Assembly: GCA_038501625.1 (NCBI GenBank)
Contig: JAZAYU010000169.1
Coordinates: 124,001 to 188,000, forward strand
From: Corbicula japonica
Taxonomy: Eukaryota; Mollusca; Bivalvia; Venerida; Cyrenidae
DNA: 64,000 nucleotides
Direction of reading: 5' to 3'
Below are positions 1-64,000 of this stretch, in pieces (positions within the stretch are counted from its first letter, which is position 1; each line of letters starts with the position of its first letter). The notes beneath the pieces were generated by a model. The model was not told the origin of the DNA. It did not search any database and saw only the letters and a program-made list of their open reading frames with translations. The translations under genes were made by a program, and so were the position numbers.

Positions 1-530
1 GCTATCTTATTAGAATATAGCGTTTAAATTTGAAAGCAATGCGCCAGATTGTCGGGTCGGTTCAATAACAAGAGCACTCATATGATCATGTTCAGTTCAA
101 AACTATAGTGGTATCATTTTATTTAGCGATGGCTTAATTTTCGCGTATTTCGCGCTCGGGCCAGTGCTCGAATAAAACCTAAGCTAAATGTTAACCATAT
201 AGTTCCACATACGTATTACAAACATGGTAATGTCCGAACGGACATAAACTTTATATGAAGTTGCCCGTATTGCTAATTTATATAAATTTGAGATAATCGA
301 TATTTGTATTCATAAAAGAAAAAATATTAGTAATTACTGTCGATTGTTTGTTGTTGTTTTTTTGGAATATTTATAATGTTTCTTCACAACTGTAACGACA
401 ATTAAGTCCGTGCATTTTTGTCAGAATTTGTCACGTTTAATCCAACCGTATCGTTGTCATATCATACAGTTTTAACAATTTGACATCGCGAAATTAAGGT
501 ACAGTAAAGTGATACAATTTATATTTACCA
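1..530. other. AT-rich non-coding stretch
   Basis: I see no open frame, exon-like segment or recognisable repeat here. It ends at the target duplication of the hAT-like element. Confidence 0.5.
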
Positions 531-538
531 CAACTGAG

Positions 539-1853
539 CAGACATGGGGTGAATTACTTTTAAAAGTAATGCATTAAATTAGCATTATTTGCCAAATTTG
601 TGCATTAAATTAAATTAGCATTACTATATTTTGAGAAAGTAATGCATTAAATTAACATTATTTCAAAAAGGAATGCATTAAATTAAGCATTATTTTACAA
701 GTGAACTGACAAAAAAATAAAAAGTCATTCTGTCAGTATATGTACAAAATGGATCATCTCCCAAAAAATCACCCCAAAGTATAATGTACAAAGTATCAGT
801 CTGAAAGTGTGAAGATCTAAAGTAACACCTCAAGAACTTAAAACAAAACTATTTTCAGTACATATAGATTATTACAGGTTTAACTTTTTTACACACTTTT
901 GTTATCTTTGACTTATTGCTGTTTTCACACATTTAGAGTGTTGTATTGACAAAGGACTACACTGTCAACTTATCTAATTAATTAAATCATTATGTCACCT
1001 GCATAGATCTGCATTATATGCTGATTTCCTGAAATCTGACATAGGCTCTTATATTTTACAAAGACACTGATTCAGTAAGTATAATTTGGATAAATGGTTA
1101 GAAAAATAACTTCATTTGATTGTGAAAGTATGAATTGTTTGCAAGTCTGAAGGTTTAATTTAATTTCCATGCTACTAGTATTTTATTTCAGAACAACATT
1201 TTTGGTATTTTGCACTGAACTTCAAATTTCTATCAGTAACATTTTCTGGAATATTTAAGTGTTTGACAATTGGTGGGAAATATCTTGTCCCAATGAATGT
1301 GTACACTAAAACAATTTAAAATAAAATAAAAGTGCTGTATTTGTTGACAGAGCTTTATAGATCGCTGGCTATTGATTTGTTTTACATTTAGCATTTTCTA
1401 AGACAACTAAGCTTAATATCTCATTGCTTAATCATAAAATATGTTCAAACTTTACAACATTCTGATGAAAAGACTTCACTTATAGTCCGTATCTTGTTTT
1501 ACTAATAGTAAACACATACCAAAATACTTAACTGTCATATAAATGTTTTCTCTTGCTATAAATAAGATATGTAATAGACTTATAACATATTAAATATTTG
1601 AGTATAATTGCATAAAAAGGTTACTGTTAATATAAATATTATTTAATAAAATAAATCAACAAAATCCAATAGTAAACAAAATCCAATTAATGCTCAATAA
1701 TGCTAAGCATTACAGCATTTTGGCATAGGTAATGCATTAAATTAGCATTAAAATAATGCTAAATCTGTTGCATTAATCATTACCTTGCATTACTGACAAA
1801 AAGTAATGCATTATTAATGCATTAGCATTAAAATTTAATTCGCCCCATGTCTG
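539..1853. mobile_element. Non-autonomous hAT-like DNA transposon with 8-bp target duplication
   Basis: The element starts CAGACATGGGGTGAATTA and ends with the inverse complement of CAGACATGGGGCGAATTA, an 18-bp terminal inverted repeat with one mismatch. It is flanked by identical 8-bp copies of CAACTGAG (531-538 and 1854-1861). An 8-bp duplication with TIRs beginning CAG is the hAT signature. Near each end are many copies of an AATGCATTAAATTAGCATT-like motif, about six left (570-690) and several right (1690-1835), as expected for subterminal transposase-binding repeats. The 1315-bp interior has no long ORF, so mobility would need transposase supplied in trans. The clean target duplication suggests a fairly recent insertion. 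Confidence 0.85.
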
Positions 1854-1861
1854 CAACTGAG

Positions 1862-2108
1862 ACATTCAAAACATGTTTGCCTGAACTCTGAAAAGAAAAC
1901 TTTAAAACTAGATAATTTATTAAATTCTAAGGACAATTTTTTTCCATGTTGACTGCAACCCCGGTTGCATAAGTTGCATTCTACGCTTTCACATTGATCA
2001 CATAAAGGGAAAAACGTTGTTTGTTTTAAATAAAATTTTACTGAGAAAAGAGAGAGCCTCTGTCAGCATATGCATACGCTTTAATTAATTTAGTATTTTT
2101 GATATTAG
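1862..2108. other. Non-coding spacer
   Basis: AT-rich sequence between the hAT-like element and the first candidate fibrinogen exon. It would be intron or upstream flank of that gene fragment. Nothing else seen. Confidence 0.4.
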
Positions 2109-2153
2109 ATATGCAAGATTTGGTCTATGGCAAGGAACGCTGTAGAATATCCG
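2109..2153 (+). CDS. Candidate small exon of a fibrinogen-related domain
   Basis: A 45-bp segment between an acceptor (GATATTAG) and a consensus donor (CCG|GTAAGT). In phase 0 it encodes 15 residues ending ARNAVEYP. Joined in phase to the exon at 3266 this gives EYP-NFLIEN, which fits the A-x-Y-x-x-F pattern that precedes the YxLxVxGYSG core in fibrinogen C-terminal domains (ficolins, FREPs, tenascins). The evidence is the splice sites, matching phase and motif fit; the segment is too short to be certain. Upstream exons of such a domain (the WLGL region) are not visible in the first 2 kb. Confidence 0.4.
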
Positions 2154-2253
2154 GTAAGTACCATTTTTTAGAATGTTCAAACAGTCTACGTGATAATGGA
2201 GGTTGTCTATAAATTACAGACTATAAACCTATACATTTTACCGGAGGTCCATC

Positions 2254-2766
2254 TGTGGCGTAGCTACTATAAGGCCATGTAGGCCCGGGCCTACAAGTTG
2301 GACAAAAATGACATGTTTAAAAGTCACAAAAATACAATAAAAAACAGGGTTGAAGGTAATAAAGCTGAGCTTGGAAACCAGTCTCAAATCTCAAGCATCT
2401 GATTGGCTGAAATGGCGACTGGTCGCCATTTCAGCCAATCAGATGCTTGAGATTTGAGACTGGTTTCCATGCTCAGTTTTATAACCTTGGGTACAGGAGG
2501 GGTGGAAAAGGGTTCAAGCCGTTTGGTCGAATCACGTGTCCTTTGGCGTTGATTTGCCTTCTGTGGAAAATGATAATTTTTTATTTCGATAATTTTCCTT
2601 GAAAATGCTTTGGGACGCGCATTTTGCTAATTTAATTCTCCCCTTGTTTCCGGCTTCTGAGGGTGGAAGCATCGCTCCCCAGACCCCTTTTACAAAGGGC
2701 AATCGCCCCTTGGTACCCATTGTATGGGCCTACAACTTGAAAAAAAGCTGGCTACGCCCCAGGCGT
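2254..2766. mobile_element. Possible small DNA transposon remnant with GTGGCGTAGC-like ends
   Basis: The left end (CTGTGGCGTAGCTAC) and the inverse complement of the right end (CTGGGGCGTAGCCAGC) are similar, and both are followed inward by a GGGCCTACAAGTTG-type segment in opposite orientation. GTGGCGTAGC termini are common in metazoan hAT-like repeats. I found no matching target duplication, so the limits are uncertain. It contains the palindrome at 2356-2486 and would lie in the intron of the fibrinogen fragment. Confidence 0.35.
2356..2486. repeat. Near-perfect 130-bp palindrome
   Basis: Two arms of about 64 bp meet around 2420-2421 (GGCGAC-TG-GTCGCC) and are complementary with only a few mismatches, all near the outer ends. 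Transcribed, it would form one long hairpin. Confidence 0.9.
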
Positions 2767-3080
2767 CACTTTCTCTGTTTACGTGATCAGTTAGAAACAG
2801 CATCTTGCTGTCATACTTTGATATCATCTCTATAATATTTTCCATTTATATAAGTAATTTATTTCACTATCGAACAAGATGTCAATGTCAAAACCCATGG
2901 CAACATTTTGAACGCAGTTTCATACACGCGATTTTCCTTTCTACACTGAATGTATTATACTTGGTGTAATGTAAGTCAGTATATATGTTTTTCAAGGTTA
3001 TTTGTTATGATCTTTCAGGTGATCCACGTGCTGGTTGATATAACAGTGTTGTATTTCGTCTATACTGTTTTGATGTAAAT
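2487..3080. other. Non-coding spacer
   Basis: The rest of the possible TIR remnant (to about 2766), then AT-rich sequence. The open frames at 2532-2835 overlap each other on opposite strands and show no domain; I read them as chance. Confidence 0.5.
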
Positions 3081-3084
3081 ATTG

Positions 3085-3240
3085 AGTTGCGCTCAACCCA
3101 GGTCTAGACGCGTGGACATTTTTATGTTGTTGTTTTTTCCACTGCTCGCCATGAACAGGCTCAAACAAACCGAGCCTGCAATATTTTCATATTTGTCGTT
3201 TTCGGTAGAATTCAAACTTCAATTTTTATCTACTTTAATC
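3085..3240 (+). repeat. Dispersed twin-hairpin repeat (family B), copy 1
   Basis: Shares GCGCTCAACCC, CAGGCTCAA..GAGCCTGCAATATTTTCATATTTG and TTTTTATC-type endings with copies near 24700, 50295, 54690, 55860, 60300 and 61985. In better copies the left half holds GGGCAGTAAT...ATTACTGCCC and the right half AGGCTC...GAGCCT, two consecutive stem-loops. Here the first hairpin is eroded. Superfamily unknown. Confidence 0.7.
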
Positions 3241-3265
3241 ATAAACTACATATAAACAATTGCAG

Positions 3266-3442
3266 AATTTCTTAATCGAAAATAAGTCAGCGAAATACAA
3301 ACTGTCGGTTGTAGGCTACAGCTACGATGCCAGCTATGTGGATCCGGGAGACAAGTTCAGCAAGGACTCGGGTATGATGTTTACTACCATGGACAGGGAT
3401 AACGACAAGTGGGCGCCTAGTTCCTGTGCCCAAAGTCATTCG
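3266..3442 (+). CDS. Fibrinogen-related (FReD) domain exon, partial gene
   Basis: The exon follows a TGCAG acceptor and encodes about 59 residues in phase 0, ending at a possible donor (TCG|GTATAC). The peptide contains YKLSVVGYSYDA, then GMMFTTMDRDNDKW and SSCA. These match the conserved fibrinogen C-terminal core (Y-x-L-x-V-x-GYS, then G-M-x-F-x-T-x-D-x-DND-x-W, then CA). The DxDND loop is the Ca2+-binding site of the family. Known members are secreted lectin-like recognition proteins or matrix proteins. No WWY/LNG exon was found downstream and no N-terminal half upstream within the window, so this is either part of a gene reaching leftward or an orphan fragment. The frame is open to 3481 before a stop. 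Confidence 0.7.
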
Positions 3443-3649
3443 GTATACATCCCTTATAAAAATAGCAACATTGTTGTTTAAAATTATGACAGTTAAGGTA
3501 TTGCACGTACCGGGTTTTATCCATAACCAAAACCGGAAACCATATTGCATCCTAGAACAGAAAACTGACCAAAATGCGAGTTCTTAAAGAAACTGTTTTT
3601 AAACGCGAAAAAATCAACTATTAAACTATTTGTCGCGTTCGGCAGAGTT
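3443..3649. other. Non-coding flank
   Basis: Sequence after the fibrinogen exon. No continuation exon recognised. Confidence 0.4.
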
Positions 3650-4210
3650 TTATTTTCTTTTCTTATGTTCAAATTTGTTAGCTATACATACTGAGTAAAA
3701 AGGAAAACTTGACAAAATAATATGGTAAACTCCTATTACATCAATGATGCAAGTGAATGCAAATATTCGGAGGAATGCGATCAATAATATGTTTATCTTG
3801 GAAGTTGTTCATTATCTATCGTTTAAAAAAATAAAACTTGAAAAAAAAGTTATTTGGTTGCGGGATATTGAGAGTTGGATTTTGTTCTTTCTTTAATTCA
3901 AAGGGAGGTAATTTACAAAAACGGATATTTAAGCAACTGTATCTTATTTCTTTGCATCATAAGACTTAATGTATTGTGTTTTTTCTTCCTTCTGTACGTG
4001 CCATAAACTACTAAATTTGACTATCAAATACAAAAATGTAATCTGTTTGAGACTTTAATGTAAACAAATATCGCATCATTATCATGGAAGAGCAGATAAC
4101 TGTTACCTCTGTGATAAACATAACAACATCTTCCCACTCTTTAAATGTGCAGATATTTGCAAATACCACAAAACAAATTAAGAATAAAGCATCACTGAAT
4201 ATTGTTTTTA
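3650..4210 (+). repeat. Dispersed repeat shared with 60570-61150
   Basis: About 550 bp align co-linearly and in the same orientation with 60570-61150. Shared segments include GTGAATGCAAATAT, ATATGTTTATCTT, TTATTTCTTTGCATC and CAGATATTTGCAAATACCACA. Identity is perhaps 75% by eye. No coding potential and no terminal repeats seen. Confidence 0.75.
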
Positions 4211-4599
4211 AATTTATATAATCTCTCTTCCTCAATTTTTTTTGGCTGTCTGGCATGTGGTGCAGGTTCCATGATGCTACAACATGTTTCGTACATGTCG
4301 GTTGCGCAGTAAACGATCTCATTACATACCTTCCTTTTTTGTAAAACACAGCCGTTATCTATTTTTGAAATACAAGTTCATATAACTAGTTATTTATTGT
4401 AGCCGCGTTATCAGCAATCAGAACAAATTAATAAAAGTGACTTTTTTCCATCTGACCACTTCAGGCATGCAATCAGCATCCGTAAGGAACTTGAGCATCC
4501 CTTATATTGATAATATCCGCGAAAAATATAATTTTCTGACGACTCAATTATTCCATGAAATAGCAATACACTGATAGTAATTGAAATTTATAATAATAA

Positions 4600-5180
4600 G
4601 TAATTGATATTACACGAGCGGACGTAATTTGTGAAGTTTTTGTACCCTATTTTTCCGTTAGTGATCACTATCCAATCTGTATTACAAGATCAACATCGCG
4701 AAAAAATCACAAAGGTAACATACATGAAACAATTACATATCACTTTTCTAAACGTTTTGACCAGGTTTCAATTCAGCAAGACCTTATCATGGCAAATATT
4801 GAGATTGAAGAAACTATTTCGGACCCAAATTTAGCGTTAGATATTTTTCATGAGATTTTTCTTAATGTTTTATCTATGCATGCACCACTTAAAGAAAAAC
4901 GACTAAAACGATCGTGTCAGCCTCCCTGGTTTAATGATCAGTTAAAGACTATAATTCGCGAAAGGGATAAATGTCATAAGAACGGATATTTCAATGAGTA
5001 CAAAATACTTAGAAACAAATCAATGTCTGTCATTAAAAAGTGTAAAAAGGACTTTTATAATACAGCTATTAAGGAAAACAAAAGCCCTAGTTATCTTTGG
5101 AAAACAATTAAATGCATTACCAACAATAATTCTAATAATAACATTTCCATACCGCAGACTTTGACTTACGCTGATAATAT
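4600..5180 (+). pseudogene. LINE ORF2 fragment: end of AP endonuclease and linker (left part)
   Basis: From about 4603 the frame reads through an SDHYPI motif, the C-terminal signature of APE-type LINE endonucleases. It continues into the typical endonuclease-RT linker, with HAPLKEKR, PPWFND and a Lys-rich RDK..YKILRNK stretch. The frame is broken exactly at 5180 by the LTR composite and resumes in frame at 14676. The arrangement fits Jockey/CR1-type LINEs, but the clade cannot be assigned by eye. It is 5'-truncated: no earlier endonuclease motifs are seen. Confidence 0.85.
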
Positions 5181-6481
5181 TGTTGCGGTCCGGCTGTTGG
5201 GCAGGGCCAGGTACAGATCCGGTTATCTGTCTAGACGGTGAAGACAATCTCTACACTTTTCTGGCTCTTGGAGGCCTTTCTAACAGGGTTCGAAAACCGG
5301 GTCCTCTGGGTCTGAGCCAGTAACTGGCAAGGATGAATTACCCTTTTGCTTTAAGCAGACTTGGGAAAACTGTTATGGCCGAAATTGAGCTCCAACTAAA
5401 CTACTGTAGTAATATTTTGTTATTTCCTACCTACAAATCTAGAATAGCCAGCTTCAGTTTAATGAATTTTATTTTCAATATACAATTGTTAATTATTCTG
5501 ATAATTCACCAAAATAAATATCAAGACAAAATATGGAAATTCACAATATGTTAAATTCTGTTGCCAGTCTATTACAAAAAATAAGGCTTGTAGCTAGTCT
5601 ACACAATAAATGATTAAAACCTGCTAAAAAGCATGCAATTACAATACTGAAGTCAAAAGACTTTAATGAATAACTTTTAAACACTCTGCCTTTACTAGGC
5701 TAATTATAATAAATATGCTATGAAATTCTTTAACAAATTTGTATTCAACCTTAAATAAATGAAATTCTGTCAGTTAAAATTACTAATAGTCAATTGTTTG
5801 ATAATAATTTTGAACCTTGTTTGAATCTTGTTCGAAAAAAATGAATGACGACAATTTTAGAATTTTGATGTGTTGGAGCTCTAGAATGAAGAAAAACTGG
5901 GTTTATATACCCCAGATGTACGCACTTAAAATTTGCGGTACACTTCAGAAAAACGCGTACACAAACAAAAAGTGTGTGCAAATGCGCACGGTTTAACGCT
6001 GCGCACAAGATTCAACCAAGCGCGCTTTACAAACTTACAAAGTTTAAGGAAAATCGTAAATGAAACTTCCACTAATATACATATCAATCAAAAGAGAAAA
6101 CAATAAAGAAAATGACTGTCACCTCTGACTTCCTTTTAAATGGATAGTTATCGTGAAAATTAAAGCTGAATTTGGATGACATTTATGGATGCTGAGCAAA
6201 CTGTTTACGTATCCTAGGCAACCGCCCATGATGCAATGCGGTGGAATACAACAACAATGGCCGCCTCCATGCCTGATTCACAAAATATTAAAGATAAAAT
6301 GACAGTTTTCATTCAGGATAATGGCTTAAAATAGTTACAATGTATCAATTTGGAGACTAACAAACCTGGATTTATGATTCCATTCAACAAATAAAAGTAA
6401 GATAATTTATTAATAATGCATTTTGACTAGAATCGGACCAAAACACAGACTGTGTACATGTCAGTCATGCATATTACTACA
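5181..6481 (-). repeat. LTR, minus orientation (3' LTR of the minus-strand element)
   Basis: 1301 bp bounded by TG...CA (TGTTGCGG at the left edge, ...ATTACTACA at the right). The minus-strand promoter TATATAAA lies at about 5911-5918, within the inverse of CTGGGGTATATAAACCCAG. The polypurine tract abuts its U3 end at 6482. Confidence 0.85.
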
Positions 6482-7117
6482 ATACCCCCCACTAAAAATG
6501 TCAAAGTTCCATCTGACAAAATTAATAAATTGAGGCACTTAAATTTAAGTTACTGTATAAGTTTCTCAACAAGTTAACATTTAAAGGCACATTCAACAAG
6601 TCAATTAATAACCTTAAATAAATTCAATGAAGCAAATCACCTTAATATAAGGTACACATACTTTATCGTTATGAATAGGAGAACAAGTTTGGTGAACAGC
6701 CTTAACAAGCTAAACATTTCAAAGTTCAACAAGAATCACCTTAACAAGTAAAAAAAAAAACAACATGTCACCTTAATATAACATAAACATTAAATTTCCG
6801 AGGCAATATACATAAACAGTTCTCTGTTGTCAACATTAAAATTAATATAAGATCAGTACTGTCACTGTTCAAGTAGGAACCACTTCATATCTTTAACTTT
6901 AAAACAAAAATATCTTTTATTGTCACTATCACTCTTTCACAATCCATCTATTAGTGTCACTCCAAGTCTATGAATTATAAAACTTCTAAATACCACTGAT
7001 CGAAATTTCCATTTGTTTAAAGTCACATATTGTAGTGGTAATGCACAATTCCTTCAGTTTTATATTTAATTTAGCAATTCGAAAGTTCCATAATTATTCA
7101 CTCTCAACTTGCTTGCT
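6482..7117 (-). other. 3' non-coding region and polypurine tract of the minus-strand element
   Basis: The tract AGTGGGGGGTAT (read on the minus strand, 6482-6493) abuts the LTR and would prime plus-strand DNA synthesis. The remaining roughly 620 bp are AT-rich with no ORF. In an ordinary Ty3-like element pol would occupy this side of protease; none is present. Confidence 0.75.
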
Positions 7118-8350
7118 TTAGAACATTATCCTTGCTGTTTTTCTTTTTCCTATCGTCTCTCCTACAATCGTCTGTCTTTCTGTCTTCTCTTCTATTATCC
7201 TTCTTACTTTCTTCTCATCCGCTAACCGTCTTCTTACTGCCTTCTCTTCTGTTATCTTTCTTACTTTCTCCTCTTCTGCTAGCCTTCTTACTTGCTTCTC
7301 TTCTACTATCCTCTTTCTCTCTGTCTTCTCTTCTTTTATCCTCCTGACTTTCTTCTTATCCGCTAACCTTCTTCTTACTGCCTTCCTCTCTGCTATCTGT
7401 ACTTTCTTTTCTTCCGCAAGCCTTCTTACTTTCTTCTCTTCTGCTATCCTCTTTCTTTCTGTCTTTTCGTTTGCTAGCCTTCTTACCATTTTTTCTTCTG
7501 CTAACCTTCTAACTTTCTTCTCTTCCGCTAACTTTCTTTTTGCTGTCTTCTCTTCAGCTACATTTTTCCTTCTTTCTTCTTCCCAGACATTCCTGCTTTC
7601 TTGTCTGCCGCTATACTCCAACCCGGCCTTCTTCGTTAGTCTGTTGATATCGACTAAATTGGAGGCCATCTCCAACATGTGTCTGCTTGCAAAACTCTCT
7701 GTCAACTCAATTGAAAGACTTGGGTTGGGGTCTAAGTCGTCTTCCTTCATCTTTTCTACAAAAACATCCACCCAAGCTTCCGAGTTTCCAGGGGTAACAA
7801 CATCCCCTACAACAATTTTTCTGGACATCTGTGTGCCTCCAATTCTAAAACAGGGAATTTCTATGCCACCTAAAACTATTTTGTTCCTGCTTAACAAAAT
7901 ATCAGCTGGCCCGCTTTTACTGTCAGTCAAGACGTCCAACCCCAAAAGAGCGTCATCCTCTATCTGAGCTACTATAGCCTCCTTGATGACCTCCAGTGTT
8001 CCCAGTCTTAACCTGAACAAAGCCTTTCCCATCTCTTCAATTGGAGCACCACCAGCCCCTCTAAGACATACTCCCTTTTGAAGCTGTGGTCGGTTACTGT
8101 TCTCAATTCCTTTGTAGACACGTGATGAGATTACAGTTCTAGATGCACCAGTATCTGCAGAAAAGAGAACCGGTTTGCCTTCTACACTTCCCTCTATGTA
8201 TAACCCATCGCAAAGCCGGCTCATCCTCACTTCACTTGCCTCTGACTGGCTGCATCCTTCCCCAATATTTTTTAAATTTGACTTTTGGCCCTCATCCTTC
8301 TGATTCTCTAGTTGGACCTCCCTCTGGACCCGAGGAATGGTCCCCTGGAG
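7118..8350 (-). CDS. Retropepsin-like protease with long charged-repeat tail, reached by -1 frameshift
   Basis: The frame is open from the slippery site (8350) to the stop at 7118. After a short linker it contains FSADTGASRTVIS (the catalytic D-T-G of a single-domain aspartic protease) and later LLGLDVLTD, the hydrophobic-hydrophobic-Gly motif that packs under the active site in retropepsins. From about residue 210 to the end it is a chain of 9-10-residue repeats of the type LAEEKKVRR, rich in Glu, Lys and Arg. These should form a long charged single helix. No RT follows. The protease would process Gag inside the particle; the tail's role is unknown. GTG at 8230 is unlikely as a start because the frame is open upstream as far as the frameshift site. 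It differs from the plus copy by a handful of residues. Confidence 0.8.
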   Translation of the reverse strand, partial: LQGTIPRVQREVQLENQKDEGQKSNLKNIGEGCSQSEASEVRMSRLCDGLYIEGSVEGKPVLFSADTGASRTVISSRVYKGIENSNRPQLQKGVCLRGAGGAPIEEMGKALFRLRLGTLEVIKEAIVAQIEDDALLGLDVLTDSKSGPADILLSRNKIVLGGIEIPCFRIGGTQMSRKIVVGDVVTPGNSEAWVDVFVEKMKEDDLDPNPSLSIELTESFASRHMLEMASNLVDINRLTKKAGLEYSGRQESRNVWEEERRKNVAEEKTAKRKLAEEKKVRRLAEEKMVRRLANEKTERKRIAEEKKVRRLAEEKKVQIAERKAVRRRLADKKKVRRIKEEKTERKRIVEEKQVRRLAEEEKVRKITEEKAVRRRLADEKKVRRIIEEKTERQTIVGETIGKRKTARIMF

Positions 8351-9879
8351 TTTAAAGGCTCCTTCTCATCTTTTTCTTGGGTGGCCTCTTTTGGTTTACT
8401 TCCTTTTGACCCTTGGTTTGGGCACTCCCTTGCAAAGTGACCAATTTGGTGACAGTTAAAACATTCTGAGTCCTTCTTTCGACACGTGTTCTGACGCTGA
8501 TTCCTATTGTTTTCCTTCTGCTTCTGCTCTAATTTCTCAATTCTGTCCAGGAGTGTTTGAATGATGCCGTCCTGATCACCAGTTTGCTTGTTTTCAGGTG
8601 TGGCATCCTTGTTTACGTTCTCTTTGTCTTGCTTTTTGGCAGGGATTCTGTTGATAACTTCAGGCTCATCCTCCTCTTCAAACTGGTCAATGGTTCTTCT
8701 GGTCATGTTCTTGCCATGCCTGTCTGAGTTACCTAACCTTCTGGTCTGGATCAGATTTACCACATGGAAGACCGCTTCATCTATATTCTGGGGCTCTTTG
8801 TGGTATTCAATCTCAAACCTTACTTCATCATCTAGTAAACCATCCAAGAACCGTCTTACTAAATCCTCATCTCTTGTCCGTCTGTCTCTGTACCCATGGG
8901 CCTTGTCATACAAGCGTTTCAGCTCAGCAGCAAATTCTTCAGCTGTCTCGCCATGTTTCTGCGACCTACGGCTAAATTTGGCAGCAAATGACCTAGCTGT
9001 TTCAATCACCCTAAAGCGGCTGTTCATCTCAGCAACTAGCTCCTGGTAGTCATTCAGCACAGGGGGTGATAGCTGCGAGAACGCAAATTGTCCTGCTTGA
9101 CCTTCTAACCTGGGCAGCAGCTGATCTAACTTGTCGTCTTCGGTCCAGCCATACCTTGAAGCAATTGCCTCAAACCGGGAAATCCACATAGCCCAGTCTT
9201 CTTTTCCAGTGAACGATGGGATTTTGATGCCCCCTACAGGGTGACTGCCCATGTTATGTCTACTTCCATAATCATGAAATTGACCCCTAGGCTGTCTGCG
9301 GTCTGCTCTTCTATCTTCACCTTGAAACTGCAAACCGGTTGGTCTGTTAGCATTCCATGTAGTGTTGATAGCCGGACTATGCCGGGAACCAGTGGCGCGC
9401 GTATAGTTATTATTGCTATATTGTGTATATGGTCGTTGATCTTCATACTGCTCACCATACCTTGCAGGATTTGCAGAATAAGCCTGGGGATAAGTGTTAG
9501 GTCTGTTGTCTTCAGTAAAGCTGGTATGAGTTTGTTTCAAAAGCTTTAATTCGTGTACTACGTCCTTAAGGATACCGGTTACTCCACTCATTGCTTCGCT
9601 CACATCCTTCAGTGTATGCCTTTCATGCACGGAAAAGGAGGTATTTACACCAGAGTCAGCCATTATTGGGCTATCATTATTTACAGATCTTGAACCTGGC
9701 ATTATTGTTGATTTACTTTGACTGGGAGCTGGATTTTCTTGCCTTTTAAATGCAATTTCTGAGTCGGAATCATCAGGTGAAAAATGTGATACGGTGTCAA
9801 ATCCATGACTGCTTGAAGTTGCATGAACACTCTGGTTTGGCCGGAAATGCTGAATTTCTGTTTCAGTCTCTCTTGCCAA
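8308..9879 (-). CDS. Gag polyprotein of an LTR retrotransposon
   Basis: About 520 residues. The middle has the retrotransposon Gag capsid pattern (IPSFTGKEDWAMWISRFEA, then YQELVAEMNSRF, then ETAEEFAAELKRLY and FLDGLLDDEVR). Near the C-terminus is one CCHC zinc knuckle, CFNCHQIGHFAREC, which binds RNA. The architecture fits Ty3/mag-like elements. The frame has no ATG at its upstream end: the first in-frame ATG is at 9702 (codon 60), and the longer reading begins at a TTG. Initiation may therefore be non-AUG or internal, or the start was lost by mutation. The last 40 or so nucleotides overlap pro in the -1 frame. Confidence 0.85.
   Translation of the reverse strand: MARETETEIQHFRPNQSVHATSSSHGFDTVSHFSPDDSDSEIAFKRQENPAPSQSKSTIMPGSRSVNNDSPIMADSGVNTSFSVHERHTLKDVSEAMSGVTGILKDVVHELKLLKQTHTSFTEDNRPNTYPQAYSANPARYGEQYEDQRPYTQYSNNNYTRATGSRHSPAINTTWNANRPTGLQFQGEDRRADRRQPRGQFHDYGSRHNMGSHPVGGIKIPSFTGKEDWAMWISRFEAIASRYGWTEDDKLDQLLPRLEGQAGQFAFSQLSPPVLNDYQELVAEMNSRFRVIETARSFAAKFSRRSQKHGETAEEFAAELKRLYDKAHGYRDRRTRDEDLVRRFLDGLLDDEVRFEIEYHKEPQNIDEAVFHVVNLIQTRRLGNSDRHGKNMTRRTIDQFEEEDEPEVINRIPAKKQDKENVNKDATPENKQTGDQDGIIQTLLDRIEKLEQKQKENNRNQRQNTCRKKDSECFNCHQIGHFARECPNQGSKGSKPKEATQEKDEKEPLNSRGPFLGSRGRSN
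8350..8356 (-). promoter_or_regulatory. -1 ribosomal frameshift site TTTAAAC (minus-strand copy)
   Basis: On the minus strand the heptamer T TTA AAC lies in the correct register of the gag frame and 12 codons before the gag stop. The pro frame is -1 relative to gag and is open from here on. It is followed by a G/C-rich stretch that can pair GGACC with GGTCC. Confidence 0.75.
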
Positions 9880-9970
9880 TGCCTCATAACTAGTTGGGAT
9901 GACGGAGGTGTTGGTCGCTGACAGCTGACATTGTCTGGGTTTGGATCACTGGATCTGTTGATAAAACAGA

Positions 9971-9987
9971 TCCCACTTCTGACACCA
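9971..9987 (-). other. Primer-binding site complementary to tRNA-Leu
   Basis: The + strand reads TCCCACTTCTGACACCA, matching the 3' end (with CCA) of animal tRNA-Leu (from memory, the CAA isoacceptor). It sits 6 bp from the LTR edge on the minus strand, where first-strand synthesis would be primed. Confidence 0.75.
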
Positions 9988-9993
9988 CAAAAC

Positions 9994-11054
9994 TGTTGCG
10001 GTCCGGCTGTTGGGCAGGGCCAGGTACAGATCCGGTTATCTGTCTAGACGGTGAAGACAATCTCTACACTTTTCTGGCTCTTGGAGGCCTTTCTAACAGG
10101 GTTCGAAAACCGGGTCCTCTGGGTCTGAGCCAGTAACTGGCAAGGATGAATTACCCTTTTGCTTTAAGCAGACTTGGGAAAACTGTTATGGCCGAAATTG
10201 AGCTCCAACTAAACTACTGTAGTAATATTTTGTTATTTCCTACCTACAAATCTAGAATAGCCAGCTTCAGTTTAATGAATTTTATTTTCAATATACAATT
10301 GTTAATTATTCTGATAATTCACCAAAATAAATATCAAGACAAAATATGGAAATTCACAATATGTTAAATTCTGTTGCCAGTCTATTACAAAAAATAAGGC
10401 TTGTAGCTAGTCTACACAATAAATGATTAAAACCTGCTAAAAAGCATGCAATTACAATACTGAAGTCAAAAGACTTTAATGAATAACTTTTAAACACTCT
10501 GCCTTTACTAGGCTAATTATAATAAATATGCTATGAAATTCTTTAACAAATTTGTATTCAACCTTAAATAAATGAAATTCTGTCAGTTAAAATTACTAAT
10601 AGTCAATTGTTTGATAATAATTTTGAACCTTGTTTGAATCTTGTTCGAAAAAAATGAATGACGACAATTTTGGAATTTTGATGTGTTGGAGCTCTAGAAT
10701 GAAGAAAAACTGGGTTTATATACCCCAGATGTACGCACTTAAAATTTGCGGTACACTTCAGAAAAACGCGTACACAAACAAAAAGTGTGTGCAAATGCGC
10801 ACGGTTTAACGCTGCGCACAAGATTCAACCAAGTGCGCGTTACAAACTTACAAAGTTTAAGGAAAATCGTAAATGAAACTTCCACTAATATACATATCAA
10901 TCAAAAGAGAAAACAATAAAGAAAATGACTGTCACCTCTGACTTCCTTTTAAATGGATAGTTATCATGAAAATTAAAGCTGAATTTGGATGACATTTATG
11001 GATGCTGAGCAAACTGTTTACGTATCCTAGGCAACCGCCCATGATGCAATGAGG
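9994..11054 (-). repeat. LTR, minus orientation (5' LTR), truncated at the inversion junction
   Basis: Nearly identical to 5181-6240, with isolated substitutions such as the one at about 10672. It lacks the last 240 bp or so (outer U3). At 11047-11060 it switches directly into plus-strand gag, with a short GAATA(C) microhomology at the join. Confidence 0.85.
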
Positions 11055-11557
11055 TTGAATACCACAAAGAGCCCCAGAATATAGATGAAGCGGTCTTCCA
11101 TGTGGTAAATCTGATCCAGACCAGAAGGTTAGGTTACTCAGACAGGCATGGCAAGAAGATGACCAGAAGAACCATTGACCAGTTTGAAGAGGAGGATGAG
11201 CCTGAAGTTATCAACAGAATCCCTGCCAAAAAGCAAGACAAAGAGAACGTAAACAAGGATGCCAAACCTGAAAACAAGCAAACTGGTGATCAGGACGGCA
11301 TCATTCAAACACTCCTGGACAGAATTGAGAAATTAGAGCAGAAGCAGAAGGAAAACAATAGGAATCAGCGTCAGAACACGTTTCGAAAGAAGGACTCAGA
11401 ATGTTTTAACTGTCACCAAATTGGTCACTTTGCAAGGGAGTGCCCAAACCAAGGGTCAAAAGGAAGTAAACCAAAAGAGGCCACCCAAGAAAAAGATGAG
11501 AAGGAGCCTTTAAACTCCAGGGGACCATTCCTCGGGTCCAGAGGGAGGTCCAACTAG
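11055..11557 (+). pseudogene. 5'-truncated gag, plus-strand arm
   Basis: The C-terminal third of the same Gag (from about the YHKEPQNIDEAVF region), including the zinc knuckle CFNCHQIGHFAREC. It differs from the minus copy at a few positions (NSDRHGKN versus YSDRHGKK, TCRK versus TFRK). It has no start and no capsid N-terminal half, so it could not make a complete Gag. Confidence 0.8.
11509..11515 (+). promoter_or_regulatory. -1 frameshift site TTTAAAC (plus-strand copy)
   Basis: Same heptamer and register as the minus copy. Codons TTA (11510) and AAC (11513) are in the gag frame, and the -1 frame from 11515 is open to 12747. Confidence 0.75.
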
Positions 11558-12747
11558 AGAATCAGAAGGATGAGGGCCAAAAGTCAAATTTAAAAAATAT
11601 TGGGGAAGGATGCAGCCAGTCAGAGGCAAGTGAAGTGAGGATGAGCCGGCTTTGCGATGGGTTATACATAGAGGGAAGTGTAGAAGGCAAACCGGTTCTC
11701 TTTTCTGCAGATACTGGTGCATCTAGAACTGTAATCTCATCACGTGTCTACAAAGGAATTGAGAACAGTAACCGACCACAGCTTCAAAAGGGAGTATGTC
11801 TTAGAGGGGCTGGTGGTGCTCCAATTGAAGAGATGGGAAAGGCTTTGTTCAGGTTAAGACTGGGAACACTGGAGGTCATCAAGGAGGCTATAGTAGCTCA
11901 GATAGAGGATGACGCTCTTTTGGGGTTGGACGTCTTGACTGACAGTAAAAGCGGGCCAGCTGATATTTTGTTAAGCAGGAACAAAATAGTTTTAGGTGGC
12001 ATAGAAATTCCCTGTATTAGAATTGGAGGCACACAGATGTCCAGAAAAATTGTTGTAGGGGATGTTGTTACCCCTGGAAACTCGGAAGCTTGGGTGGATG
12101 TTTTTGTAGAAAAGATGAAGGAAGACGACTTAGACCCCAACCCAAGTCTTTCAATTGAGTTGACAGAGAGTTATGCAAGCAGACACATGTTGGAGATGGC
12201 CTCCAATTTAGTCGATATCAACAGACTAACGAAGAAGGCCGGGTTGGAGTATTGCGGCAGAGAAGAAAGTAGGAATGTCTGGAAAGAAGAAAGAAGGAAA
12301 AATGTAGCTGAAGAGAAGACAGCAAAAAGAAAGTTAGCGGAAGAGAAGAAAGTTAGAAGGTTAGCAGAAGAAAAAATGGTAAGAAGGCTAGCAAACGAAA
12401 AGACAGAAAGAAAGAGGATAGCAGAAGAGAAGAAAGTAAGAAGGCTTGCGGAAGAAAAGAAAGTACGGATAGCAGAGAGGAAGGCAGTAAGAAGAAGGTT
12501 AGCGGATAAGAAGAAAGTCAGGAGGATAAAAGAAGAGAAGACAGAGAGAAAGAGGATAGTAGAAGAGAAGCAAGTAAGAAGGCTAGCAGAAGAGGAGAAA
12601 GTAAGAAAGATAACAGAAGAGAAGGCAGTAAGAAGACGGTTAGCGGATGAGAAGAAAGTAAGAAGGATAATAGAAGAGAAGACAGAAAGACAGACGATTG
12701 TAGGAGAGACGATAGGAAAAAGAAAAACAGCAAGGATAATGTTCTAA
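11515..12747 (+). CDS. Protease with charged-repeat tail, plus-strand arm
   Basis: Second copy of the retropepsin-like frame, with FSADTGASRTVIS near 11700 and LLGLDVLTD near 11918. The Glu/Lys/Arg repeat tail is at about 12290-12740. It differs from the minus copy at few residues (for example IPCI for IPCF, TESY for TESF, REES for RQES). Both copies stay open through the tail, consistent with recent duplication or constraint. With gag truncated it would depend on another element to be made as a fusion. Confidence 0.8.
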   Translation, partial: LQGTIPRVQREVQLENQKDEGQKSNLKNIGEGCSQSEASEVRMSRLCDGLYIEGSVEGKPVLFSADTGASRTVISSRVYKGIENSNRPQLQKGVCLRGAGGAPIEEMGKALFRLRLGTLEVIKEAIVAQIEDDALLGLDVLTDSKSGPADILLSRNKIVLGGIEIPCIRIGGTQMSRKIVVGDVVTPGNSEAWVDVFVEKMKEDDLDPNPSLSIELTESYASRHMLEMASNLVDINRLTKKAGLEYCGREESRNVWKEERRKNVAEEKTAKRKLAEEKKVRRLAEEKMVRRLANEKTERKRIAEEKKVRRLAEEKKVRIAERKAVRRRLADKKKVRRIKEEKTERKRIVEEKQVRRLAEEEKVRKITEEKAVRRRLADEKKVRRIIEEKTERQTIVGETIGKRKTARIMF

Positions 12748-13382
12748 AGCAAGCAAGTTGAGAGTGAATAATTATGGAACTTTCGAATTGCTAAATTAAA
12801 TATAAAACTGAAGGAATTGTGCATTACCACTACAATATGTGACTTTAAACAAATGGAAATTTCGATCAGTGGTATTTAGAAGTTTTATAATTCATAGACT
12901 TGGAGTGACACTAATAGATGGATTGTGAAAGAGTGATAGTGACAATAAAAGATATTTTTGTTTTAAAGTTAAAGATATGAAGTGGTTCCTACTTGAACAG
13001 TGACAGTACTGATCTTATATTAATTTTAATGTTGACAACAGAGAACTGTTTATGTATATTGCTATCCAGAAATTTAATGTTTGCTTTACATTAAGGTAAT
13101 GTGTTTTTTTTAACTTGTTAAAGGTGATTCTTGTCGCACTTTGAAAGGTTTAGCTTGGTAAGACTGTTCATTTAACTTGCTCTCTTATACAAAATCATAA
13201 AATATGTGTGCCTAATTTTAAGGTGACTTGCCTTATTAAAATGATTTAAGGTGGTTCATATGACTTATTGAATGTGCCTTTAAATGGTAACTTGTTAAGA
13301 CTATTATACAGTAACTTGAATATTAGTGCCTAACTATATTAATTTTGTCAGTTGGAACTTTGACAATTTAAGTGGGGGGTAT
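12748..13382 (+). other. 3' non-coding region and polypurine tract, plus-strand arm
   Basis: AT-rich, ending in AAGTGGGGGGTAT directly before the LTR. It is visibly more divergent from its minus-strand partner (6482-7100) than the coding part is, with many substitutions and small indels. Confidence 0.7.
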
Positions 13383-14671
13383 TGTAGTGATATGCATGAC
13401 TGACATGTACATAGTCTGTGTTTTGGTCCGATTTTAGTCAAAATGCATTATTAATAGATTATCTTACTTTTATTTGTCGTATGGAATCATTAATCCAGGT
13501 TTATTAGTCTCCAAATTGATACATTTTAACTATTTTAAGCCGTTATCCTGAATGTAAACTGTCATTTTATCTTTAACATTTCGTGTATCAGGCATGGAGG
13601 CGGCCATTTTGTTGCATTGCATCATGGGCGGTTGCCTAGGATATGTAAACAGTTTCAGCAGCATATACAAATGTCATAAAACTTTGGCTGTAATTTTCTG
13701 TCTTACTATCCATCATAAAGGAAATCGGAGGTGCCAGTCATTTGCTTTATTGTTTTCTCTTTCGATTGATATGTACATTAGTGGAAGTTTCATGTACGAT
13801 TTTCTGTAAACTTTGTAAGTTTGTAACGCGCACTTGCGCGTTAAACTGTGCGCATTTGCACACACTTTTTGTTTGTGTACGCATTTTTCTAAAGTGTACC
13901 GCAAATTTTAAGTGCGTACATCTGGGGTATATAAACCCAGTTTTTCTTCATTCTGGAGCTCCAACACATCAAAATTCCAAAATTGTCGTCATTCATTTTT
14001 TCGAACAAGATTCAAACAAGGTTCAAAATTATTATCAAACAATTGACTATGAGTAATGTTAACTGACAGAATTTCATTTATTTAAAGGTTGAATACAAAT
14101 TTGTTAAAGAATTTCATAGCATATTAATTATAATTAGCCTAGTAAAGGCAGAGTGTTTAAAAGTTATTCATTAAAGTCTTTTGATTTCAGTTTTGTAATT
14201 GCATGCTTTTTAGCAGGTTTTAAGCATTTCTTATGTAGACTGGCTACTAGCCTTATTATTTGTAATAGACTGGCAACAGAATTTAACATATTGTCAATTT
14301 CCACATTTTGTCTTGATATTTATTTTGGTGAATTATCAGAATAATTAACAATTGTTGAGGTACTGTATATTGAAAATAAAATTCATTAAACTGAAGCTGG
14401 CTATTTTAGATTTGTAGGTAGGAAATAACAAAATATTACTACAGTAGTTTAGTTGGAGCTCAATTTCGGCCATTTATAACAGTTTTCCCAAGTCTGCTTA
14501 TAGCAAAAGGGTAATTCATCCCTGCCAGTTACTGGCTCAGACCCAGAGGACCCGGTTTTCGAACCCTGTTAGAAAGGCCTCCAAGAGCCAGAAAAGCGTA
14601 GAGATTGTCTTCACCGTCTAGACGGATAATAGGTTCCGTACCTGGCCCTGCCCAACAGCCGGACCGTAACA
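13383..14671 (+). repeat. LTR, plus orientation (3' LTR)
   Basis: 1289 bp from TGTAGTGATATGC to CCGTAACA. It contains a TATA box at 13928 and AATAAA at 14375-14380, so U3, R and U5 can be outlined. It is clearly more diverged from the two minus-strand LTRs than they are from each other. Confidence 0.85.
13922..13941 (+). promoter_or_regulatory. LTR core promoter (TATA box)
   Basis: TATATAAA within CTGGGGTATATAAACCCAG. Transcription would start roughly 25-30 bp downstream, in the TCATTCTGG region. The same element is present in the minus-oriented LTRs. Confidence 0.6.
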
Positions 14672-14675
14672 ATAT

Positions 14676-16540
14676 ATTTACGAATCCTGTTGATATACTC
14701 AATACTTTAAATGAACATTTTGTAAATATTGCAAAACTTGTAACAAAGACCATTTTTTCTGCCGAAAGTTTTTCTAACTTGAAAAATATGCTTGACAAGA
14801 AACTAAACAAATATATATTTGAAATAGATTTTATTACTCCGTTTGAAGTTAGAAAACTAATTGACAAATTAGATGTGTATAAGACTACCGGACTTGACAG
14901 TATTGGCCCGTAAATTCTGAAATCTTGCGGTGATATTTTATCAGTAGCAATCGCTGGTATTATAAACAACAGTATTAAATATGGGGTATTCCCTGATGTC
15001 ATAAAATAGGCTTGCATTTATCCTATACATAAGGGTGAATGCAAACATGACGCAAATAATTATCGTCCGATATCTATCTTGCCTACTCTTTCTCAAATAT
15101 TTGAACGCCATATTGCTTTACAATTAAAATTGTTTTTCAAAAAAATGTACTTCATGTTAATCGGTCCGGTTTAGAACATCTCATTCGTGTCATACAGCTC
15201 TTATCAGACTTGTCGATACTTGGTTAAAAGAGGTTGAAGATGGTAATTTTGTTGGTGCTGTATTTTTAGATATAAGAAAGGCATACGATCTAGTTGATCA
15301 TGAAATATTGCTACATAAGTTATGCCTTCATCATTTTTTTCAGAAAAGGCTGTTAAACTCTTTAGATTTTATCTTACAAACAGAACACAAATGGTCAAAG
15401 TTGGTTCTATTAAATCTAATATCCTACCCATTTTTACTGGTGTGCCTTAAGGGTCAATTTTAGGCCCCTTTTGTTTCTGTTATATATTAATGATACAGCA
15501 TATTTATCCGAGTCTATGAATATTGATCTTTACGCTGATTATTCAACATTGTACAAAGCAGGACCCAATTTACAACATGTTGAAGCAGATCTCCAGAATA
15601 ATTTAGTTTTGATTGAACAATGGTGTTCCATCAACAATATGCTTTTAAATCCTGATAAAACTAAATGTATGGTTATTGGTACAAGACAAAAACTGAAAAA
15701 AGTCAGTCCCACTTGATCTCACAGTATCGGGAAAATATATTTAAAAATGTTAAAAACAAAAAAGTATTGGGTGTTTACATAGAAATAATATGTCTTGGAA
15801 AACCCAGACATACAAAATGTCTTTCAAACTTAACTTTAAGATTGCTCTTTTGAGAAGAATTTCATATTATCTCACACAAGACACAACAATGCTTACATTA
15901 TGTCTACTTTTGATTATTTCTGTATTGTCTGGGGCAAAGGAAACCACGGATTAGTAAAATTGTAAATATTCAGAAAAGAGCTGCTCGTATCGTTTTATGC
16001 AAGTCTTACCGAACACCGTCATCCTCTCTTTTCAAAGAACTGAAATGGCTTCCTTTTCAATACAGATGTAAATACCATACGGCGCTTCTAGTTTTCAAAT
16101 CCATAAACAATCAAACACCTAGCTATATATCAGAGTTATTGAACTTCTCTACAAATGATAAATACAATCTTGCTCTTCGACTTGGAAACGTCTCTCACAA
16201 TTCACACCACGAACAAATTACTATAGTAGAGAAGTGTGGAATAATATACCAATGATTACCAATAACAATACGTTCCGTTCAGTGACTCCATTCCTTTAAG
16301 CATCTTTTGAAACAATATCTATTTAATCAGTCGCAATCTTGATGTCATTAATTAATATACCATTTCCATTAATTTTTAATGAGTGTCTGTCTGTTGTGAA
16401 TGTCAAATGTTTTGTTTTAATTAACTATTAATGTTGTTGTTTTTATAGAATTGTTTTGCAATTTTTATTTTATAAAGAAGGCCCTATTGTAAATAAGATA
16501 GACATACTATTGTTCAAACTTAATATGTAACCTTCTAAAA
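14676..16540 (+). pseudogene. LINE reverse transcriptase (right part), inactivated
   Basis: Continues the LINE frame from 5180. Motifs in order: a RT N-terminal region with KTTGLDSIGP, PIHKGE..NNYRPISILP, then after a frameshift VFLDIRKAYDLVDHEILL, then LYADYSTLYKAG, where the catalytic YADD is changed to YADY, and NPDKTKCMVIG. There are in-frame stops (about 14910 and 15007) and several frameshifts. A C-terminal segment (ARIVLCKSY, then a roughly 200-residue tail) follows to about 16300. It cannot be active. Confidence 0.85.
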
Positions 16541-16541
16541 A

Positions 16542-16595
<54 letters not shown>
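16541..16595. repeat. (ATT)n microsatellite at the LINE 3' end
   Basis: About 18 ATT units directly after the LINE 3' UTR. Jockey/CR1/RTE-type LINEs often end in such short tandem repeats, so this marks the right end of the LINE. Confidence 0.8.
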
Positions 16596-16596
<1 letters not shown>

Positions 16597-17868
16597 GTCA
16601 ATGATGAAATTCAACAACAGCAACAAAGCCATTTTCAATTCGATAAAATCAAAAACAAAATGAAACAGACCGCGGTGCTTAAACTTTTCGGACTTTTTCT
16701 GATCGAACATCCCCGTCTTTTTTATTAAGAGAAGGATTTTTAATGATTTGTATGACAAAAGTTTGTACAGTCATGCTCCAAATATTTTTCGTATCAATAA
16801 TTATGTGCTGTGTGATTATTTTAAACGCACGACGGAATGTCACAGTGGTATATTTATATAAAATGAGTGCCGTATTTGTGAAACATCTAAATAGAATACG
16901 GTTTTATTAAAAGAGAAAAACGATGTGGCACTGTGACCGGTACAATTTATCAAAATGGTTAAAAGTATTAACGCAGTTTGTTTTAATGAACCCTGTACAC
17001 ACACTCGTCAAAGAAAGTGTTGATCATTATTTATTGCAAATAAGCACTGACTGAGATTCTAAGAATTAAAGTAAAGTATAAATGAAAATCTGATTATAGT
17101 CCAACTTGTTTTGGTGAGAATCACGAGTTAAATCTGTAACAAAAACCGGTAAATCATAACATGTATAAACGGCTTAAATAACCTAATATTCCTTGGAGAT
17201 GTTAATTTTTCAAACCATCCCAGTTTATGTTGATTTTTTAAGTTTTTGGCTTCTTGTCAAATTGTGATATAAAAAAACAATTAAAAGTCCTTCTATTGGT
17301 CAAAAATAGTCAGGGGACGTAGAATTATTGAAAACGTCCGAGTAGCTTTATCACCGTGCAGATGCTGATATCGTTTTCAGAACATCATTGGTTTGATCTT
17401 ACAACATCCCCGGAGCTAAAAAAAGCACCCAAAACACATTTTCAATTCAAATTATGAGATTACATATATCAAATTTCATTGTCATTATCCGCTATGAAAG
17501 TTAACACAACTGACGTAATACAGTAGATTGACACACACTTCAGAAGCCTATAACTGTTATAATATTCTTATATCTAGACTCAGTTACTTGTTTTGGCAAA
17601 TGGAACACTGGTAGGATATTTTATTTTAAGCTGATGTTTCACCCGAATTACATACGCTCTAAATTCGCTCTACTTGGTGGCCATAGAAAAGGACAATTGT
17701 CAAGAGCTACCGAGAGAACCTATGTCTTTATTGAAGACTGTTCAATCTTTCAGCTTTGAACAATATAAAAGGGTTTGTTAACAAGGTGGCGATGCCTTAA
17801 ACTGTGGTTGATATACCAACTATATAGTAATTTTTCTCAAGCTACTTTGCTTATATGATTGAAATGAA
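16596..17868. other. Non-coding, nothing recognised
   Basis: AT-rich sequence without domain-bearing frames, terminal repeats or obvious tandem structure. Confidence 0.4.
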
Positions 17869-18480
17869 ATGTTGAGCTATGTGATTTACAATGATTTTTA
17901 TTGGAAACTAATTAGAATTGATCACAGACGTTTTGGCCTCAACAAGTTTCTTTCTAAGCCACGACTTTCTATGGACTATCTATCTGGATTATCTATCGAG
18001 CAGCTTCAACTCTGTGGACGTAAGCCACTACTATTATGTTGGGACTATGAAGTCCAACTGTATGGAGTTCCAACTCCTATACACTCTATGAATCTTGATA
18101 ACAGATTGTTCGATCTATGCTGCCTTCTCAGAGAAGCTAGACTTCATAAGAGACTACGGCAGCAGTCGAAGGAACCGTACACTGCATATCTGATTCTGCC
18201 TTTGTGTTACAACACTATAATTGTACTACGTACTAAGTTACCTTTCTAAGGAGCAAGCTCACACAGAGAACGCGGAAACCTTTCTGTAGCACAAATATTG
18301 GCCTCGCTAACTACTTTAAGCCAGCCAGTTGGCCTCGCTAGCTATCTTAAGCAAGCCAGTGTTGTATTTACACAACTTCTTGGTTGCTGTTAAACAACTT
18401 CTTGTTCCAAAAATGTGTGTGTGTGTTTGAGTTTGTTTATAGACGCCCTTAGCAAAGCATATGGGCGTCTGTCTATAATT
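17869..18480 (+). other. Unclassified segment of contrasting base composition
   Basis: A 126-codon frame (17869-18249) sits in sequence that is richer in G+C than its flanks. No domain is recognised in its predicted peptide and it is probably not a gene. Two tandem copies of a TTGGCCTCGCTA...AAGCCAG unit of about 37 bp follow (18298-18362). Then comes a perfect 8-bp stem, AGACGCCC...GGGCGTCT (about 18442-18471). It may be part of an unidentified repeat. Confidence 0.3.
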
Positions 18481-18639
18481 ATTGTATTACTATATTTATA
18501 GTGCCCATTAAAAGTATTTAAAATCTTCTATATTTAAATAACTTTGTTTAAAAATTTTTAAAACTAGTTCATAGGTCTCTTAAAAGAGTTCGTCTTTTTA
18601 AAAAATAATGTAGACTCAGGATAATTGATCCGATTTCCA

Positions 18640-19060
18640 GAACCCATCAGCGGTGGAAAATAACATTAAATAGTTTGGATGTAAAGGGTCCAAAAAGAAG
18701 TACAAAATTGGAAGTAAATAGCAAAACAATACTATTTTTGCAATCACAACATGTAAAAGTGACCAAGCCCAATTTGTGGTTGGCAAGCCTATAAAATAAT
18801 TACATAAAATGTTAGTAAGATATGTTAGGACTCGCCAACTCTTGTAGTGGATCCAGGGTAACGTATGCTCCGACTTACAAGGATCCACTTTAAATCATAT
18901 ATAGTAAAATAAAATTATGTATATGTACATAAATGTACAGTCGGTTTTTATATAGCGTTAAACCGACGTTGTCGGAGACTTGAAACAAACTGGGCTGAGT
19001 AGTTGTGATATGCAATTATAAATTTTACCTATAACCGCCGCTGATGGGTCCTGTTTAAAA
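18640..19060. repeat. Possible short TIR element
   Basis: CCCATCAGCGGTGG near 18645 and CCGCCGCTGATGGG near 19033 are inverted. The intervening 400 bp are AT-rich with no gene. No target duplication was recognised. Confidence 0.4.
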
Positions 19061-19327
19061 ATGAATCCCCTCTGACAGCGTTAAAACGAAAACAAAAGTA
19101 AAACATCATTCCCGTTCCGTATATACATAACGGACACCTTTCTAGGGCCACGTAAAAACAGATGGATTCTAAAATATACTACATAATTATATACAATTCT
19201 TGATAAAAGAGAAATGCTGTCAGAGGGAATTATTATTAAATAATTAAAAGAAACCATGACAGGTCTTAAAAAGGGACTATTAATGCAAGAAGCCAGATGA
19301 TATAGGCCGGTGGCCAGGAACATGTTT

Positions 19328-22300
19328 GCTCCCCCCCCTTGGGGAATTTTGTAGACAGGATTTTTCTGAAAGCCTGTTATGTCCTGGATATTTTGCAGTT
19401 TGTTTGCACTCTGGCGAGTGGGGCATAAGGGAGTTACGGAGGTTTTAATATGTTACCCCTAAAATTTGTAGAAAAAATATATCGATTTTGAATCTTTAAT
19501 TCTGCTCTATTCCAGATACGATTTAATAAAACTTATATTTTTATATAAGGATGAAGTGTTATCTGTCGATTGATGTAGTTTTCATTTCAAAATTTTTGCA
19601 CTTAGGTAACATATTTAGTGTATAACATACATAACCCTAAAAAGATGTAATTTAAGTCAGAAACTTACCTGTAGGATTTTTATTTGTAATCAAACTTTGG
19701 CAATAATACATGTTTTTGAAAGCTGCATGATCAAACAATATAAAACAGTGTGATTTTCATAAAAATCACACTGGCATTTGTAATAATTTTTCCATAATCT
19801 TATATGTTACCATATCGCTAATTCAAACATTTTTTTCATGTTTTGGGATAAACAAGCATAAAATATAGAGTTTAATTAAATTATTGAGCTTTATAAATGT
19901 AAGTGTTCTTGAAACTTGCATGACTTCAAATTTTCAACATACATAACATATGTTACTTATTAAAATAAGGCTTATTTCCTTGTTTTTATTTAATTTTAAT
20001 GGTGTTAGCTGATATCTATTTGAAGAAATTAACTATGTGTGCTCTGTGCAATGTCCTGATGTTTGTTAGCCCTGTGAAAATTTTTAATTACCTTCACAGA
20101 TGTTTTTTAAACTAAAATTACTGATTGAATTAAGTATTTTCTCTTAATTTGATATTGTTGTACAAAGAACTGATTACATTTACAAAACTGTATCACGACT
20201 ATTCAATCATTTTAGATTAAACTATAAAATAATCATAGTAAGATGTCTGTAGTGTATAATATGTTATGTTATGTTATGTTATGTTGTTAAAATGTTAAAG
20301 TGTTTAAGCTTTTCCATTGTAAACCTTCTCCGTAACATATAATTCCGAGGTTACAATATTGACAAAGTATATTGCATTTATGAAATAAATTCTAAAAAAA
20401 ATAATTTTTAGAATTGGTTCCAAAAGTAAAAAGACAAGAGATAAAAATATTGCTTTGGAAAGTGTTACAAACAAAACTAATTAAAATTAAATATATGTTA
20501 CCTAATTATTAAAATAATTCTTTTAGAAAGATCACCAAATAAAATAGATTTCTAAACTGTGTTTTAACCGGAAGTTTGTATCTAGATTACAGTAGAGTCA
20601 TTCATAATGTGAATATGAACTTTCTATGAACTATATTTACTAAAAACAAGGTTGAAAGCACCAGTTCTGGTCTTTTAGAGCAATAATAACTGACAATTCT
20701 GTTAAATAAAACATGTGAAATAAGAAAAATAAATTGTCCTAAATGAAACATTATTGTTTCCATTGTTCAAAAAAAGCTTAAAGTGTTAAAGTGTGTTAAG
20801 CATTCCTTAAGATCTTTGTAGAATGTTATTTTTCTTAAAGACAAATAAGTGTTAAAGAGAAACATCCTAATTTGAAAGACAAACTGTGTAATGCAGGTGA
20901 TGGTAAGCAAATAGACAAGTTAACGTTGACTTTTGTATAATAATTTTTTTAGGTAAAAATTCTTTTACTTGAGTCAAAAAAATTACTATATAATGCTCAT
21001 GCTGTTTCAATGTTTTACGAATTCTACACTGAACCTTAGTATTTAGATGAATAAAACTACTTTTAAAAACATTTCGAACATCAGATATATAATTTAATCA
21101 GCTAAATTGTGTAAAGTTTAAATTCAGTAGCTTTTAAATTTGTTATAGATCAACTTTACCATAATATAATATGATATAAAAATATTTATCAAAATGTTAA
21201 TTTACTAATCATTTGCAGTTTCTTGCTTTTCTTTTCTTTTTATTTTTGCTGATTATTAAAGTAAAAATTGGTAACATATTACAGGATGACTAAAGACATA
21301 AATAGAATAATAAAATGATAAACAATGTTTCAACATTTTTTTAGAACAAATTAACGTTATCTGTCTCAATCAAGAGTATCTGGACAGCTTTAGACTGGAT
21401 GCACCAGCCCATGATTAGTGCAAACGTAAGCTGTATTAAAATGTTGTCACTGAGCCATATTGATAGGTTTATTGTTAATTTAAAAAGATTTAAAATAGGA
21501 CGAACTTGAACCATCTACATCATACACATTTATTTCAAGACATATTGAGCAGTACACAGATCATTAACCTCTAAAGTTTAACTACGTTTAAATGAAAAAT
21601 ACATTACTGTTCAATATTACCAGCATCAATACCTTAATTTGCTTTTGTAACATAATTCTATATATATATTACCTATTTTAATACAAGATACATAAAGTGC
21701 AGGGAGGTTGGTAACTAAAATACGTTCTTTTGGGTAACATATTTAAAAATGGTGATTTGCGATATGGTATTTATTTTTATTATGAGATAAAGCTAACTAA
21801 TCGTTAAAACTCATGAAGAGGTGTATTTAAAAAAACAAACAATTACACCAAAACTTCAAATTTATTTACCATAGGCATAAGCATATGATAAAGCATAATA
21901 GTAAAAAGGTGAAATATGCATATCAGGAAGTCACATATAACTAAAGTTATAGATAATATTAACAAAGTTTTTAACACAGTTTACCTTTAAATCATACAAA
22001 TTCAATATGTCTTTAAGAGTTTACTTCTTTATAATTTATTTCATTTATAAATAACTTTTTTTGCTATCTTTGAGATGTTTTTCCATTGTTTTTTTCAGAT
22101 ATTTTGGTTTTTGGAATTTACAAAATTTAATATATGTATTTATTTACATACATTAAACAAGAAATGTGCCTCAATGTGACTTTATTACATTTAAATACTG
22201 CAGTCTTATTTATATTAATGAATTAAGCAAATAAAACAGAAATTCTTTATTAATGTAAGTAAGAAATGTTGCATACAACTTTTTAAACTAGGTTTTGATG

Positions 22301-23125
22301 ATAAGTAACATATCTTAATGACTATTTATAGACCTATACCTTAGGTTGCAGATGTTTTATTGCATTAAAAATTAAAAAAAAAACATCTTCCTTGTGTAGA
22401 AAAAATAGGTTTATTTCAGAACTTTTATAATTGCCAATTATTTCTTCAATGCATAAAATTTTCTCAAAGGTCACATATTCAAACAGGCGTTACGGTAAAA
22501 CGCCCCACTCGCCAGAAAGCAAACAAATTGCAAAATGCGAGAAATGGGATAGGCTTTCAGAAAAACATACCCTTCAAAATTCCCCCAGAGGGCAGGGGGG
22601 TCTATTGGCAGCTCAAGGTCTAATACATTTATGGCTTGTTTTCCCGTTTTCTTTTCTTTCGGTAACATATTTCAATATAGCGTTACGGGCTTATGTCCCA
22701 ATGTATATCACTGTATTATATTTGTCCTGATGTCCCATTTATCTTACTATATTTTACTTATAAGCACAAATTACTTGCTACTGCACGTAAGAAATGATTC
22801 ATACATTTTATTTTAATAGGTTTTAATGTTAAGTAACATAACTTTATCATTATTTTAGACCAATACCTTAGGTAAATGATGTTTTATTGCATTAGTAATG
22901 TAGATTAGAGCTTTCTGGTGTAGAATAAATATGTTTAGTTTAGAACTTTTACAATTGTCAAATATTTCATTCTTACACAAAATTTTTTCAAAGGTAACAT
23001 ATTCAAACATGCGTTACGGAAAAACGCCCCACTCGCCAGAGTGCAAACAACTTGCAAAATGCGTAGAATGGTATAGGCTTTCAGAAAAACATACCCTTCA
23101 AAATTCCCCCAGGGGGGGGAGGGGG
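19328..23125. mobile_element. Large non-coding TIR element with dispersed GTAACATAT motifs
   Basis: The left end (19328-19455) and the right end (about 22985-23125, inverted) share roughly 125 bp. Shared blocks include CCCCCCTTGGGGAATTTTG, TTTTTCTGAAAGCCT, TTTGCACTCTGGCGAGTGGGGC and AATATGTTACC. The 3.5-kb interior is strongly AT-rich, has no domain-bearing ORF and is sprinkled with GTAACATAT/ATATGTTAC motifs. It looks like a non-autonomous DNA transposon. The target duplication was not resolved, so superfamily is open. Confidence 0.6.
22255..23125. repeat. Tandemly duplicated right end of the TIR element
   Basis: A unit of about 530 bp occurs twice (from 22255 and from 22786). Shared stretches include AAGTAACATA, ATACCTTAGGT, TGTTTTATTGCATTA and the GCCCCACTCGCCAGA terminal block. 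The copies have diverged, so the duplication is not recent. Confidence 0.7.
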
Positions 23126-23157
23126 GTCTATTGGCAGCTCAAGGTCTAATATGAGTG

Positions 23158-24690
23158 TCCCGGTGAAGCCCCGAACCCAGCACACACACGAAATATTGAG
23201 AAAATATGTTTATCGAGCTTGACTCGAAAAACGGATAGATAATAGACCAATGAAAGACACCCGTTGGGCGTCCAATGAAAATAGCTCCTAAGACCATAAT
23301 TGTCCAATCAGGGAGCTTACAAATAACCAATGAAATGAAAGGACATGTATATCGTATATTTTACTGTAAAATCATGAATGATTACGTACTGGCAGTGTAG
23401 ACCCACTACCGTACGATGACAAATTCGCGTTGAATTACTTTTATATCAATTTAGCAGTTCTATCGCTAGATAATAACCAGCTGATGAACATAGGAATACT
23501 AAAAACTGTTAAAGATTAAGTTTTTAGCTATTTAGGCCAAAGAAAAGCAATTTCAATACCATTATGGCCCACATGTAAGGAGCGAGACAATGTTCAAAAA
23601 ATTGAAACCAGCCCCTTTATATTTACATTAGGTTTGACAATACAATGGTTACAGACTACCATACAAATTTGCATAATTTTTTCCTTAAGACCAAAACGTC
23701 TTCAAATCACAAAATTCACTAAGCTAATAACTTTTACAAAATGACATTATCTATGTCAAACAGAATTATTAGTGCATCAATCTGTGTGATGAAAACAATT
23801 TTACTCTAATCATTACAATTATTATACATGAATTTATGATTTCACATATATATTATATATACATATATAATAAAACAGACAATTAAAATCATTCCTGACA
23901 ACAATTAATGGAATTGTCTCGTTTTAAAGGGTATGTAAAAAATAGAATACATCATTAGTGTTCATTTTTATACTGATATTATTGCACTCGTCACCTAAAT
24001 CGATATAAAAGTTACATTTTGCATACCATGAACTTGGTTATACTAGTACTGAATAAAACTAACTTCTGCTGCATCGCACTTTCAAATGACGTAAAAAACT
24101 TGCCTATGCTGCCAAGGTCTTAATTGACATGACTTGTTTTTTTAAGTAGTTACTGTGAAACGGAAAGTCAGATTGAAGATGTTCTAACTGCAAAGTGGAC
24201 ATACTATGGTATTTTGGTATTTAAAATAGCCATTAAGATAAAAGTGATTTTACGGAACTATACATTTTTAGCTAGCCAAAAAAGCTAGACGGTGCATTTT
24301 TGTATTACCATGCTCTCTTCTCCTCTATCTTTTGGCCGTGTGGAGAGGCTGTTTCTGCTCGATGCAAGTTTTATGCAAACAAATCCATATGTTATGAAAA
24401 AAGTAATTTTCGATTTTTCCTCTTAAAAATCTCATTTCGATAAAGTTAGAAAAAAAGAAGTAAATATGAAATACAAACTGTGAGTATCAATTGGTGATAT
24501 TATAATAGACTATTTATATATTCGAACGGTCAGCAGCTAATGACAATTATAGCTTTGAATGACAAAAATAATTCAGTTTTAGCTTACTTTAGGTTAACAA
24601 TGCGTCAGAGACATATCATTCTAAGCAAACAATTTAGATTGATGAAATTCTTGCATATTCAGTTCACTAAGCCCTATACATCAAGTAAAA
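23158..24690. other. Non-coding region; CCAAT cluster near its start
   Basis: Four CCAAT boxes lie within 85 bp (23247, 23272, 23304, 23327). No TATA box or ORF follows closely. The remainder is AT-rich, with a family A scrap at about 24310-24365. No gene seen. Confidence 0.4.
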
Positions 24691-24699
24691 GGGAAAATC

Positions 24700-24890
24700 C
24701 GATCGAAACATGAAATAGATGAAAAGGGAACTTTGAAAGACATCAATCACGACAAATACGAAAATATTGCAGGCTCGGTGTGATTGAGCCTGTTCATAGG
24801 CAGTAATGTGATTGCATATTACTGCCCACGCCGCCTAGCCCCGGGTTGAGCGCAACTCAATATTTACACCAATTAACAGTACAATTGTTA
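24700..24890 (-). repeat. Family B twin-hairpin repeat, minus strand
   Basis: Inverse of copy 1. It contains GGCAGTAAT..ATTACTGCCC and the AGGCTCGGTGTGATTGAGCCT stem, and ends with GCGCAACTCAATATTTACACC. Confidence 0.75.
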
Positions 24891-24974
24891 TCCATCCGAA
24901 ACGAGTGTATGCATATGGCGGTGAAAGGAATCTAAATATCACTGCGGAGAATCACTTGGTTTTGTTTTGATACC

Positions 24975-25005
24975 ATGCACGCAAAATGGCCGCCCAAAAT
25001 AGCGG
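24975..25005 (+). CDS. Speculative first exon (ATG plus consensus donor)
   Basis: An ATG opens ten codons (MHAKWPPKIA) and runs into G|GTAAGT. AAAATGGCCGCC inside it resembles a YY1 motif often found at animal first exons. It ends in phase 1, which happens to match the phase needed by the PDZ exon at 41462. That match has a one-in-three chance of being accidental, and the intervening 16 kb holds an assembly gap. Included as a candidate only. Confidence 0.15.
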
Positions 25006-25719
25006 GTAAGTTCATCTTTTTAGTTATTGTATAGCCAACGTCGGTTTATATTTTTTAAGATATAGCCTATCATACGTGGAATTGATTTTTTTTTCATATG
25101 TACCTTACATTCCCCTCAGAGTTGCGTATATTTCTAGATTTCCCTTTGAATTTGTTTTGTTGACATTGTGTGTTGGGACATCTTTCACATATGAACCCAT
25201 TTCTTTCATATACAGTACACTTGTAATTGCTTGAAATGATACATTTCATGAGATTTTCTGTACTTATAATGTTTAGCGAGTGTTCTTTCAAGTGTATTTG
25301 ATGATTTGGAATCGTTATCTTTGATATTAAACAAAATACCGACACAATAAATGAAATGATATTTGCTACGGAATGAAATTTTATTATATCTATCACGCAT
25401 GATTCCAATGTAATTCAAGTACCACGAGAAAAAAGCAAAATACCCTTTCCTGTCCAAGTTTATAGGCTAAAGATAATGTCATTAATTTAAAGCAAATAAA
25501 CATTCAACCCGACAGCAATTTGCACTATAAAAAATGTAAAGCGGAGAACGGAAAGGCGACTGAATTGGAGTTCAGGATAATTGTCGCCGGGACGGTGAAG
25601 TATTCGAATTTGAAATTTTAGTTTTCTGTTTGTATTCTCTGGGGTTGGTATTGGTAGGCGTGATTTCGCCCTTGTAAAATCAAGTGAAAAAATAAAACTG
25701 CTATTGTTGAGAGAAGGTG
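25006..25719. other. Non-coding
   Basis: No supported gene. The minus-strand frames at 25094-25457 show no domain. Confidence 0.4.
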
Positions 25720-28205
25720 AAAATAGCTTACTTTGGCCCTTTCAAGGGCCATAACTCTGGAACCCATTATGGAAAGTAGCTGGTCAAAAATAGAACATAA
25801 GTCTTATAGAAACTTAAATATTGTACAAGTCTTATTAAATTAAAATAAGAAATGAAGCTGATATTGTGCAGACAATGTCTAAATAGTATATTTCTGCACG
25901 TTCAAGGGCCATAACTCTAAAACCTGTAATGCAATATTGCAATTTCAAGAAAGGAACACAGATCTTATGTTAATTAAAGTGTAGATCAGACCAACATTAA
26001 GACCACTTGTGTGCAGACAAGCTTTTATTATAACTTGACGTAGTCACCTAGTTTTCAAGGTTACATGACCCAGTCTAGAACTTGACCTAGATATCAGCGA
26101 CATAAACATTCTGACCAAGCTTAAAAAAGATCAGCCCATAATTAAGACAGCTAGAATGCAGACAAGTTTTTTCTTTAATTTGACCTAGTGACCTAGTTTT
26201 TAAGGTCGCGTGACACAATTACGAACATGACCTAGCTATTATTGAGATAAACATTCTTACCAAGTTTGTAGAAGATCCCACCAAAATTAAGACTGTTAGC
26301 TGAGCTTTTTCTTTAATTTGACATTGTGACAAAGTTTTTCAGATTACATGACCCAGTGACCTAGATATCATTGAAATAAACATTTTTACTAAAGTTGAAG
26401 AAGATCTGACCACAATTAAGACCGCTAGAGTGTGAACAAGCTTTTTCTTTAATTTGACCTAGTGACCTAGATATCAATGTAACATGACCCAGTATCTGAC
26501 ATAGATATCATTCAGATTAACATTCTGACCAAGTTTAAAGAGGATGCAAACAAAATTGAGACCTTTAAGAGTGCGAATAAGCTTTTTCTTTAATTTGACC
26601 TAGTGGCATAGTTTTCAAGGTCACGTGACCCAGTTACGAACATGACCTAGGTATCATTGAGATAAACACACTGACCAATTTTGAAGAAGATCAGACCAAA
26701 ATTAAGACTGTCAAGAGTACAGATAAGCTGTTTCTATCATTGACCTTGTGACCTAGTTTTCAAGGTCAAATGACCCACTTTTGAACTTGATCTAGATATT
26801 ATTGAGATAAACAATTTTACCAAGCCTGAAGAAGATCGCACCAAAATTAAGACCGCTAGAGTGCGGACAAGCTTTTTCTATAAATTAACCTAGTGACCTA
26901 GATTTCAATGGAACATGACCCAGTTTAGCATCTGACCTAGATATTATTGAGATTAGCATTCTGACCAAGTTTCAAGAGGATGCCAAAAAAGATCTTTTAG
27001 ATTGCCAATAAGCTTTTTCTTAAATTTGACCTAGCGACCTAGATTTCAAGGTCACGTGACCCAGTAATGAACATGACCTAGATATTAGTGAGATAAACAT
27101 TATGACCAAGTTTGAAGATCAGACTAAAATTGAGACTGTTAAGAGTACAGAGAAGCTATTTCTATCACTTGACCTTGAGACCTAGTTTTTTAGGTCACAT
27201 GACCCACTTTCGAACTTGACCTAGATATAATTGAGAAAAACATTTTTTACCAAGTTTGAAGAAGATCGCACCAAAATTAAGACCGCTAGAGTGCGGACAA
27301 GCTTTTTATATAATATGACCTAGTGAACTAGATTTCAAGGTCACATGACCCAGTTTCGAACTGTACCTAGAAATCATTAAATGAACATTCTGACAAAGTG
27401 TGAAGAAGATCCCACCAAAATTAAGACCGCTAGAGTGCGGACAAGCTTTTTCTTTAATTTGACCTAGTGACCTAGTTTTAAGGGTCACATGACCCAGTTA
27501 CGAAAAGTGCCTAGTTTTCATTGAGGTAAAATTTCTGACCAAAATTAAGACCGCTAGAGTGCAGACAAGCTCTTTCTATAATTCGACCTTGTGACCTAGT
27601 TTTCAAGGTCACTCGACCCAGTTACTACTTGATGTCATTGAGATAAACATTCTGACCAAGTTTGAAGAAGAACGGATAAAAAATAAGACCGCTAGGGTTA
27701 GTATTTAGGGTTAGGGTTAAAGACCGTAGGGTTAGGGTTAGGGTTAAGTGAAAAAGCCCATAACTTGCCCAAAATAAGCTGTTTAGAAGATAAAGCATGG
27801 ACAAGATTTTAATATAGAAGTCAGGATTAGGGTTAGGGTTAGGGTTAGTTAATACCTTAGAGATAGGGTTAGGGCTAGGGTTAGGTGAAAAGGCCCATAA
27901 CTCAGCCAAAATCAATCCGACCAGAAATTCCTTATGCTATGCACAACTAGGCTTGGTGACAAACACTCGTGTGAAATCCCTTAAGCGGTTACGGAGAAGA
28001 ATCGAGGACAAGATTTTGCTAAAAAGGGCCATAACTCAGCCAATTATAATCCGAGCAGAAAATCCTGACGATATGCACAACTAGGCTTGGTGACAAACAG
28101 TCCTGAGAAGTTTCAAAGAAATCCCTCCAGTGGTTTCGGAAAAGAAGCGAGGACAAGATTATCTCGGACGGACGGACGAACGGACGGACGGTGCGATTAC
28201 TATAA
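25720..28205. repeat. Tandem array, about 145-bp period, ending in GGACGGAC run
   Basis: Repeated blocks are TTTGACCTAGTGACCTAGTT, CAAGGTCACATGACCC, GAGATAAACATTCTGACCAAG and AAATTAAGACCGCTAGAGTG. Spacing is close to 145 bp (for example 27281 to 27427). The right flank has GGGCCATAACTCAGCC units and a GGACGGACGGACGAACGGACGG tract at 28168-28190. It is related to the array at 48505-49435. No coding potential. Confidence 0.85.
27694..27888. repeat. Interstitial telomere-like TTAGGG runs
   Basis: Three clusters of TTAGGG/GGGTTA (27694-27716, 27729-27752, 27826-27888), separated by array sequence. TTAGGG is the molluscan telomere repeat. The runs are short and partly degenerate (GGGCTAGGG, GATAGGG). 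Confidence 0.85.
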
Positions 28206-29532
28206 GCCTCCCTTTATCATTTCGCGACGTCGTCAGTTCTATTTTAAGTTGCATATTTTACGCTGCATATTTTCAAATAAACTTATTTTCGGATATATGG
28301 AAACCCATAATATATGTGCGGTGTTTATGAATTCGCGAGGTAAGCGATTCGCGAATATTAGCGAAAAAAAAACTTACGCGAATAAAACCAGTTTTTCAGT
28401 AGAACTTTATAGAACACAGGAAACTGCTTTGTTAAACAAATACAGTATCAAGGGAAGTGAAGCCAACTTTCACTGGATTGCACTCCCGTGTCTCCCGTTT
28501 TACAACCATCAGAAATCGACATAAAAAGATACAACGATTCTCACAAGACCAGATATACAATCTAAAGAGAGGGGCCCTGTTCAAGTAAATGATTCTACAA
28601 TCTGCTTTTTTGGCTGTAAGGGGAGGAAGTTTCTTTAAGTTGTGGCAATTCCTGATATGCACATTTCACTTTGTTTTTAAAGTATATAACAATAAGTTCA
28701 TCTAAATATATAGTTAAAGCATATTTAGAAAGCCAAGTCATGTTATCTACTATTGAGTTCAAAATAGAAGTGACGTAGATATTAAACAGTGAACTATCTT
28801 TATATATTTTACCCTTCATATTGTTATGTGCTTACACAGTGTTTAATAACAAAACAATTGAAAGTTTAAATTTACACAAATTGTCCTTAAAATTATGGAT
28901 GTATATTTTAGTGTATGGTTAAGGTGCTGTTAATAGAAACACACAGATTAACAAAGTGATATCCTCAACCGAGGAACATAGGGAACTTACCTGTGTCAAA
29001 ACAAGTCAAACACTATTTGCAAATGGCCGCTGCTACAGTGATTTTAATGTCTTATAAGTGTGTTTATGTTTAAAACGAAACAATTCATAATGATTAAGAA
29101 GACTAGACTATAATGTATTCGAGTGACAAGCTAACTGACGATTTTGAATAGATACTGGAAGTGGTGTTAAATGCAACGAAATCGAAAACGAAAGTATGGC
29201 GTCTTCATTCAAGGGTATGTTTATGAAATAGATTAAAAGGGGAATTTCGTAATACTATAAGATGAAAAGGAAACTTTGAAAGCCACCGAATACATGGAAT
29301 GTGAATGGCAATTTTATCTTAAATAAGATGTCTTCAGATTACCAAAGTATTACCCCACATTTTTTTTGTTTGCTAACCTAAAGATTGAAAAGTTTTTTAA
29401 TTTGTTCGTAAAAATTATTTTAACACGACTGCATGTTTTCCCATTGGATTTTCAGTGATTTAATACAAATAAGTTCGATTGTTCACGCAGTTATGTATCG
29501 TTAGAATTGAAATAATCCCGCGATATATAACA

Positions 29533-29604
29533 GGATATATCACGGGCCGTCGTTCAGATGTGTATATATATATCACTCGGGGCTACGCTCCTCGTGATAT
29601 ATCC
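29533..29604. repeat. Inverted repeat GGATATATCACG / CGTGATATATCC
   Basis: Perfect 12-bp arms with about 48 bp between them. Further ATATATCAC motifs continue to 29660. The same structure recurs at 34668-34739 in the duplicate. Confidence 0.8.
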
Positions 29605-30147
29605 TTACGCATCTTAACTCCCCCCCACCCCCCGTGATATACCTTTTGCATACTGAGATATATCACCGGAAGCTATTTATTATTTTTTCTTTGAGTCTCA
29701 CAGAATTGTTACATTTTCTTTTTTTTTGTAACATATTTTCTCAACAGGGTTTACTCGTGACAAAATATGTTGTGAAATCGGAATGCATGAAAATAACCAC
29801 ACACAATTATTACAAACTTTCCGTGCACAGTTATAAAAATATTCATACTAAAATGCTTAATCCATAGGGCATGAAACAATTTAGTGCAAGCTATACTTAA
29901 ATCTAGAGTGAATTTGCCCCATCACACCATCGTGTTGAAAGTTTTATTATTTCACAGAACAAATTCTATATTTTTGTGGATTATCCGGCAATGTTTCCAG
30001 TAACAACAGACTATGTAGTTAGGTTTATGCTGCAATAAAATTTTAAATAAAATCTTATGTTCTCAAAGTAGTTCATAAATCTTAATTCAGAATTTTAATA
30101 ATAGATATCATTACAATTGCAGATATTTAGAACTAAGAAGTGAAATA

Positions 30148-30345
30148 AACATATCAGGAATCAGAAGACACAGCTTCCCCACACAGCCAAGAAAAAAAGT
30201 AAAGAAAGCATGGTTAATAAAATGATAAAATGATCAGTTTCAAAACATAAACAAAAACAAAAATGTGAACCCGATTGGTTATCGCATTGGAGCGGTCGAT
30301 GGCAAAACAAATTGCCACTGGGGGTTTAAACCAGTGGGTTCATCT
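30148..30345 (-). repeat. Family A repeat (RT-element 3' tail), minus strand
   Basis: Inverse of the GATATGCATATTTC ... CCAAGG ... core described for 42225-42460. It includes CAAATTGCCACTGGGGGTTTAAACCAG. Duplicated at 35283-35480. Confidence 0.7.
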
Positions 30346-32174
30346 GGGGTATTTTTGTTGACTAGAAATAGAAAACAGCTTTTATCTATTTAACAAATTC
30401 AAATAATTCTGACAAAAAGGTTAAGCGTCGTTTTTCTTGTAAGGGCAAGGTATGCTTACAATTCTTACCGATTGGTATGATTTGGTTTATATATTAGTGG
30501 TTTATTTACCTAATACTTTAAACATATCATAAGAACCAGGACGAGATAATTATCACAAATCTTGTTAACATTGACAGAGCAGTATTGCAGGGATCACACT
30601 ATTAATCACATTTATTGATAGCTTTAGTTATAAATACAACTGATAAGAACGGTCAATATTATAAGGTTTAAATAGGGGCATATCATTTAGTATATTTTTT
30701 CTCTATCTTTGTAACTTTAAATTGGATCGAAACCAGTGCAACTCGCATTTAAAATGTTTTAACTTGCTTTGTTTTTCATTATTTCTATTTGATCTTTCTT
30801 GGGATTTAAGGACACACATTGATATTTTTGCACGCCGTATATGTTTTTACTAAACATTCTTTAAACTTTCAGAACGGCAGTGTGGTCTGGAAATGACAAT
30901 TCCTGATAAGCACATTTCTTCTTGTTAAACCCCTTGTATTATGTCGCTAAGGAAATTGACTAAAATAACGCCTTTAACCGAAAAATTATTTATAAAACAC
31001 AAGTTAAGTAGGGTACTTTTTATGAGCTGTTATTTCATATTGGCAGAAAAGAAAATTCTTAATACAAATTTTGTTTTGGGATGATTTAGGGAGTCAATTT
31101 AGCATTTGTTTTGGAGATGTGCGAAAATTCGAAATTTTTATAAAATGTTTAGATCAGTGGACGCGTTTTTAATAATTAATGAGCATGTTATATTTTTGTT
31201 TGGAATGAAAAACAATTTAATGCAGAGAACCTTCTTTTGATTTATGCAAATTTGTATATCTACAAATGCAATATGCTAAAATTACACCCATCAGTTGATG
31301 GTGTTAAGGCTTTTAACTACAAATTGAATATAAATAATGAAATATCAGTTCAATCTAAGAAACTGACACCATTTTAAAATAAATTTGACTTTTTTTTAAA
31401 GACAATCACTGGTCTGGGAACATAATTATTTTCACTTCATTGTGCTGGTTTAATTTTGTTATTGAAATGTATATGTGCAACATACCATGCTGAGCTTCAA
31501 ATTTTCCTTTGCTCAATATTCCAAGCAGCCAACTAAATAAGACCAGGCGTTAGATACATGTATGCCTTTTTTCTTTGCTTTTTGTACAAAACCAGTTCTT
31601 TAACCATTTGGAAAGTTGAAATTTACAAAAACATTATTTTAATTTACAATTTATGCAGATTCATATTCCGTACCTTAATATGTGTACATGTATGTATGGG
31701 GATGTGGTTGTGTGAGTTTGTGTGTTTGTGCATTTGTTTGTGTACATGTATAGGTGCTGTATTATAAGTTGTTGTTTTTTTTCAGGGTAATCTTAATTAC
31801 TTTATCTTTCTAACAATATTTATACTTGTATACGCTAGCAGCGTATTAGCAAAACGTTTTTGAGTGTTATAGAAATATATGTGGTAACCCTGTTAAAGGG
31901 GCCTGAAACAAAACAAAACTACGTCTAAGCATTTGAAACAAAATTATCGTGAAAAGTTTTTCAGCGCATGACTGGTTTAAATGAATACATAGAGGTTTCA
32001 TGTTACTTCCTTCTAACCTCGGTGCATTGGCAAATTAACTTTGATCAAAAGTTGAAAAGAATATATTTTTGTCTATATATAACTCAAACGGTTTTATAGA
32101 TCTTACTAATTTATTATAATAACGTACTATTCTTTAATTTTTATATTAGATCGACATCACTGCACAATACTGTT

Positions 32175-32674
32175 NNNNNNNNNNNNNNNNNNNNNNNNNN
32201 NNNNNNNNNNNNNNNNNNNNNNNNNNNNNNNNNNNNNNNNNNNNNNNNNNNNNNNNNNNNNNNNNNNNNNNNNNNNNNNNNNNNNNNNNNNNNNNNNNNN
32301 NNNNNNNNNNNNNNNNNNNNNNNNNNNNNNNNNNNNNNNNNNNNNNNNNNNNNNNNNNNNNNNNNNNNNNNNNNNNNNNNNNNNNNNNNNNNNNNNNNNN
32401 NNNNNNNNNNNNNNNNNNNNNNNNNNNNNNNNNNNNNNNNNNNNNNNNNNNNNNNNNNNNNNNNNNNNNNNNNNNNNNNNNNNNNNNNNNNNNNNNNNNN
32501 NNNNNNNNNNNNNNNNNNNNNNNNNNNNNNNNNNNNNNNNNNNNNNNNNNNNNNNNNNNNNNNNNNNNNNNNNNNNNNNNNNNNNNNNNNNNNNNNNNNN
32601 NNNNNNNNNNNNNNNNNNNNNNNNNNNNNNNNNNNNNNNNNNNNNNNNNNNNNNNNNNNNNNNNNNNNNNNNNN
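32175..32674. other. Assembly gap (500 N)
   Basis: Exactly 500 N, a conventional placeholder length rather than a measured distance. Confidence 0.98.
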
Positions 32675-35600
32675 CAAAATTAAGACCGCTAGAGTGCAGA
32701 CAAGCTCTTTCTATAATTCGACCTTGTGACCTAGTTTTCAAGGTCACTCGACCCAGTTACTACTTGATGTCATTGAGATAAACATTCTGACCAAGTTTGA
32801 AGAAGAACGGATAAAAAATAAGACCGCTAGGGTTAGTATTTAGGGTTAGGGTTAAAGACCGTAGGGTTAGGGTTAGGGTTAAGTGAAAAAGCCCATAACT
32901 TGCCCAAAATAAGCTGTTTAGAAGATAAAGCATGGACAAGATTTTAATATAGAAGTCAGGATTAGGGTTAGGGTTAGGGTTAGTTAATACCTTAGAGATA
33001 GGGTTAGGGCTAGGGTTAGGTGAAAAGGCCCATAACTCAGCCAAAATCAATCCGACCAGAAATTCCTTATGCTATGCACAACTAGGCTTGGTGACAAACA
33101 CTCGTGTGAAATCCCTTAAGCGGTTACGGAGAAGAATCGAGGACAAGATTTTGCTAAAAAGGGCCATAACTCAGCCAATTATAATCCGAGCAGAAAATCC
33201 TGACGATATGCACAACTAGGCTTGGTGACAAACAGTCCTGAGAAGTTTCAAAGAAATCCCTCCAGTGGTTTCGGAAAAGAAGCGAGGACAAGATTATCTC
33301 GGACGGACGGACGAACGGACGGACGGTGCGATTACTATAAGCCTCCCTTTATCATTTCGCGACGTCGTCAGTTCTATTTTAAGTTGCATATTTTACGCTG
33401 CATATTTTCAAATAAACTTATTTTCGGATATATGGAAACCCATAATATATGTGCGGTGTTTATGAATTCGCGAGGTAAGCGATTCGCGAATATTAGCGAA
33501 AAAAAAACTTACGCGAATAAAACCAGTTTTTCAGTAGAACTTTATAGAACACAGGAAACTGCTTTGTTAAACAAATACAGTATCAAGGGAAGTGAAGCCA
33601 ACTTTCACTGGATTGCACTCCCGTGTCTCCCGTTTTACAACCATCAGAAATCGACATAAAAAGATACAACGATTCTCACAAGACCAGATATACAATCTAA
33701 AGAGAGGGGCCCTGTTCAAGTAAATGATTCTACAATCTGCTTTTTTGGCTGTAAGGGGAGGAAGTTTCTTTAAGTTGTGGCAATTCCTGATATGCACATT
33801 TCACTTTGTTTTTAAAGTATATAACAATAAGTTCATCTAAATATATAGTTAAAGCATATTTAGAAAGCCAAGTCATGTTATCTACTATTGAGTTCAAAAT
33901 AGAAGTGACGTAGATATTAAACAGTGAACTATCTTTATATATTTTACCCTTCATATTGTTATGTGCTTACACAGTGTTTAATAACAAAACAATTGAAAGT
34001 TTAAATTTACACAAATTGTCCTTAAAATTATGGATGTATATTTTAGTGTATGGTTAAGGTGCTGTTAATAGAAACACACAGATTAACAAAGTGATATCCT
34101 CAACCGAGGAACATAGGGAACTTACCTGTGTCAAAACAAGTCAAACACTATTTGCAAATGGCCGCTGCTACAGTGATTTTAATGTCTTATAAGTGTGTTT
34201 ATGTTTAAAACGAAACAATTCATAATGATTAAGAAGACTAGACTATAATGTATTCGAGTGACAAGCTAACTGACGATTTTGAATAGATACTGGAAGTGGT
34301 GTTAAATGCAACGAAATCGAAAACGAAAGTATGGCGTCTTCATTCAAGGGTATGTTTATGAAATAGATTAAAAGGGGAATTTCGTAATACTATAAGATGA
34401 AAAGGAAACTTTGAAAGCCACCGAATACATGGAATGTGAATGGCAATTTTATCTTAAATAAGATGTCTTCAGATTACCAAAGTATTACCCCACATTTTTT
34501 TTGTTTGCTAACCTAAAGATTGAAAAGTTTTTTAATTTGTTCGTAAAAATTATTTTAACACGACTGCATGTTTTCCCATTGGATTTTCAGTGATTTAATA
34601 CAAATAAGTTCGATTGTTCACGCAGTTATGTATCGTTAGAATTGAAATAATCCCGCGATATATAACAGGATATATCACGGGCCGTCGTTCAGATGTGTAT
34701 ATATATATCACTCGGGGCTACGCTCCTCGTGATATATCCTTACGCATCTTAACTCCCCCCCACCCCCCGTGATATACCTTTTGCATACTGAGATATATCA
34801 CCGGAAGCTATTTATTATTTTTTCTTTGAGTCTCACAGAATTGTTACATTTTCTTTTTTTTTGTAACATATTTTCTCAACAGGGTTTACTCGTGACAAAA
34901 TATGTTGTGAAATCGGAATGCATGAAAATAACCACACACAATTATTACAAACTTTCCGTGCACAGTTATAAAAATATTCATACTAAAATGCTTAATCCAT
35001 AGGGCATGAAACAATTTAGTGCAAGCTATACTTAAATCTAGAGTGAATTTGCCCCATCACACCATCGTGTTGAAAGTTTTATTATTTCACAGAACAAATT
35101 CTATATTTTTGTGGATTATCCGGCAATGTTTCCAGTAACAACAGACTATGTAGTTAGGTTTATGCTGCAATAAAATTTTAAATAAAATCTTATGTTCTCA
35201 AAGTAGTTCATAAATCTTAATTCAGAATTTTAATAATAGATATCATTACAATTGCAGATATTTAGAACTAAGAAGTGAAATAAACATATCAGGAATCAGA
35301 AGACACAGCTTCCCCACACAGCCAAGAAAAAAAGTAAAGAAAGCATGGTTAATAAAATGATAAAATGATCAGTTTCAAAACATAAACAAAAACAAAAATG
35401 TGAACCCGATTGGTTATCGCATTGGAGCGGTCGATGGCAAAACAAATTGCCACTGGGGGTTTAAACCAGTGGGTTCATCTGGGGTATTTTTGTTGACTAG
35501 AAATAGAAAACAGCTTTTATCTATTTAACAAATTCAAATAATTCTGACAAAAAGGTTAAGCGTCGTTTTTCTTGTAAGGGCAAGGTATGCTTACAATTCT

Positions 35601-37310
35601 TACCGATTGGTATGATTTGGTTTATATATTAGTGGTTTATTTACCTAATACTTTAAACATATCATAAGAACCAGGACGAGATAATTATCACAAATCTTGT
35701 TAACATTGACAGAGCAGTATTGCAGGGATCACACTATTAATCACATTTATTGATAGCTTTAGTTATAAATACAACTGATAAGAACGGTCAATATTATAAG
35801 GTTTAAATAGGGGCATATCATTTAGTATATTTTTTCTCTATCTTTGTAACTTTAAATTGGATCGAAACCAGTGCAACTCGCATTTAAAATGTTTTAACTT
35901 GCTTTGTTTTTCATTATTTCTATTTGATCTTTCTTGGGATTTAAGGACACACATTGATATTTTTGCACGCCGTATATGTTTTTACTAAACATTCTTTAAA
36001 CTTTCAGAACGGCAGTGTGGTCTGGAAATGACAATTCCTGATAAGCACATTTCTTCTTGTTAAACCCCTTGTATTATGTCGCTAAGGAAATTGACTAAAA
36101 TAACGCCTTTAACCGAAAAATTATTTATAAAACACAAGTTAAGTAGGGTACTTTTTATGAGCTGTTATTTCATATTGGCAGAAAAGAAAATTCTTAATAC
36201 AAATTTTGTTTTGGGATGATTTAGGGAGTCAATTTAGCATTTGTTTTGGAGATGTGCGAAAATTCGAAATTTTTATAAAATGTTTAGATCAGTGGACGCG
36301 TTTTTAATAATTAATGAGCATGTTATATTTTTGTTTGGAATGAAAAACAATTTAATGCAGAGAACCTTCTTTTGATTTATGCAAATTTGTATATCTACAA
36401 ATGCAATATGCTAAAATTACACCCATCAGTTGATGGTGTTAAGGCTTTTAACTACAAATTGAATATAAATAATGAAATATCAGTTCAATCTAAGAAACTG
36501 ACACCATTTTAAAATAAATTTGACTTTTTTTTAAAGACAATCACTGGTCTGGGAACATAATTATTTTCACTTCATTGTGCTGGTTTAATTTTGTTATTGA
36601 AATGTATATGTGCAACATACCATGCTGAGCTTCAAATTTTCCTTTGCTCAATATTCCAAGCAGCCAACTAAATAAGACCAGGCGTTAGATACATGTATGC
36701 CTTTTTTCTTTGCTTTTTGTACAAAACCAGTTCTTTAACCATTTGGAAAGTTGAAATTTACAAAAACATTATTTTAATTTACAATTTATGCAGATTCATA
36801 TTCCGTACCTTAATATGTGTACATGTATGTATGGGGATGTGGTTGTGTGAGTTTGTGTGTTTGTGCATTTGTTTGTGTACATGTATAGGTGCTGTATTAT
36901 AAGTTGTTGTTTTTTTTTCAGGGTAATCTTAATTACTTTATCTTTCTAACAATATTTATACTTGTATACGCTAGCAGCGTATTAGCAAAACGTTTTTGAG
37001 TGTTATAGAAATATATGTGGTAACCCTGTTAAAGGGGCCTGAAACAAAACAAAACTACGTCTAAGCATTTGAAACAAAATTATCGTGAAAAGTTTTTCAG
37101 CGCATGACTGGTTTAAATGAATACATAGAGGTTTCATGTTACTTCCTTCTAACCTCGGTGCATTGGCAAATTAACTTTGATCAAAAGTTGAAAAGAATAT
37201 ATTTTTGTCTATATATAACTCAAACGGTTTTATAGATCTTACTAATTTATTATAATAACGTACTATTCTTTAATTTTTATATTAGATCGACATCACTGCA
37301 CAATACTGTT
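32675..37310. repeat. Right copy of the 4.6-kb duplication
   Basis: Repeats 27540-32174 base for base as far as I can see, and ends at 37310 where unique sequence (CCTAACTAATTTC) begins. It carries the same telomere-like runs (32829-33023), hairpin and family A copy. Probably the same genomic locus represented twice. Confidence 0.9.
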
Positions 37311-37740
37311 CCTAACTAATTTCAAATGTCTTTGCGATTTACCTTCACTTAAAAAGACATATATTAAACAATCATAAAATTGATTAATATAACATTTAAT
37401 GATAAATCGCAAACTGCTGTGGAACGGCACAGATAAGGGAAACAACTCCGTGTATTAGAATGCAATAAATAAACTGTTGTGTGATTATTTTTCTTGACTA
37501 GCACGAATGCACAACAGTTGTAGATGATAGTTATAATAGGTGAAAAATGTTGTTCTCACACGAGGATATTTGTAAAATGGTTAAAACAGTTAGGCTACGA
37601 AATGAAAAAGAATCCTCTATCAAAAACTTTTACCTGTGCTGTAAACGACACGACCATCTTACTTGCTATATATTAGTAACCTGGCTGTTAGTGACCAAGT
37701 ACAGACTTGTAAATGATTCAAGAACATTAGAAACTTGGTT
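37311..37740. other. Non-coding
   Basis: No gene supported. The 153-codon frame at 37547-38008 runs into the family A repeat and shows no domain. Confidence 0.4.
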
Positions 37741-37906
37741 CGCGCACTTTGACCGCTCCAAGGCGGTATCCCCAAAGGTTCTCTTTTTCGTTAATTGTTT
37801 GGCGTCCATTTTGAAACTAATTCACTGGTTCTTTTGCTCTTCTATTTGGCTGAGTGGGGAGGCTGTGTCTCCTGGATGTGGCCATTCCCGATATGCATAT
37901 TTCACT
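37741..37906 (+). repeat. Family A repeat, plus strand
   Basis: Contains GACCGCTCCAAGGCGGTA, GGCTGAGTGGGGAGGCTGTG and GATATGCATATTTCAC, the family A landmarks. Confidence 0.7.
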
Positions 37907-38174
37907 TATTTGTGTCGCCCTTTCGAAGAAATGGAGATACATAGGTATCATTTTGTCGAAAACTTAACGTTGGCTATAACTTTGCCATTTCTTAATACTT
38001 CTTCTTGAAACTTTAAAATTATATTGTTTATGACAACATGCTCATGCTGATGCCAAATTCTTCAGGTAAAGGTCACATTTGTGAGAGTTATGCCCTTTTT
38101 TGTACTTGGACTTTAAACTGCTTATTCAGTACACAATTAAGTATTTATTCTGTATGAGTGTGCAGGATGAAGAG

Positions 38175-38212
38175 GATATTTGTGTGTGTGTGTGTGTGTG
38201 GGGGGGGGGGGG
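38175..38212. repeat. (TG)n/(G)n microsatellite
   Basis: Short TG run followed by eleven G. Confidence 0.85.
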
Positions 38213-38599
38213 TTCAGGTATAATATGTATGAGTTACAAGCATCAACATTTGTTTCATGAAACCAGAAATTCTGGTGATTGATACTATGTTCATGGGCCC
38301 GAAGGCGGCCCATAGATTGTAATAATATGTCTCCTACGTTATTTTAATTTAAGCAGGGTTAACCATAAAACATATACTGCTTGAATTTGAAAACAATGTT
38401 CTTCAGATAAACTTATATGTATATGTTTTATCAGTAGTCCAAACAAATATGTTACACTGCTGTTTTATTTGACTGTTTAAAACATGAAAACATACGTTTC
38501 GTGCTAAAAGGTATTGCAAAAAGGTTTTTAAATCACTTGTATAAATGTGAATGAATGATATGTCCACTTTGTGCACCTTACTCACCCATTTGTAATAAG

Positions 38600-39960
38600 A
38601 AAATGAAATATGCATATCATAAATCGCCAAACTAACAAAATAACAGCCTCCCCATGCAGCCAAATAGACCAGAGGACAAGAGAGCATGTTTTTAAAAGTA
38701 TGTCAATTCAAATAAGACGCCACAAACAATTAACGACATAGAGAATCCTTGTGGTTAACGTCTCGGAACGGTCAGTGGCAAAACAAATAACCACTTGGGG
38801 CTAAAACCAAGTTCTAGGGTGCACCAACTTCACACTTGCCCCCAACAGGATCTCATATCAACAAACATGCAAAAGTTGTCTTGGTGAAAAAACTCCAACT
38901 CACTCATCAGCTTAACAACGTTGCATGCAAAGCACACACAAATATAAAACATAAGACTGAAGCTAATATCATTGCAAAGCCAAATGGGCGAGTACTCGAT
39001 GATCTAACCGAGACCAGAGACCATGGAGTCAATAAAGCAAGAACACGATGAGAGGGAAAAGACACAAACCGAGTTTCTAGGTTCTATTAAGAAAGGATTT
39101 CCCCATAAATTTCATAAACTCTCAAACCCCTGTCACTGTCGTGCAACCAAAGAGGTAAGCATAATGATCAACTGTAGATGGGTTAATCTTCAGGCCTGCA
39201 GAGCGCTGTAGAATATCATGTTGGTAACCTTTCTTTTTGAATTTACAGATGGTTTTTACGAATAACCGGAAGAAATTAATATTGCCTTTTATTTTCTTAA
39301 GTTAGAAATTCCATCTCAATACAAAAAACTGGCTGTGAAATACCTTGTTGCAATAGCGATTATAAACTGCACATGTATTTTTTAAATTAAATCTGGCTAT
39401 CGGCGATAAAACTTGAAAATGTTTTCTTAATTAATGGTACCGATAACCTGGTTTAAATTTTTTTCTGTTACGCAAAGATTACGTTCATTGAAATTATTTC
39501 TCACCATTGCATGCTTCCAAGCGGCAATTTGATTTGCCACTCACCGTTCCCAGTCGGTAAACCCTCGGGTTCTCATTTTTGTTAATTGTTAGTGGTGTCT
39601 CGTTTGAAACTGAACATTTTATTAATCATGCTCTCTCCATCTCTTCTTCTTGACTGTGTGGAGGCTGTTTTTTCTGAATGTGGCGATTCATGATATGCAT
39701 ATTTCACCTTTCTAGAAAAGCTAACAAACTGTGAGATATAAACCCCGTCAGTTGGAACGAGGAACATCGCCGTCTAAAATCGGAAATTTACTAAATTTAA
39801 ATTAAAATTGTCTCTTTTATCATATATTTTAGTAGTTACGTATCCATTTTCAGTAGAAAGATTAAGATCGCGAAAGTGTGCTTGCTATTCCGAAGTGTTT
39901 GCTTTATTTAGTTGTAGTTCATTTGGGTATATTTTATTAACCAGAGGCAAGCTCACCAGT
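38600..39960 (-). mobile_element. Degenerate YLDD-type RT element copy with nested family A insertion
   Basis: On the minus strand, decayed RT C-terminal sequence (39960-39715 and 39520-39420) is followed by its 3' UTR (39400-38840, with GCCTGCAGAGCGC) and then the family A tail (38840-38600). A separate plus-strand family A copy (39525-39712) interrupts the RT. The order RT, UTR, family A repeats that at 43440-42225. All frames are broken. Confidence 0.6.
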
Positions 39961-40149
39961 CTCATTTCAAAATGTGAGTTTGCAAGTGATATAAAATCTT
40001 GTAATGAACATAGAGCATTTTTACAGATTGTTCTTATGATAATAATAATTTATGGTTTTTAAGACCTAATAGAGTCGCTAACTTTCTTACTGGATAATAT
40101 TTATGCTTGATTCGGTACGTTTATTAATAAACAAGAAATATTCATCACA

Positions 40150-40615
40150 ATGGGTACTGATTTGTTACAGGAAACAGGCATACCAAATGGTACTATTGTG
40201 CACCCCTTGTTGCTGATATGTTTTACACTGCAAAGAAAGAGACTTCATGTTATGATCGTATCTTTTTCTACCGAACATCAAAATGACATTATTACAGCCT
40301 TATACAACGTCTCGATGTAACTTGATGATTTGTTAAAATAGATAATAACCATTTTATATACCAGTTTATATACTTCTCAAAGTTTGCTAAGCGAAAATAA
40401 TATTTCGTATATATGTTTTGTGTATGCCAGTTATTAGTTTTATTTATTTTAATTTTTTATTTACCTGACTGATGACTAATTAAACAATTAAGTGACATGC
40501 TATAACAATTGCAATGAGTTATCGGAGTTTATTTTGAATTTGAAAGCACTTTGTTTTGCCATTGACCGTTCCAAGACCGTAACCCGAAGGGCTCTCATTT
40601 TTGTTAATTGTTTTC
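40150..40615 (+). pseudogene. RT remnant plus partial family A
   Basis: Decayed plus-strand RT sequence: GCATACCAAATGGTAC corresponds to the GIPMGT region, and TTTCTACCGAACATCAAAATG to the TEHQND region. A partial family A segment follows at 40548-40615. No intact frame. Confidence 0.5.
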
Positions 40616-41461
40616 GTCATAATCGTTCAGTCTTTCAAGCGAAAGATAAGATTTCGATCTGATTAGAAAGACATAGTTGACTAAGTACCTACTATGTCGG
40701 ATAGTGTAAATAAGATACTGTATCATACAGGGTCATCTCGTTTGCACGACTGTCGTTTATGGTTATGTGTACACAGAGGCCCTTCTCGAAGCGTCAATAA
40801 ACAATTTGTAATGTTTTTGATATAATGTTGAATTCACAGTGAACTGTCTACTTACTCCACTTTGAGTAGTATTTCTCACAGTTGTTTGCTTTTGGCAATG
40901 TTAAAACAGTACTGTGATATTAATCATTGTATTACAGAGAAACGTTTTAACCACAGTTAACGGTCAACAAATTAAGAGAATCCGTTTGCAAGTTTTATCG
41001 CCGATACCCAGATTTAATTAAATAGTAAATTACTGTGTGGTGTGTGTTGAGGGCCTGAGGCTCTAGCGATTCCTGTTAATGATATACATGTTTCGCGTTT
41101 TCATAATATACTTTAAAGTACGAGTAAGTAAACATTGTGCGAAAAGAAACCAAATTGTTGAAATTTAGTAAAAAAACAATCAGCCATAATTATAGGACTG
41201 TTCTGCTAGATTAACCTGGCAAACCATGAGCTGCAGTTCTTGACTAAATTTTTGTTTTGCCGGCAGATAAAATATTTTCTATGTCATATCATTCATTGAT
41301 GATTGTAGTAAATTTTGAAATGATTTTTCTTGTAGGTTACCATGAATGTTTTCAGTCTTCTCAAAGCATTTAAATGTGTAGAATAAGTGCCCTGCATAAA
41401 CTAAGTTTACCAAATACATTTCATGAACCAGAAATGGCTCATTTTGTTAAATATTTTACAG
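40616..41461. other. Non-coding 5' flank or intron of the PDZ-kinase locus
   Basis: Contains a short RT tail remnant (about 40960-41030). The segment 41374-41461 is open in frame with the first PDZ exon and has an in-frame ATG at 41434, an alternative start if the AG at 41460-41461 is not used as acceptor. Confidence 0.4.
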
Positions 41462-41653
41462 CTTTTTCAAAGAAGGCGATTGTGAAGAATCCAGAAGAAC
41501 TGAAGGGTTGGATATTTACTACACGTCTTTTAAAGGGAGAAAGGGGGCTTGGCTTTGCTTTGATTGGTGGAAGTCATCCTTATCAAGAATTCTTACAAAT
41601 CACATATATCGCCCAAAACAGTCCAGCGTTTGTGGATGGAAAATTACAAATGG
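41462..41653 (+). CDS. Exon: first PDZ domain, N-terminal half
   Basis: Begins after TTTTACAG and ends ATG G|GTTGGT, phase 1. The peptide has PEELKGWIF, then the carboxylate-binding loop GLGFALIGG, then EFLQITYIAQNSPAFVDGKL. The PxELKG lead-in and EFLQI..PA..DGK pattern are specific to MAGI PDZ domains immediately following the WW region. The domain is completed by the next exon. Upstream coding sequence is not identified; an in-frame ATG at 41434 could start the protein here. Confidence 0.8.
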
Positions 41654-41844
41654 GTTGGTATGATTTGATAATTGATGTCAAAAATTGCTCTTGGTTCATT
41701 GACACTGTGATGAAGTGCACTGCAAACCAATTCATTTTTCTTGGTCAATTTAAAACACAATTTAGGTAGCGAACAAGGTATCAAATAAATGAAAAGGGAA
41801 CTTTGAAAACCCTCAAACACGACATATATGAATAAAAATATAAA

Positions 41845-42140
41845 AAGTGCAATATCCATATCAGAATCGCCACACTTACAAATCACAGCCACCCCAAGCA
41901 GCGAAAAAGGAAAGAGAGCATGTGTTTATGAGCATGTCAAATACAAATAAGACAGCGCAAACAAAACGAAATAGAGAACCCTTGGGGTAACCACCGTTAA
42001 ACGATCAGTGGCAAAATGGTTGCTACTGGGGGTTTAAACCACGTTTTAGGGTACACCAACCTCACACTTGCCTAAACAGGTTCTCATATCAACACACACG
42101 TACAAGTTATCTTTGTGAAACAACTCCAACAGACACCACC
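41845..42140 (-). repeat. Family A repeat, minus strand, in intron 1
   Basis: Inverse landmarks are AATATCCATATCAGAATCGCC, GAGAACCCTTGGGGTAACC and GGGTTTAAACCACGTT. Lies in the first intron of the PDZ-kinase model. Confidence 0.65.
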
Positions 42141-42164
42141 ATCAGCTTAACAATGTTGCATGGA

Positions 42165-42230
42165 GAGAGAGAGAGATTGAGAGAGAGAGAGAGAGAGAGA
42201 GAGAGGAAGGGAGGGAGGGAGAGAGAGCAT
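42165..42230. repeat. (GA)n microsatellite
   Basis: GAGAGA/GGAGGGAGGG run between two minus-strand family A copies. The translated frames across it are low-complexity artefacts. Confidence 0.9.
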
Positions 42231-43440
42231 GTTTTAATAAGCATGTCAATTCAAATAGAACGCCACAGACAATTAACGAGGAAGAGAACATTATGGGATA
42301 CTGCCTTGGAACGGTCAGTTGCAAAACAAATTTCCACTGGGGGTTTAAACCAGGTTCTAGGGTGCACCAACCTCACACGAGCCTGAACAGGTTTTCGTTT
42401 CGCAAAACAACTGTAAGTTGTCTTGGTGAAATTACTCCAACCCACCCATCGGCTCAACAATGTTGCATGCAAGAGCACACAAACTTATAAAACATTAGAA
42501 GCTAATAGCATTGAAAAGCCAAAGGTTAGGTACTCAATGATCTTACCGAGACCAGAGCTCCTGGAGTAAAATCAGCAAGAACACGATAACAGGGATAAAA
42601 GAAACAAATCCAGCTTCTAGGTTCTTTTAAGAAAAGATTTGCCCATAAACCTTCATAAACTCTTAAACCCCTGCCTCCGTCGTGCAACCAAAGAAGTAAG
42701 CATAATGATCAACTGTAGATGGGTTAATCACCAGGCCTGCAGAGCGCATTAAAAATATCAATAAGTAACCTTTCTTTTTAAATTTACAGATGGTTTTTAC
42801 GAAGAAATTAACATTGCATTTTAGCTTCTTAAATTTTTAAATTAAATCACCATAAACAACCGGCTGTGAAATACCATTTTGCAATAATGATTTTAAACTG
42901 CACCTGTTTTTATGAATAAGATTTGGGTATCGGCGATAAAACTTGAAAAAAGTTTTCCTTAATCTGTGATACCGATTACCCTGTTTTTAAAAGTTTTTCT
43001 GTAATGCACAGATAACGTTCATTGAAATCATTTAAATCGTTGCAAGCTCTTGAAAAGCGATCAACATGATCAAGCTGTGAAATATAAACCCCGTAAGATG
43101 ATGCACGAGGAACATCGCCAAAAACGAAATTTACTAGATTAAAATTATCTCTTTTATCATATATTTTAGAAGTGACGTAACCTTTTTCAATGGACAGATT
43201 TACATCAAGAAAGTTTGCTTTCTTTTCTGAAGTGTTCGCTTTATTAATCAGTAGTTCTTTATTATAAATCTTATTAACCAGTGATGGAAAATGGTTCTTA
43301 TCTATATTTGATAAATCATCAAGGTATTTCGAGGTGTTAATAAAAGCTGTAATAATATCATCTTGATGTTCGGTAAAAAGAGATAACATAAAGTCTCTTT
43401 CATAACAGAATAGAAACAGATTAGCAACAAGGGACGCACA
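42225..43440 (-). mobile_element. YLDD-type reverse-transcriptase element, 5'-truncated
   Basis: On the minus strand a 137-codon open frame (43389-42976) encodes an RT C-terminal part, with TEHQDDIITAF, KYLDDL (catalytic YxDD box), FLDVNLSIEKGYVTSKIYDK and YGVYISQLDHVDRFSRACND. The UTR follows (42975-42460), then the family A tail (42460-42225). The best-preserved copy in the window, it defines the family. The YLDD box and the YGVYISQL motif place it apart from the APE LINE at 4600. It may be Penelope-like, but I cannot settle the class without the upstream half and any GIY-YIG domain. Confidence 0.65.
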
Positions 43441-43829
43441 TGTCTTGACAGGTCAATAAAGTATAATTATCATAAGAACCATCTGTGAAGAATGCCCTGA
43501 TTTGGGTTAGTATGAGTGTTATACTTGTCTACTCAAACGTTAACTTTCTATAGATGTAGATTTGTTTAACCAATGTTCTAACTACACCGATCAAACAATT
43601 TTAATTTCTCCGCATAGAATAGGAGAACAGTCTTTGAATTTGAAACATAATAAGATGCATCATTTTTACTTACTTTTCTGAAATTTTCATTGACATTCCT
43701 TCGAGCGTTCTTAAACAAATGACATTTAATCGAGGTGAGGGCAAAACCAAAAGTCACAAATTTGACCATAGCTTTTGTATAGAGGATATACTGAATCCGG
43801 GAATAACTGCTGAAAAATCTTTTGTGTTT

Positions 43830-43955
43830 GTGGCGTCCATTTTGAAACTGATTTTCCTAATACCATGCTCTCTTTTCCTCTCTACTTTTTGGCTGTGTGG
43901 GGAGGCTGTGTATGCTGGATGTGGCCATTCCTGATATGCATATTTCATTTTTTTG
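43830..43955 (+). repeat. Family A tail fragment, plus strand
   Basis: GGCTGTGTGGGGAGGCTGTG followed by GATATGCATATTTCATTTTT, the 3'-terminal part only. Confidence 0.65.
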
Positions 43956-44279
43956 TGTAGCACCTAAACAACCGCATTAGTGCTGAACTGCATACAAATT
44001 ACTTAAAAATCCACTTTAAACAATGAGACTTGAATTTTCGTTTACGCAATATACACATACAACCAACAATTTTGTGACTTTTGGTTTTACCCTTACCTTA
44101 ATTGATGTCAGTGGTTTCTAAATGAATAAATAAAAGTTGATATTTTTTTCACACAAAGAAGTGAAAATGATGTATCTTATTATATTTCAAGTTTGATTTG
44201 TATATCCCAAATCCTTGCTGAGAAATAAAAAAAATATGATCGGTGTAGTTAGAACATTGATTATGTTTATCTTGTTTAG

Positions 44280-44861
44280 GTGACGTTCTCGTTCGTGTCA
44301 ATGGCGAACTCGTTCTTGGTTACACGTTCCAAGACGCAATGCAACTATTCGAAACTATACAACCAGGAGCACAAGTTGACTTAGAAATGTGTAGGGGTTA
44401 CCCTTTACATTTTAAGTCGTATAATCTAAATACTGAGATCCATACAACCATGGATTTTGGTCCCTACGTTACAGATTCAAATACTTCCAATTCAGACTCA
44501 TCTAAGGAAAACATGTTTTATCATCGTGCGTCTTCTCGAAGTTTAAACTCATTACAGAAACATGTTAAATCAGAAAATATGCGTCAAGGATTAGAGCCTT
44601 CAAAGCAAAATCTATACGAAATTTTGACAATATATATAAGGCGAAGTGTCTCAGGATTCGGCTTTAGAGTAACAGATACTGCCTATGGACAGAAAGTGAA
44701 ACAAATAGTAAATCGCTCACGATGTAAAAATCTACAAGAAGGTGATTTTATACAGCAAATAAACAATATAAATGTTGCGGAGTTGAATCATTTACAGGTT
44801 GTTCAAGTTCTGAATGATTGTCCAATAGGAGAAAAGACAAGAATTGTTGTAACGAGAGAAG
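44280..44861 (+). CDS. Exon: end of PDZ1 and complete PDZ2
   Basis: Acceptor CTTGTTTAG, donor GAA G|GTAATT; phase 1 in, phase 1 out. It opens GDVLVRVNGELVLGYTF and ends PDZ1 with AQVDLEMCRGYPL, the MAGI hallmark CRGYPL. At the alpha-B1 position PDZ1 has Phe (TFQDAM) where MAGI has His, so ligand class may differ. After a Ser-rich spacer comes PDZ2: SGFGFRVTD, QKVKQIVNRSRCKNLQEGDFI, INVAELNHLQVVQVL. PDZ2 keeps the alpha-B1 His expected for class I ligands. Reading past the donor reaches a stop at 44891. Confidence 0.9.
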
Positions 44862-44891
44862 GTAATTTACAAATACCGTTAAACATGCAAT

Positions 44892-45824
44892 AAGTACCAA
44901 CCGATGATAAAAAGTGGTCAATGACATGTAGATCCTTACCCGTTACTCAATCATGTGGGAAACTAGAAAAAAGCGGCCTGAAGATCCGCGAGGTCTCATC
45001 AAGTTCTATACCAGTTGCTTTAGATCATTAGATTTTTTACTGAACAGGAGGCGAACAATTTAGGTTCGACTCAGCCTGCACTGATTACATTCTTATCTGG
45101 ATCTATAATGGTTGCACACGGGACTTAAGCCATATTCCGTGAAATAGAGGGTTATATTAGTTTATAAAAAATATAATGATTTACCGCTGCTTTTTGTAGA
45201 TGGCTGTTTAACTTTCACCACGTATATACGGGTTTAATCAAGGGCGAAAAGTGGTGATTAAATTAGCTAGATGTCAACTGGTTGCCTTTTGGCCTGAAAG
45301 TAGCTAATATTCTGAAAACAAACAATGTAGATCCTGATCGAAAGACACGAATGATTTACACTGTTTTCCATAAGATAACATCCTTATTTCATTGACCTTA
45401 ATCAACATTAATTCATTTGCTAAAATCAATCCTTTTTTGAAAATGCTTAGTTGTCAGGCATTGCTTATAATTGTTGTTATTTTCTCGCTCTTAAGAGAAC
45501 ATAAGGATTGCTTTTTCCTTCCGTCGGTTCATCTGTCAATAATTTTTGTTTTGTTTTTGACATTTGTTTTTTCCTCAAACATTCAAATTAAGCCGAGAAA
45601 GAAAAAAATATGAGTTGTTCTCGTTTCTTGATCAACCCTCCTTTTTGCCGACGACCTATATTTTAAATGGCATTATTGTATTGGACTCAAGTTAAAAATT
45701 GCTCAGAATATCGTTTGTGCAAATGTATTTTTCAAGAAAGCAACAAATGACTTATCTAATGTTTTTTCTTTACAATATTATTATGATGTGTATGTTAGTG
45801 AGCTTTTGCATGCATTATTGCTGA
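44892..45824. other. Intron sequence, nothing recognised
   Basis: AT-rich. The 73-codon frame at 45392-45613 is hydrophobic and low-complexity, without a domain. Confidence 0.4.
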
Positions 45825-46135
45825 GTTCATGGATGGGTTGAGTTATTCCACCATGAAAACTTGTACTTTTTGTTAATTTGAGAACCAATTGAAGCAAATG
45901 GAAGGTTGGTGTAACCTAGAACCTGGTTTGAACCCAGAGTGACAAATTGTTATGCCACTGACCGTTACAAGGTGGTAATCCTAAGTATTCTCTTTATCGT
46001 TAATGGTTTGTGGTGTATACTTTGAAACTGACACCTTTATTAACGCATGCTTCCTTCTTCTTTTTACATTTTGACTGATTCGGGAGGCTGTTTTTTGTCT
46101 GGTTGTGGCCATTTCAGATATGCTCATTTCATTTT
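45825..46135 (+). repeat. Family A repeat, long plus-strand copy
   Basis: Includes GAGTTATTCCACCATGAAAA, GTAACCTAGAACCTGGTTT, GACCGTTACAAGG and GATATGCTCATTTCA. Confidence 0.65.
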
Positions 46136-46189
46136 AAAAACAATTTGCAAATGCTGAGCAAAGAACTATAATTTATGAACTGACATACA

Positions 46190-47060
46190 TTTTACTCTAG
46201 ATAGGTTAATCACAAGGCCTGCAGAGCGCTGTAGACTATCACGTTGGTAACCTTTCTTTTTTAATTTACAGAAGGTATTTACGAATAACCGGGGAAAATT
46301 AAAATTGTCTTTTATTTTCATAAGCTAATTAACTAATTCCCCATAAATACAACTGGCTGGGATACCTTTACCTTGTTGCTGATGTTGTTAGTGATTTTAA
46401 ACTGCCCTTGTATTTTTTAATTAAATCTGGGTATCGGTGATAAAACTTACTTAATTTATGATACCGATAACCATGTTTTAAAAGTCTATTTCTGTTATGC
46501 ACAGATAACGTTCATTGAAATCATCAACATCATTGCAAGCTCAAGAAAAGCGAACAAGCTGTGAGATATAAACCCCGTCAGATGTAGCACGCGGAACATC
46601 GCCGTCTAGAAACGGAAAATTTACTCTATTAAAATCGTATATTTTATCATATATTTTAGTAGTAACGTATCCATTTACAAAAGAAAGATTAAGATCAAGA
46701 AAGTTTGTTTGCTTTTCCGATGTGTCGCTTTATTAAGTTGTAGTTCACCAGGGTAAATTTTATTAACACGAGATGGAAAATGGTTATTATCTATATTCAA
46801 CGAATCATCGAGGTGTTGTTAAAAGCTGTAATAATGTCATCTTGATGTTCGGTAGAAAGAAATTACATAAAATCTCTTTCATAACAGAATGAAAACTGAT
46901 CAGCAACAAGGGGTGCACAATTAGTACCCATCGGAATGCCTTTTACTTGTTTATAAATAGAGGTATCGAATCTCACATAAATATTATCCAATAAAATTGT
47001 GGGCTTCTCGATAAGGTCTTGACAGGAATTGTCGAAAAATCTCAATCCTTGTAGTGTTGG
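46190..47060 (-). pseudogene. YLDD-type RT element fragment, decayed
   Basis: The minus-strand frame 47045-46863 encodes an RT segment with KGIPMGTNCAPLVAD and FCYERDFM, the palm region just upstream of the YLDD box. After 46860 the homology to 43389-42976 continues with frameshifts down to about 46480, then the UTR with GCCTGCAGAGCGC to about 46200. Together with 42976-43440 it allows the family's RT order to be read. Confidence 0.65.
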
Positions 47061-47159
47061 AACCTGTTATCTATTTGCTTCGAATATTGGCCATGGTCCC
47101 TCTCCCAAAAAAATATAGATTATTACGGTTTTAATGCTTGTACATATTAACTGTTAACT

Positions 47160-47465
47160 AGTCGATGGGTAGGTTGGAGTTATTTCACCAAGACAACTTG
47201 TACATGATTTGTGAAATGAGAACCTGTTGGGGCAAATGTGAGGTTGGTGCACCCTAGAACCTGGTTTAATCCTCCAGTGGCAATTTGATTTGCCAGTGAA
47301 AATTCCAAGTCGGTAACCCATGGGTTCTCAGTTTTGTTGTTTGTTTGTGGTGTCTTTTTGAACTGATCATTTTATTAACCATGCTCTCTCCCGCTCTCTT
47401 CTTTTTGACGGTGTTGGGAGGCTGTTTGTTCTGAATATGGAAATTACTGATATGTATTTTTCACC
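47160..47465 (+). repeat. Family A repeat, plus strand, just upstream of exon 3
   Basis: Includes GTTGGAGTTATTTCACCAAG, CACCCTAGAACCTGGTTTAA and GGAGGCTGTTTGTTCTG. The open frame from 47437 starts in this repeat, so its first 50 or so residues are not part of the exon. Confidence 0.7.
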
Positions 47466-47590
47466 TTTTTGCAATTGTTGCAGTATTTATTATTGCAAAT
47501 GCTTTTTCTCTGAAAATTTGGGTTTGTTTCTGTATCAGCAGCTGCTTTCTGCTGATGTTCCTGTGCAAAAATATTGCCTTTTCATTTCAG

Positions 47591-48432
47591 TTCCAGATGG
47601 GCTAGATGTCACGTTACTTCCAAAGATTTCACAACGAACGCCCGATCCCCCACAACTTATGACGACGTTCAAGCCACGTCCAATAACACCAACTAGATTT
47701 ACATTAGAGGACGGTTCAAGACAACAAAAAATTGTTTCAAACAGTGCTTCTTTACCTAGAAAACAATTTTCAGGAGATTTGTTAAACAATGATCTGGAAG
47801 AGGATCGGGTTTACATGAATGTAAGATCCCATTCTGGATCTTTAAGACATATCACTAGTTCAAGTTCAGATTTTAGGGTGGGATTGAATTACGGAAAAAA
47901 TGATTGTGTGAAACCAGGTCAGTTTAGAAGTCGGACACCTGAGCCCGCAATAACGCAAAGGACGCAAATACCAGAACCGAACAGGCCCAAAAGCCCTACA
48001 GTCTCCGATATAAGCAGCAAATCTTCGATAAATAGTTTATATGGTCGATTTCCGGTTGGACGTCGTCCGTCAGATTCGTGTAGCAGTTTCCGTGTTCCTG
48101 ATAGAAATTTCAATGACAATTTTCTAATACAAAGCAAGCAAACTGACACATCTAGACGTATAAATGCAACTGTGCCAGAGGATACCGGCCGCTCACACAG
48201 ACAAAGTACGCCTTTTGAATTAGAAGAGCCAGTATCTAGAAAATATACTGAAATGCAATTACCACCAACACGGCCTTCTTGTATTTCATCTAGTCATAAT
48301 TCCTCGGACCCATTACATTATCTGGGTAATAAAGAGGACGACCAGAAATTTATTGAAATAAATATATCATTAAAAGGACAACAAAATGGGTTTGGACTAC
48401 AAATAATTGGTGGAATGGAGATAGGCTCACAG
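47591..48432 (+). CDS. Exon: Ser/Pro-rich linker and start of third PDZ
   Basis: Acceptor TTCATTTCAG, donor CAG|GTATGT; phase 1 in, phase 0 out. About 280 residues. The linker is Ser/Thr/Pro/Arg-rich (for example KPRPITPTRF, SRTPEPAITQRTQ, SPTVSDISSKSSINSLYGRF). It has many potential phosphorylation sites and no fold, as in MAGI linkers. The last 35 residues begin a PDZ: FIEINISLKGQQNGFGLQIIGGMEIGSQ is split by the intron after its carboxylate-binding loop GFGL. The intron position inside a PDZ after the first beta strands is shared with PDZ1. Confidence 0.85.
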
Positions 48433-48504
48433 GTATGTAAAAACGGCACATTCTTAGTTGTAATATTCCTGTTCATTGATGAGAAAACGAGTAACTTTAT
48501 ATTT

Positions 48505-49435
48505 CAGATCTTTTGTTAACCGTATGGCAAAAATAACCAATGACTTCAAAGAAAACCTAGACCAAGATGACCCATATTCGAACTTGTCCGAGAAATCATT
48601 GGGACAAACATCCTGACCAAGTTTCATGACAATCGGAGCAAAAAAGTTACCGCTAGTGTGTTAACAAGAAAATTCTATTTTTAGTAACAGTGACCTAGTT
48701 TTGGGACCCAGTTGACCCATATTCGAACTGTACTGAGAAATCATTGGGACAAACATCCTGACCAAGTTTCATGACAATCGGAGCAAAAATGTGACCGCTA
48801 CAGTGTTAACAAGAAAATTCTATTTTTAGTAAAAGTGACCTAGTTTTTGAACCCAGATGATCCATATTTGAACTCGTCCGAAAAATCATTGGGACAAACA
48901 TACTGACCAAGTTTCATGACAATCGGAGCAAAAATGTAACCACTAGAGTGTTAACAAGAAAAAATTACTTTTAGCAACAGTGACCTAGTTTTTGGACCCA
49001 GATGACCCATATTCAAATTCCTCTGAGAAATCATCGGGACAAACATCCCGACCAAGTTTCATGACAATCGGAGCAAAAATGTGACCTCTACAGTGTTTAC
49101 AAACAAATTCTATTTTTAGTAACAGGGACCTAGTTTTTAGACCCAGATGACCCATATTCGAACTATTCAAAGAAATAATTGGGACAAACATCCTGACCAA
49201 GTTTCATGACAATGGGAGCAAAAATGTGACCGCTAGAGTGTTAACCTGAAAATTCTGTTTTTAGTAACAGGGACCTAGTATTTGGACCCAGATGACCCAT
49301 ATTCGAACTCTTCCGAGAAATCATTGGGACAAACATCCTGACCAAGTTTCATGACAATCAGAGCAAAAATGTGACCACTAGAGTGTTAACGAACTAAGTG
49401 TGGACGGACGACAGACGACGGACGACGGACATTCA
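48505..49435. repeat. Six-unit tandem array, 145-bp period, in intron 3
   Basis: CTGACCAAGTTTCATGACAA recurs at about 48613, 48758, 48903, 49049, 49193 and 49338, spaced 145-146 bp. It ends in GGACGGACGACAGACGACGG and a TCACCTGAGC-type short inverted motif. The units are clearly related to those at 25720-28205. Confidence 0.9.
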
Positions 49436-49589
49436 TCGATCCTAATAGCTCACCCTGAGCCAGCTCAGGTGAGCTAAAAATGTGCATTTTATTTTCCCAG
49501 TAAAGGTCTTGGATGTAAAAATAACAATCCCTCATATTCAATCATTGCTGTTACCAGTTACGTACTGATTTGGCATCATTTTATATATC

Positions 49590-49870
49590 AAAACTTGTTC
49601 GCTTCGCTAGAGCTTGTAATGATGTCAATGATTTCAATGAACGTGATCTTCAAAAGAAAAACGTTTAAAACAAGGTTATCAGTATCACAAAGTAAGGAAA
49701 ACCTTTTGCAAATTTTATAGCCGATACTTGGATTTAATTTATAAATACATTTGCAGTTTAAAAAAAAATTGAAATATGCATATCAGGAATTGCCACATTC
49801 AGAAAACAACAGCCTCCCCACACAGTCAAGAAGAAGAGAGGGGGAGAGAGCATGGTTAATAAAATAATCA
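49590..49870. pseudogene. RT tail remnant (+) followed by family A fragment (-)
   Basis: CGCTAGAGCTTGTAATGATG encodes the RFARACND motif of the YLDD-type RT, on the plus strand to about 49745. Then an inverse family A fragment runs to about 49870. Confidence 0.55.
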
Positions 49871-50294
49871 GTTTAAAAAGCACTATTGCAAGAAGGTTTT
49901 TCACATCAAGTTTCTTTTACATTTGGCATTCAGGGGGCATACATGTTTTACAAACATCTCTCTTTTGTTCTTTTTCATGCATGTTTATGGTTTCTATCAT
50001 AATGAAATTTAAAAAAACAAGTTTAAACATGTACTTTTCATCTATGAAGTGTATCATTTGGGTCAAGTTTGCCTGCACGCTTGTGGATGTTGTTAGGCAG
50101 ACTTTTCACACAATAATGTAAGGGATGGCCTTGCATAAATGTATTTAACTTCTCTGATTTCTATCGTACTCTAGTAGTAACCCATTAAAATATTAAATAA
50201 TATAAATAAAATGCATTGATGAATAAATGCGGCCTCATTTACCCCAATCGTCTGGGATGGATTAAAATTGTTGTGTTTATTGGTGTTGATTTTA

Positions 50295-50445
50295 AATTTA
50301 GCACATCCCGGGCTAGACGGCGTGGGCAGTAATATGCATTTCCATTACTGCCCATTAACAGGCTCAATAAAACCGAGCCTACAAATATTTTCATATTTAT
50401 TGCTTCGGTGGCTTCGCTTCGAAAGTTCCCTTTTCATCTATTGTT
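50295..50445 (+). repeat. Family B twin-hairpin repeat, best-preserved copy
   Basis: Contains GGGCAGTAAT-ATGCATTTCC-ATTACTGCCC, then AGGCTCAATAAAACCGAGCCT and TTCCCTTTTCATCTA. Both stems are perfect here. Confidence 0.8.
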
Positions 50446-50796
50446 ATTATTAGTATTCTATTGTGTGCGAATATAATCTGAGAATAACACGTTTGTGATG
50501 ATTAGTTGTATCCACTTTTAAGCTTCTTGTCAGGATTTACACTCTTCGATATCCATATAATGAACTCACTATTATATATTTATTTCTGAAATATATTTCT
50601 TTAAAAAATGAGTGCACTGGCCTTTGTGACGATAATGATTTTCTAATAATACTTACATCGAATAGCGTTCATAAAGTGGGTAAAGGATTAAAGCAAATAA
50701 ATTTTACCTGTTTGAAAGATAAAGCCATGCTGATGTTAATGGTAAATGATGTAAAATGTGAGTTGGTATTTTGATATAAGTTAAATGTATGTATAG

Positions 50797-50989
50797 GTTG
50801 TTGTAGCCTACATTGTCCCTGGTGGTGCCGCTGATCAAGATGGTCGATTGCGAGCTGGCGACGAGATCTTGTTCTGTGACGGTGACTGTGTAATCAATGC
50901 TTCTCACCACAAAGTTGTCATCCTCATGAATACTGCAGCGGCAAGGGGTCAAGTGTCACTAGGTATACGACGTACAGTTCCGTATACAG
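50797..50989 (+). CDS. Exon: remainder of third PDZ
   Basis: Acceptor GTATGTATAG, donor ACA G|GTACTG; phase 0 in, phase 1 out. It encodes VVVAYIVPGGAADQDGRLRA, then GDEILFCDGD and INASHHKVVILM, ending VSLGIRRTVPYT. The pattern (HIVPxGAADxDGRLRxGDE, then SHxxVVxLM, then VRR) is that of the MAGI PDZ following the long linker. The alpha-B1 His is kept. Without splicing the frame reads five more codons (GTGI) to a stop at 51001, with AATAAA at 51029. Confidence 0.9.
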
Positions 50990-51028
50990 GTACTGGTATA
51001 TAGCTTTCATTTAGCTTTCGACTAGAAT

Positions 51029-51034
51029 AATAAA
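51029..51034 (+). terminator. Possible polyadenylation signal for a PDZ-only transcript
   Basis: AATAAA 26 bp after the read-through stop. In AT-rich intron sequence this can be chance. Confidence 0.25.
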
Positions 51035-51162
51035 ACATTGATTGAAATAATGTAATATATTTATCCGCATTGTTCACTTTCTTATTAAACGTATTCAAAT
51101 ATAAAAACAGAAAAATTTAATGTTGTCTTGAGGTTTCAAGTCAAGAAATATAGAATATTAGG

Positions 51163-51287
51163 TTACTGTCTTACCAAGCTTGAATTTATTAGGCGAGTAG
51201 GAGAAAAATATACAGGGCGAGGCTCTGCCGAGCCCGGTATATTTTTCGGAGACGAGCCTAATAAATTCAAGCTTGGTAAGACAGTAA
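51163..51287. repeat. 125-bp hairpin element between PDZ and kinase exons
   Basis: Perfect 32-bp inverted arms (51163-51194 and 51256-51287). Between them an imperfect stem continues around GAGGCTCTGCCGAGCC. Typical of hairpin MITEs. It lies wholly in the intron separating the scaffold and kinase halves. Confidence 0.9.
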
Positions 51288-51367
51288 TATACCTGTTATT
51301 CAACTTTCCGGAATGAGGTGGTTTATTGAGAAAACTAAAGGTGTTGATGTTCAACTATTGATTTTAG

Positions 51368-51622
51368 ATACCAGCATTGTCAGACAGGGGATGGAAGTTA
51401 TCACACCAAGACCCAAAGAAATCACTTTGCAATTCACAGAACTATCCATCAAATTATCATTGAAAAAGAGGCGGAAACTACTTGGACACAGGTCTCCGAA
51501 GGAAGCATGTTTCTATGACGGACGGCTGATTTTACTTTCAAACAAAGACAAGAACAATATTAAAAGAGCGTGTAGGCCAACAAATGAGATTGGTAAAGGA
51601 GGTTTCGGCACAGTCTACAAAC
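51368..51622 (+). CDS. Exon: basic linker and kinase Gly-rich loop
   Basis: Acceptor TTGATTTTAG, donor AAA C|GTAAAT; phase 1 in, phase 1 out. It encodes about 85 residues: a Lys/Arg-rich linker (LSLKKRRKLLGHRSPKEA) and then NEIGKGGFGTVYK, the glycine-rich ATP loop. The frame is open upstream to an ATG at 51313, so this could also be a first exon of a separate kinase gene. The acceptor's pyrimidine tract is weak. Confidence 0.8.
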
Positions 51623-51884
51623 GTAAATGTACATTTATAACTGCCTGATGGAAATCTTAAATTTATAAAGATGAATATAAAAACCTAAATAATAATTAAT
51701 CGCTTCTCTCCGTCCAATTTACCTTTGTATGTAAATTGTTTTGCCTTTAATATTTTTCGAGTACAATATTTGACAGGAGATCATAAAACTGTAATAAAAA
51801 GTGAAATATGCATATCATGAAATCGCCACTCTCAGAAAACAAAGACTCTTAGATGATTATCTATCGAAAACAATTATCTTTTCT

Positions 51885-51950
51885 CAACCAGGAGCTAGGC
51901 GGCGTGGGCATTAATATTAATTTCCATAACTGCCAATGAATAACTCCAGA
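51885..51950 (+). repeat. Family B partial copy
   Basis: GGAGCTAGGCGGCGTGGGCA followed by a decayed first hairpin. Confidence 0.5.
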
Positions 51951-52096
51951 TATCTAACGAATATTGCGAAAGCATACAGATTGTCACCTATCGTGAAAAT
52001 GTTAACAAATTGAATTCAATATAATATCATTATTGATGCTTTTTAGATCAGTTAAGGACGTAATTTTTCGCATTAACCGCTATTTTCTCATTATAG

Positions 52097-52176
52097 AATC
52101 AAATAATGGGTTTGGAATGCAAATCGCAATTAAGAAAATTACAGCAAAGTCTGAAGAACTGGATTCTGCGAGAAAA
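52097..52176 (+). CDS. Exon: kinase beta-3 strand (catalytic Lys)
   Basis: Acceptor CATTATAG, donor AAA|GTAAGT; phase 1 in, phase 0 out. The 27 residues include MQIAIKKITA; its first Lys fits the VAIK lysine that anchors ATP phosphates, paired with the Glu in the next exon. Confidence 0.85.
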
Positions 52177-52479
52177 GTAAGTAATAGTATTTTAGTTGTA
52201 CTTATGACAACTCTCCACGTAATTTTTGGGGGTAGCAATTAATACTGGCTTCGTCTGATTTTGTATTATACTTTTGTCCTGATGATTTCTTTTGAAAATT
52301 AATAAAAATTGGAATATTTGTATGCGGTCATATGAAAACAAACCTAAACAAGAATCGTACCTCCAGCATGCGAAGACAAATTATTTGACAAATATGCTCG
52401 TTCGTTTTAAGAAATAAATCTAGATGTTTTCGACTACTGCAAATAAAGTCGATACGGAACGAGCAATTATGATAACAAA

Positions 52480-52575
52480 GTGAAATATTCTTATCAGGAA
52501 TCGCCACATCCACAAACACAGCCTCCCCACCCAGCAAAAAAGAAAAGAGGAAAAGTGAGCATGTTGTTATACGAA
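52480..52575 (-). repeat. Family A fragment, minus strand
   Basis: ATTCTTATCAGGAATCGCC and AACACAGCCTCCCCACCCAG. Confidence 0.6.
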
Positions 52576-52594
52576 TGTCAATTCAAAGGGAAAT

Positions 52595-52770
52595 GAGAAT
52601 GATATTGCCTCTACTTGGGAGCGATCCAGCGCTTAGCATTGCATTTCCGACTACGTAACCGATTGAGCTAGCCGAGAAAACCCCAGAAAAGGAATACAGA
52701 GTGATCGAATAGCCCTGATATACGTTATCATCACTGCATGACATCTGTAATGGGTTATTCTACTGATAAC
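52595..52770 (-). repeat. tRNA-related SINE-like repeat, copy 1
   Basis: On the minus strand, a TAGCTCAATCGG box (A-box-like, near 52660-52672) and GGATCGCTCCC (B-box-like, 52618-52628), as in tRNA-derived SINE heads. Shares about 180 bp with 54980-55150, including AGCCCTGATATACGTTATCA. Confidence 0.55.
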
Positions 52771-53004
52771 AGCACTGATTATATGTGTACGGGAAGACCT
52801 TTAACGGCCGCCACACGGCACAAATAGCGCTACCGTGAATTTCATTACTATCGTCTTTTGATACTGTAAAAAGGAATCATAACTTTACAACCGTCAGCAT
52901 TTTTAAATAAAATTGCTGTATAAAGTATAAAAACCGCTTTTTCGAAAAAAAAACAACAGCAAAGATTAGGGTACCTCGTAGGTTGGTTGACGAGCGGGCG
53001 AACC

Positions 53005-53070
53005 CAAAATGGCAATTTGTTTTGCCAGCGACCGTTCCAAGGCGGTTTCTCATGTTTGTGTCTGTTTTGA
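53005..53070 (+). repeat. Family A fragment, plus strand
   Basis: TTTGTTTTGCCAGCGACCGT and CCAAGGCGGT. Confidence 0.6.
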
Positions 53071-53627
53071 AGCTGTTCATTCTATGTATTTGCAGAATTC
53101 GTTCACGTGTTTTTTTTTAATGCTTATTAGAGTATATATCTCTATAACTGCCGGCAGAGGAGACTTACCCTTACTTGAAATGATGATTAAATGCTAAAAG
53201 ATGATATGCAATGCCAAGTTATCTTTGTTCTGCCTTTGGTTTTTGCAGAATGATGATATCCCATTAGTACGATACGTCAAATCTGTCTACAGCATGCCAT
53301 ATTAACATTCTCTTCATGCTTTAAATTGATATTTTTTGTGAGTTTTCGTACAACTAACAAAGGAAATTGAATAAATAATTTTAATAGGTTTTGTGCATAA
53401 ACGTTTAGCGCTTTTTCTGATTTACATATTTATCCAACAGTTTCTTCACTCTTGATGTAATATTTGAACAACTGTCCGGAGTTATTTATCAATTAAACTG
53501 ATTGTCTTGCTATATGATGAAACTATCAACACATAAATCCATTGTAATTCTTTATTTACAAATCTGAGGTCAGAGCTATTTTTTTGCATTTTTATGCAGC
53601 TTGTTAAACTTGAGTTTTATGTTTCAG

Positions 53628-53701
53628 GAAATGTTTGCATCAAGAATATTACATCCATTTATTTTACCGCTTCTTGCAACCTTTGAAGAAGACCGGAAAA
53701 A
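53628..53701 (+). CDS. Exon: kinase alpha-C helix
   Basis: Acceptor ATGTTTCAG, donor AA|GTTAGT; phase 0 in, phase 2 out. It encodes EMFASRILHPFILPLLATFE. The Glu lies eight residues before HP, the spacing of the alpha-C Glu that pairs with the beta-3 Lys. HPFILPLL matches the HPNIVxLL turn of subdomain IV. Confidence 0.85.
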
Positions 53702-54062
53702 GTTAGTTAGATCTACGTTTTGTTATTTAATAAAGTTGTCTATCTTTTATTCTTACATTTTGATACGTAAAATCAATGAGTATTTTATATAAGTCAACCG
53801 ATATAAACAAGAGGTCAAATTAGTGTAACTATACTTTTTCTAAAAAACATAAATCAGTTTTTAAGATATTGGCTCAACATGCATACTATATTTAATGAAC
53901 TCTTCAATTGGTTGGATAGTTCAAGCATACGCGGACATACGACTTGCACGTGTATAAGCTCACTTTAAAAAGTGATAACTTACCCGTCATTTATCACATG
54001 GACTCAAAACATAAACCAATACAGCAAAGAAAGCTAATAAACACATTTACTATTATCTTCAG

Positions 54063-54248
54063 TTTGAGTTCTGACATATTCTTTATATCTCCGTACTGTG
54101 CGAATGGGGACCTGAACACAGTTCTGAAAGGATGCAAAAAAAATCCTATCATTTCTAATACTTGGATGAATCAGACGCAGAGGATCCGCATTTGTCTACA
54201 GATAGCCCTGGCGATACAGTACTTGCATACACCGGTGCCAAATGTTAG
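54063..54248 (+). CDS. Exon: kinase hinge and alpha-E helix
   Basis: Acceptor TATCTTCAG, donor AG|GTATAT; phase 2 in, phase 2 out. It encodes DIFFISPYCANGDLNTVL (hinge), then RIRICLQIALAIQYLHT (alpha-E). NGDL and the RxxIxxxIAxxLxYLH pattern are typical of TKL/RLK-Pelle kinases. By alignment to the IRAK hinge the gatekeeper is Ser rather than the Tyr characteristic of IRAKs. Confidence 0.85.
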
Positions 54249-54689
54249 GTATATCTGACTTTTGTATTTGTTTGTTTTAAGTATCAACTCACAACCACGT
54301 AAGATACATGTATAAACATTATTATGTGAAGTACTGGATTTATGTACTTTAGCTATGGCTCCATTCAGAATCATGGCAGATTTAAATGCCTCATACAGAA
54401 ACACATATGAGTAGATTGAAATTCCGTGACATAAAATGTCTATTGTTAAAGTCTGTAAGATAATGTAATCGACTTATACTGATTACCTGTTTTATCGCAG
54501 TTTTCAGCCAAGTAACCACCATTGCTCTTAGCTTCGGGCTGCTTTGTACATTCCTTACGTAGCAGAACTGCTTTGGATTCCGACAAGGTCCTCTATGAAT
54601 ATGTTATGGATTTGAAATGATTTACAGCCGTAGTTTTTTTCGAAATTTGACTTGACCGTGTAAAAGCTTGTCTGGTGTCACTTTAGGTT

Positions 54690-54780
54690 AATCCACCACG
54701 ACAAATTGAAAATATCTAGCTCGGTTTGATTGAGCCTGTTCGTGGGCAGTCATGGAAATGCATATTACTTTCCATCAACA
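54690..54780 (-). repeat. Family B partial copy, minus strand
   Basis: AGCTCGGTTTGATTGAGCCT stem followed by GGGCAGTCAT and ATGCATATTACT. Confidence 0.6.
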
Positions 54781-54979
54781 TATTCACATTCAATGCAAAG
54801 AAAAATTAGTCTAAATACTCCGCATTGCAGTTGGTATTATAAACTTCTTTTTAAAGGGTATATTATGCAGTAGACAGAATGTTTTGAAGCTGTTTGAATC
54901 CTACCAGGCGCCGATATGTTTACGATCTTTTAAGTACACGACACAAGTCTGATTTCATTACAAATCATCTATATTTTTA

Positions 54980-55150
54980 TATGAAATGATATTGCCTCTA
55001 CCTGGGAGCGAACCCACACCGTCACGGCGACAGCTTATAGCATTCAATTTCGACAACGCAACCGATCGAGCTAACCGGAGCAACCCAAAGAAAGGTTGGT
55101 CGGATAGCCCTGATATACGTTATCATCACTCTTTGACATCGGTTACGGAT
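54980..55150 (-). repeat. tRNA-related SINE-like repeat, copy 2
   Basis: On the minus strand, GGTTAGCTCGATCGG (A-box-like, about 55062-55076) and GGTTCGCTCCC (B-box-like, 55004-55014), spaced as in a tRNA gene but without a foldable anticodon arm that I can identify. Co-linear with 52595-52770. Confidence 0.6.
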
Positions 55151-55449
55151 TACATGTATAAAAACTAATTTTCAGATTTCCAGAGGCTCATAGAGGCCCA
55201 TAGAGAGCACTCAAACAATATCTCCACAACAATATAATTCAAAATTTCAACCAAATTCAGCGTAAAGCATTCTGGCATTGCCCTCATACACAGCTGTATA
55301 AAAATGATCCCGGGGTCAACCGATCCCTGTCATGAGGCTTATAAGCTAGCTTCTTTAAAACATTTTTTAAAAACGAAACTGGGATTACCAACATATTTTA
55401 CTGGAACAATACTTTAACAATTAATAATTAATATAACCAATATTGTTAA

Positions 55450-55670
55450 AAAGTGAAATATGCAGATCAGGAATCGCCGCACTCAGACAACACATCCTCC
55501 CAACTCAGCGAAAAAAAGAGAGGAAAAGATAGCATGTGTTTTAACAATATCACGTCAAATAAGACACCAAAAACAATTAACGAAAAAGAGAACCCTTGAG
55601 GTTTTTGCCTTGGAACGATCAGTGGCAAAACAAATTGCCATTGGGGAAATAAACAGATTCTAGGATTCAC
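55450..55670 (-). repeat. Family A repeat, minus strand
   Basis: ATATGCAGATCAGGAATCGCC, GAGAACCCTTGAGG, CTTGGAACGATCAGTGGC. Confidence 0.65.
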
Positions 55671-55859
55671 CAGCCTCATAATTACCCTAATATTAAGCAG
55701 GGATTAACTTTATTTTATGGCGATAGGGAAAGCTTTCTACAACCGCTAGATTTAAAAATATTTCACAATAACATTGCTTGGAAGACCATCTCTAAACTTC
55801 TTCAACCATGACGTTTCATTGACAAAAATGGCAAACAGGTGTTTCCATGGTTTTGCTTT

Positions 55860-55955
55860 CCATTATTGCCCAGGATCAGACTCAATCAAATCGAGACTGC
55901 AATATTTTCATATTTGTAGTGTTCGGCTTTCAAAGTTCCCTTTTCATCTATTTCA
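55860..55955 (+). repeat. Family B partial copy
   Basis: TGCAATATTTTCATATTTG and AAAGTTCCCTTTTCATCTA. Confidence 0.65.
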
Positions 55956-56254
55956 CACTGCATGTGACTATTTCATCGGACGGAAATTAATTAGCTGTTT
56001 CCAAACCTATTCACTCTGTTTTTGCAAGGCTGCGGAAGTGATTGTTAAACTTATTTCTCGTATTATTAGTGCCATGGAAATTTCTTAAAAATAGCATTCA
56101 GCCATTTATATGCGAACGTATTGTTACTGTATATAAATAAAGACGGTTATACTGTACTTTCGCATATAAGTAGCAATATGTACCTAGAATAATTTCTTTT
56201 TAGTGCGATTGCCAAAATTATTAAAATTATAGATGAAAGTTAATTTTTAAAAAA

Positions 56255-56790
56255 ATACGCATATCTGGAATTGCCACATTCAGAAAACACAGTCAGTATG
56301 ATGACAAGTGATCCATCAAATTAAATGAAAATGTAAAATATGCATATAAGGAATCGCCACATTCAGAAAAATGCCTCCACACAGTGAGGAAGAAGAGAGA
56401 TTGAGAGAGCATGAGAGCATGGTTATTCAAATTAGTTTCAAAAAAGACATCACAAACAATTAACAAAAATGAGAACCCGATGGGTTACCGCCTTGGAACG
56501 GTCGGTGGCAAATCAAATTGCCACTGGGGGTTTAAACCAGGTTCTAGGGTGGACAAATCTCACACTTGCCCCAACAGATTCTCAAATCACAAAAAAGTAC
56601 AAGTTGTCTTGGTGAAACAACTCCAACCCACCCATCGGCTCAACAATGTTGCATGAAAAAGCACAAAAACATGTAAAACATAAGAAGCTAAAAGCATTTC
56701 AAAGCCGAAGGGCGGGTGCTCAATGATCTTACCGAGACCAGAGCTCCTGGAGTAAAATCAGTAAGAACACGATGACATGGATGAAGGTTC
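56255..56790 (-). repeat. Family A tail plus part of the RT-element UTR, minus strand
   Basis: Family A core at 56335-56660, followed by UTR sequence (ATGATCTTACCGAGACCAGA) shared with 42530 and 39000. This again ties family A to the RT element. Confidence 0.65.
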
Positions 56791-57339
56791 AGTCCGATGA
56801 ATCATCCACAGACTACTCATTTAACCATTGTTCTGACATTATTAGATACATTTTTTTCCAGATTTGAACGGAATAAGGTAAAAACTTCTGGTAAACTTGA
56901 AACGGTTTTGTTTGTTGTTTGTAGGTACAGACTGAATAACGTTTAAATTCCCGAACTCTCCCGGGCTCTCTTTCTTTTAAAATGCATTTGAAATATCTAA
57001 GTTAAATTTTGCACGTTCTTCACTTCGGAGGATTTATTCTTTACTTAAACAATAAAAACAGCAGAACTAAATGCATTGTAATAATGTTCGAATGTTCTTG
57101 GAGAATTCATTTTTATCAGCCCTGTGCCGTATAGCAATTCTGCAACATGAAAATAATCCAAATCAGCATGACACAATAAAGAATCGTGATATGATGTTTT
57201 CAGTTCTTTACTTCATGCTATATATTGAGATGAGCTAAGTTTAAACTAATGTTTTGATCGATTTTGGTGTTTTCTGCTGCTCGCCCACTTATTCATTATT
57301 AAGATGTTTTTGTGCTTTTGCGTGCAACTTTTTGAGCTG
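56791..57339. other. Intron sequence, nothing recognised
   Basis: No exon, ORF with a domain, or clear repeat. Confidence 0.35.
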
Positions 57340-57512
57340 AATGCTGGGTTGGAGTTATTTCACCAAGACAACTTGTACTTGTGTATTGATATGAGAACCG
57401 TTGTGGCAAGTGTGAGGTTCGTGCACCCTAGAACCTGGTGAAAACCCCCAGTGGCAATTTAATTCGCCAAAGACCGTTCCAAGGAGGTAACCCCGCGGAT
57501 TCTCATTTTTAA

Positions 57513-58375
57513 CCAGCGAAGCTGGTTTTACTAATCACAATTCTGAAATCGGTATCAAACCAACTGGCAAACGGCGATTTACGCATTTCAGAGTAATCAG
57601 AGTAAGTAAAGTAGTCCCCAAGTTTCCTGTTACGTGTTAAAGTTGGTATTAACTACGTCATGTTGATAGGATAAAACCTGTACGGTGCATCAATGGTCAA
57701 ATTCATCTGTACGACAGTTTGATTAAATGTAAAATCGGTGCGGTTCATATTTCTAGGACTTGATCGGTGCGGTGCAACAATGGTCAAACATTGTCCGTGT
57801 CCGCGATTTTTCACAATGAAGGAAACAATTATATATTTCTTATTTCAAATAACTGCATAAACTTTCCCATCGATGGGGTCTCACTTTTTATATCATTTTT
57901 TCGTGTTCATTATGTCTTTGGGATGTCAGTACACAGATTTCACTATTATAATTTTTTTCTTAAAACCCTTTACTCAATATATACGCCTTTCATCACATAG
58001 GTTACCAGTTCAGGTCCCGATCAGCTGGCACAATAGTGCCATCTGATCTGGATCTAAAATTTGTGATTACTGGTCAGAAAAAAATGATCATAAAAGCGAA
58101 CAGTTTAAATCCTAATCAGATCGCACAGATGTGCCAGCTGATATGGATCTAAACTGTTCGCACAAGCTATGAAGGTATATCTATGGAGTAAAGGGTTAAA
58201 AGAAGCCTTCATCCAGATAAAACATGGAAACCCTTATTTCCACTATCATTTAGACAAGAGGAAGTTCTTTGCAAGTGAACCAAGTTTTTTTGCTTTTTCG
58301 TAAATGGATACATGTATGAGAATCATGGCACTGGTTATTCTCAATAAGCAAAATCGCTTCGCTGGTTTTCTGTAC
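57513..58375. mobile_element. Small TIR element with AACCAGCGAAGC ends
   Basis: AACCAGCGAAGC at 57514 and its inverse GCTTCGCTGGTT near 58350-58363. The interior holds tandem GGTGCGGTGCAACAATGGTC-type repeats (57680-57790) and an imperfect palindrome at 58015-58170 (GCCATCTGATCTGGATCTAAA against inverse copies). It interrupts a family A copy, so it is younger than that copy. Confidence 0.5.
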
Positions 58376-58437
58376 TTTCAGTACTTTGATTATTAACTGT
58401 TTGTGATGTCTGTTTTGAAGCTAATGATTTTTAAACC

Positions 58438-58642
<205 letters not shown>

Positions 58643-58734
58643 CTGTCTTCTCTTCTTCATGGCTGTGTGGGTAGGATGTTTTTCATATGTGGCAATTCCT
58701 GATATGCATATTTCACCTTTTTGTACCTGTTTGT

Positions 58735-58860
58735 TCTTATGAGAACCTGTCAGGGAAAATGTGCGGTTGGTACACCCTAGAATCTGGTTTAAGCATACAG
58801 TGTCTAATTGTGTTGCAACCGACCGTCCGAAGGCAGTAACCCCTTAGTTTTTTTTTCTTT
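58735..58860 (+). repeat. Second partial family A copy
   Basis: CACCCTAGAATCTGGTTTAA and CCGACCGTCCGAAGGCAGTA. Confidence 0.55.
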
Positions 58861-59149
58861 CTTTATTTTGGTGTTTAATTTTAAATATAATTTTTAAAAA
58901 ATTTTTTTATTTCTTTGTCTCCCTTCCTTTTCGTTGCGTAAGGATTTTTTTTGGAGGGGGGGGATTGTAAATTTCGATATGCCTTTTTTCACATTACCAT
59001 GGATTTCTTAAATGGAATGTTCCGTTTTGTGAACGTTTAAGCCTTTGGCGACGGATCTTGTTTTTAAGATGTTGTATTGAAATGATATATCTGTTTGATG
59101 AGTTTTGCTAAGACAGGTTCTTTCAAGTTGATGCAAAATTGCGTTTCAG

Positions 59150-59349
59150 AAGTGCTATTCTACATAAAGACATCAGTTCGGTTAACATTGTTTTGGACAA
59201 ACATCTAAACGCACGCTTAATAGACTTTGGTCTAGCAAGAGAGAACGATGACATAACATCAAGATGTTCAGGGAAAATTCCCTATCAGCATCCAGATATT
59301 GGCCGATATCCAGCATCTCCTCTCTGGGACATTTACAGTTTCGGTGTTG
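59150..59349 (+). CDS. Exon: kinase catalytic loop, DFG and activation segment
   Basis: Acceptor GCGTTTCAG, donor GTT G|GTAAGT; phase 2 in, phase 1 out. It encodes ILHKDISSVNIVLD (catalytic Asp and Asn present; HRD reads HKD and the usual D-x-K Lys is Ser), ARLIDFGLARE (metal-binding DFG), CSGKIPYQHPDIG (in place of the APE motif) and SPLWDIYSFGVG (subdomain IX Asp). All residues needed for catalysis by the classical scheme are there except the loop Lys. The DISS loop is more familiar from plant receptor kinases than from animal IRAKs. Confidence 0.9.
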
Positions 59350-60300
59350 GTAAGTAAGTGCTGAATGTAAGACAAATAATGTATTTTAATAAGAATTTTA
59401 AGTTTTGTTTTTCAGATATATTCTATAATAAATTAATAAGAGTTACAGGTACAGCACATCCGCCCGTCCGCCCTCCAGAATGTTTGTGTTTTTGCCCGAA
59501 TACCTCATGAACTATCTGGGGTTTCTTTTAACATTTAACCGATGATTTCATAGATAATCAATCATGATGTTAATATGGTCGAAAATATTTTTCCTGCAAC
59601 AATTTTCCTATAATATGGTTTTGGTTTTTTGTTCATTTCAGTCATAACATTGTGTGCCAAGAACTCTTCATTTCTGGCTGATTTCTTTCAAACTTGAGCG
59701 GATAATTAGTAAGATGGTGGAGAGTGTATAAAAACATGTTTCACTGCAATCATTTTACCGGAGTAATGGTCCTTTTTTATTTCAAAAACAATTTTATGGC
59801 ATGATGTCAACATGTATATATTTTATAAAATGACTTATAATTGTGGGATTGTAGTATACTGGACAAATATGACCCCCTTTAAAACACGTTTTCATCAAGA
59901 TTGTTCTGAAATTCAAAACCCTATCAAGTTCAAAACATTTTATATCAACATTTAAAACATTCAGATACATACATGATGTTTCTTTTCAACATGTAGCAAA
60001 ACTAACACTTGATAGCAGTGTATCAAGAACGTTTAAAATCAGTGCTGTTTGTAGAAATGGATGAAAAGTCGGCAAAACACCTTACTCAATTGAATGTTTC
60101 AGAAAGGCAACATTTACAAAATTTTGTTTTGTTGACACTTTTGAACTGCTGGAAACAAAACAACTCGTTTACATGAGAGTAAAAGTAATATTGAAAATTA
60201 GGTGTTCGTTGTTCTAGTCATGACTTTCAGATTTTTTCAGTCATCTGTCAGACACACTGTGCTTTCACAGTTTTTCTATATCAAGTCCACAGAAACTAGA
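59350..60300. other. Intron sequence, nothing recognised
   Basis: AT-rich, no domain-bearing frame. Confidence 0.35.
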
Positions 60301-60395
60301 CAGCTTGTACAGTAATAAGCACTTCCATTACTACTCACGAACATTCTCCATCAAACTGTCCCTGCAATATTTTACTTGGGGCGGTCATTTGCAAT
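60300..60395 (+). repeat. Family B decayed copy
   Basis: ACAGTAATAAGCACTTCCATTACT and TGCAATATTTTA. Confidence 0.45.
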
Positions 60396-60569
60396 GCGAT
60401 ATAGACCAGTGAGGGGATAAACGTGCGCAACCTACCGCCTATCAGTTTTTGAATTTTAATAACAAAAAACAAATGAATTTAAATGTATTTTAAGTAATAT
60501 CAAATTTAACAAATAGCAATTTGAAAGTGTAATACGTTCTTTATATGGTTTTAAAAGTGACCGTAAAAT

Positions 60570-61150
60570 ACTATATGAAAAATAAACTTTTAAGTGGAAT
60601 GTTAACGTTTGTATGGCGAGGTAAAGTATGCATATAAATATACTGAGCCAAAATGAAACATTCACAAGAATAACATGGAAAACTCATATTACAACTCACA
60701 TTAGTAATACCAGTGAATGCAAATATCTGGAGGAATTTGATCACCAATATGTTTATCTTAGAAGTTGGCTGTTCAGTATATATCGGTTTTAAAAAAAGAA
60801 ACAATGAAAACAATTACGTGGTTGTGGAAAATTAAGCGTTGAATTTTGTTATGATTTCAATTAAAAGGGAGGTTATTTGCTAAAATGGATATTTAAGTAA
60901 CTGTAGCTTATTTCTTTGCATCGGTGGGCTTCAAAGATTGTGTTGTTCATTCTTTACTTGCCATAAACTTAATTTGACAGTCAAATAATCTGTTTGAGAC
61001 ATTTTTGTGTTAAAAATGATTGATTTAATCATTATTAAGGAAAGTGGAGATAACATTGACCTCTGTGTAAGAATAAAAATATCTTCCCGCTTCATCAAAT
61101 GTCCAGATATTTGCAAATACCACACATTAAATGAAAAATGAAATATATCA
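60570..61150 (+). repeat. Dispersed repeat shared with 3650-4210
   Basis: Co-linear partner of the left-hand copy, same orientation. Shares GTGAATGCAAATAT and CAGATATTTGCAAATACCACA. Confidence 0.75.
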
Positions 61151-61204
61151 TCACTAATCAAAATATTTGAACTATAAATCTGTTTTCATTTTTGTTCAGT
61201 ATAA

Positions 61205-61376
61205 ATTGTATAGCCACTGACCGTTCCAAGAAGATAACCCAAAAGGTTCTCGTTTTCGTTAATTGTTTGTGGTGTCTTATTTAAAATAGAGCTTCTTATA
61301 AACCAATGCTCTTCTTTTTTGCTGCGTGGAGAGGCTGCGATTTCTCGGTGTGGCAATTCCTGATGTGCATATTTCG
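61205..61376 (+). repeat. Family A repeat, plus strand
   Basis: CCACTGACCGTTCCAAGAAG, GTTAATTGTTTGTGGTGTCT, GTGGCAATTCCTGATGTGC. Confidence 0.7.
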
Positions 61377-61984
61377 GTTGGGGACTGGGATTCCCATATC
61401 TTATACATTTTTGGTGGTGGCAGCGAAGTAACAATACTTTCACCTTTACAGTTTCTTTATTTAAAAACATATCAACAACAAATGTCTCCAGAGGGTGGAT
61501 GTGGGCCTTTTCTTCACAACCTCCTGGCGTCAAAACTTAATATACTTCCGTACATTCAATCAGTATTGTTATCAGTTATGTCCTCTGAAGGTCGTTGAGC
61601 ACGATACTTAAGTTACTGGTAATACTACTTCTATAATCTCTTTTTTAATATTTCGGTCAGTTTATAGTGTCCCAGCCGATATAGATTTGGATACTGTTCA
61701 ATCACTCCTAGGATATACTTTCTGCTTTTTAAATTTTGCATTTGGCGTTGTCTGCGATATGCAGGATTTATGTTCTCAGATCCCCTGTCGAAATTCGATT
61801 CGGAATAGTTCCACCCATTGTTTTCTTGTTTAGGGCAAACCCATTTTTAATCTGTGGACCATACGCCGCTGAACATGATATGGTATTAATCTGAAAATAC
61901 CGCATTGAAAGTTTCATGTTCACTGCAATATGCACACCCTCGTTTGGGATGGATCTAAACTATACTGTTTACTTGTGTAAATAT

Positions 61985-62120
61985 TTAATTGCGCTCAACT
62001 CGGGGCTATGCGGTGGTAATATGCATTTGCATTACTGCCCATTAACAAAGTCAATAAAACCGAGCTGCAATATTTTCATAGTTTACGTGTTCGGTGGCTT
62101 TCAAAACCCCTTTTTCATGT
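61985..62120 (+). repeat. Family B copy
   Basis: ATTGCGCTCAACTCGGGGCT, GGTAATATGCATTTGCATTACTGCCC and GCAATATTTTCATAG. Confidence 0.7.
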
Positions 62121-62234
62121 TTACTATTAACATGTTTTTACTTGTCCTATTTACTTAATATTTGCAATATTTTATGCATAAACAAATCCATCAGATGCAA
62201 TAAGAAAGATATCGCCTTTCTGGCTATTATTGAA

Positions 62235-62480
62235 AAAAAAGTGAAAAATGCGAATCAGGAATGGCCAAATCCAGCAAACACAGCCTCCATACACAGCCAA
62301 AAAGTAGAGAGAGAAATAGAGCATGGTATGACAATAATCCGTTTCAATATGGATGCCGCCAACAAATAACGAAAGTGAGAACCCGAGGGGATACCGCCTT
62401 GGAACGGTCAGTGGCAAAATAAGCCTGCAATATTTTCATACTTGTCGTGTTAGGTGGCTTTTAAAGTTCTCATTTCGTCT
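62235..62480 (-). repeat. Family A (minus) abutting a family B scrap (plus)
   Basis: Inverse family A (CGAATCAGGAATGGCC to CTTGGAACGGTCAGTGGC) runs to 62417. Then a plus-strand family B end starts (AAGCCTGCAATATTTTCATA). Confidence 0.6.
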
Positions 62481-62705
62481 TGTATTTCATAGAGCCTTAT
62501 TAATTTTGTGGTCGACAGGACCAGCTTAAGTGTTATCAATAATGTTTTTTTTTCATAATGATGACTAATTAAGCATTGCAAATGTTACCTTAGAACAAAA
62601 TCACTAAGTATAATGAAGTTACTGCATCTTTAAAGAGATCCGTTATCTAGTTATAAAACGACTTATATCTATACGGAAATTCTACGTTTTATGTTTAATT
62701 TGCAG

Positions 62706-62803
62706 TTATCCGAGAATTGCTGACAAATCTGCCGCCTTACGGGAGCGAAGGTGTAGGCCTATATCTCAAACACATGCCGGCTTCTGTTATTGAAGAAAAC
62801 TTG
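62706..62803 (+). CDS. Exon: kinase subdomain IX-X
   Basis: Acceptor TTTGCAG, donor TTG|GTAAAA; phase 1 in, phase 0 out. Joined to the previous exon it completes SFGVVIRELLTNLPPYG, close to the SFGVVLLExxTGLPP motif of IRAK/RLK kinases, then GLYLKHMPASVIEENL. The remaining subdomain XI Arg and the C-terminus must lie to the right of the window. Confidence 0.85.
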
Positions 62804-64000
62804 GTAAAAATTTGTATCATTAAAAAGTCTACGAGATAAATACAGTGGAGGGCTCAGCTTCAAACACAATTACAATCTTTTAGAAGTTTAGAACACCAAT
62901 TTTTCTTACGTAAACATATACTTTAGCTATTGGTATTTTATTTTGTGTGTTTTTTTTTATTTAATACCTATCAAATCACATAAACTTCAAAAATATAACA
63001 TTTCCATACCTATATAACTCAAATAGGGAAGATACAGATCGTACCATTTTATGTACATGTACAATAGAGGTCTTTTACATTGTTGTGCGCATGCGTCGTA
63101 CGCCACGTTAGGTGCGGAAAATATTGGTTTTATCCTAAACCGACAAGTGAGGGGGCATTTAACTGTGTGATTGCTAACAGAATGAACAGACATGATCACG
63201 GTGTCGTCTTAAAGCTAATGATAAATTATAATAATAATTATGATAAAGCATAATAAATTCGAGTTTTAGAATTTTTGAATATAATAGGCTTAAAACGTCT
63301 GGTCGGCAAGATTTGACTGTGAAAAGCGTAAAACAATCAAAGACGTGGTTGCCACTTTGAATCGGGAAGTCTTATATGAAAACAAATATATTGTGGTTTA
63401 CACGTTACTGTATATTTTCCACAGACACATATATAAGCGTATCGAGTTTTCTGACAAAATGCGTTTACGTCAAGAAATATATTTTATGTTACATGATCTC
63501 TCTAAATTGGAGGTAAACGGATGAATTCAGCAATGTATCGTCGTTGTATTCAACGCCCGTTAAGCTTATTAAGTTATTCATGTTATTATAAACATCATTT
63601 TTTTATAAAATCGTCAGCCATAGTCAAAAGACATTAGTTTAAGTCGCAGTTCATGAATATCTACGTGTTACGAGAATGATGTAGAAAGAAGATAAAATGT
63701 CCGCAGACCTCCAAAATCTCAGGATTTTATCTGAAATCTCCGGACCGTAAGGTTCTTCTCCGGATCTAAGGATTTTCAGGCAAAATCTTAGGATTTAAAA
63801 ATATTGAAAAGGATAATAAATGAAACATAAATTTAACTGAATTTAGAATGGGTTTTACAATTATATTAATTAATATTAAGAAACTTGGTCTTGGTCACGG
63901 CTCCAAAATTTCCTGTTTATTGAGAGATTACGTGTGACACGCTGCCTCGGGCACACATGTACACAACAGCTAAGTGTCATAAAACTAAACTCGGACCTGA
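62804..64000. other. Intron or downstream flank
   Basis: No further exon recognised. At 63690-63800 an imperfect AAATCTCAGGATTTTA / GGATCTAAGGATTTTCAGG direct repeat occurs. No terminal repeats found. Confidence 0.4.

Follow-up and report, generated by a model that had tools for sequence, protein, structure and literature searches.

Exon shuffling probably gave a kinase and predicted caspase-like protein of Corbicula japonica a PDZ front end from MAGI

Introduction

In the bivalve Corbicula japonica, three PDZ domains of the MAGI type lie a few hundred nucleotides upstream of a protein kinase of the IRAK/receptor-like kinase (RLK) type. Do the two parts form one protein, and where did the PDZ domains come from? 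A first-pass annotation had read them as a single gene of ten exons with matching phases, ending at 62803, and had regarded the join between 50989 and 51368 as the weak point. We analysed a window of 64,000 nucleotides (contig JAZAYU010000169.1, here C169, positions 124,001 to 188,000 of the forward strand) and compared it with the rest of the genome and with protein entries.

Results

The ten exons are present where the first-pass annotation had placed them (Table 1). Each is preceded by AG and followed by GT, the phases match, and a single open frame of 900 amino acids results. In a Pfam search this 900-aa part matched PDZ in three stretches (6.1e-24) and Pkinase (1.2e-27), and no LIM domain was found at E 0.001. 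The PDZ1 stretch matched a MAGI-1 structure at 1.7e-29 and the kinase matched IRAK4 at 9e-19; the closest solved kinases by sequence were IRAK4, plant receptor-like kinases and RIPK2. The hallmarks ELKG, CRGYPL, GAADQDGRLRAGDE, GKGGFG, AIKK, HKD, DFG and SFGVVIRELLT were all read in the spliced frame. The domain types of the earlier interpretation are thereby borne out, whereas it missed that the PDZ block is a second copy, that a cysteine cluster and a predicted caspase fold follow, and that the kinase belongs to a family with variable front ends.

Table 1. Features of the gene model (window positions, except where C169 is given)
Feature	Position	Strand	Basis
Exon, MAGI PDZ1 first part, phase-1 acceptor	41462..41653	+	Frame, borders, identity to parent
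Exon, PDZ1 second part and PDZ2	44280..44861	+	Open frame, borders, Pfam, parent comparison
Exon, linker and start of PDZ3	47591..48432	+	Open frame, parent comparison
Exon, remainder of PDZ3; same phase-1 donor as in the parent MAGI gene	50797..50989	+	
Putative 378-bp intron between PDZ part and kinase part	50990..51367	+	Gap-free
Palindromic MITE-like insertion within putative intron	51148..51287		Inverted arms 51163-51223/51227-51287
Exon K1, lead-in (DGRL motif) and kinase glycine loop	51368..51622	+	C223 paralogue 79% identical
Exon K2, beta-3 Lys	52097..52176	+	Open frame, paralogue
Exon K3, alpha-C Glu	53628..53701	+	Open frame, paralogue
Exon K4, hinge and helix E region	54063..54248	+	Open frame, tblastn
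Exon K5, HKD, DFG, SFGV	59150..59349	+	Open frame, tblastn
Exon K6, C-lobe (RELLTNLPPYG)	62706..62803	+	
Six further predicted exons beyond window	C169:200239-200370, 202147-202228, 203862-203999, 208720-208852, 209051-209781, 212732-212880		

The end of the gene at 62803 was set by the limit of the window: six more exons follow, and the predicted complete protein has about 1,350 residues. In this model the kinase gene extends to a cysteine cluster, CxxC...H..NC...CxxCEKNxFLNPVxCYxCG in a three-row alignment, and to a predicted caspase fold. An AF2 model of the caspase-like domain had a pLDDT of 79, and the best PDB matches listed for it were mostly metacaspases, legumain-type enzymes and caspases. 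The match to Pfam C14 (E = 3.1e-4, 20.9 bits) was just below the cut-off of 21.4. SCHG and DRC are kept, the canonical caspase active-site motif QACxG is absent, and DRCFA stands in its place. The gene model retains the kinase Lys, Glu, HKD and DFG and the protease His and Cys. In the family alignment, in which row 1 is the caspase exon only of the C169 gene, the HKD, DFG, beta-3 Lys and alpha-C Glu are nearly invariant across the 16 rows with a kinase. A by-eye match of the K1 lead-in to LINE ORF1 (L009:1073-1348) was dropped as a sign of a remnant, since the lead-in is conserved across the kinase family.

The kinase, cysteine cluster and caspase-like domain belong to a bivalve family with members in Mercenaria (P0097), Ruditapes (P0099, P0102 and P0104), Mya (P0110 and P0114) and Mactra (P0071). 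The eleven best matches had 36-42% identity across 89-98% of the searched part. Their N-terminal modules vary (Death, CARD, Roc-COR, Ig/FN3, PLAT, DUF4559 or none); 9 of 19 bivalve matches had no N-terminal Pfam domain at all, so a Death-type module is not universal. An orthologue with both PDZ and a kinase of this type, the lack of which the first-pass annotation had counted against a fusion, was found in none of three protein searches (0/96 matches, 0 of 120 listed of 1055, and 0/86), which scored only word-sharing candidates (7063, 7990 and 3490, respectively). The same searches held no entries close to the source species, the best identities being 55% or less. A kinase and caspase-like family with varied front ends was not found in the open-licence PubMed Central papers searched.

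The PDZ block (41462-50989) is a DNA-level partial copy of MAGI that contains PDZ1-PDZ3 only. A fuller MAGI is present elsewhere in the same genome, on C20 and C469, and the copy has the same order of domains, exon borders and phases as this parent. The copy has introns, and stretches of the parent introns still align in it, so we rejected a retrocopy. When 43 and 25 bp of flanking intron sequence are counted in, the first PDZ exon has 75-77% nucleotide identity to its C20 parent; the last is 88% identical to its parent exon, with homology extending to 51035. The tblastn searches of the window and 60 kb to either side found no guanylate-kinase or WW exons (queries P0001 and P0003), no PDZ4 or PDZ5 and no MAGI N-terminal exons. 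The genome search (31 of 188 candidates scored) listed guanylate-kinase and WW exons on C469 and C20, two stray WW-region matches on C393 and C72, and PDZ4 and PDZ5 on C20; it listed neither PDZ4 or PDZ5 nor MAGI N-terminal exons on C169. The start position of the PDZ part is not settled.

The copy is kept as a protein, because it has no stops, its indels come in threes and its PDZ sites change more slowly. There was no stop in 602 codons, whereas neutral simulation of the block gave a mean of 16.3 stops with 0/2000 runs stop-free, and 8.9 stops were expected even at half the divergence. All 13 exon indels between copy and parent are multiples of three, 9 of them in the linker exon. Changed sites numbered 48/212 in PDZ and 105/227 in the linker (p = 2.7e-7), so that PDZ sites change at half the rate of linker sites. 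The pairwise dN/dS of copy and parent was 0.39. The copy evolves far faster than the parent (153 vs 16 changed sites of 439), and its own dN/dS would be near 0.7 if synonymous change were split evenly, that is, constraint would be relaxed. In PDZ1 of the copy, the helix-B His is replaced by Phe.

The assembly is imperfect near the gene model: the N gap at 32175-32674, upstream of it, is flanked by a 4.2-kb stretch that is duplicated exactly. Such a duplication, together with the fast evolution of the copy, is what an assembly artefact or a decaying pseudogene might show, but the gene model is on a continuous, N-free stretch between two N gaps, its exons, including the downstream ones, have no stop or frameshift, and its PDZ folds are constrained. 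We regard this explanation as very improbable.

Then, is the PDZ block spliced to the kinase? The predicted join 50989|51368 is better supported than the first-pass annotation held, because the donor is MAGI's own phase-1 donor, the acceptor is conserved in a paralogue, and Death exons at related loci have phase-1 donors. The place was rightly seen as the weak point; the doubt cast on the join is what the paralogues now lessen. The donors align as CAG|GTATTG in the parent and CAG|GTACTG in the copy, both in phase 1. The exon border at 51368 is common to the gene and its closest kinase paralogue (C223:682372), which share the acceptor TTGATTYTAG|ATACC. The BLAST alignment of the paralogue begins 10 bp 5' of this acceptor; identity is 9/10 and 18/23 in the stretches flanking the border, 8/17 in 51341-51357 and 20/34 (forced alignment) in 51301-51340. 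On C1013, and twice on C223, a Death-domain exon precedes kinase exons by 4-9 kb; 3/3 read have a phase-1 donor site at the matching place, two of the three being near-identical. Acceptors of this gene score from 1.1 to 9.7 bits; the one at 51368, with 4.0 bits, is low to middle among them, and 10.5% of all AGs scored across the window (3378) reach at least this value.

A phase match by itself is a one-in-three event. A phase-1 acceptor as a general rule for all kinase paralogues proved unusable, as AGs are frequent: among 9 other loci, the AG with the richest pyrimidine tract was in another phase at 2 (L057 and L060) and tied with other phases at L053 and L058. The MITE-like insertion in the putative intron has 37 further copies among the matches listed, with 93-99% identity. 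For the putative intron itself there was no other full-length match and no second haplotype (40 of 179 candidates scored).

Two adjoining genes could also stand here: a MAGI copy cut short at 51003, and an independent kinase and caspase-like gene whose start would be the in-frame ATG at 51313 or 51391. An unspliced PDZ transcript would terminate at the stop 51001-51003, followed by an AATAAA (51029-51034) that is absent from the corresponding place in the parent, and relatives with short N-termini exist (P0100 and P0074). However, the C223 paralogue, which has an ATG four codons before its own acceptor, does not share the ATG at 51391, and the BLAST alignments all stop short of the region around the ATG at 51313. 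Between the acceptor and 51391 the sequence is conserved as well as in the remainder of the exon; 5' of the acceptor this conservation ceases. Moreover, from the stop to 51368 only 224 bp are left when the 140-bp insertion is excluded, little room for a promoter and a first exon, and the copy retains the parent donor. Two separate genes are therefore unlikely in our judgement.

Alternatively, exon K1 might bypass the PDZ copy and be spliced to an undetected exon upstream, such as a Death or winged-helix exon that has diverged. The PDZ copy would then form a gene by itself or serve as an alternative beginning. In the C223 paralogue, 3.5 kb upstream, there is indeed an exon with an ATG and a phase-1 donor site. 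It is weakly z-alpha-like (E = 0.11, below the cut-off); a z-alpha domain there was left unconfirmed, and the genome search listed z-alpha on C10 only. A search of the window and of 60 kb upstream gave no credible match to this exon or to the C1013 Death exon (best E about 3), and no Death, CARD or z-alpha match was listed on C169 in the genome search, which leaves such an arrangement quite improbable. A fusion of PDZ block and kinase into one spliced product is the likely prediction.

Discussion

We consider it probable that exon shuffling gave a kinase and caspase-like protein a MAGI PDZ1-3 front end, likely spliced at 51368. The PDZ block now lies 378 bp upstream of the first exon recognisable as kinase. 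Recombination between two phase-1 introns may have brought it there in place of an earlier N-terminal module, so that three PDZ domains would stand where Death, CARD, Roc-COR or other modules are found in many relatives. A joint transcript and function of the PDZ, kinase and caspase-like parts are what we infer. By binding the C-terminal tails of proteins in membranes or junctions, the PDZ domains would cluster the kinase; the clustered kinase may autophosphorylate and switch on the caspase-like domain, with an innate-immune or cell-death output at the site of clustering.

If this is true, the gene would be a clear example of immune or cell-death signalling rewired by exons shuffled via phase-1 introns: the PDZ block of a junction scaffold, kept as a protein, sits where relatives have Death-domain adaptors, and the predicted protein would bring kinase and protease to scaffold-type binding partners. 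The family, with both in one chain, would also let one ask directly how a kinase controls a protease within one molecule. More tentatively, scaffold PDZ domains might replace the death-fold adaptor, so that membrane proteins with the right C-terminal tail would directly trigger kinase and caspase-like signalling with no adaptor, and the family would be a plug-in trigger system.

Death-caspase and TNFR-caspase hybrids are described in amphioxus (PMC2575513), and these, as the C169 gene would, join immune signalling steps in one protein via domain shuffling; a term search of the text of that source gave neither 'PDZ' nor 'IRAK'. MAGI, an inverted-domain MAGUK (P0001 and the C20/C469 gene), shares PDZ1, PDZ2 and PDZ3 in order, exon borders, phases and the CRGYPL after PDZ1, whereas no guanylate-kinase, WW, PDZ4 or PDZ5 exons were found at the C169 locus, where the PDZ block is followed by the kinase and caspase-fold gene; the Phe of helix B sets the copy apart as well. 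The bivalve family has the kinase, the cysteine cluster, the caspase-like domain and a C-terminal AWVxRxPL segment in common with the C169 gene, but its listed relatives have other N-terminal modules or none in place of PDZ. IRAK carries a Death domain and is not known to include a protease. The C169 gene has a kinase similar to those of IRAK4, plant receptor-like kinases and RIPK2, adds PDZ domains and a predicted caspase fold, and lacks the N-terminal Death domain of IRAK in the 900-aa part (Pfam) and on C169 (genome search). LIMK and MAST kinases carry PDZ and kinase in a single chain; they belong to other kinase groups and have a single PDZ and no known caspase fold, whereas the best kinase matches of the C169 gene are IRAK4 and plant receptor-like kinases.

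Gene structure and domain content

A fusion of MAGI-type PDZ domains with a TKL kinase was proposed at 41462..62803 in the first-pass annotation. All ten of its exons were present at their places and, when spliced, encode 900 aa containing three PDZ domains and one kinase. In protein searches, the kinase had its closest named relatives in bivalves (Mercenaria, Ruditapes, Mya and Mactra). Past the window the reading frame stays open across six further exons: one for the kinase C-lobe, two with a cysteine cluster, two that are caspase-like, and a final one carrying the C-terminal segment typical of the kinase–caspase-like family. The C-lobe exon is weak (profile E = 0.26), though it is the best match and phase-correct. 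Exon phases are consistent through exon 15 (computed) and into exon 16 (read by eye); the predicted protein would have about 1,354 residues, counting from the first PDZ exon.

The AlphaFold model of the main caspase-like exon (mean pLDDT 79) had six PDB matches at E = 0.001 or better, with TM-scores of about 0.4-0.5. The top match was a Geobacter protein whose description reads just GSU0716 (E = 1.6e-4). Next came yeast-type metacaspases (5.3e-4), then asparaginyl ligases/legumains of plants (1.1e-3), and after these caspase-7 (7e-3). Every row of a 17-row family alignment has the active-site Cys, and nearly every row has the His.

Features of the window (C169 bases 124001-188000; genome 1.07 Gb) and related loci on other contigs of the assembly
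Feature	Position	Remark
Match to C20, exon 1 region	41283-41370 and 41419-41678	
Match to C20, exon 2 region	44251-44951	
Match to C20, exon 3 region	47585-48441	Reaches 6-9 bp past exon
Match to C20, exon 4 region	50790-51035	
Stretch identical in MAGI copy and parent	50893-50938	46 bp; its exon 88% identical, others 73-78%; gene conversion possible
Palindromic MITE-like insertion	51148-51287	140 bp, inside the 378-bp gap of the join
Inverted repeat, 2 kb	6803-8815 and 11050-13062	99% complementary; long ORFs with CxxCxxxGHxxxxC zinc-knuckle-like motif, gag-like by eye
Tandem arrays, 145-bp unit	25983-27542 and 48560-49390	10.9 and 5.7 copies; the second in the intron preceding the last PDZ exon
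Exact direct repeat, 4,243 bp	27540-31782 and 32675-36917	Copies flank a gap of 500 N; appears to be a false duplication where scaffolds were joined
Long CT microsatellite	58441-58639	Intron of kinase part
Part of MAGI gene on both contigs, exons matching	G000:C20:4770001-4834000 and C469	
ATG exon upstream of closest kinase paralogue	L051 3522-3758 (C223:678522-678758)	Phase-1 donor; peptide winged-helix/z-alpha-like (E = 0.11); could be another N-terminal module

Origin of the PDZ block

The same genome was searched with a full MAGI protein, P0001. Among the matches listed, contig C469 carries exons for residues 1-330, and C20 those for residues 305-333 and most of 367-1483 (58-96% identical, mostly 75-93%). 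Both carry residues 367-704, and the two look like alleles held separate in the assembly. On C169, only four MAGI exons (residues 431-1162) were among these matches. Similarity between C169 and C20 clearly enters the intron around exons 1 and 2 and downstream of exon 4. The block is therefore a DNA copy of MAGI exons, and a retrocopy is rejected.

The copy shares 63.5% protein identity with its C20 parent across 600 aligned codons (dN 0.222, dS 0.570, ratio 0.39); by part, the ratio is 0.18 in PDZ1, 0.22 in PDZ2, 0.27 in PDZ3 and 0.54 in the linker. Each of the 13 exon indels has a length divisible by three. The copy has no stops, against 16.3 under neutral simulation (0 of 2000 runs stop-free) and 8.9 at half the divergence (0 of 5000). 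Two other MAGI proteins have the same residue at 439 positions; of these, 153 differ in the copy and 16 in the parent, so nearly all change occurred in the copy, whose own dN/dS would be near 0.7 by arithmetic if synonymous change were divided evenly. Its changed sites are rarer in the PDZ domains (48/212) than in the linker (105/227; p = 2.7e-7). By these substitution, indel, stop and PDZ-versus-linker data, the copy is under relaxed constraint yet still maintained as protein. The helix-B histidine of PDZ1 (GYTHQD), a determinant of ligand class, is phenylalanine (GYTFQD) in the copy.

The probable PDZ-kinase join

A joint transcript, with 50989 spliced to 51368, is probable. Speaking against it are an AATAAA 3' of 51003, ATGs usable as kinase starts and a middling score of acceptor 51368. 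In its favour, donor 50989 is the parent MAGI gene's own, in phase 1, and the closest kinase paralogue (C223:682372) keeps the acceptor. The ATG at 51391 is absent there. The BLAST alignment with this paralogue starts ten bases 5' of the acceptor; identity is 9/10 in those bases, 18/23 in the first exon bases and 77-83% deeper, and farther 5' it is 8/17 in the preceding 17 bases and, in a forced alignment, 20/34 before those. For the joint transcript, the block is in phase 1 at both start and end and therefore fits a phase-1 intron with the frame unshifted. The palindromic insertion has at least 37 other copies in the genome; since those listed are 93-99% identical, it is likely young and recently active.

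Variable N-terminal modules and proposed function

With the kinase-to-caspase part as query (7990 candidates scored), the best 120 of 1055 matches included 19 bivalve proteins. Six of these carry N-terminal Death domains (three also CARD), two Roc/COR, one Ig plus FN3 and one PLAT; nine have no N-terminal Pfam domain and none of the 19 has PDZ. Domain content was rechecked for seven. Further modules in bivalve relatives are DUF4559 (P0069) and CARD plus Death (P0071). The genome that contains the window holds at least 104 exon-level matches to the kinase, some of them to other kinases; 126 of 160 candidates were scored. Once on C1013 and twice on C223, a Death exon precedes kinase exons by 4-9 kb on the same strand, and each of these Death exons has a phase-1 donor site in the corresponding position.

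For the mechanism, exon order and retained active-site residues are directly established. The PDZ domains may bind C-terminal tails, and clustering would switch on the kinase, by analogy with IRAK-like kinases, which are brought together by Death domains and activated by clustering. The activated kinase might then govern the caspase-like domain of the same chain, and local immune or death signalling would result.

Neither a MAGI–kinase fusion nor the kinase–caspase-like family was found among the titles and abstracts listed in searches of open-licence PubMed Central papers. The expanded families of bivalve immune proteins that combine a constant with a variable region (PMC8195603) and the amphioxus hybrids uniting receptor and caspase (PMC2575513) are parallels rather than precedents.
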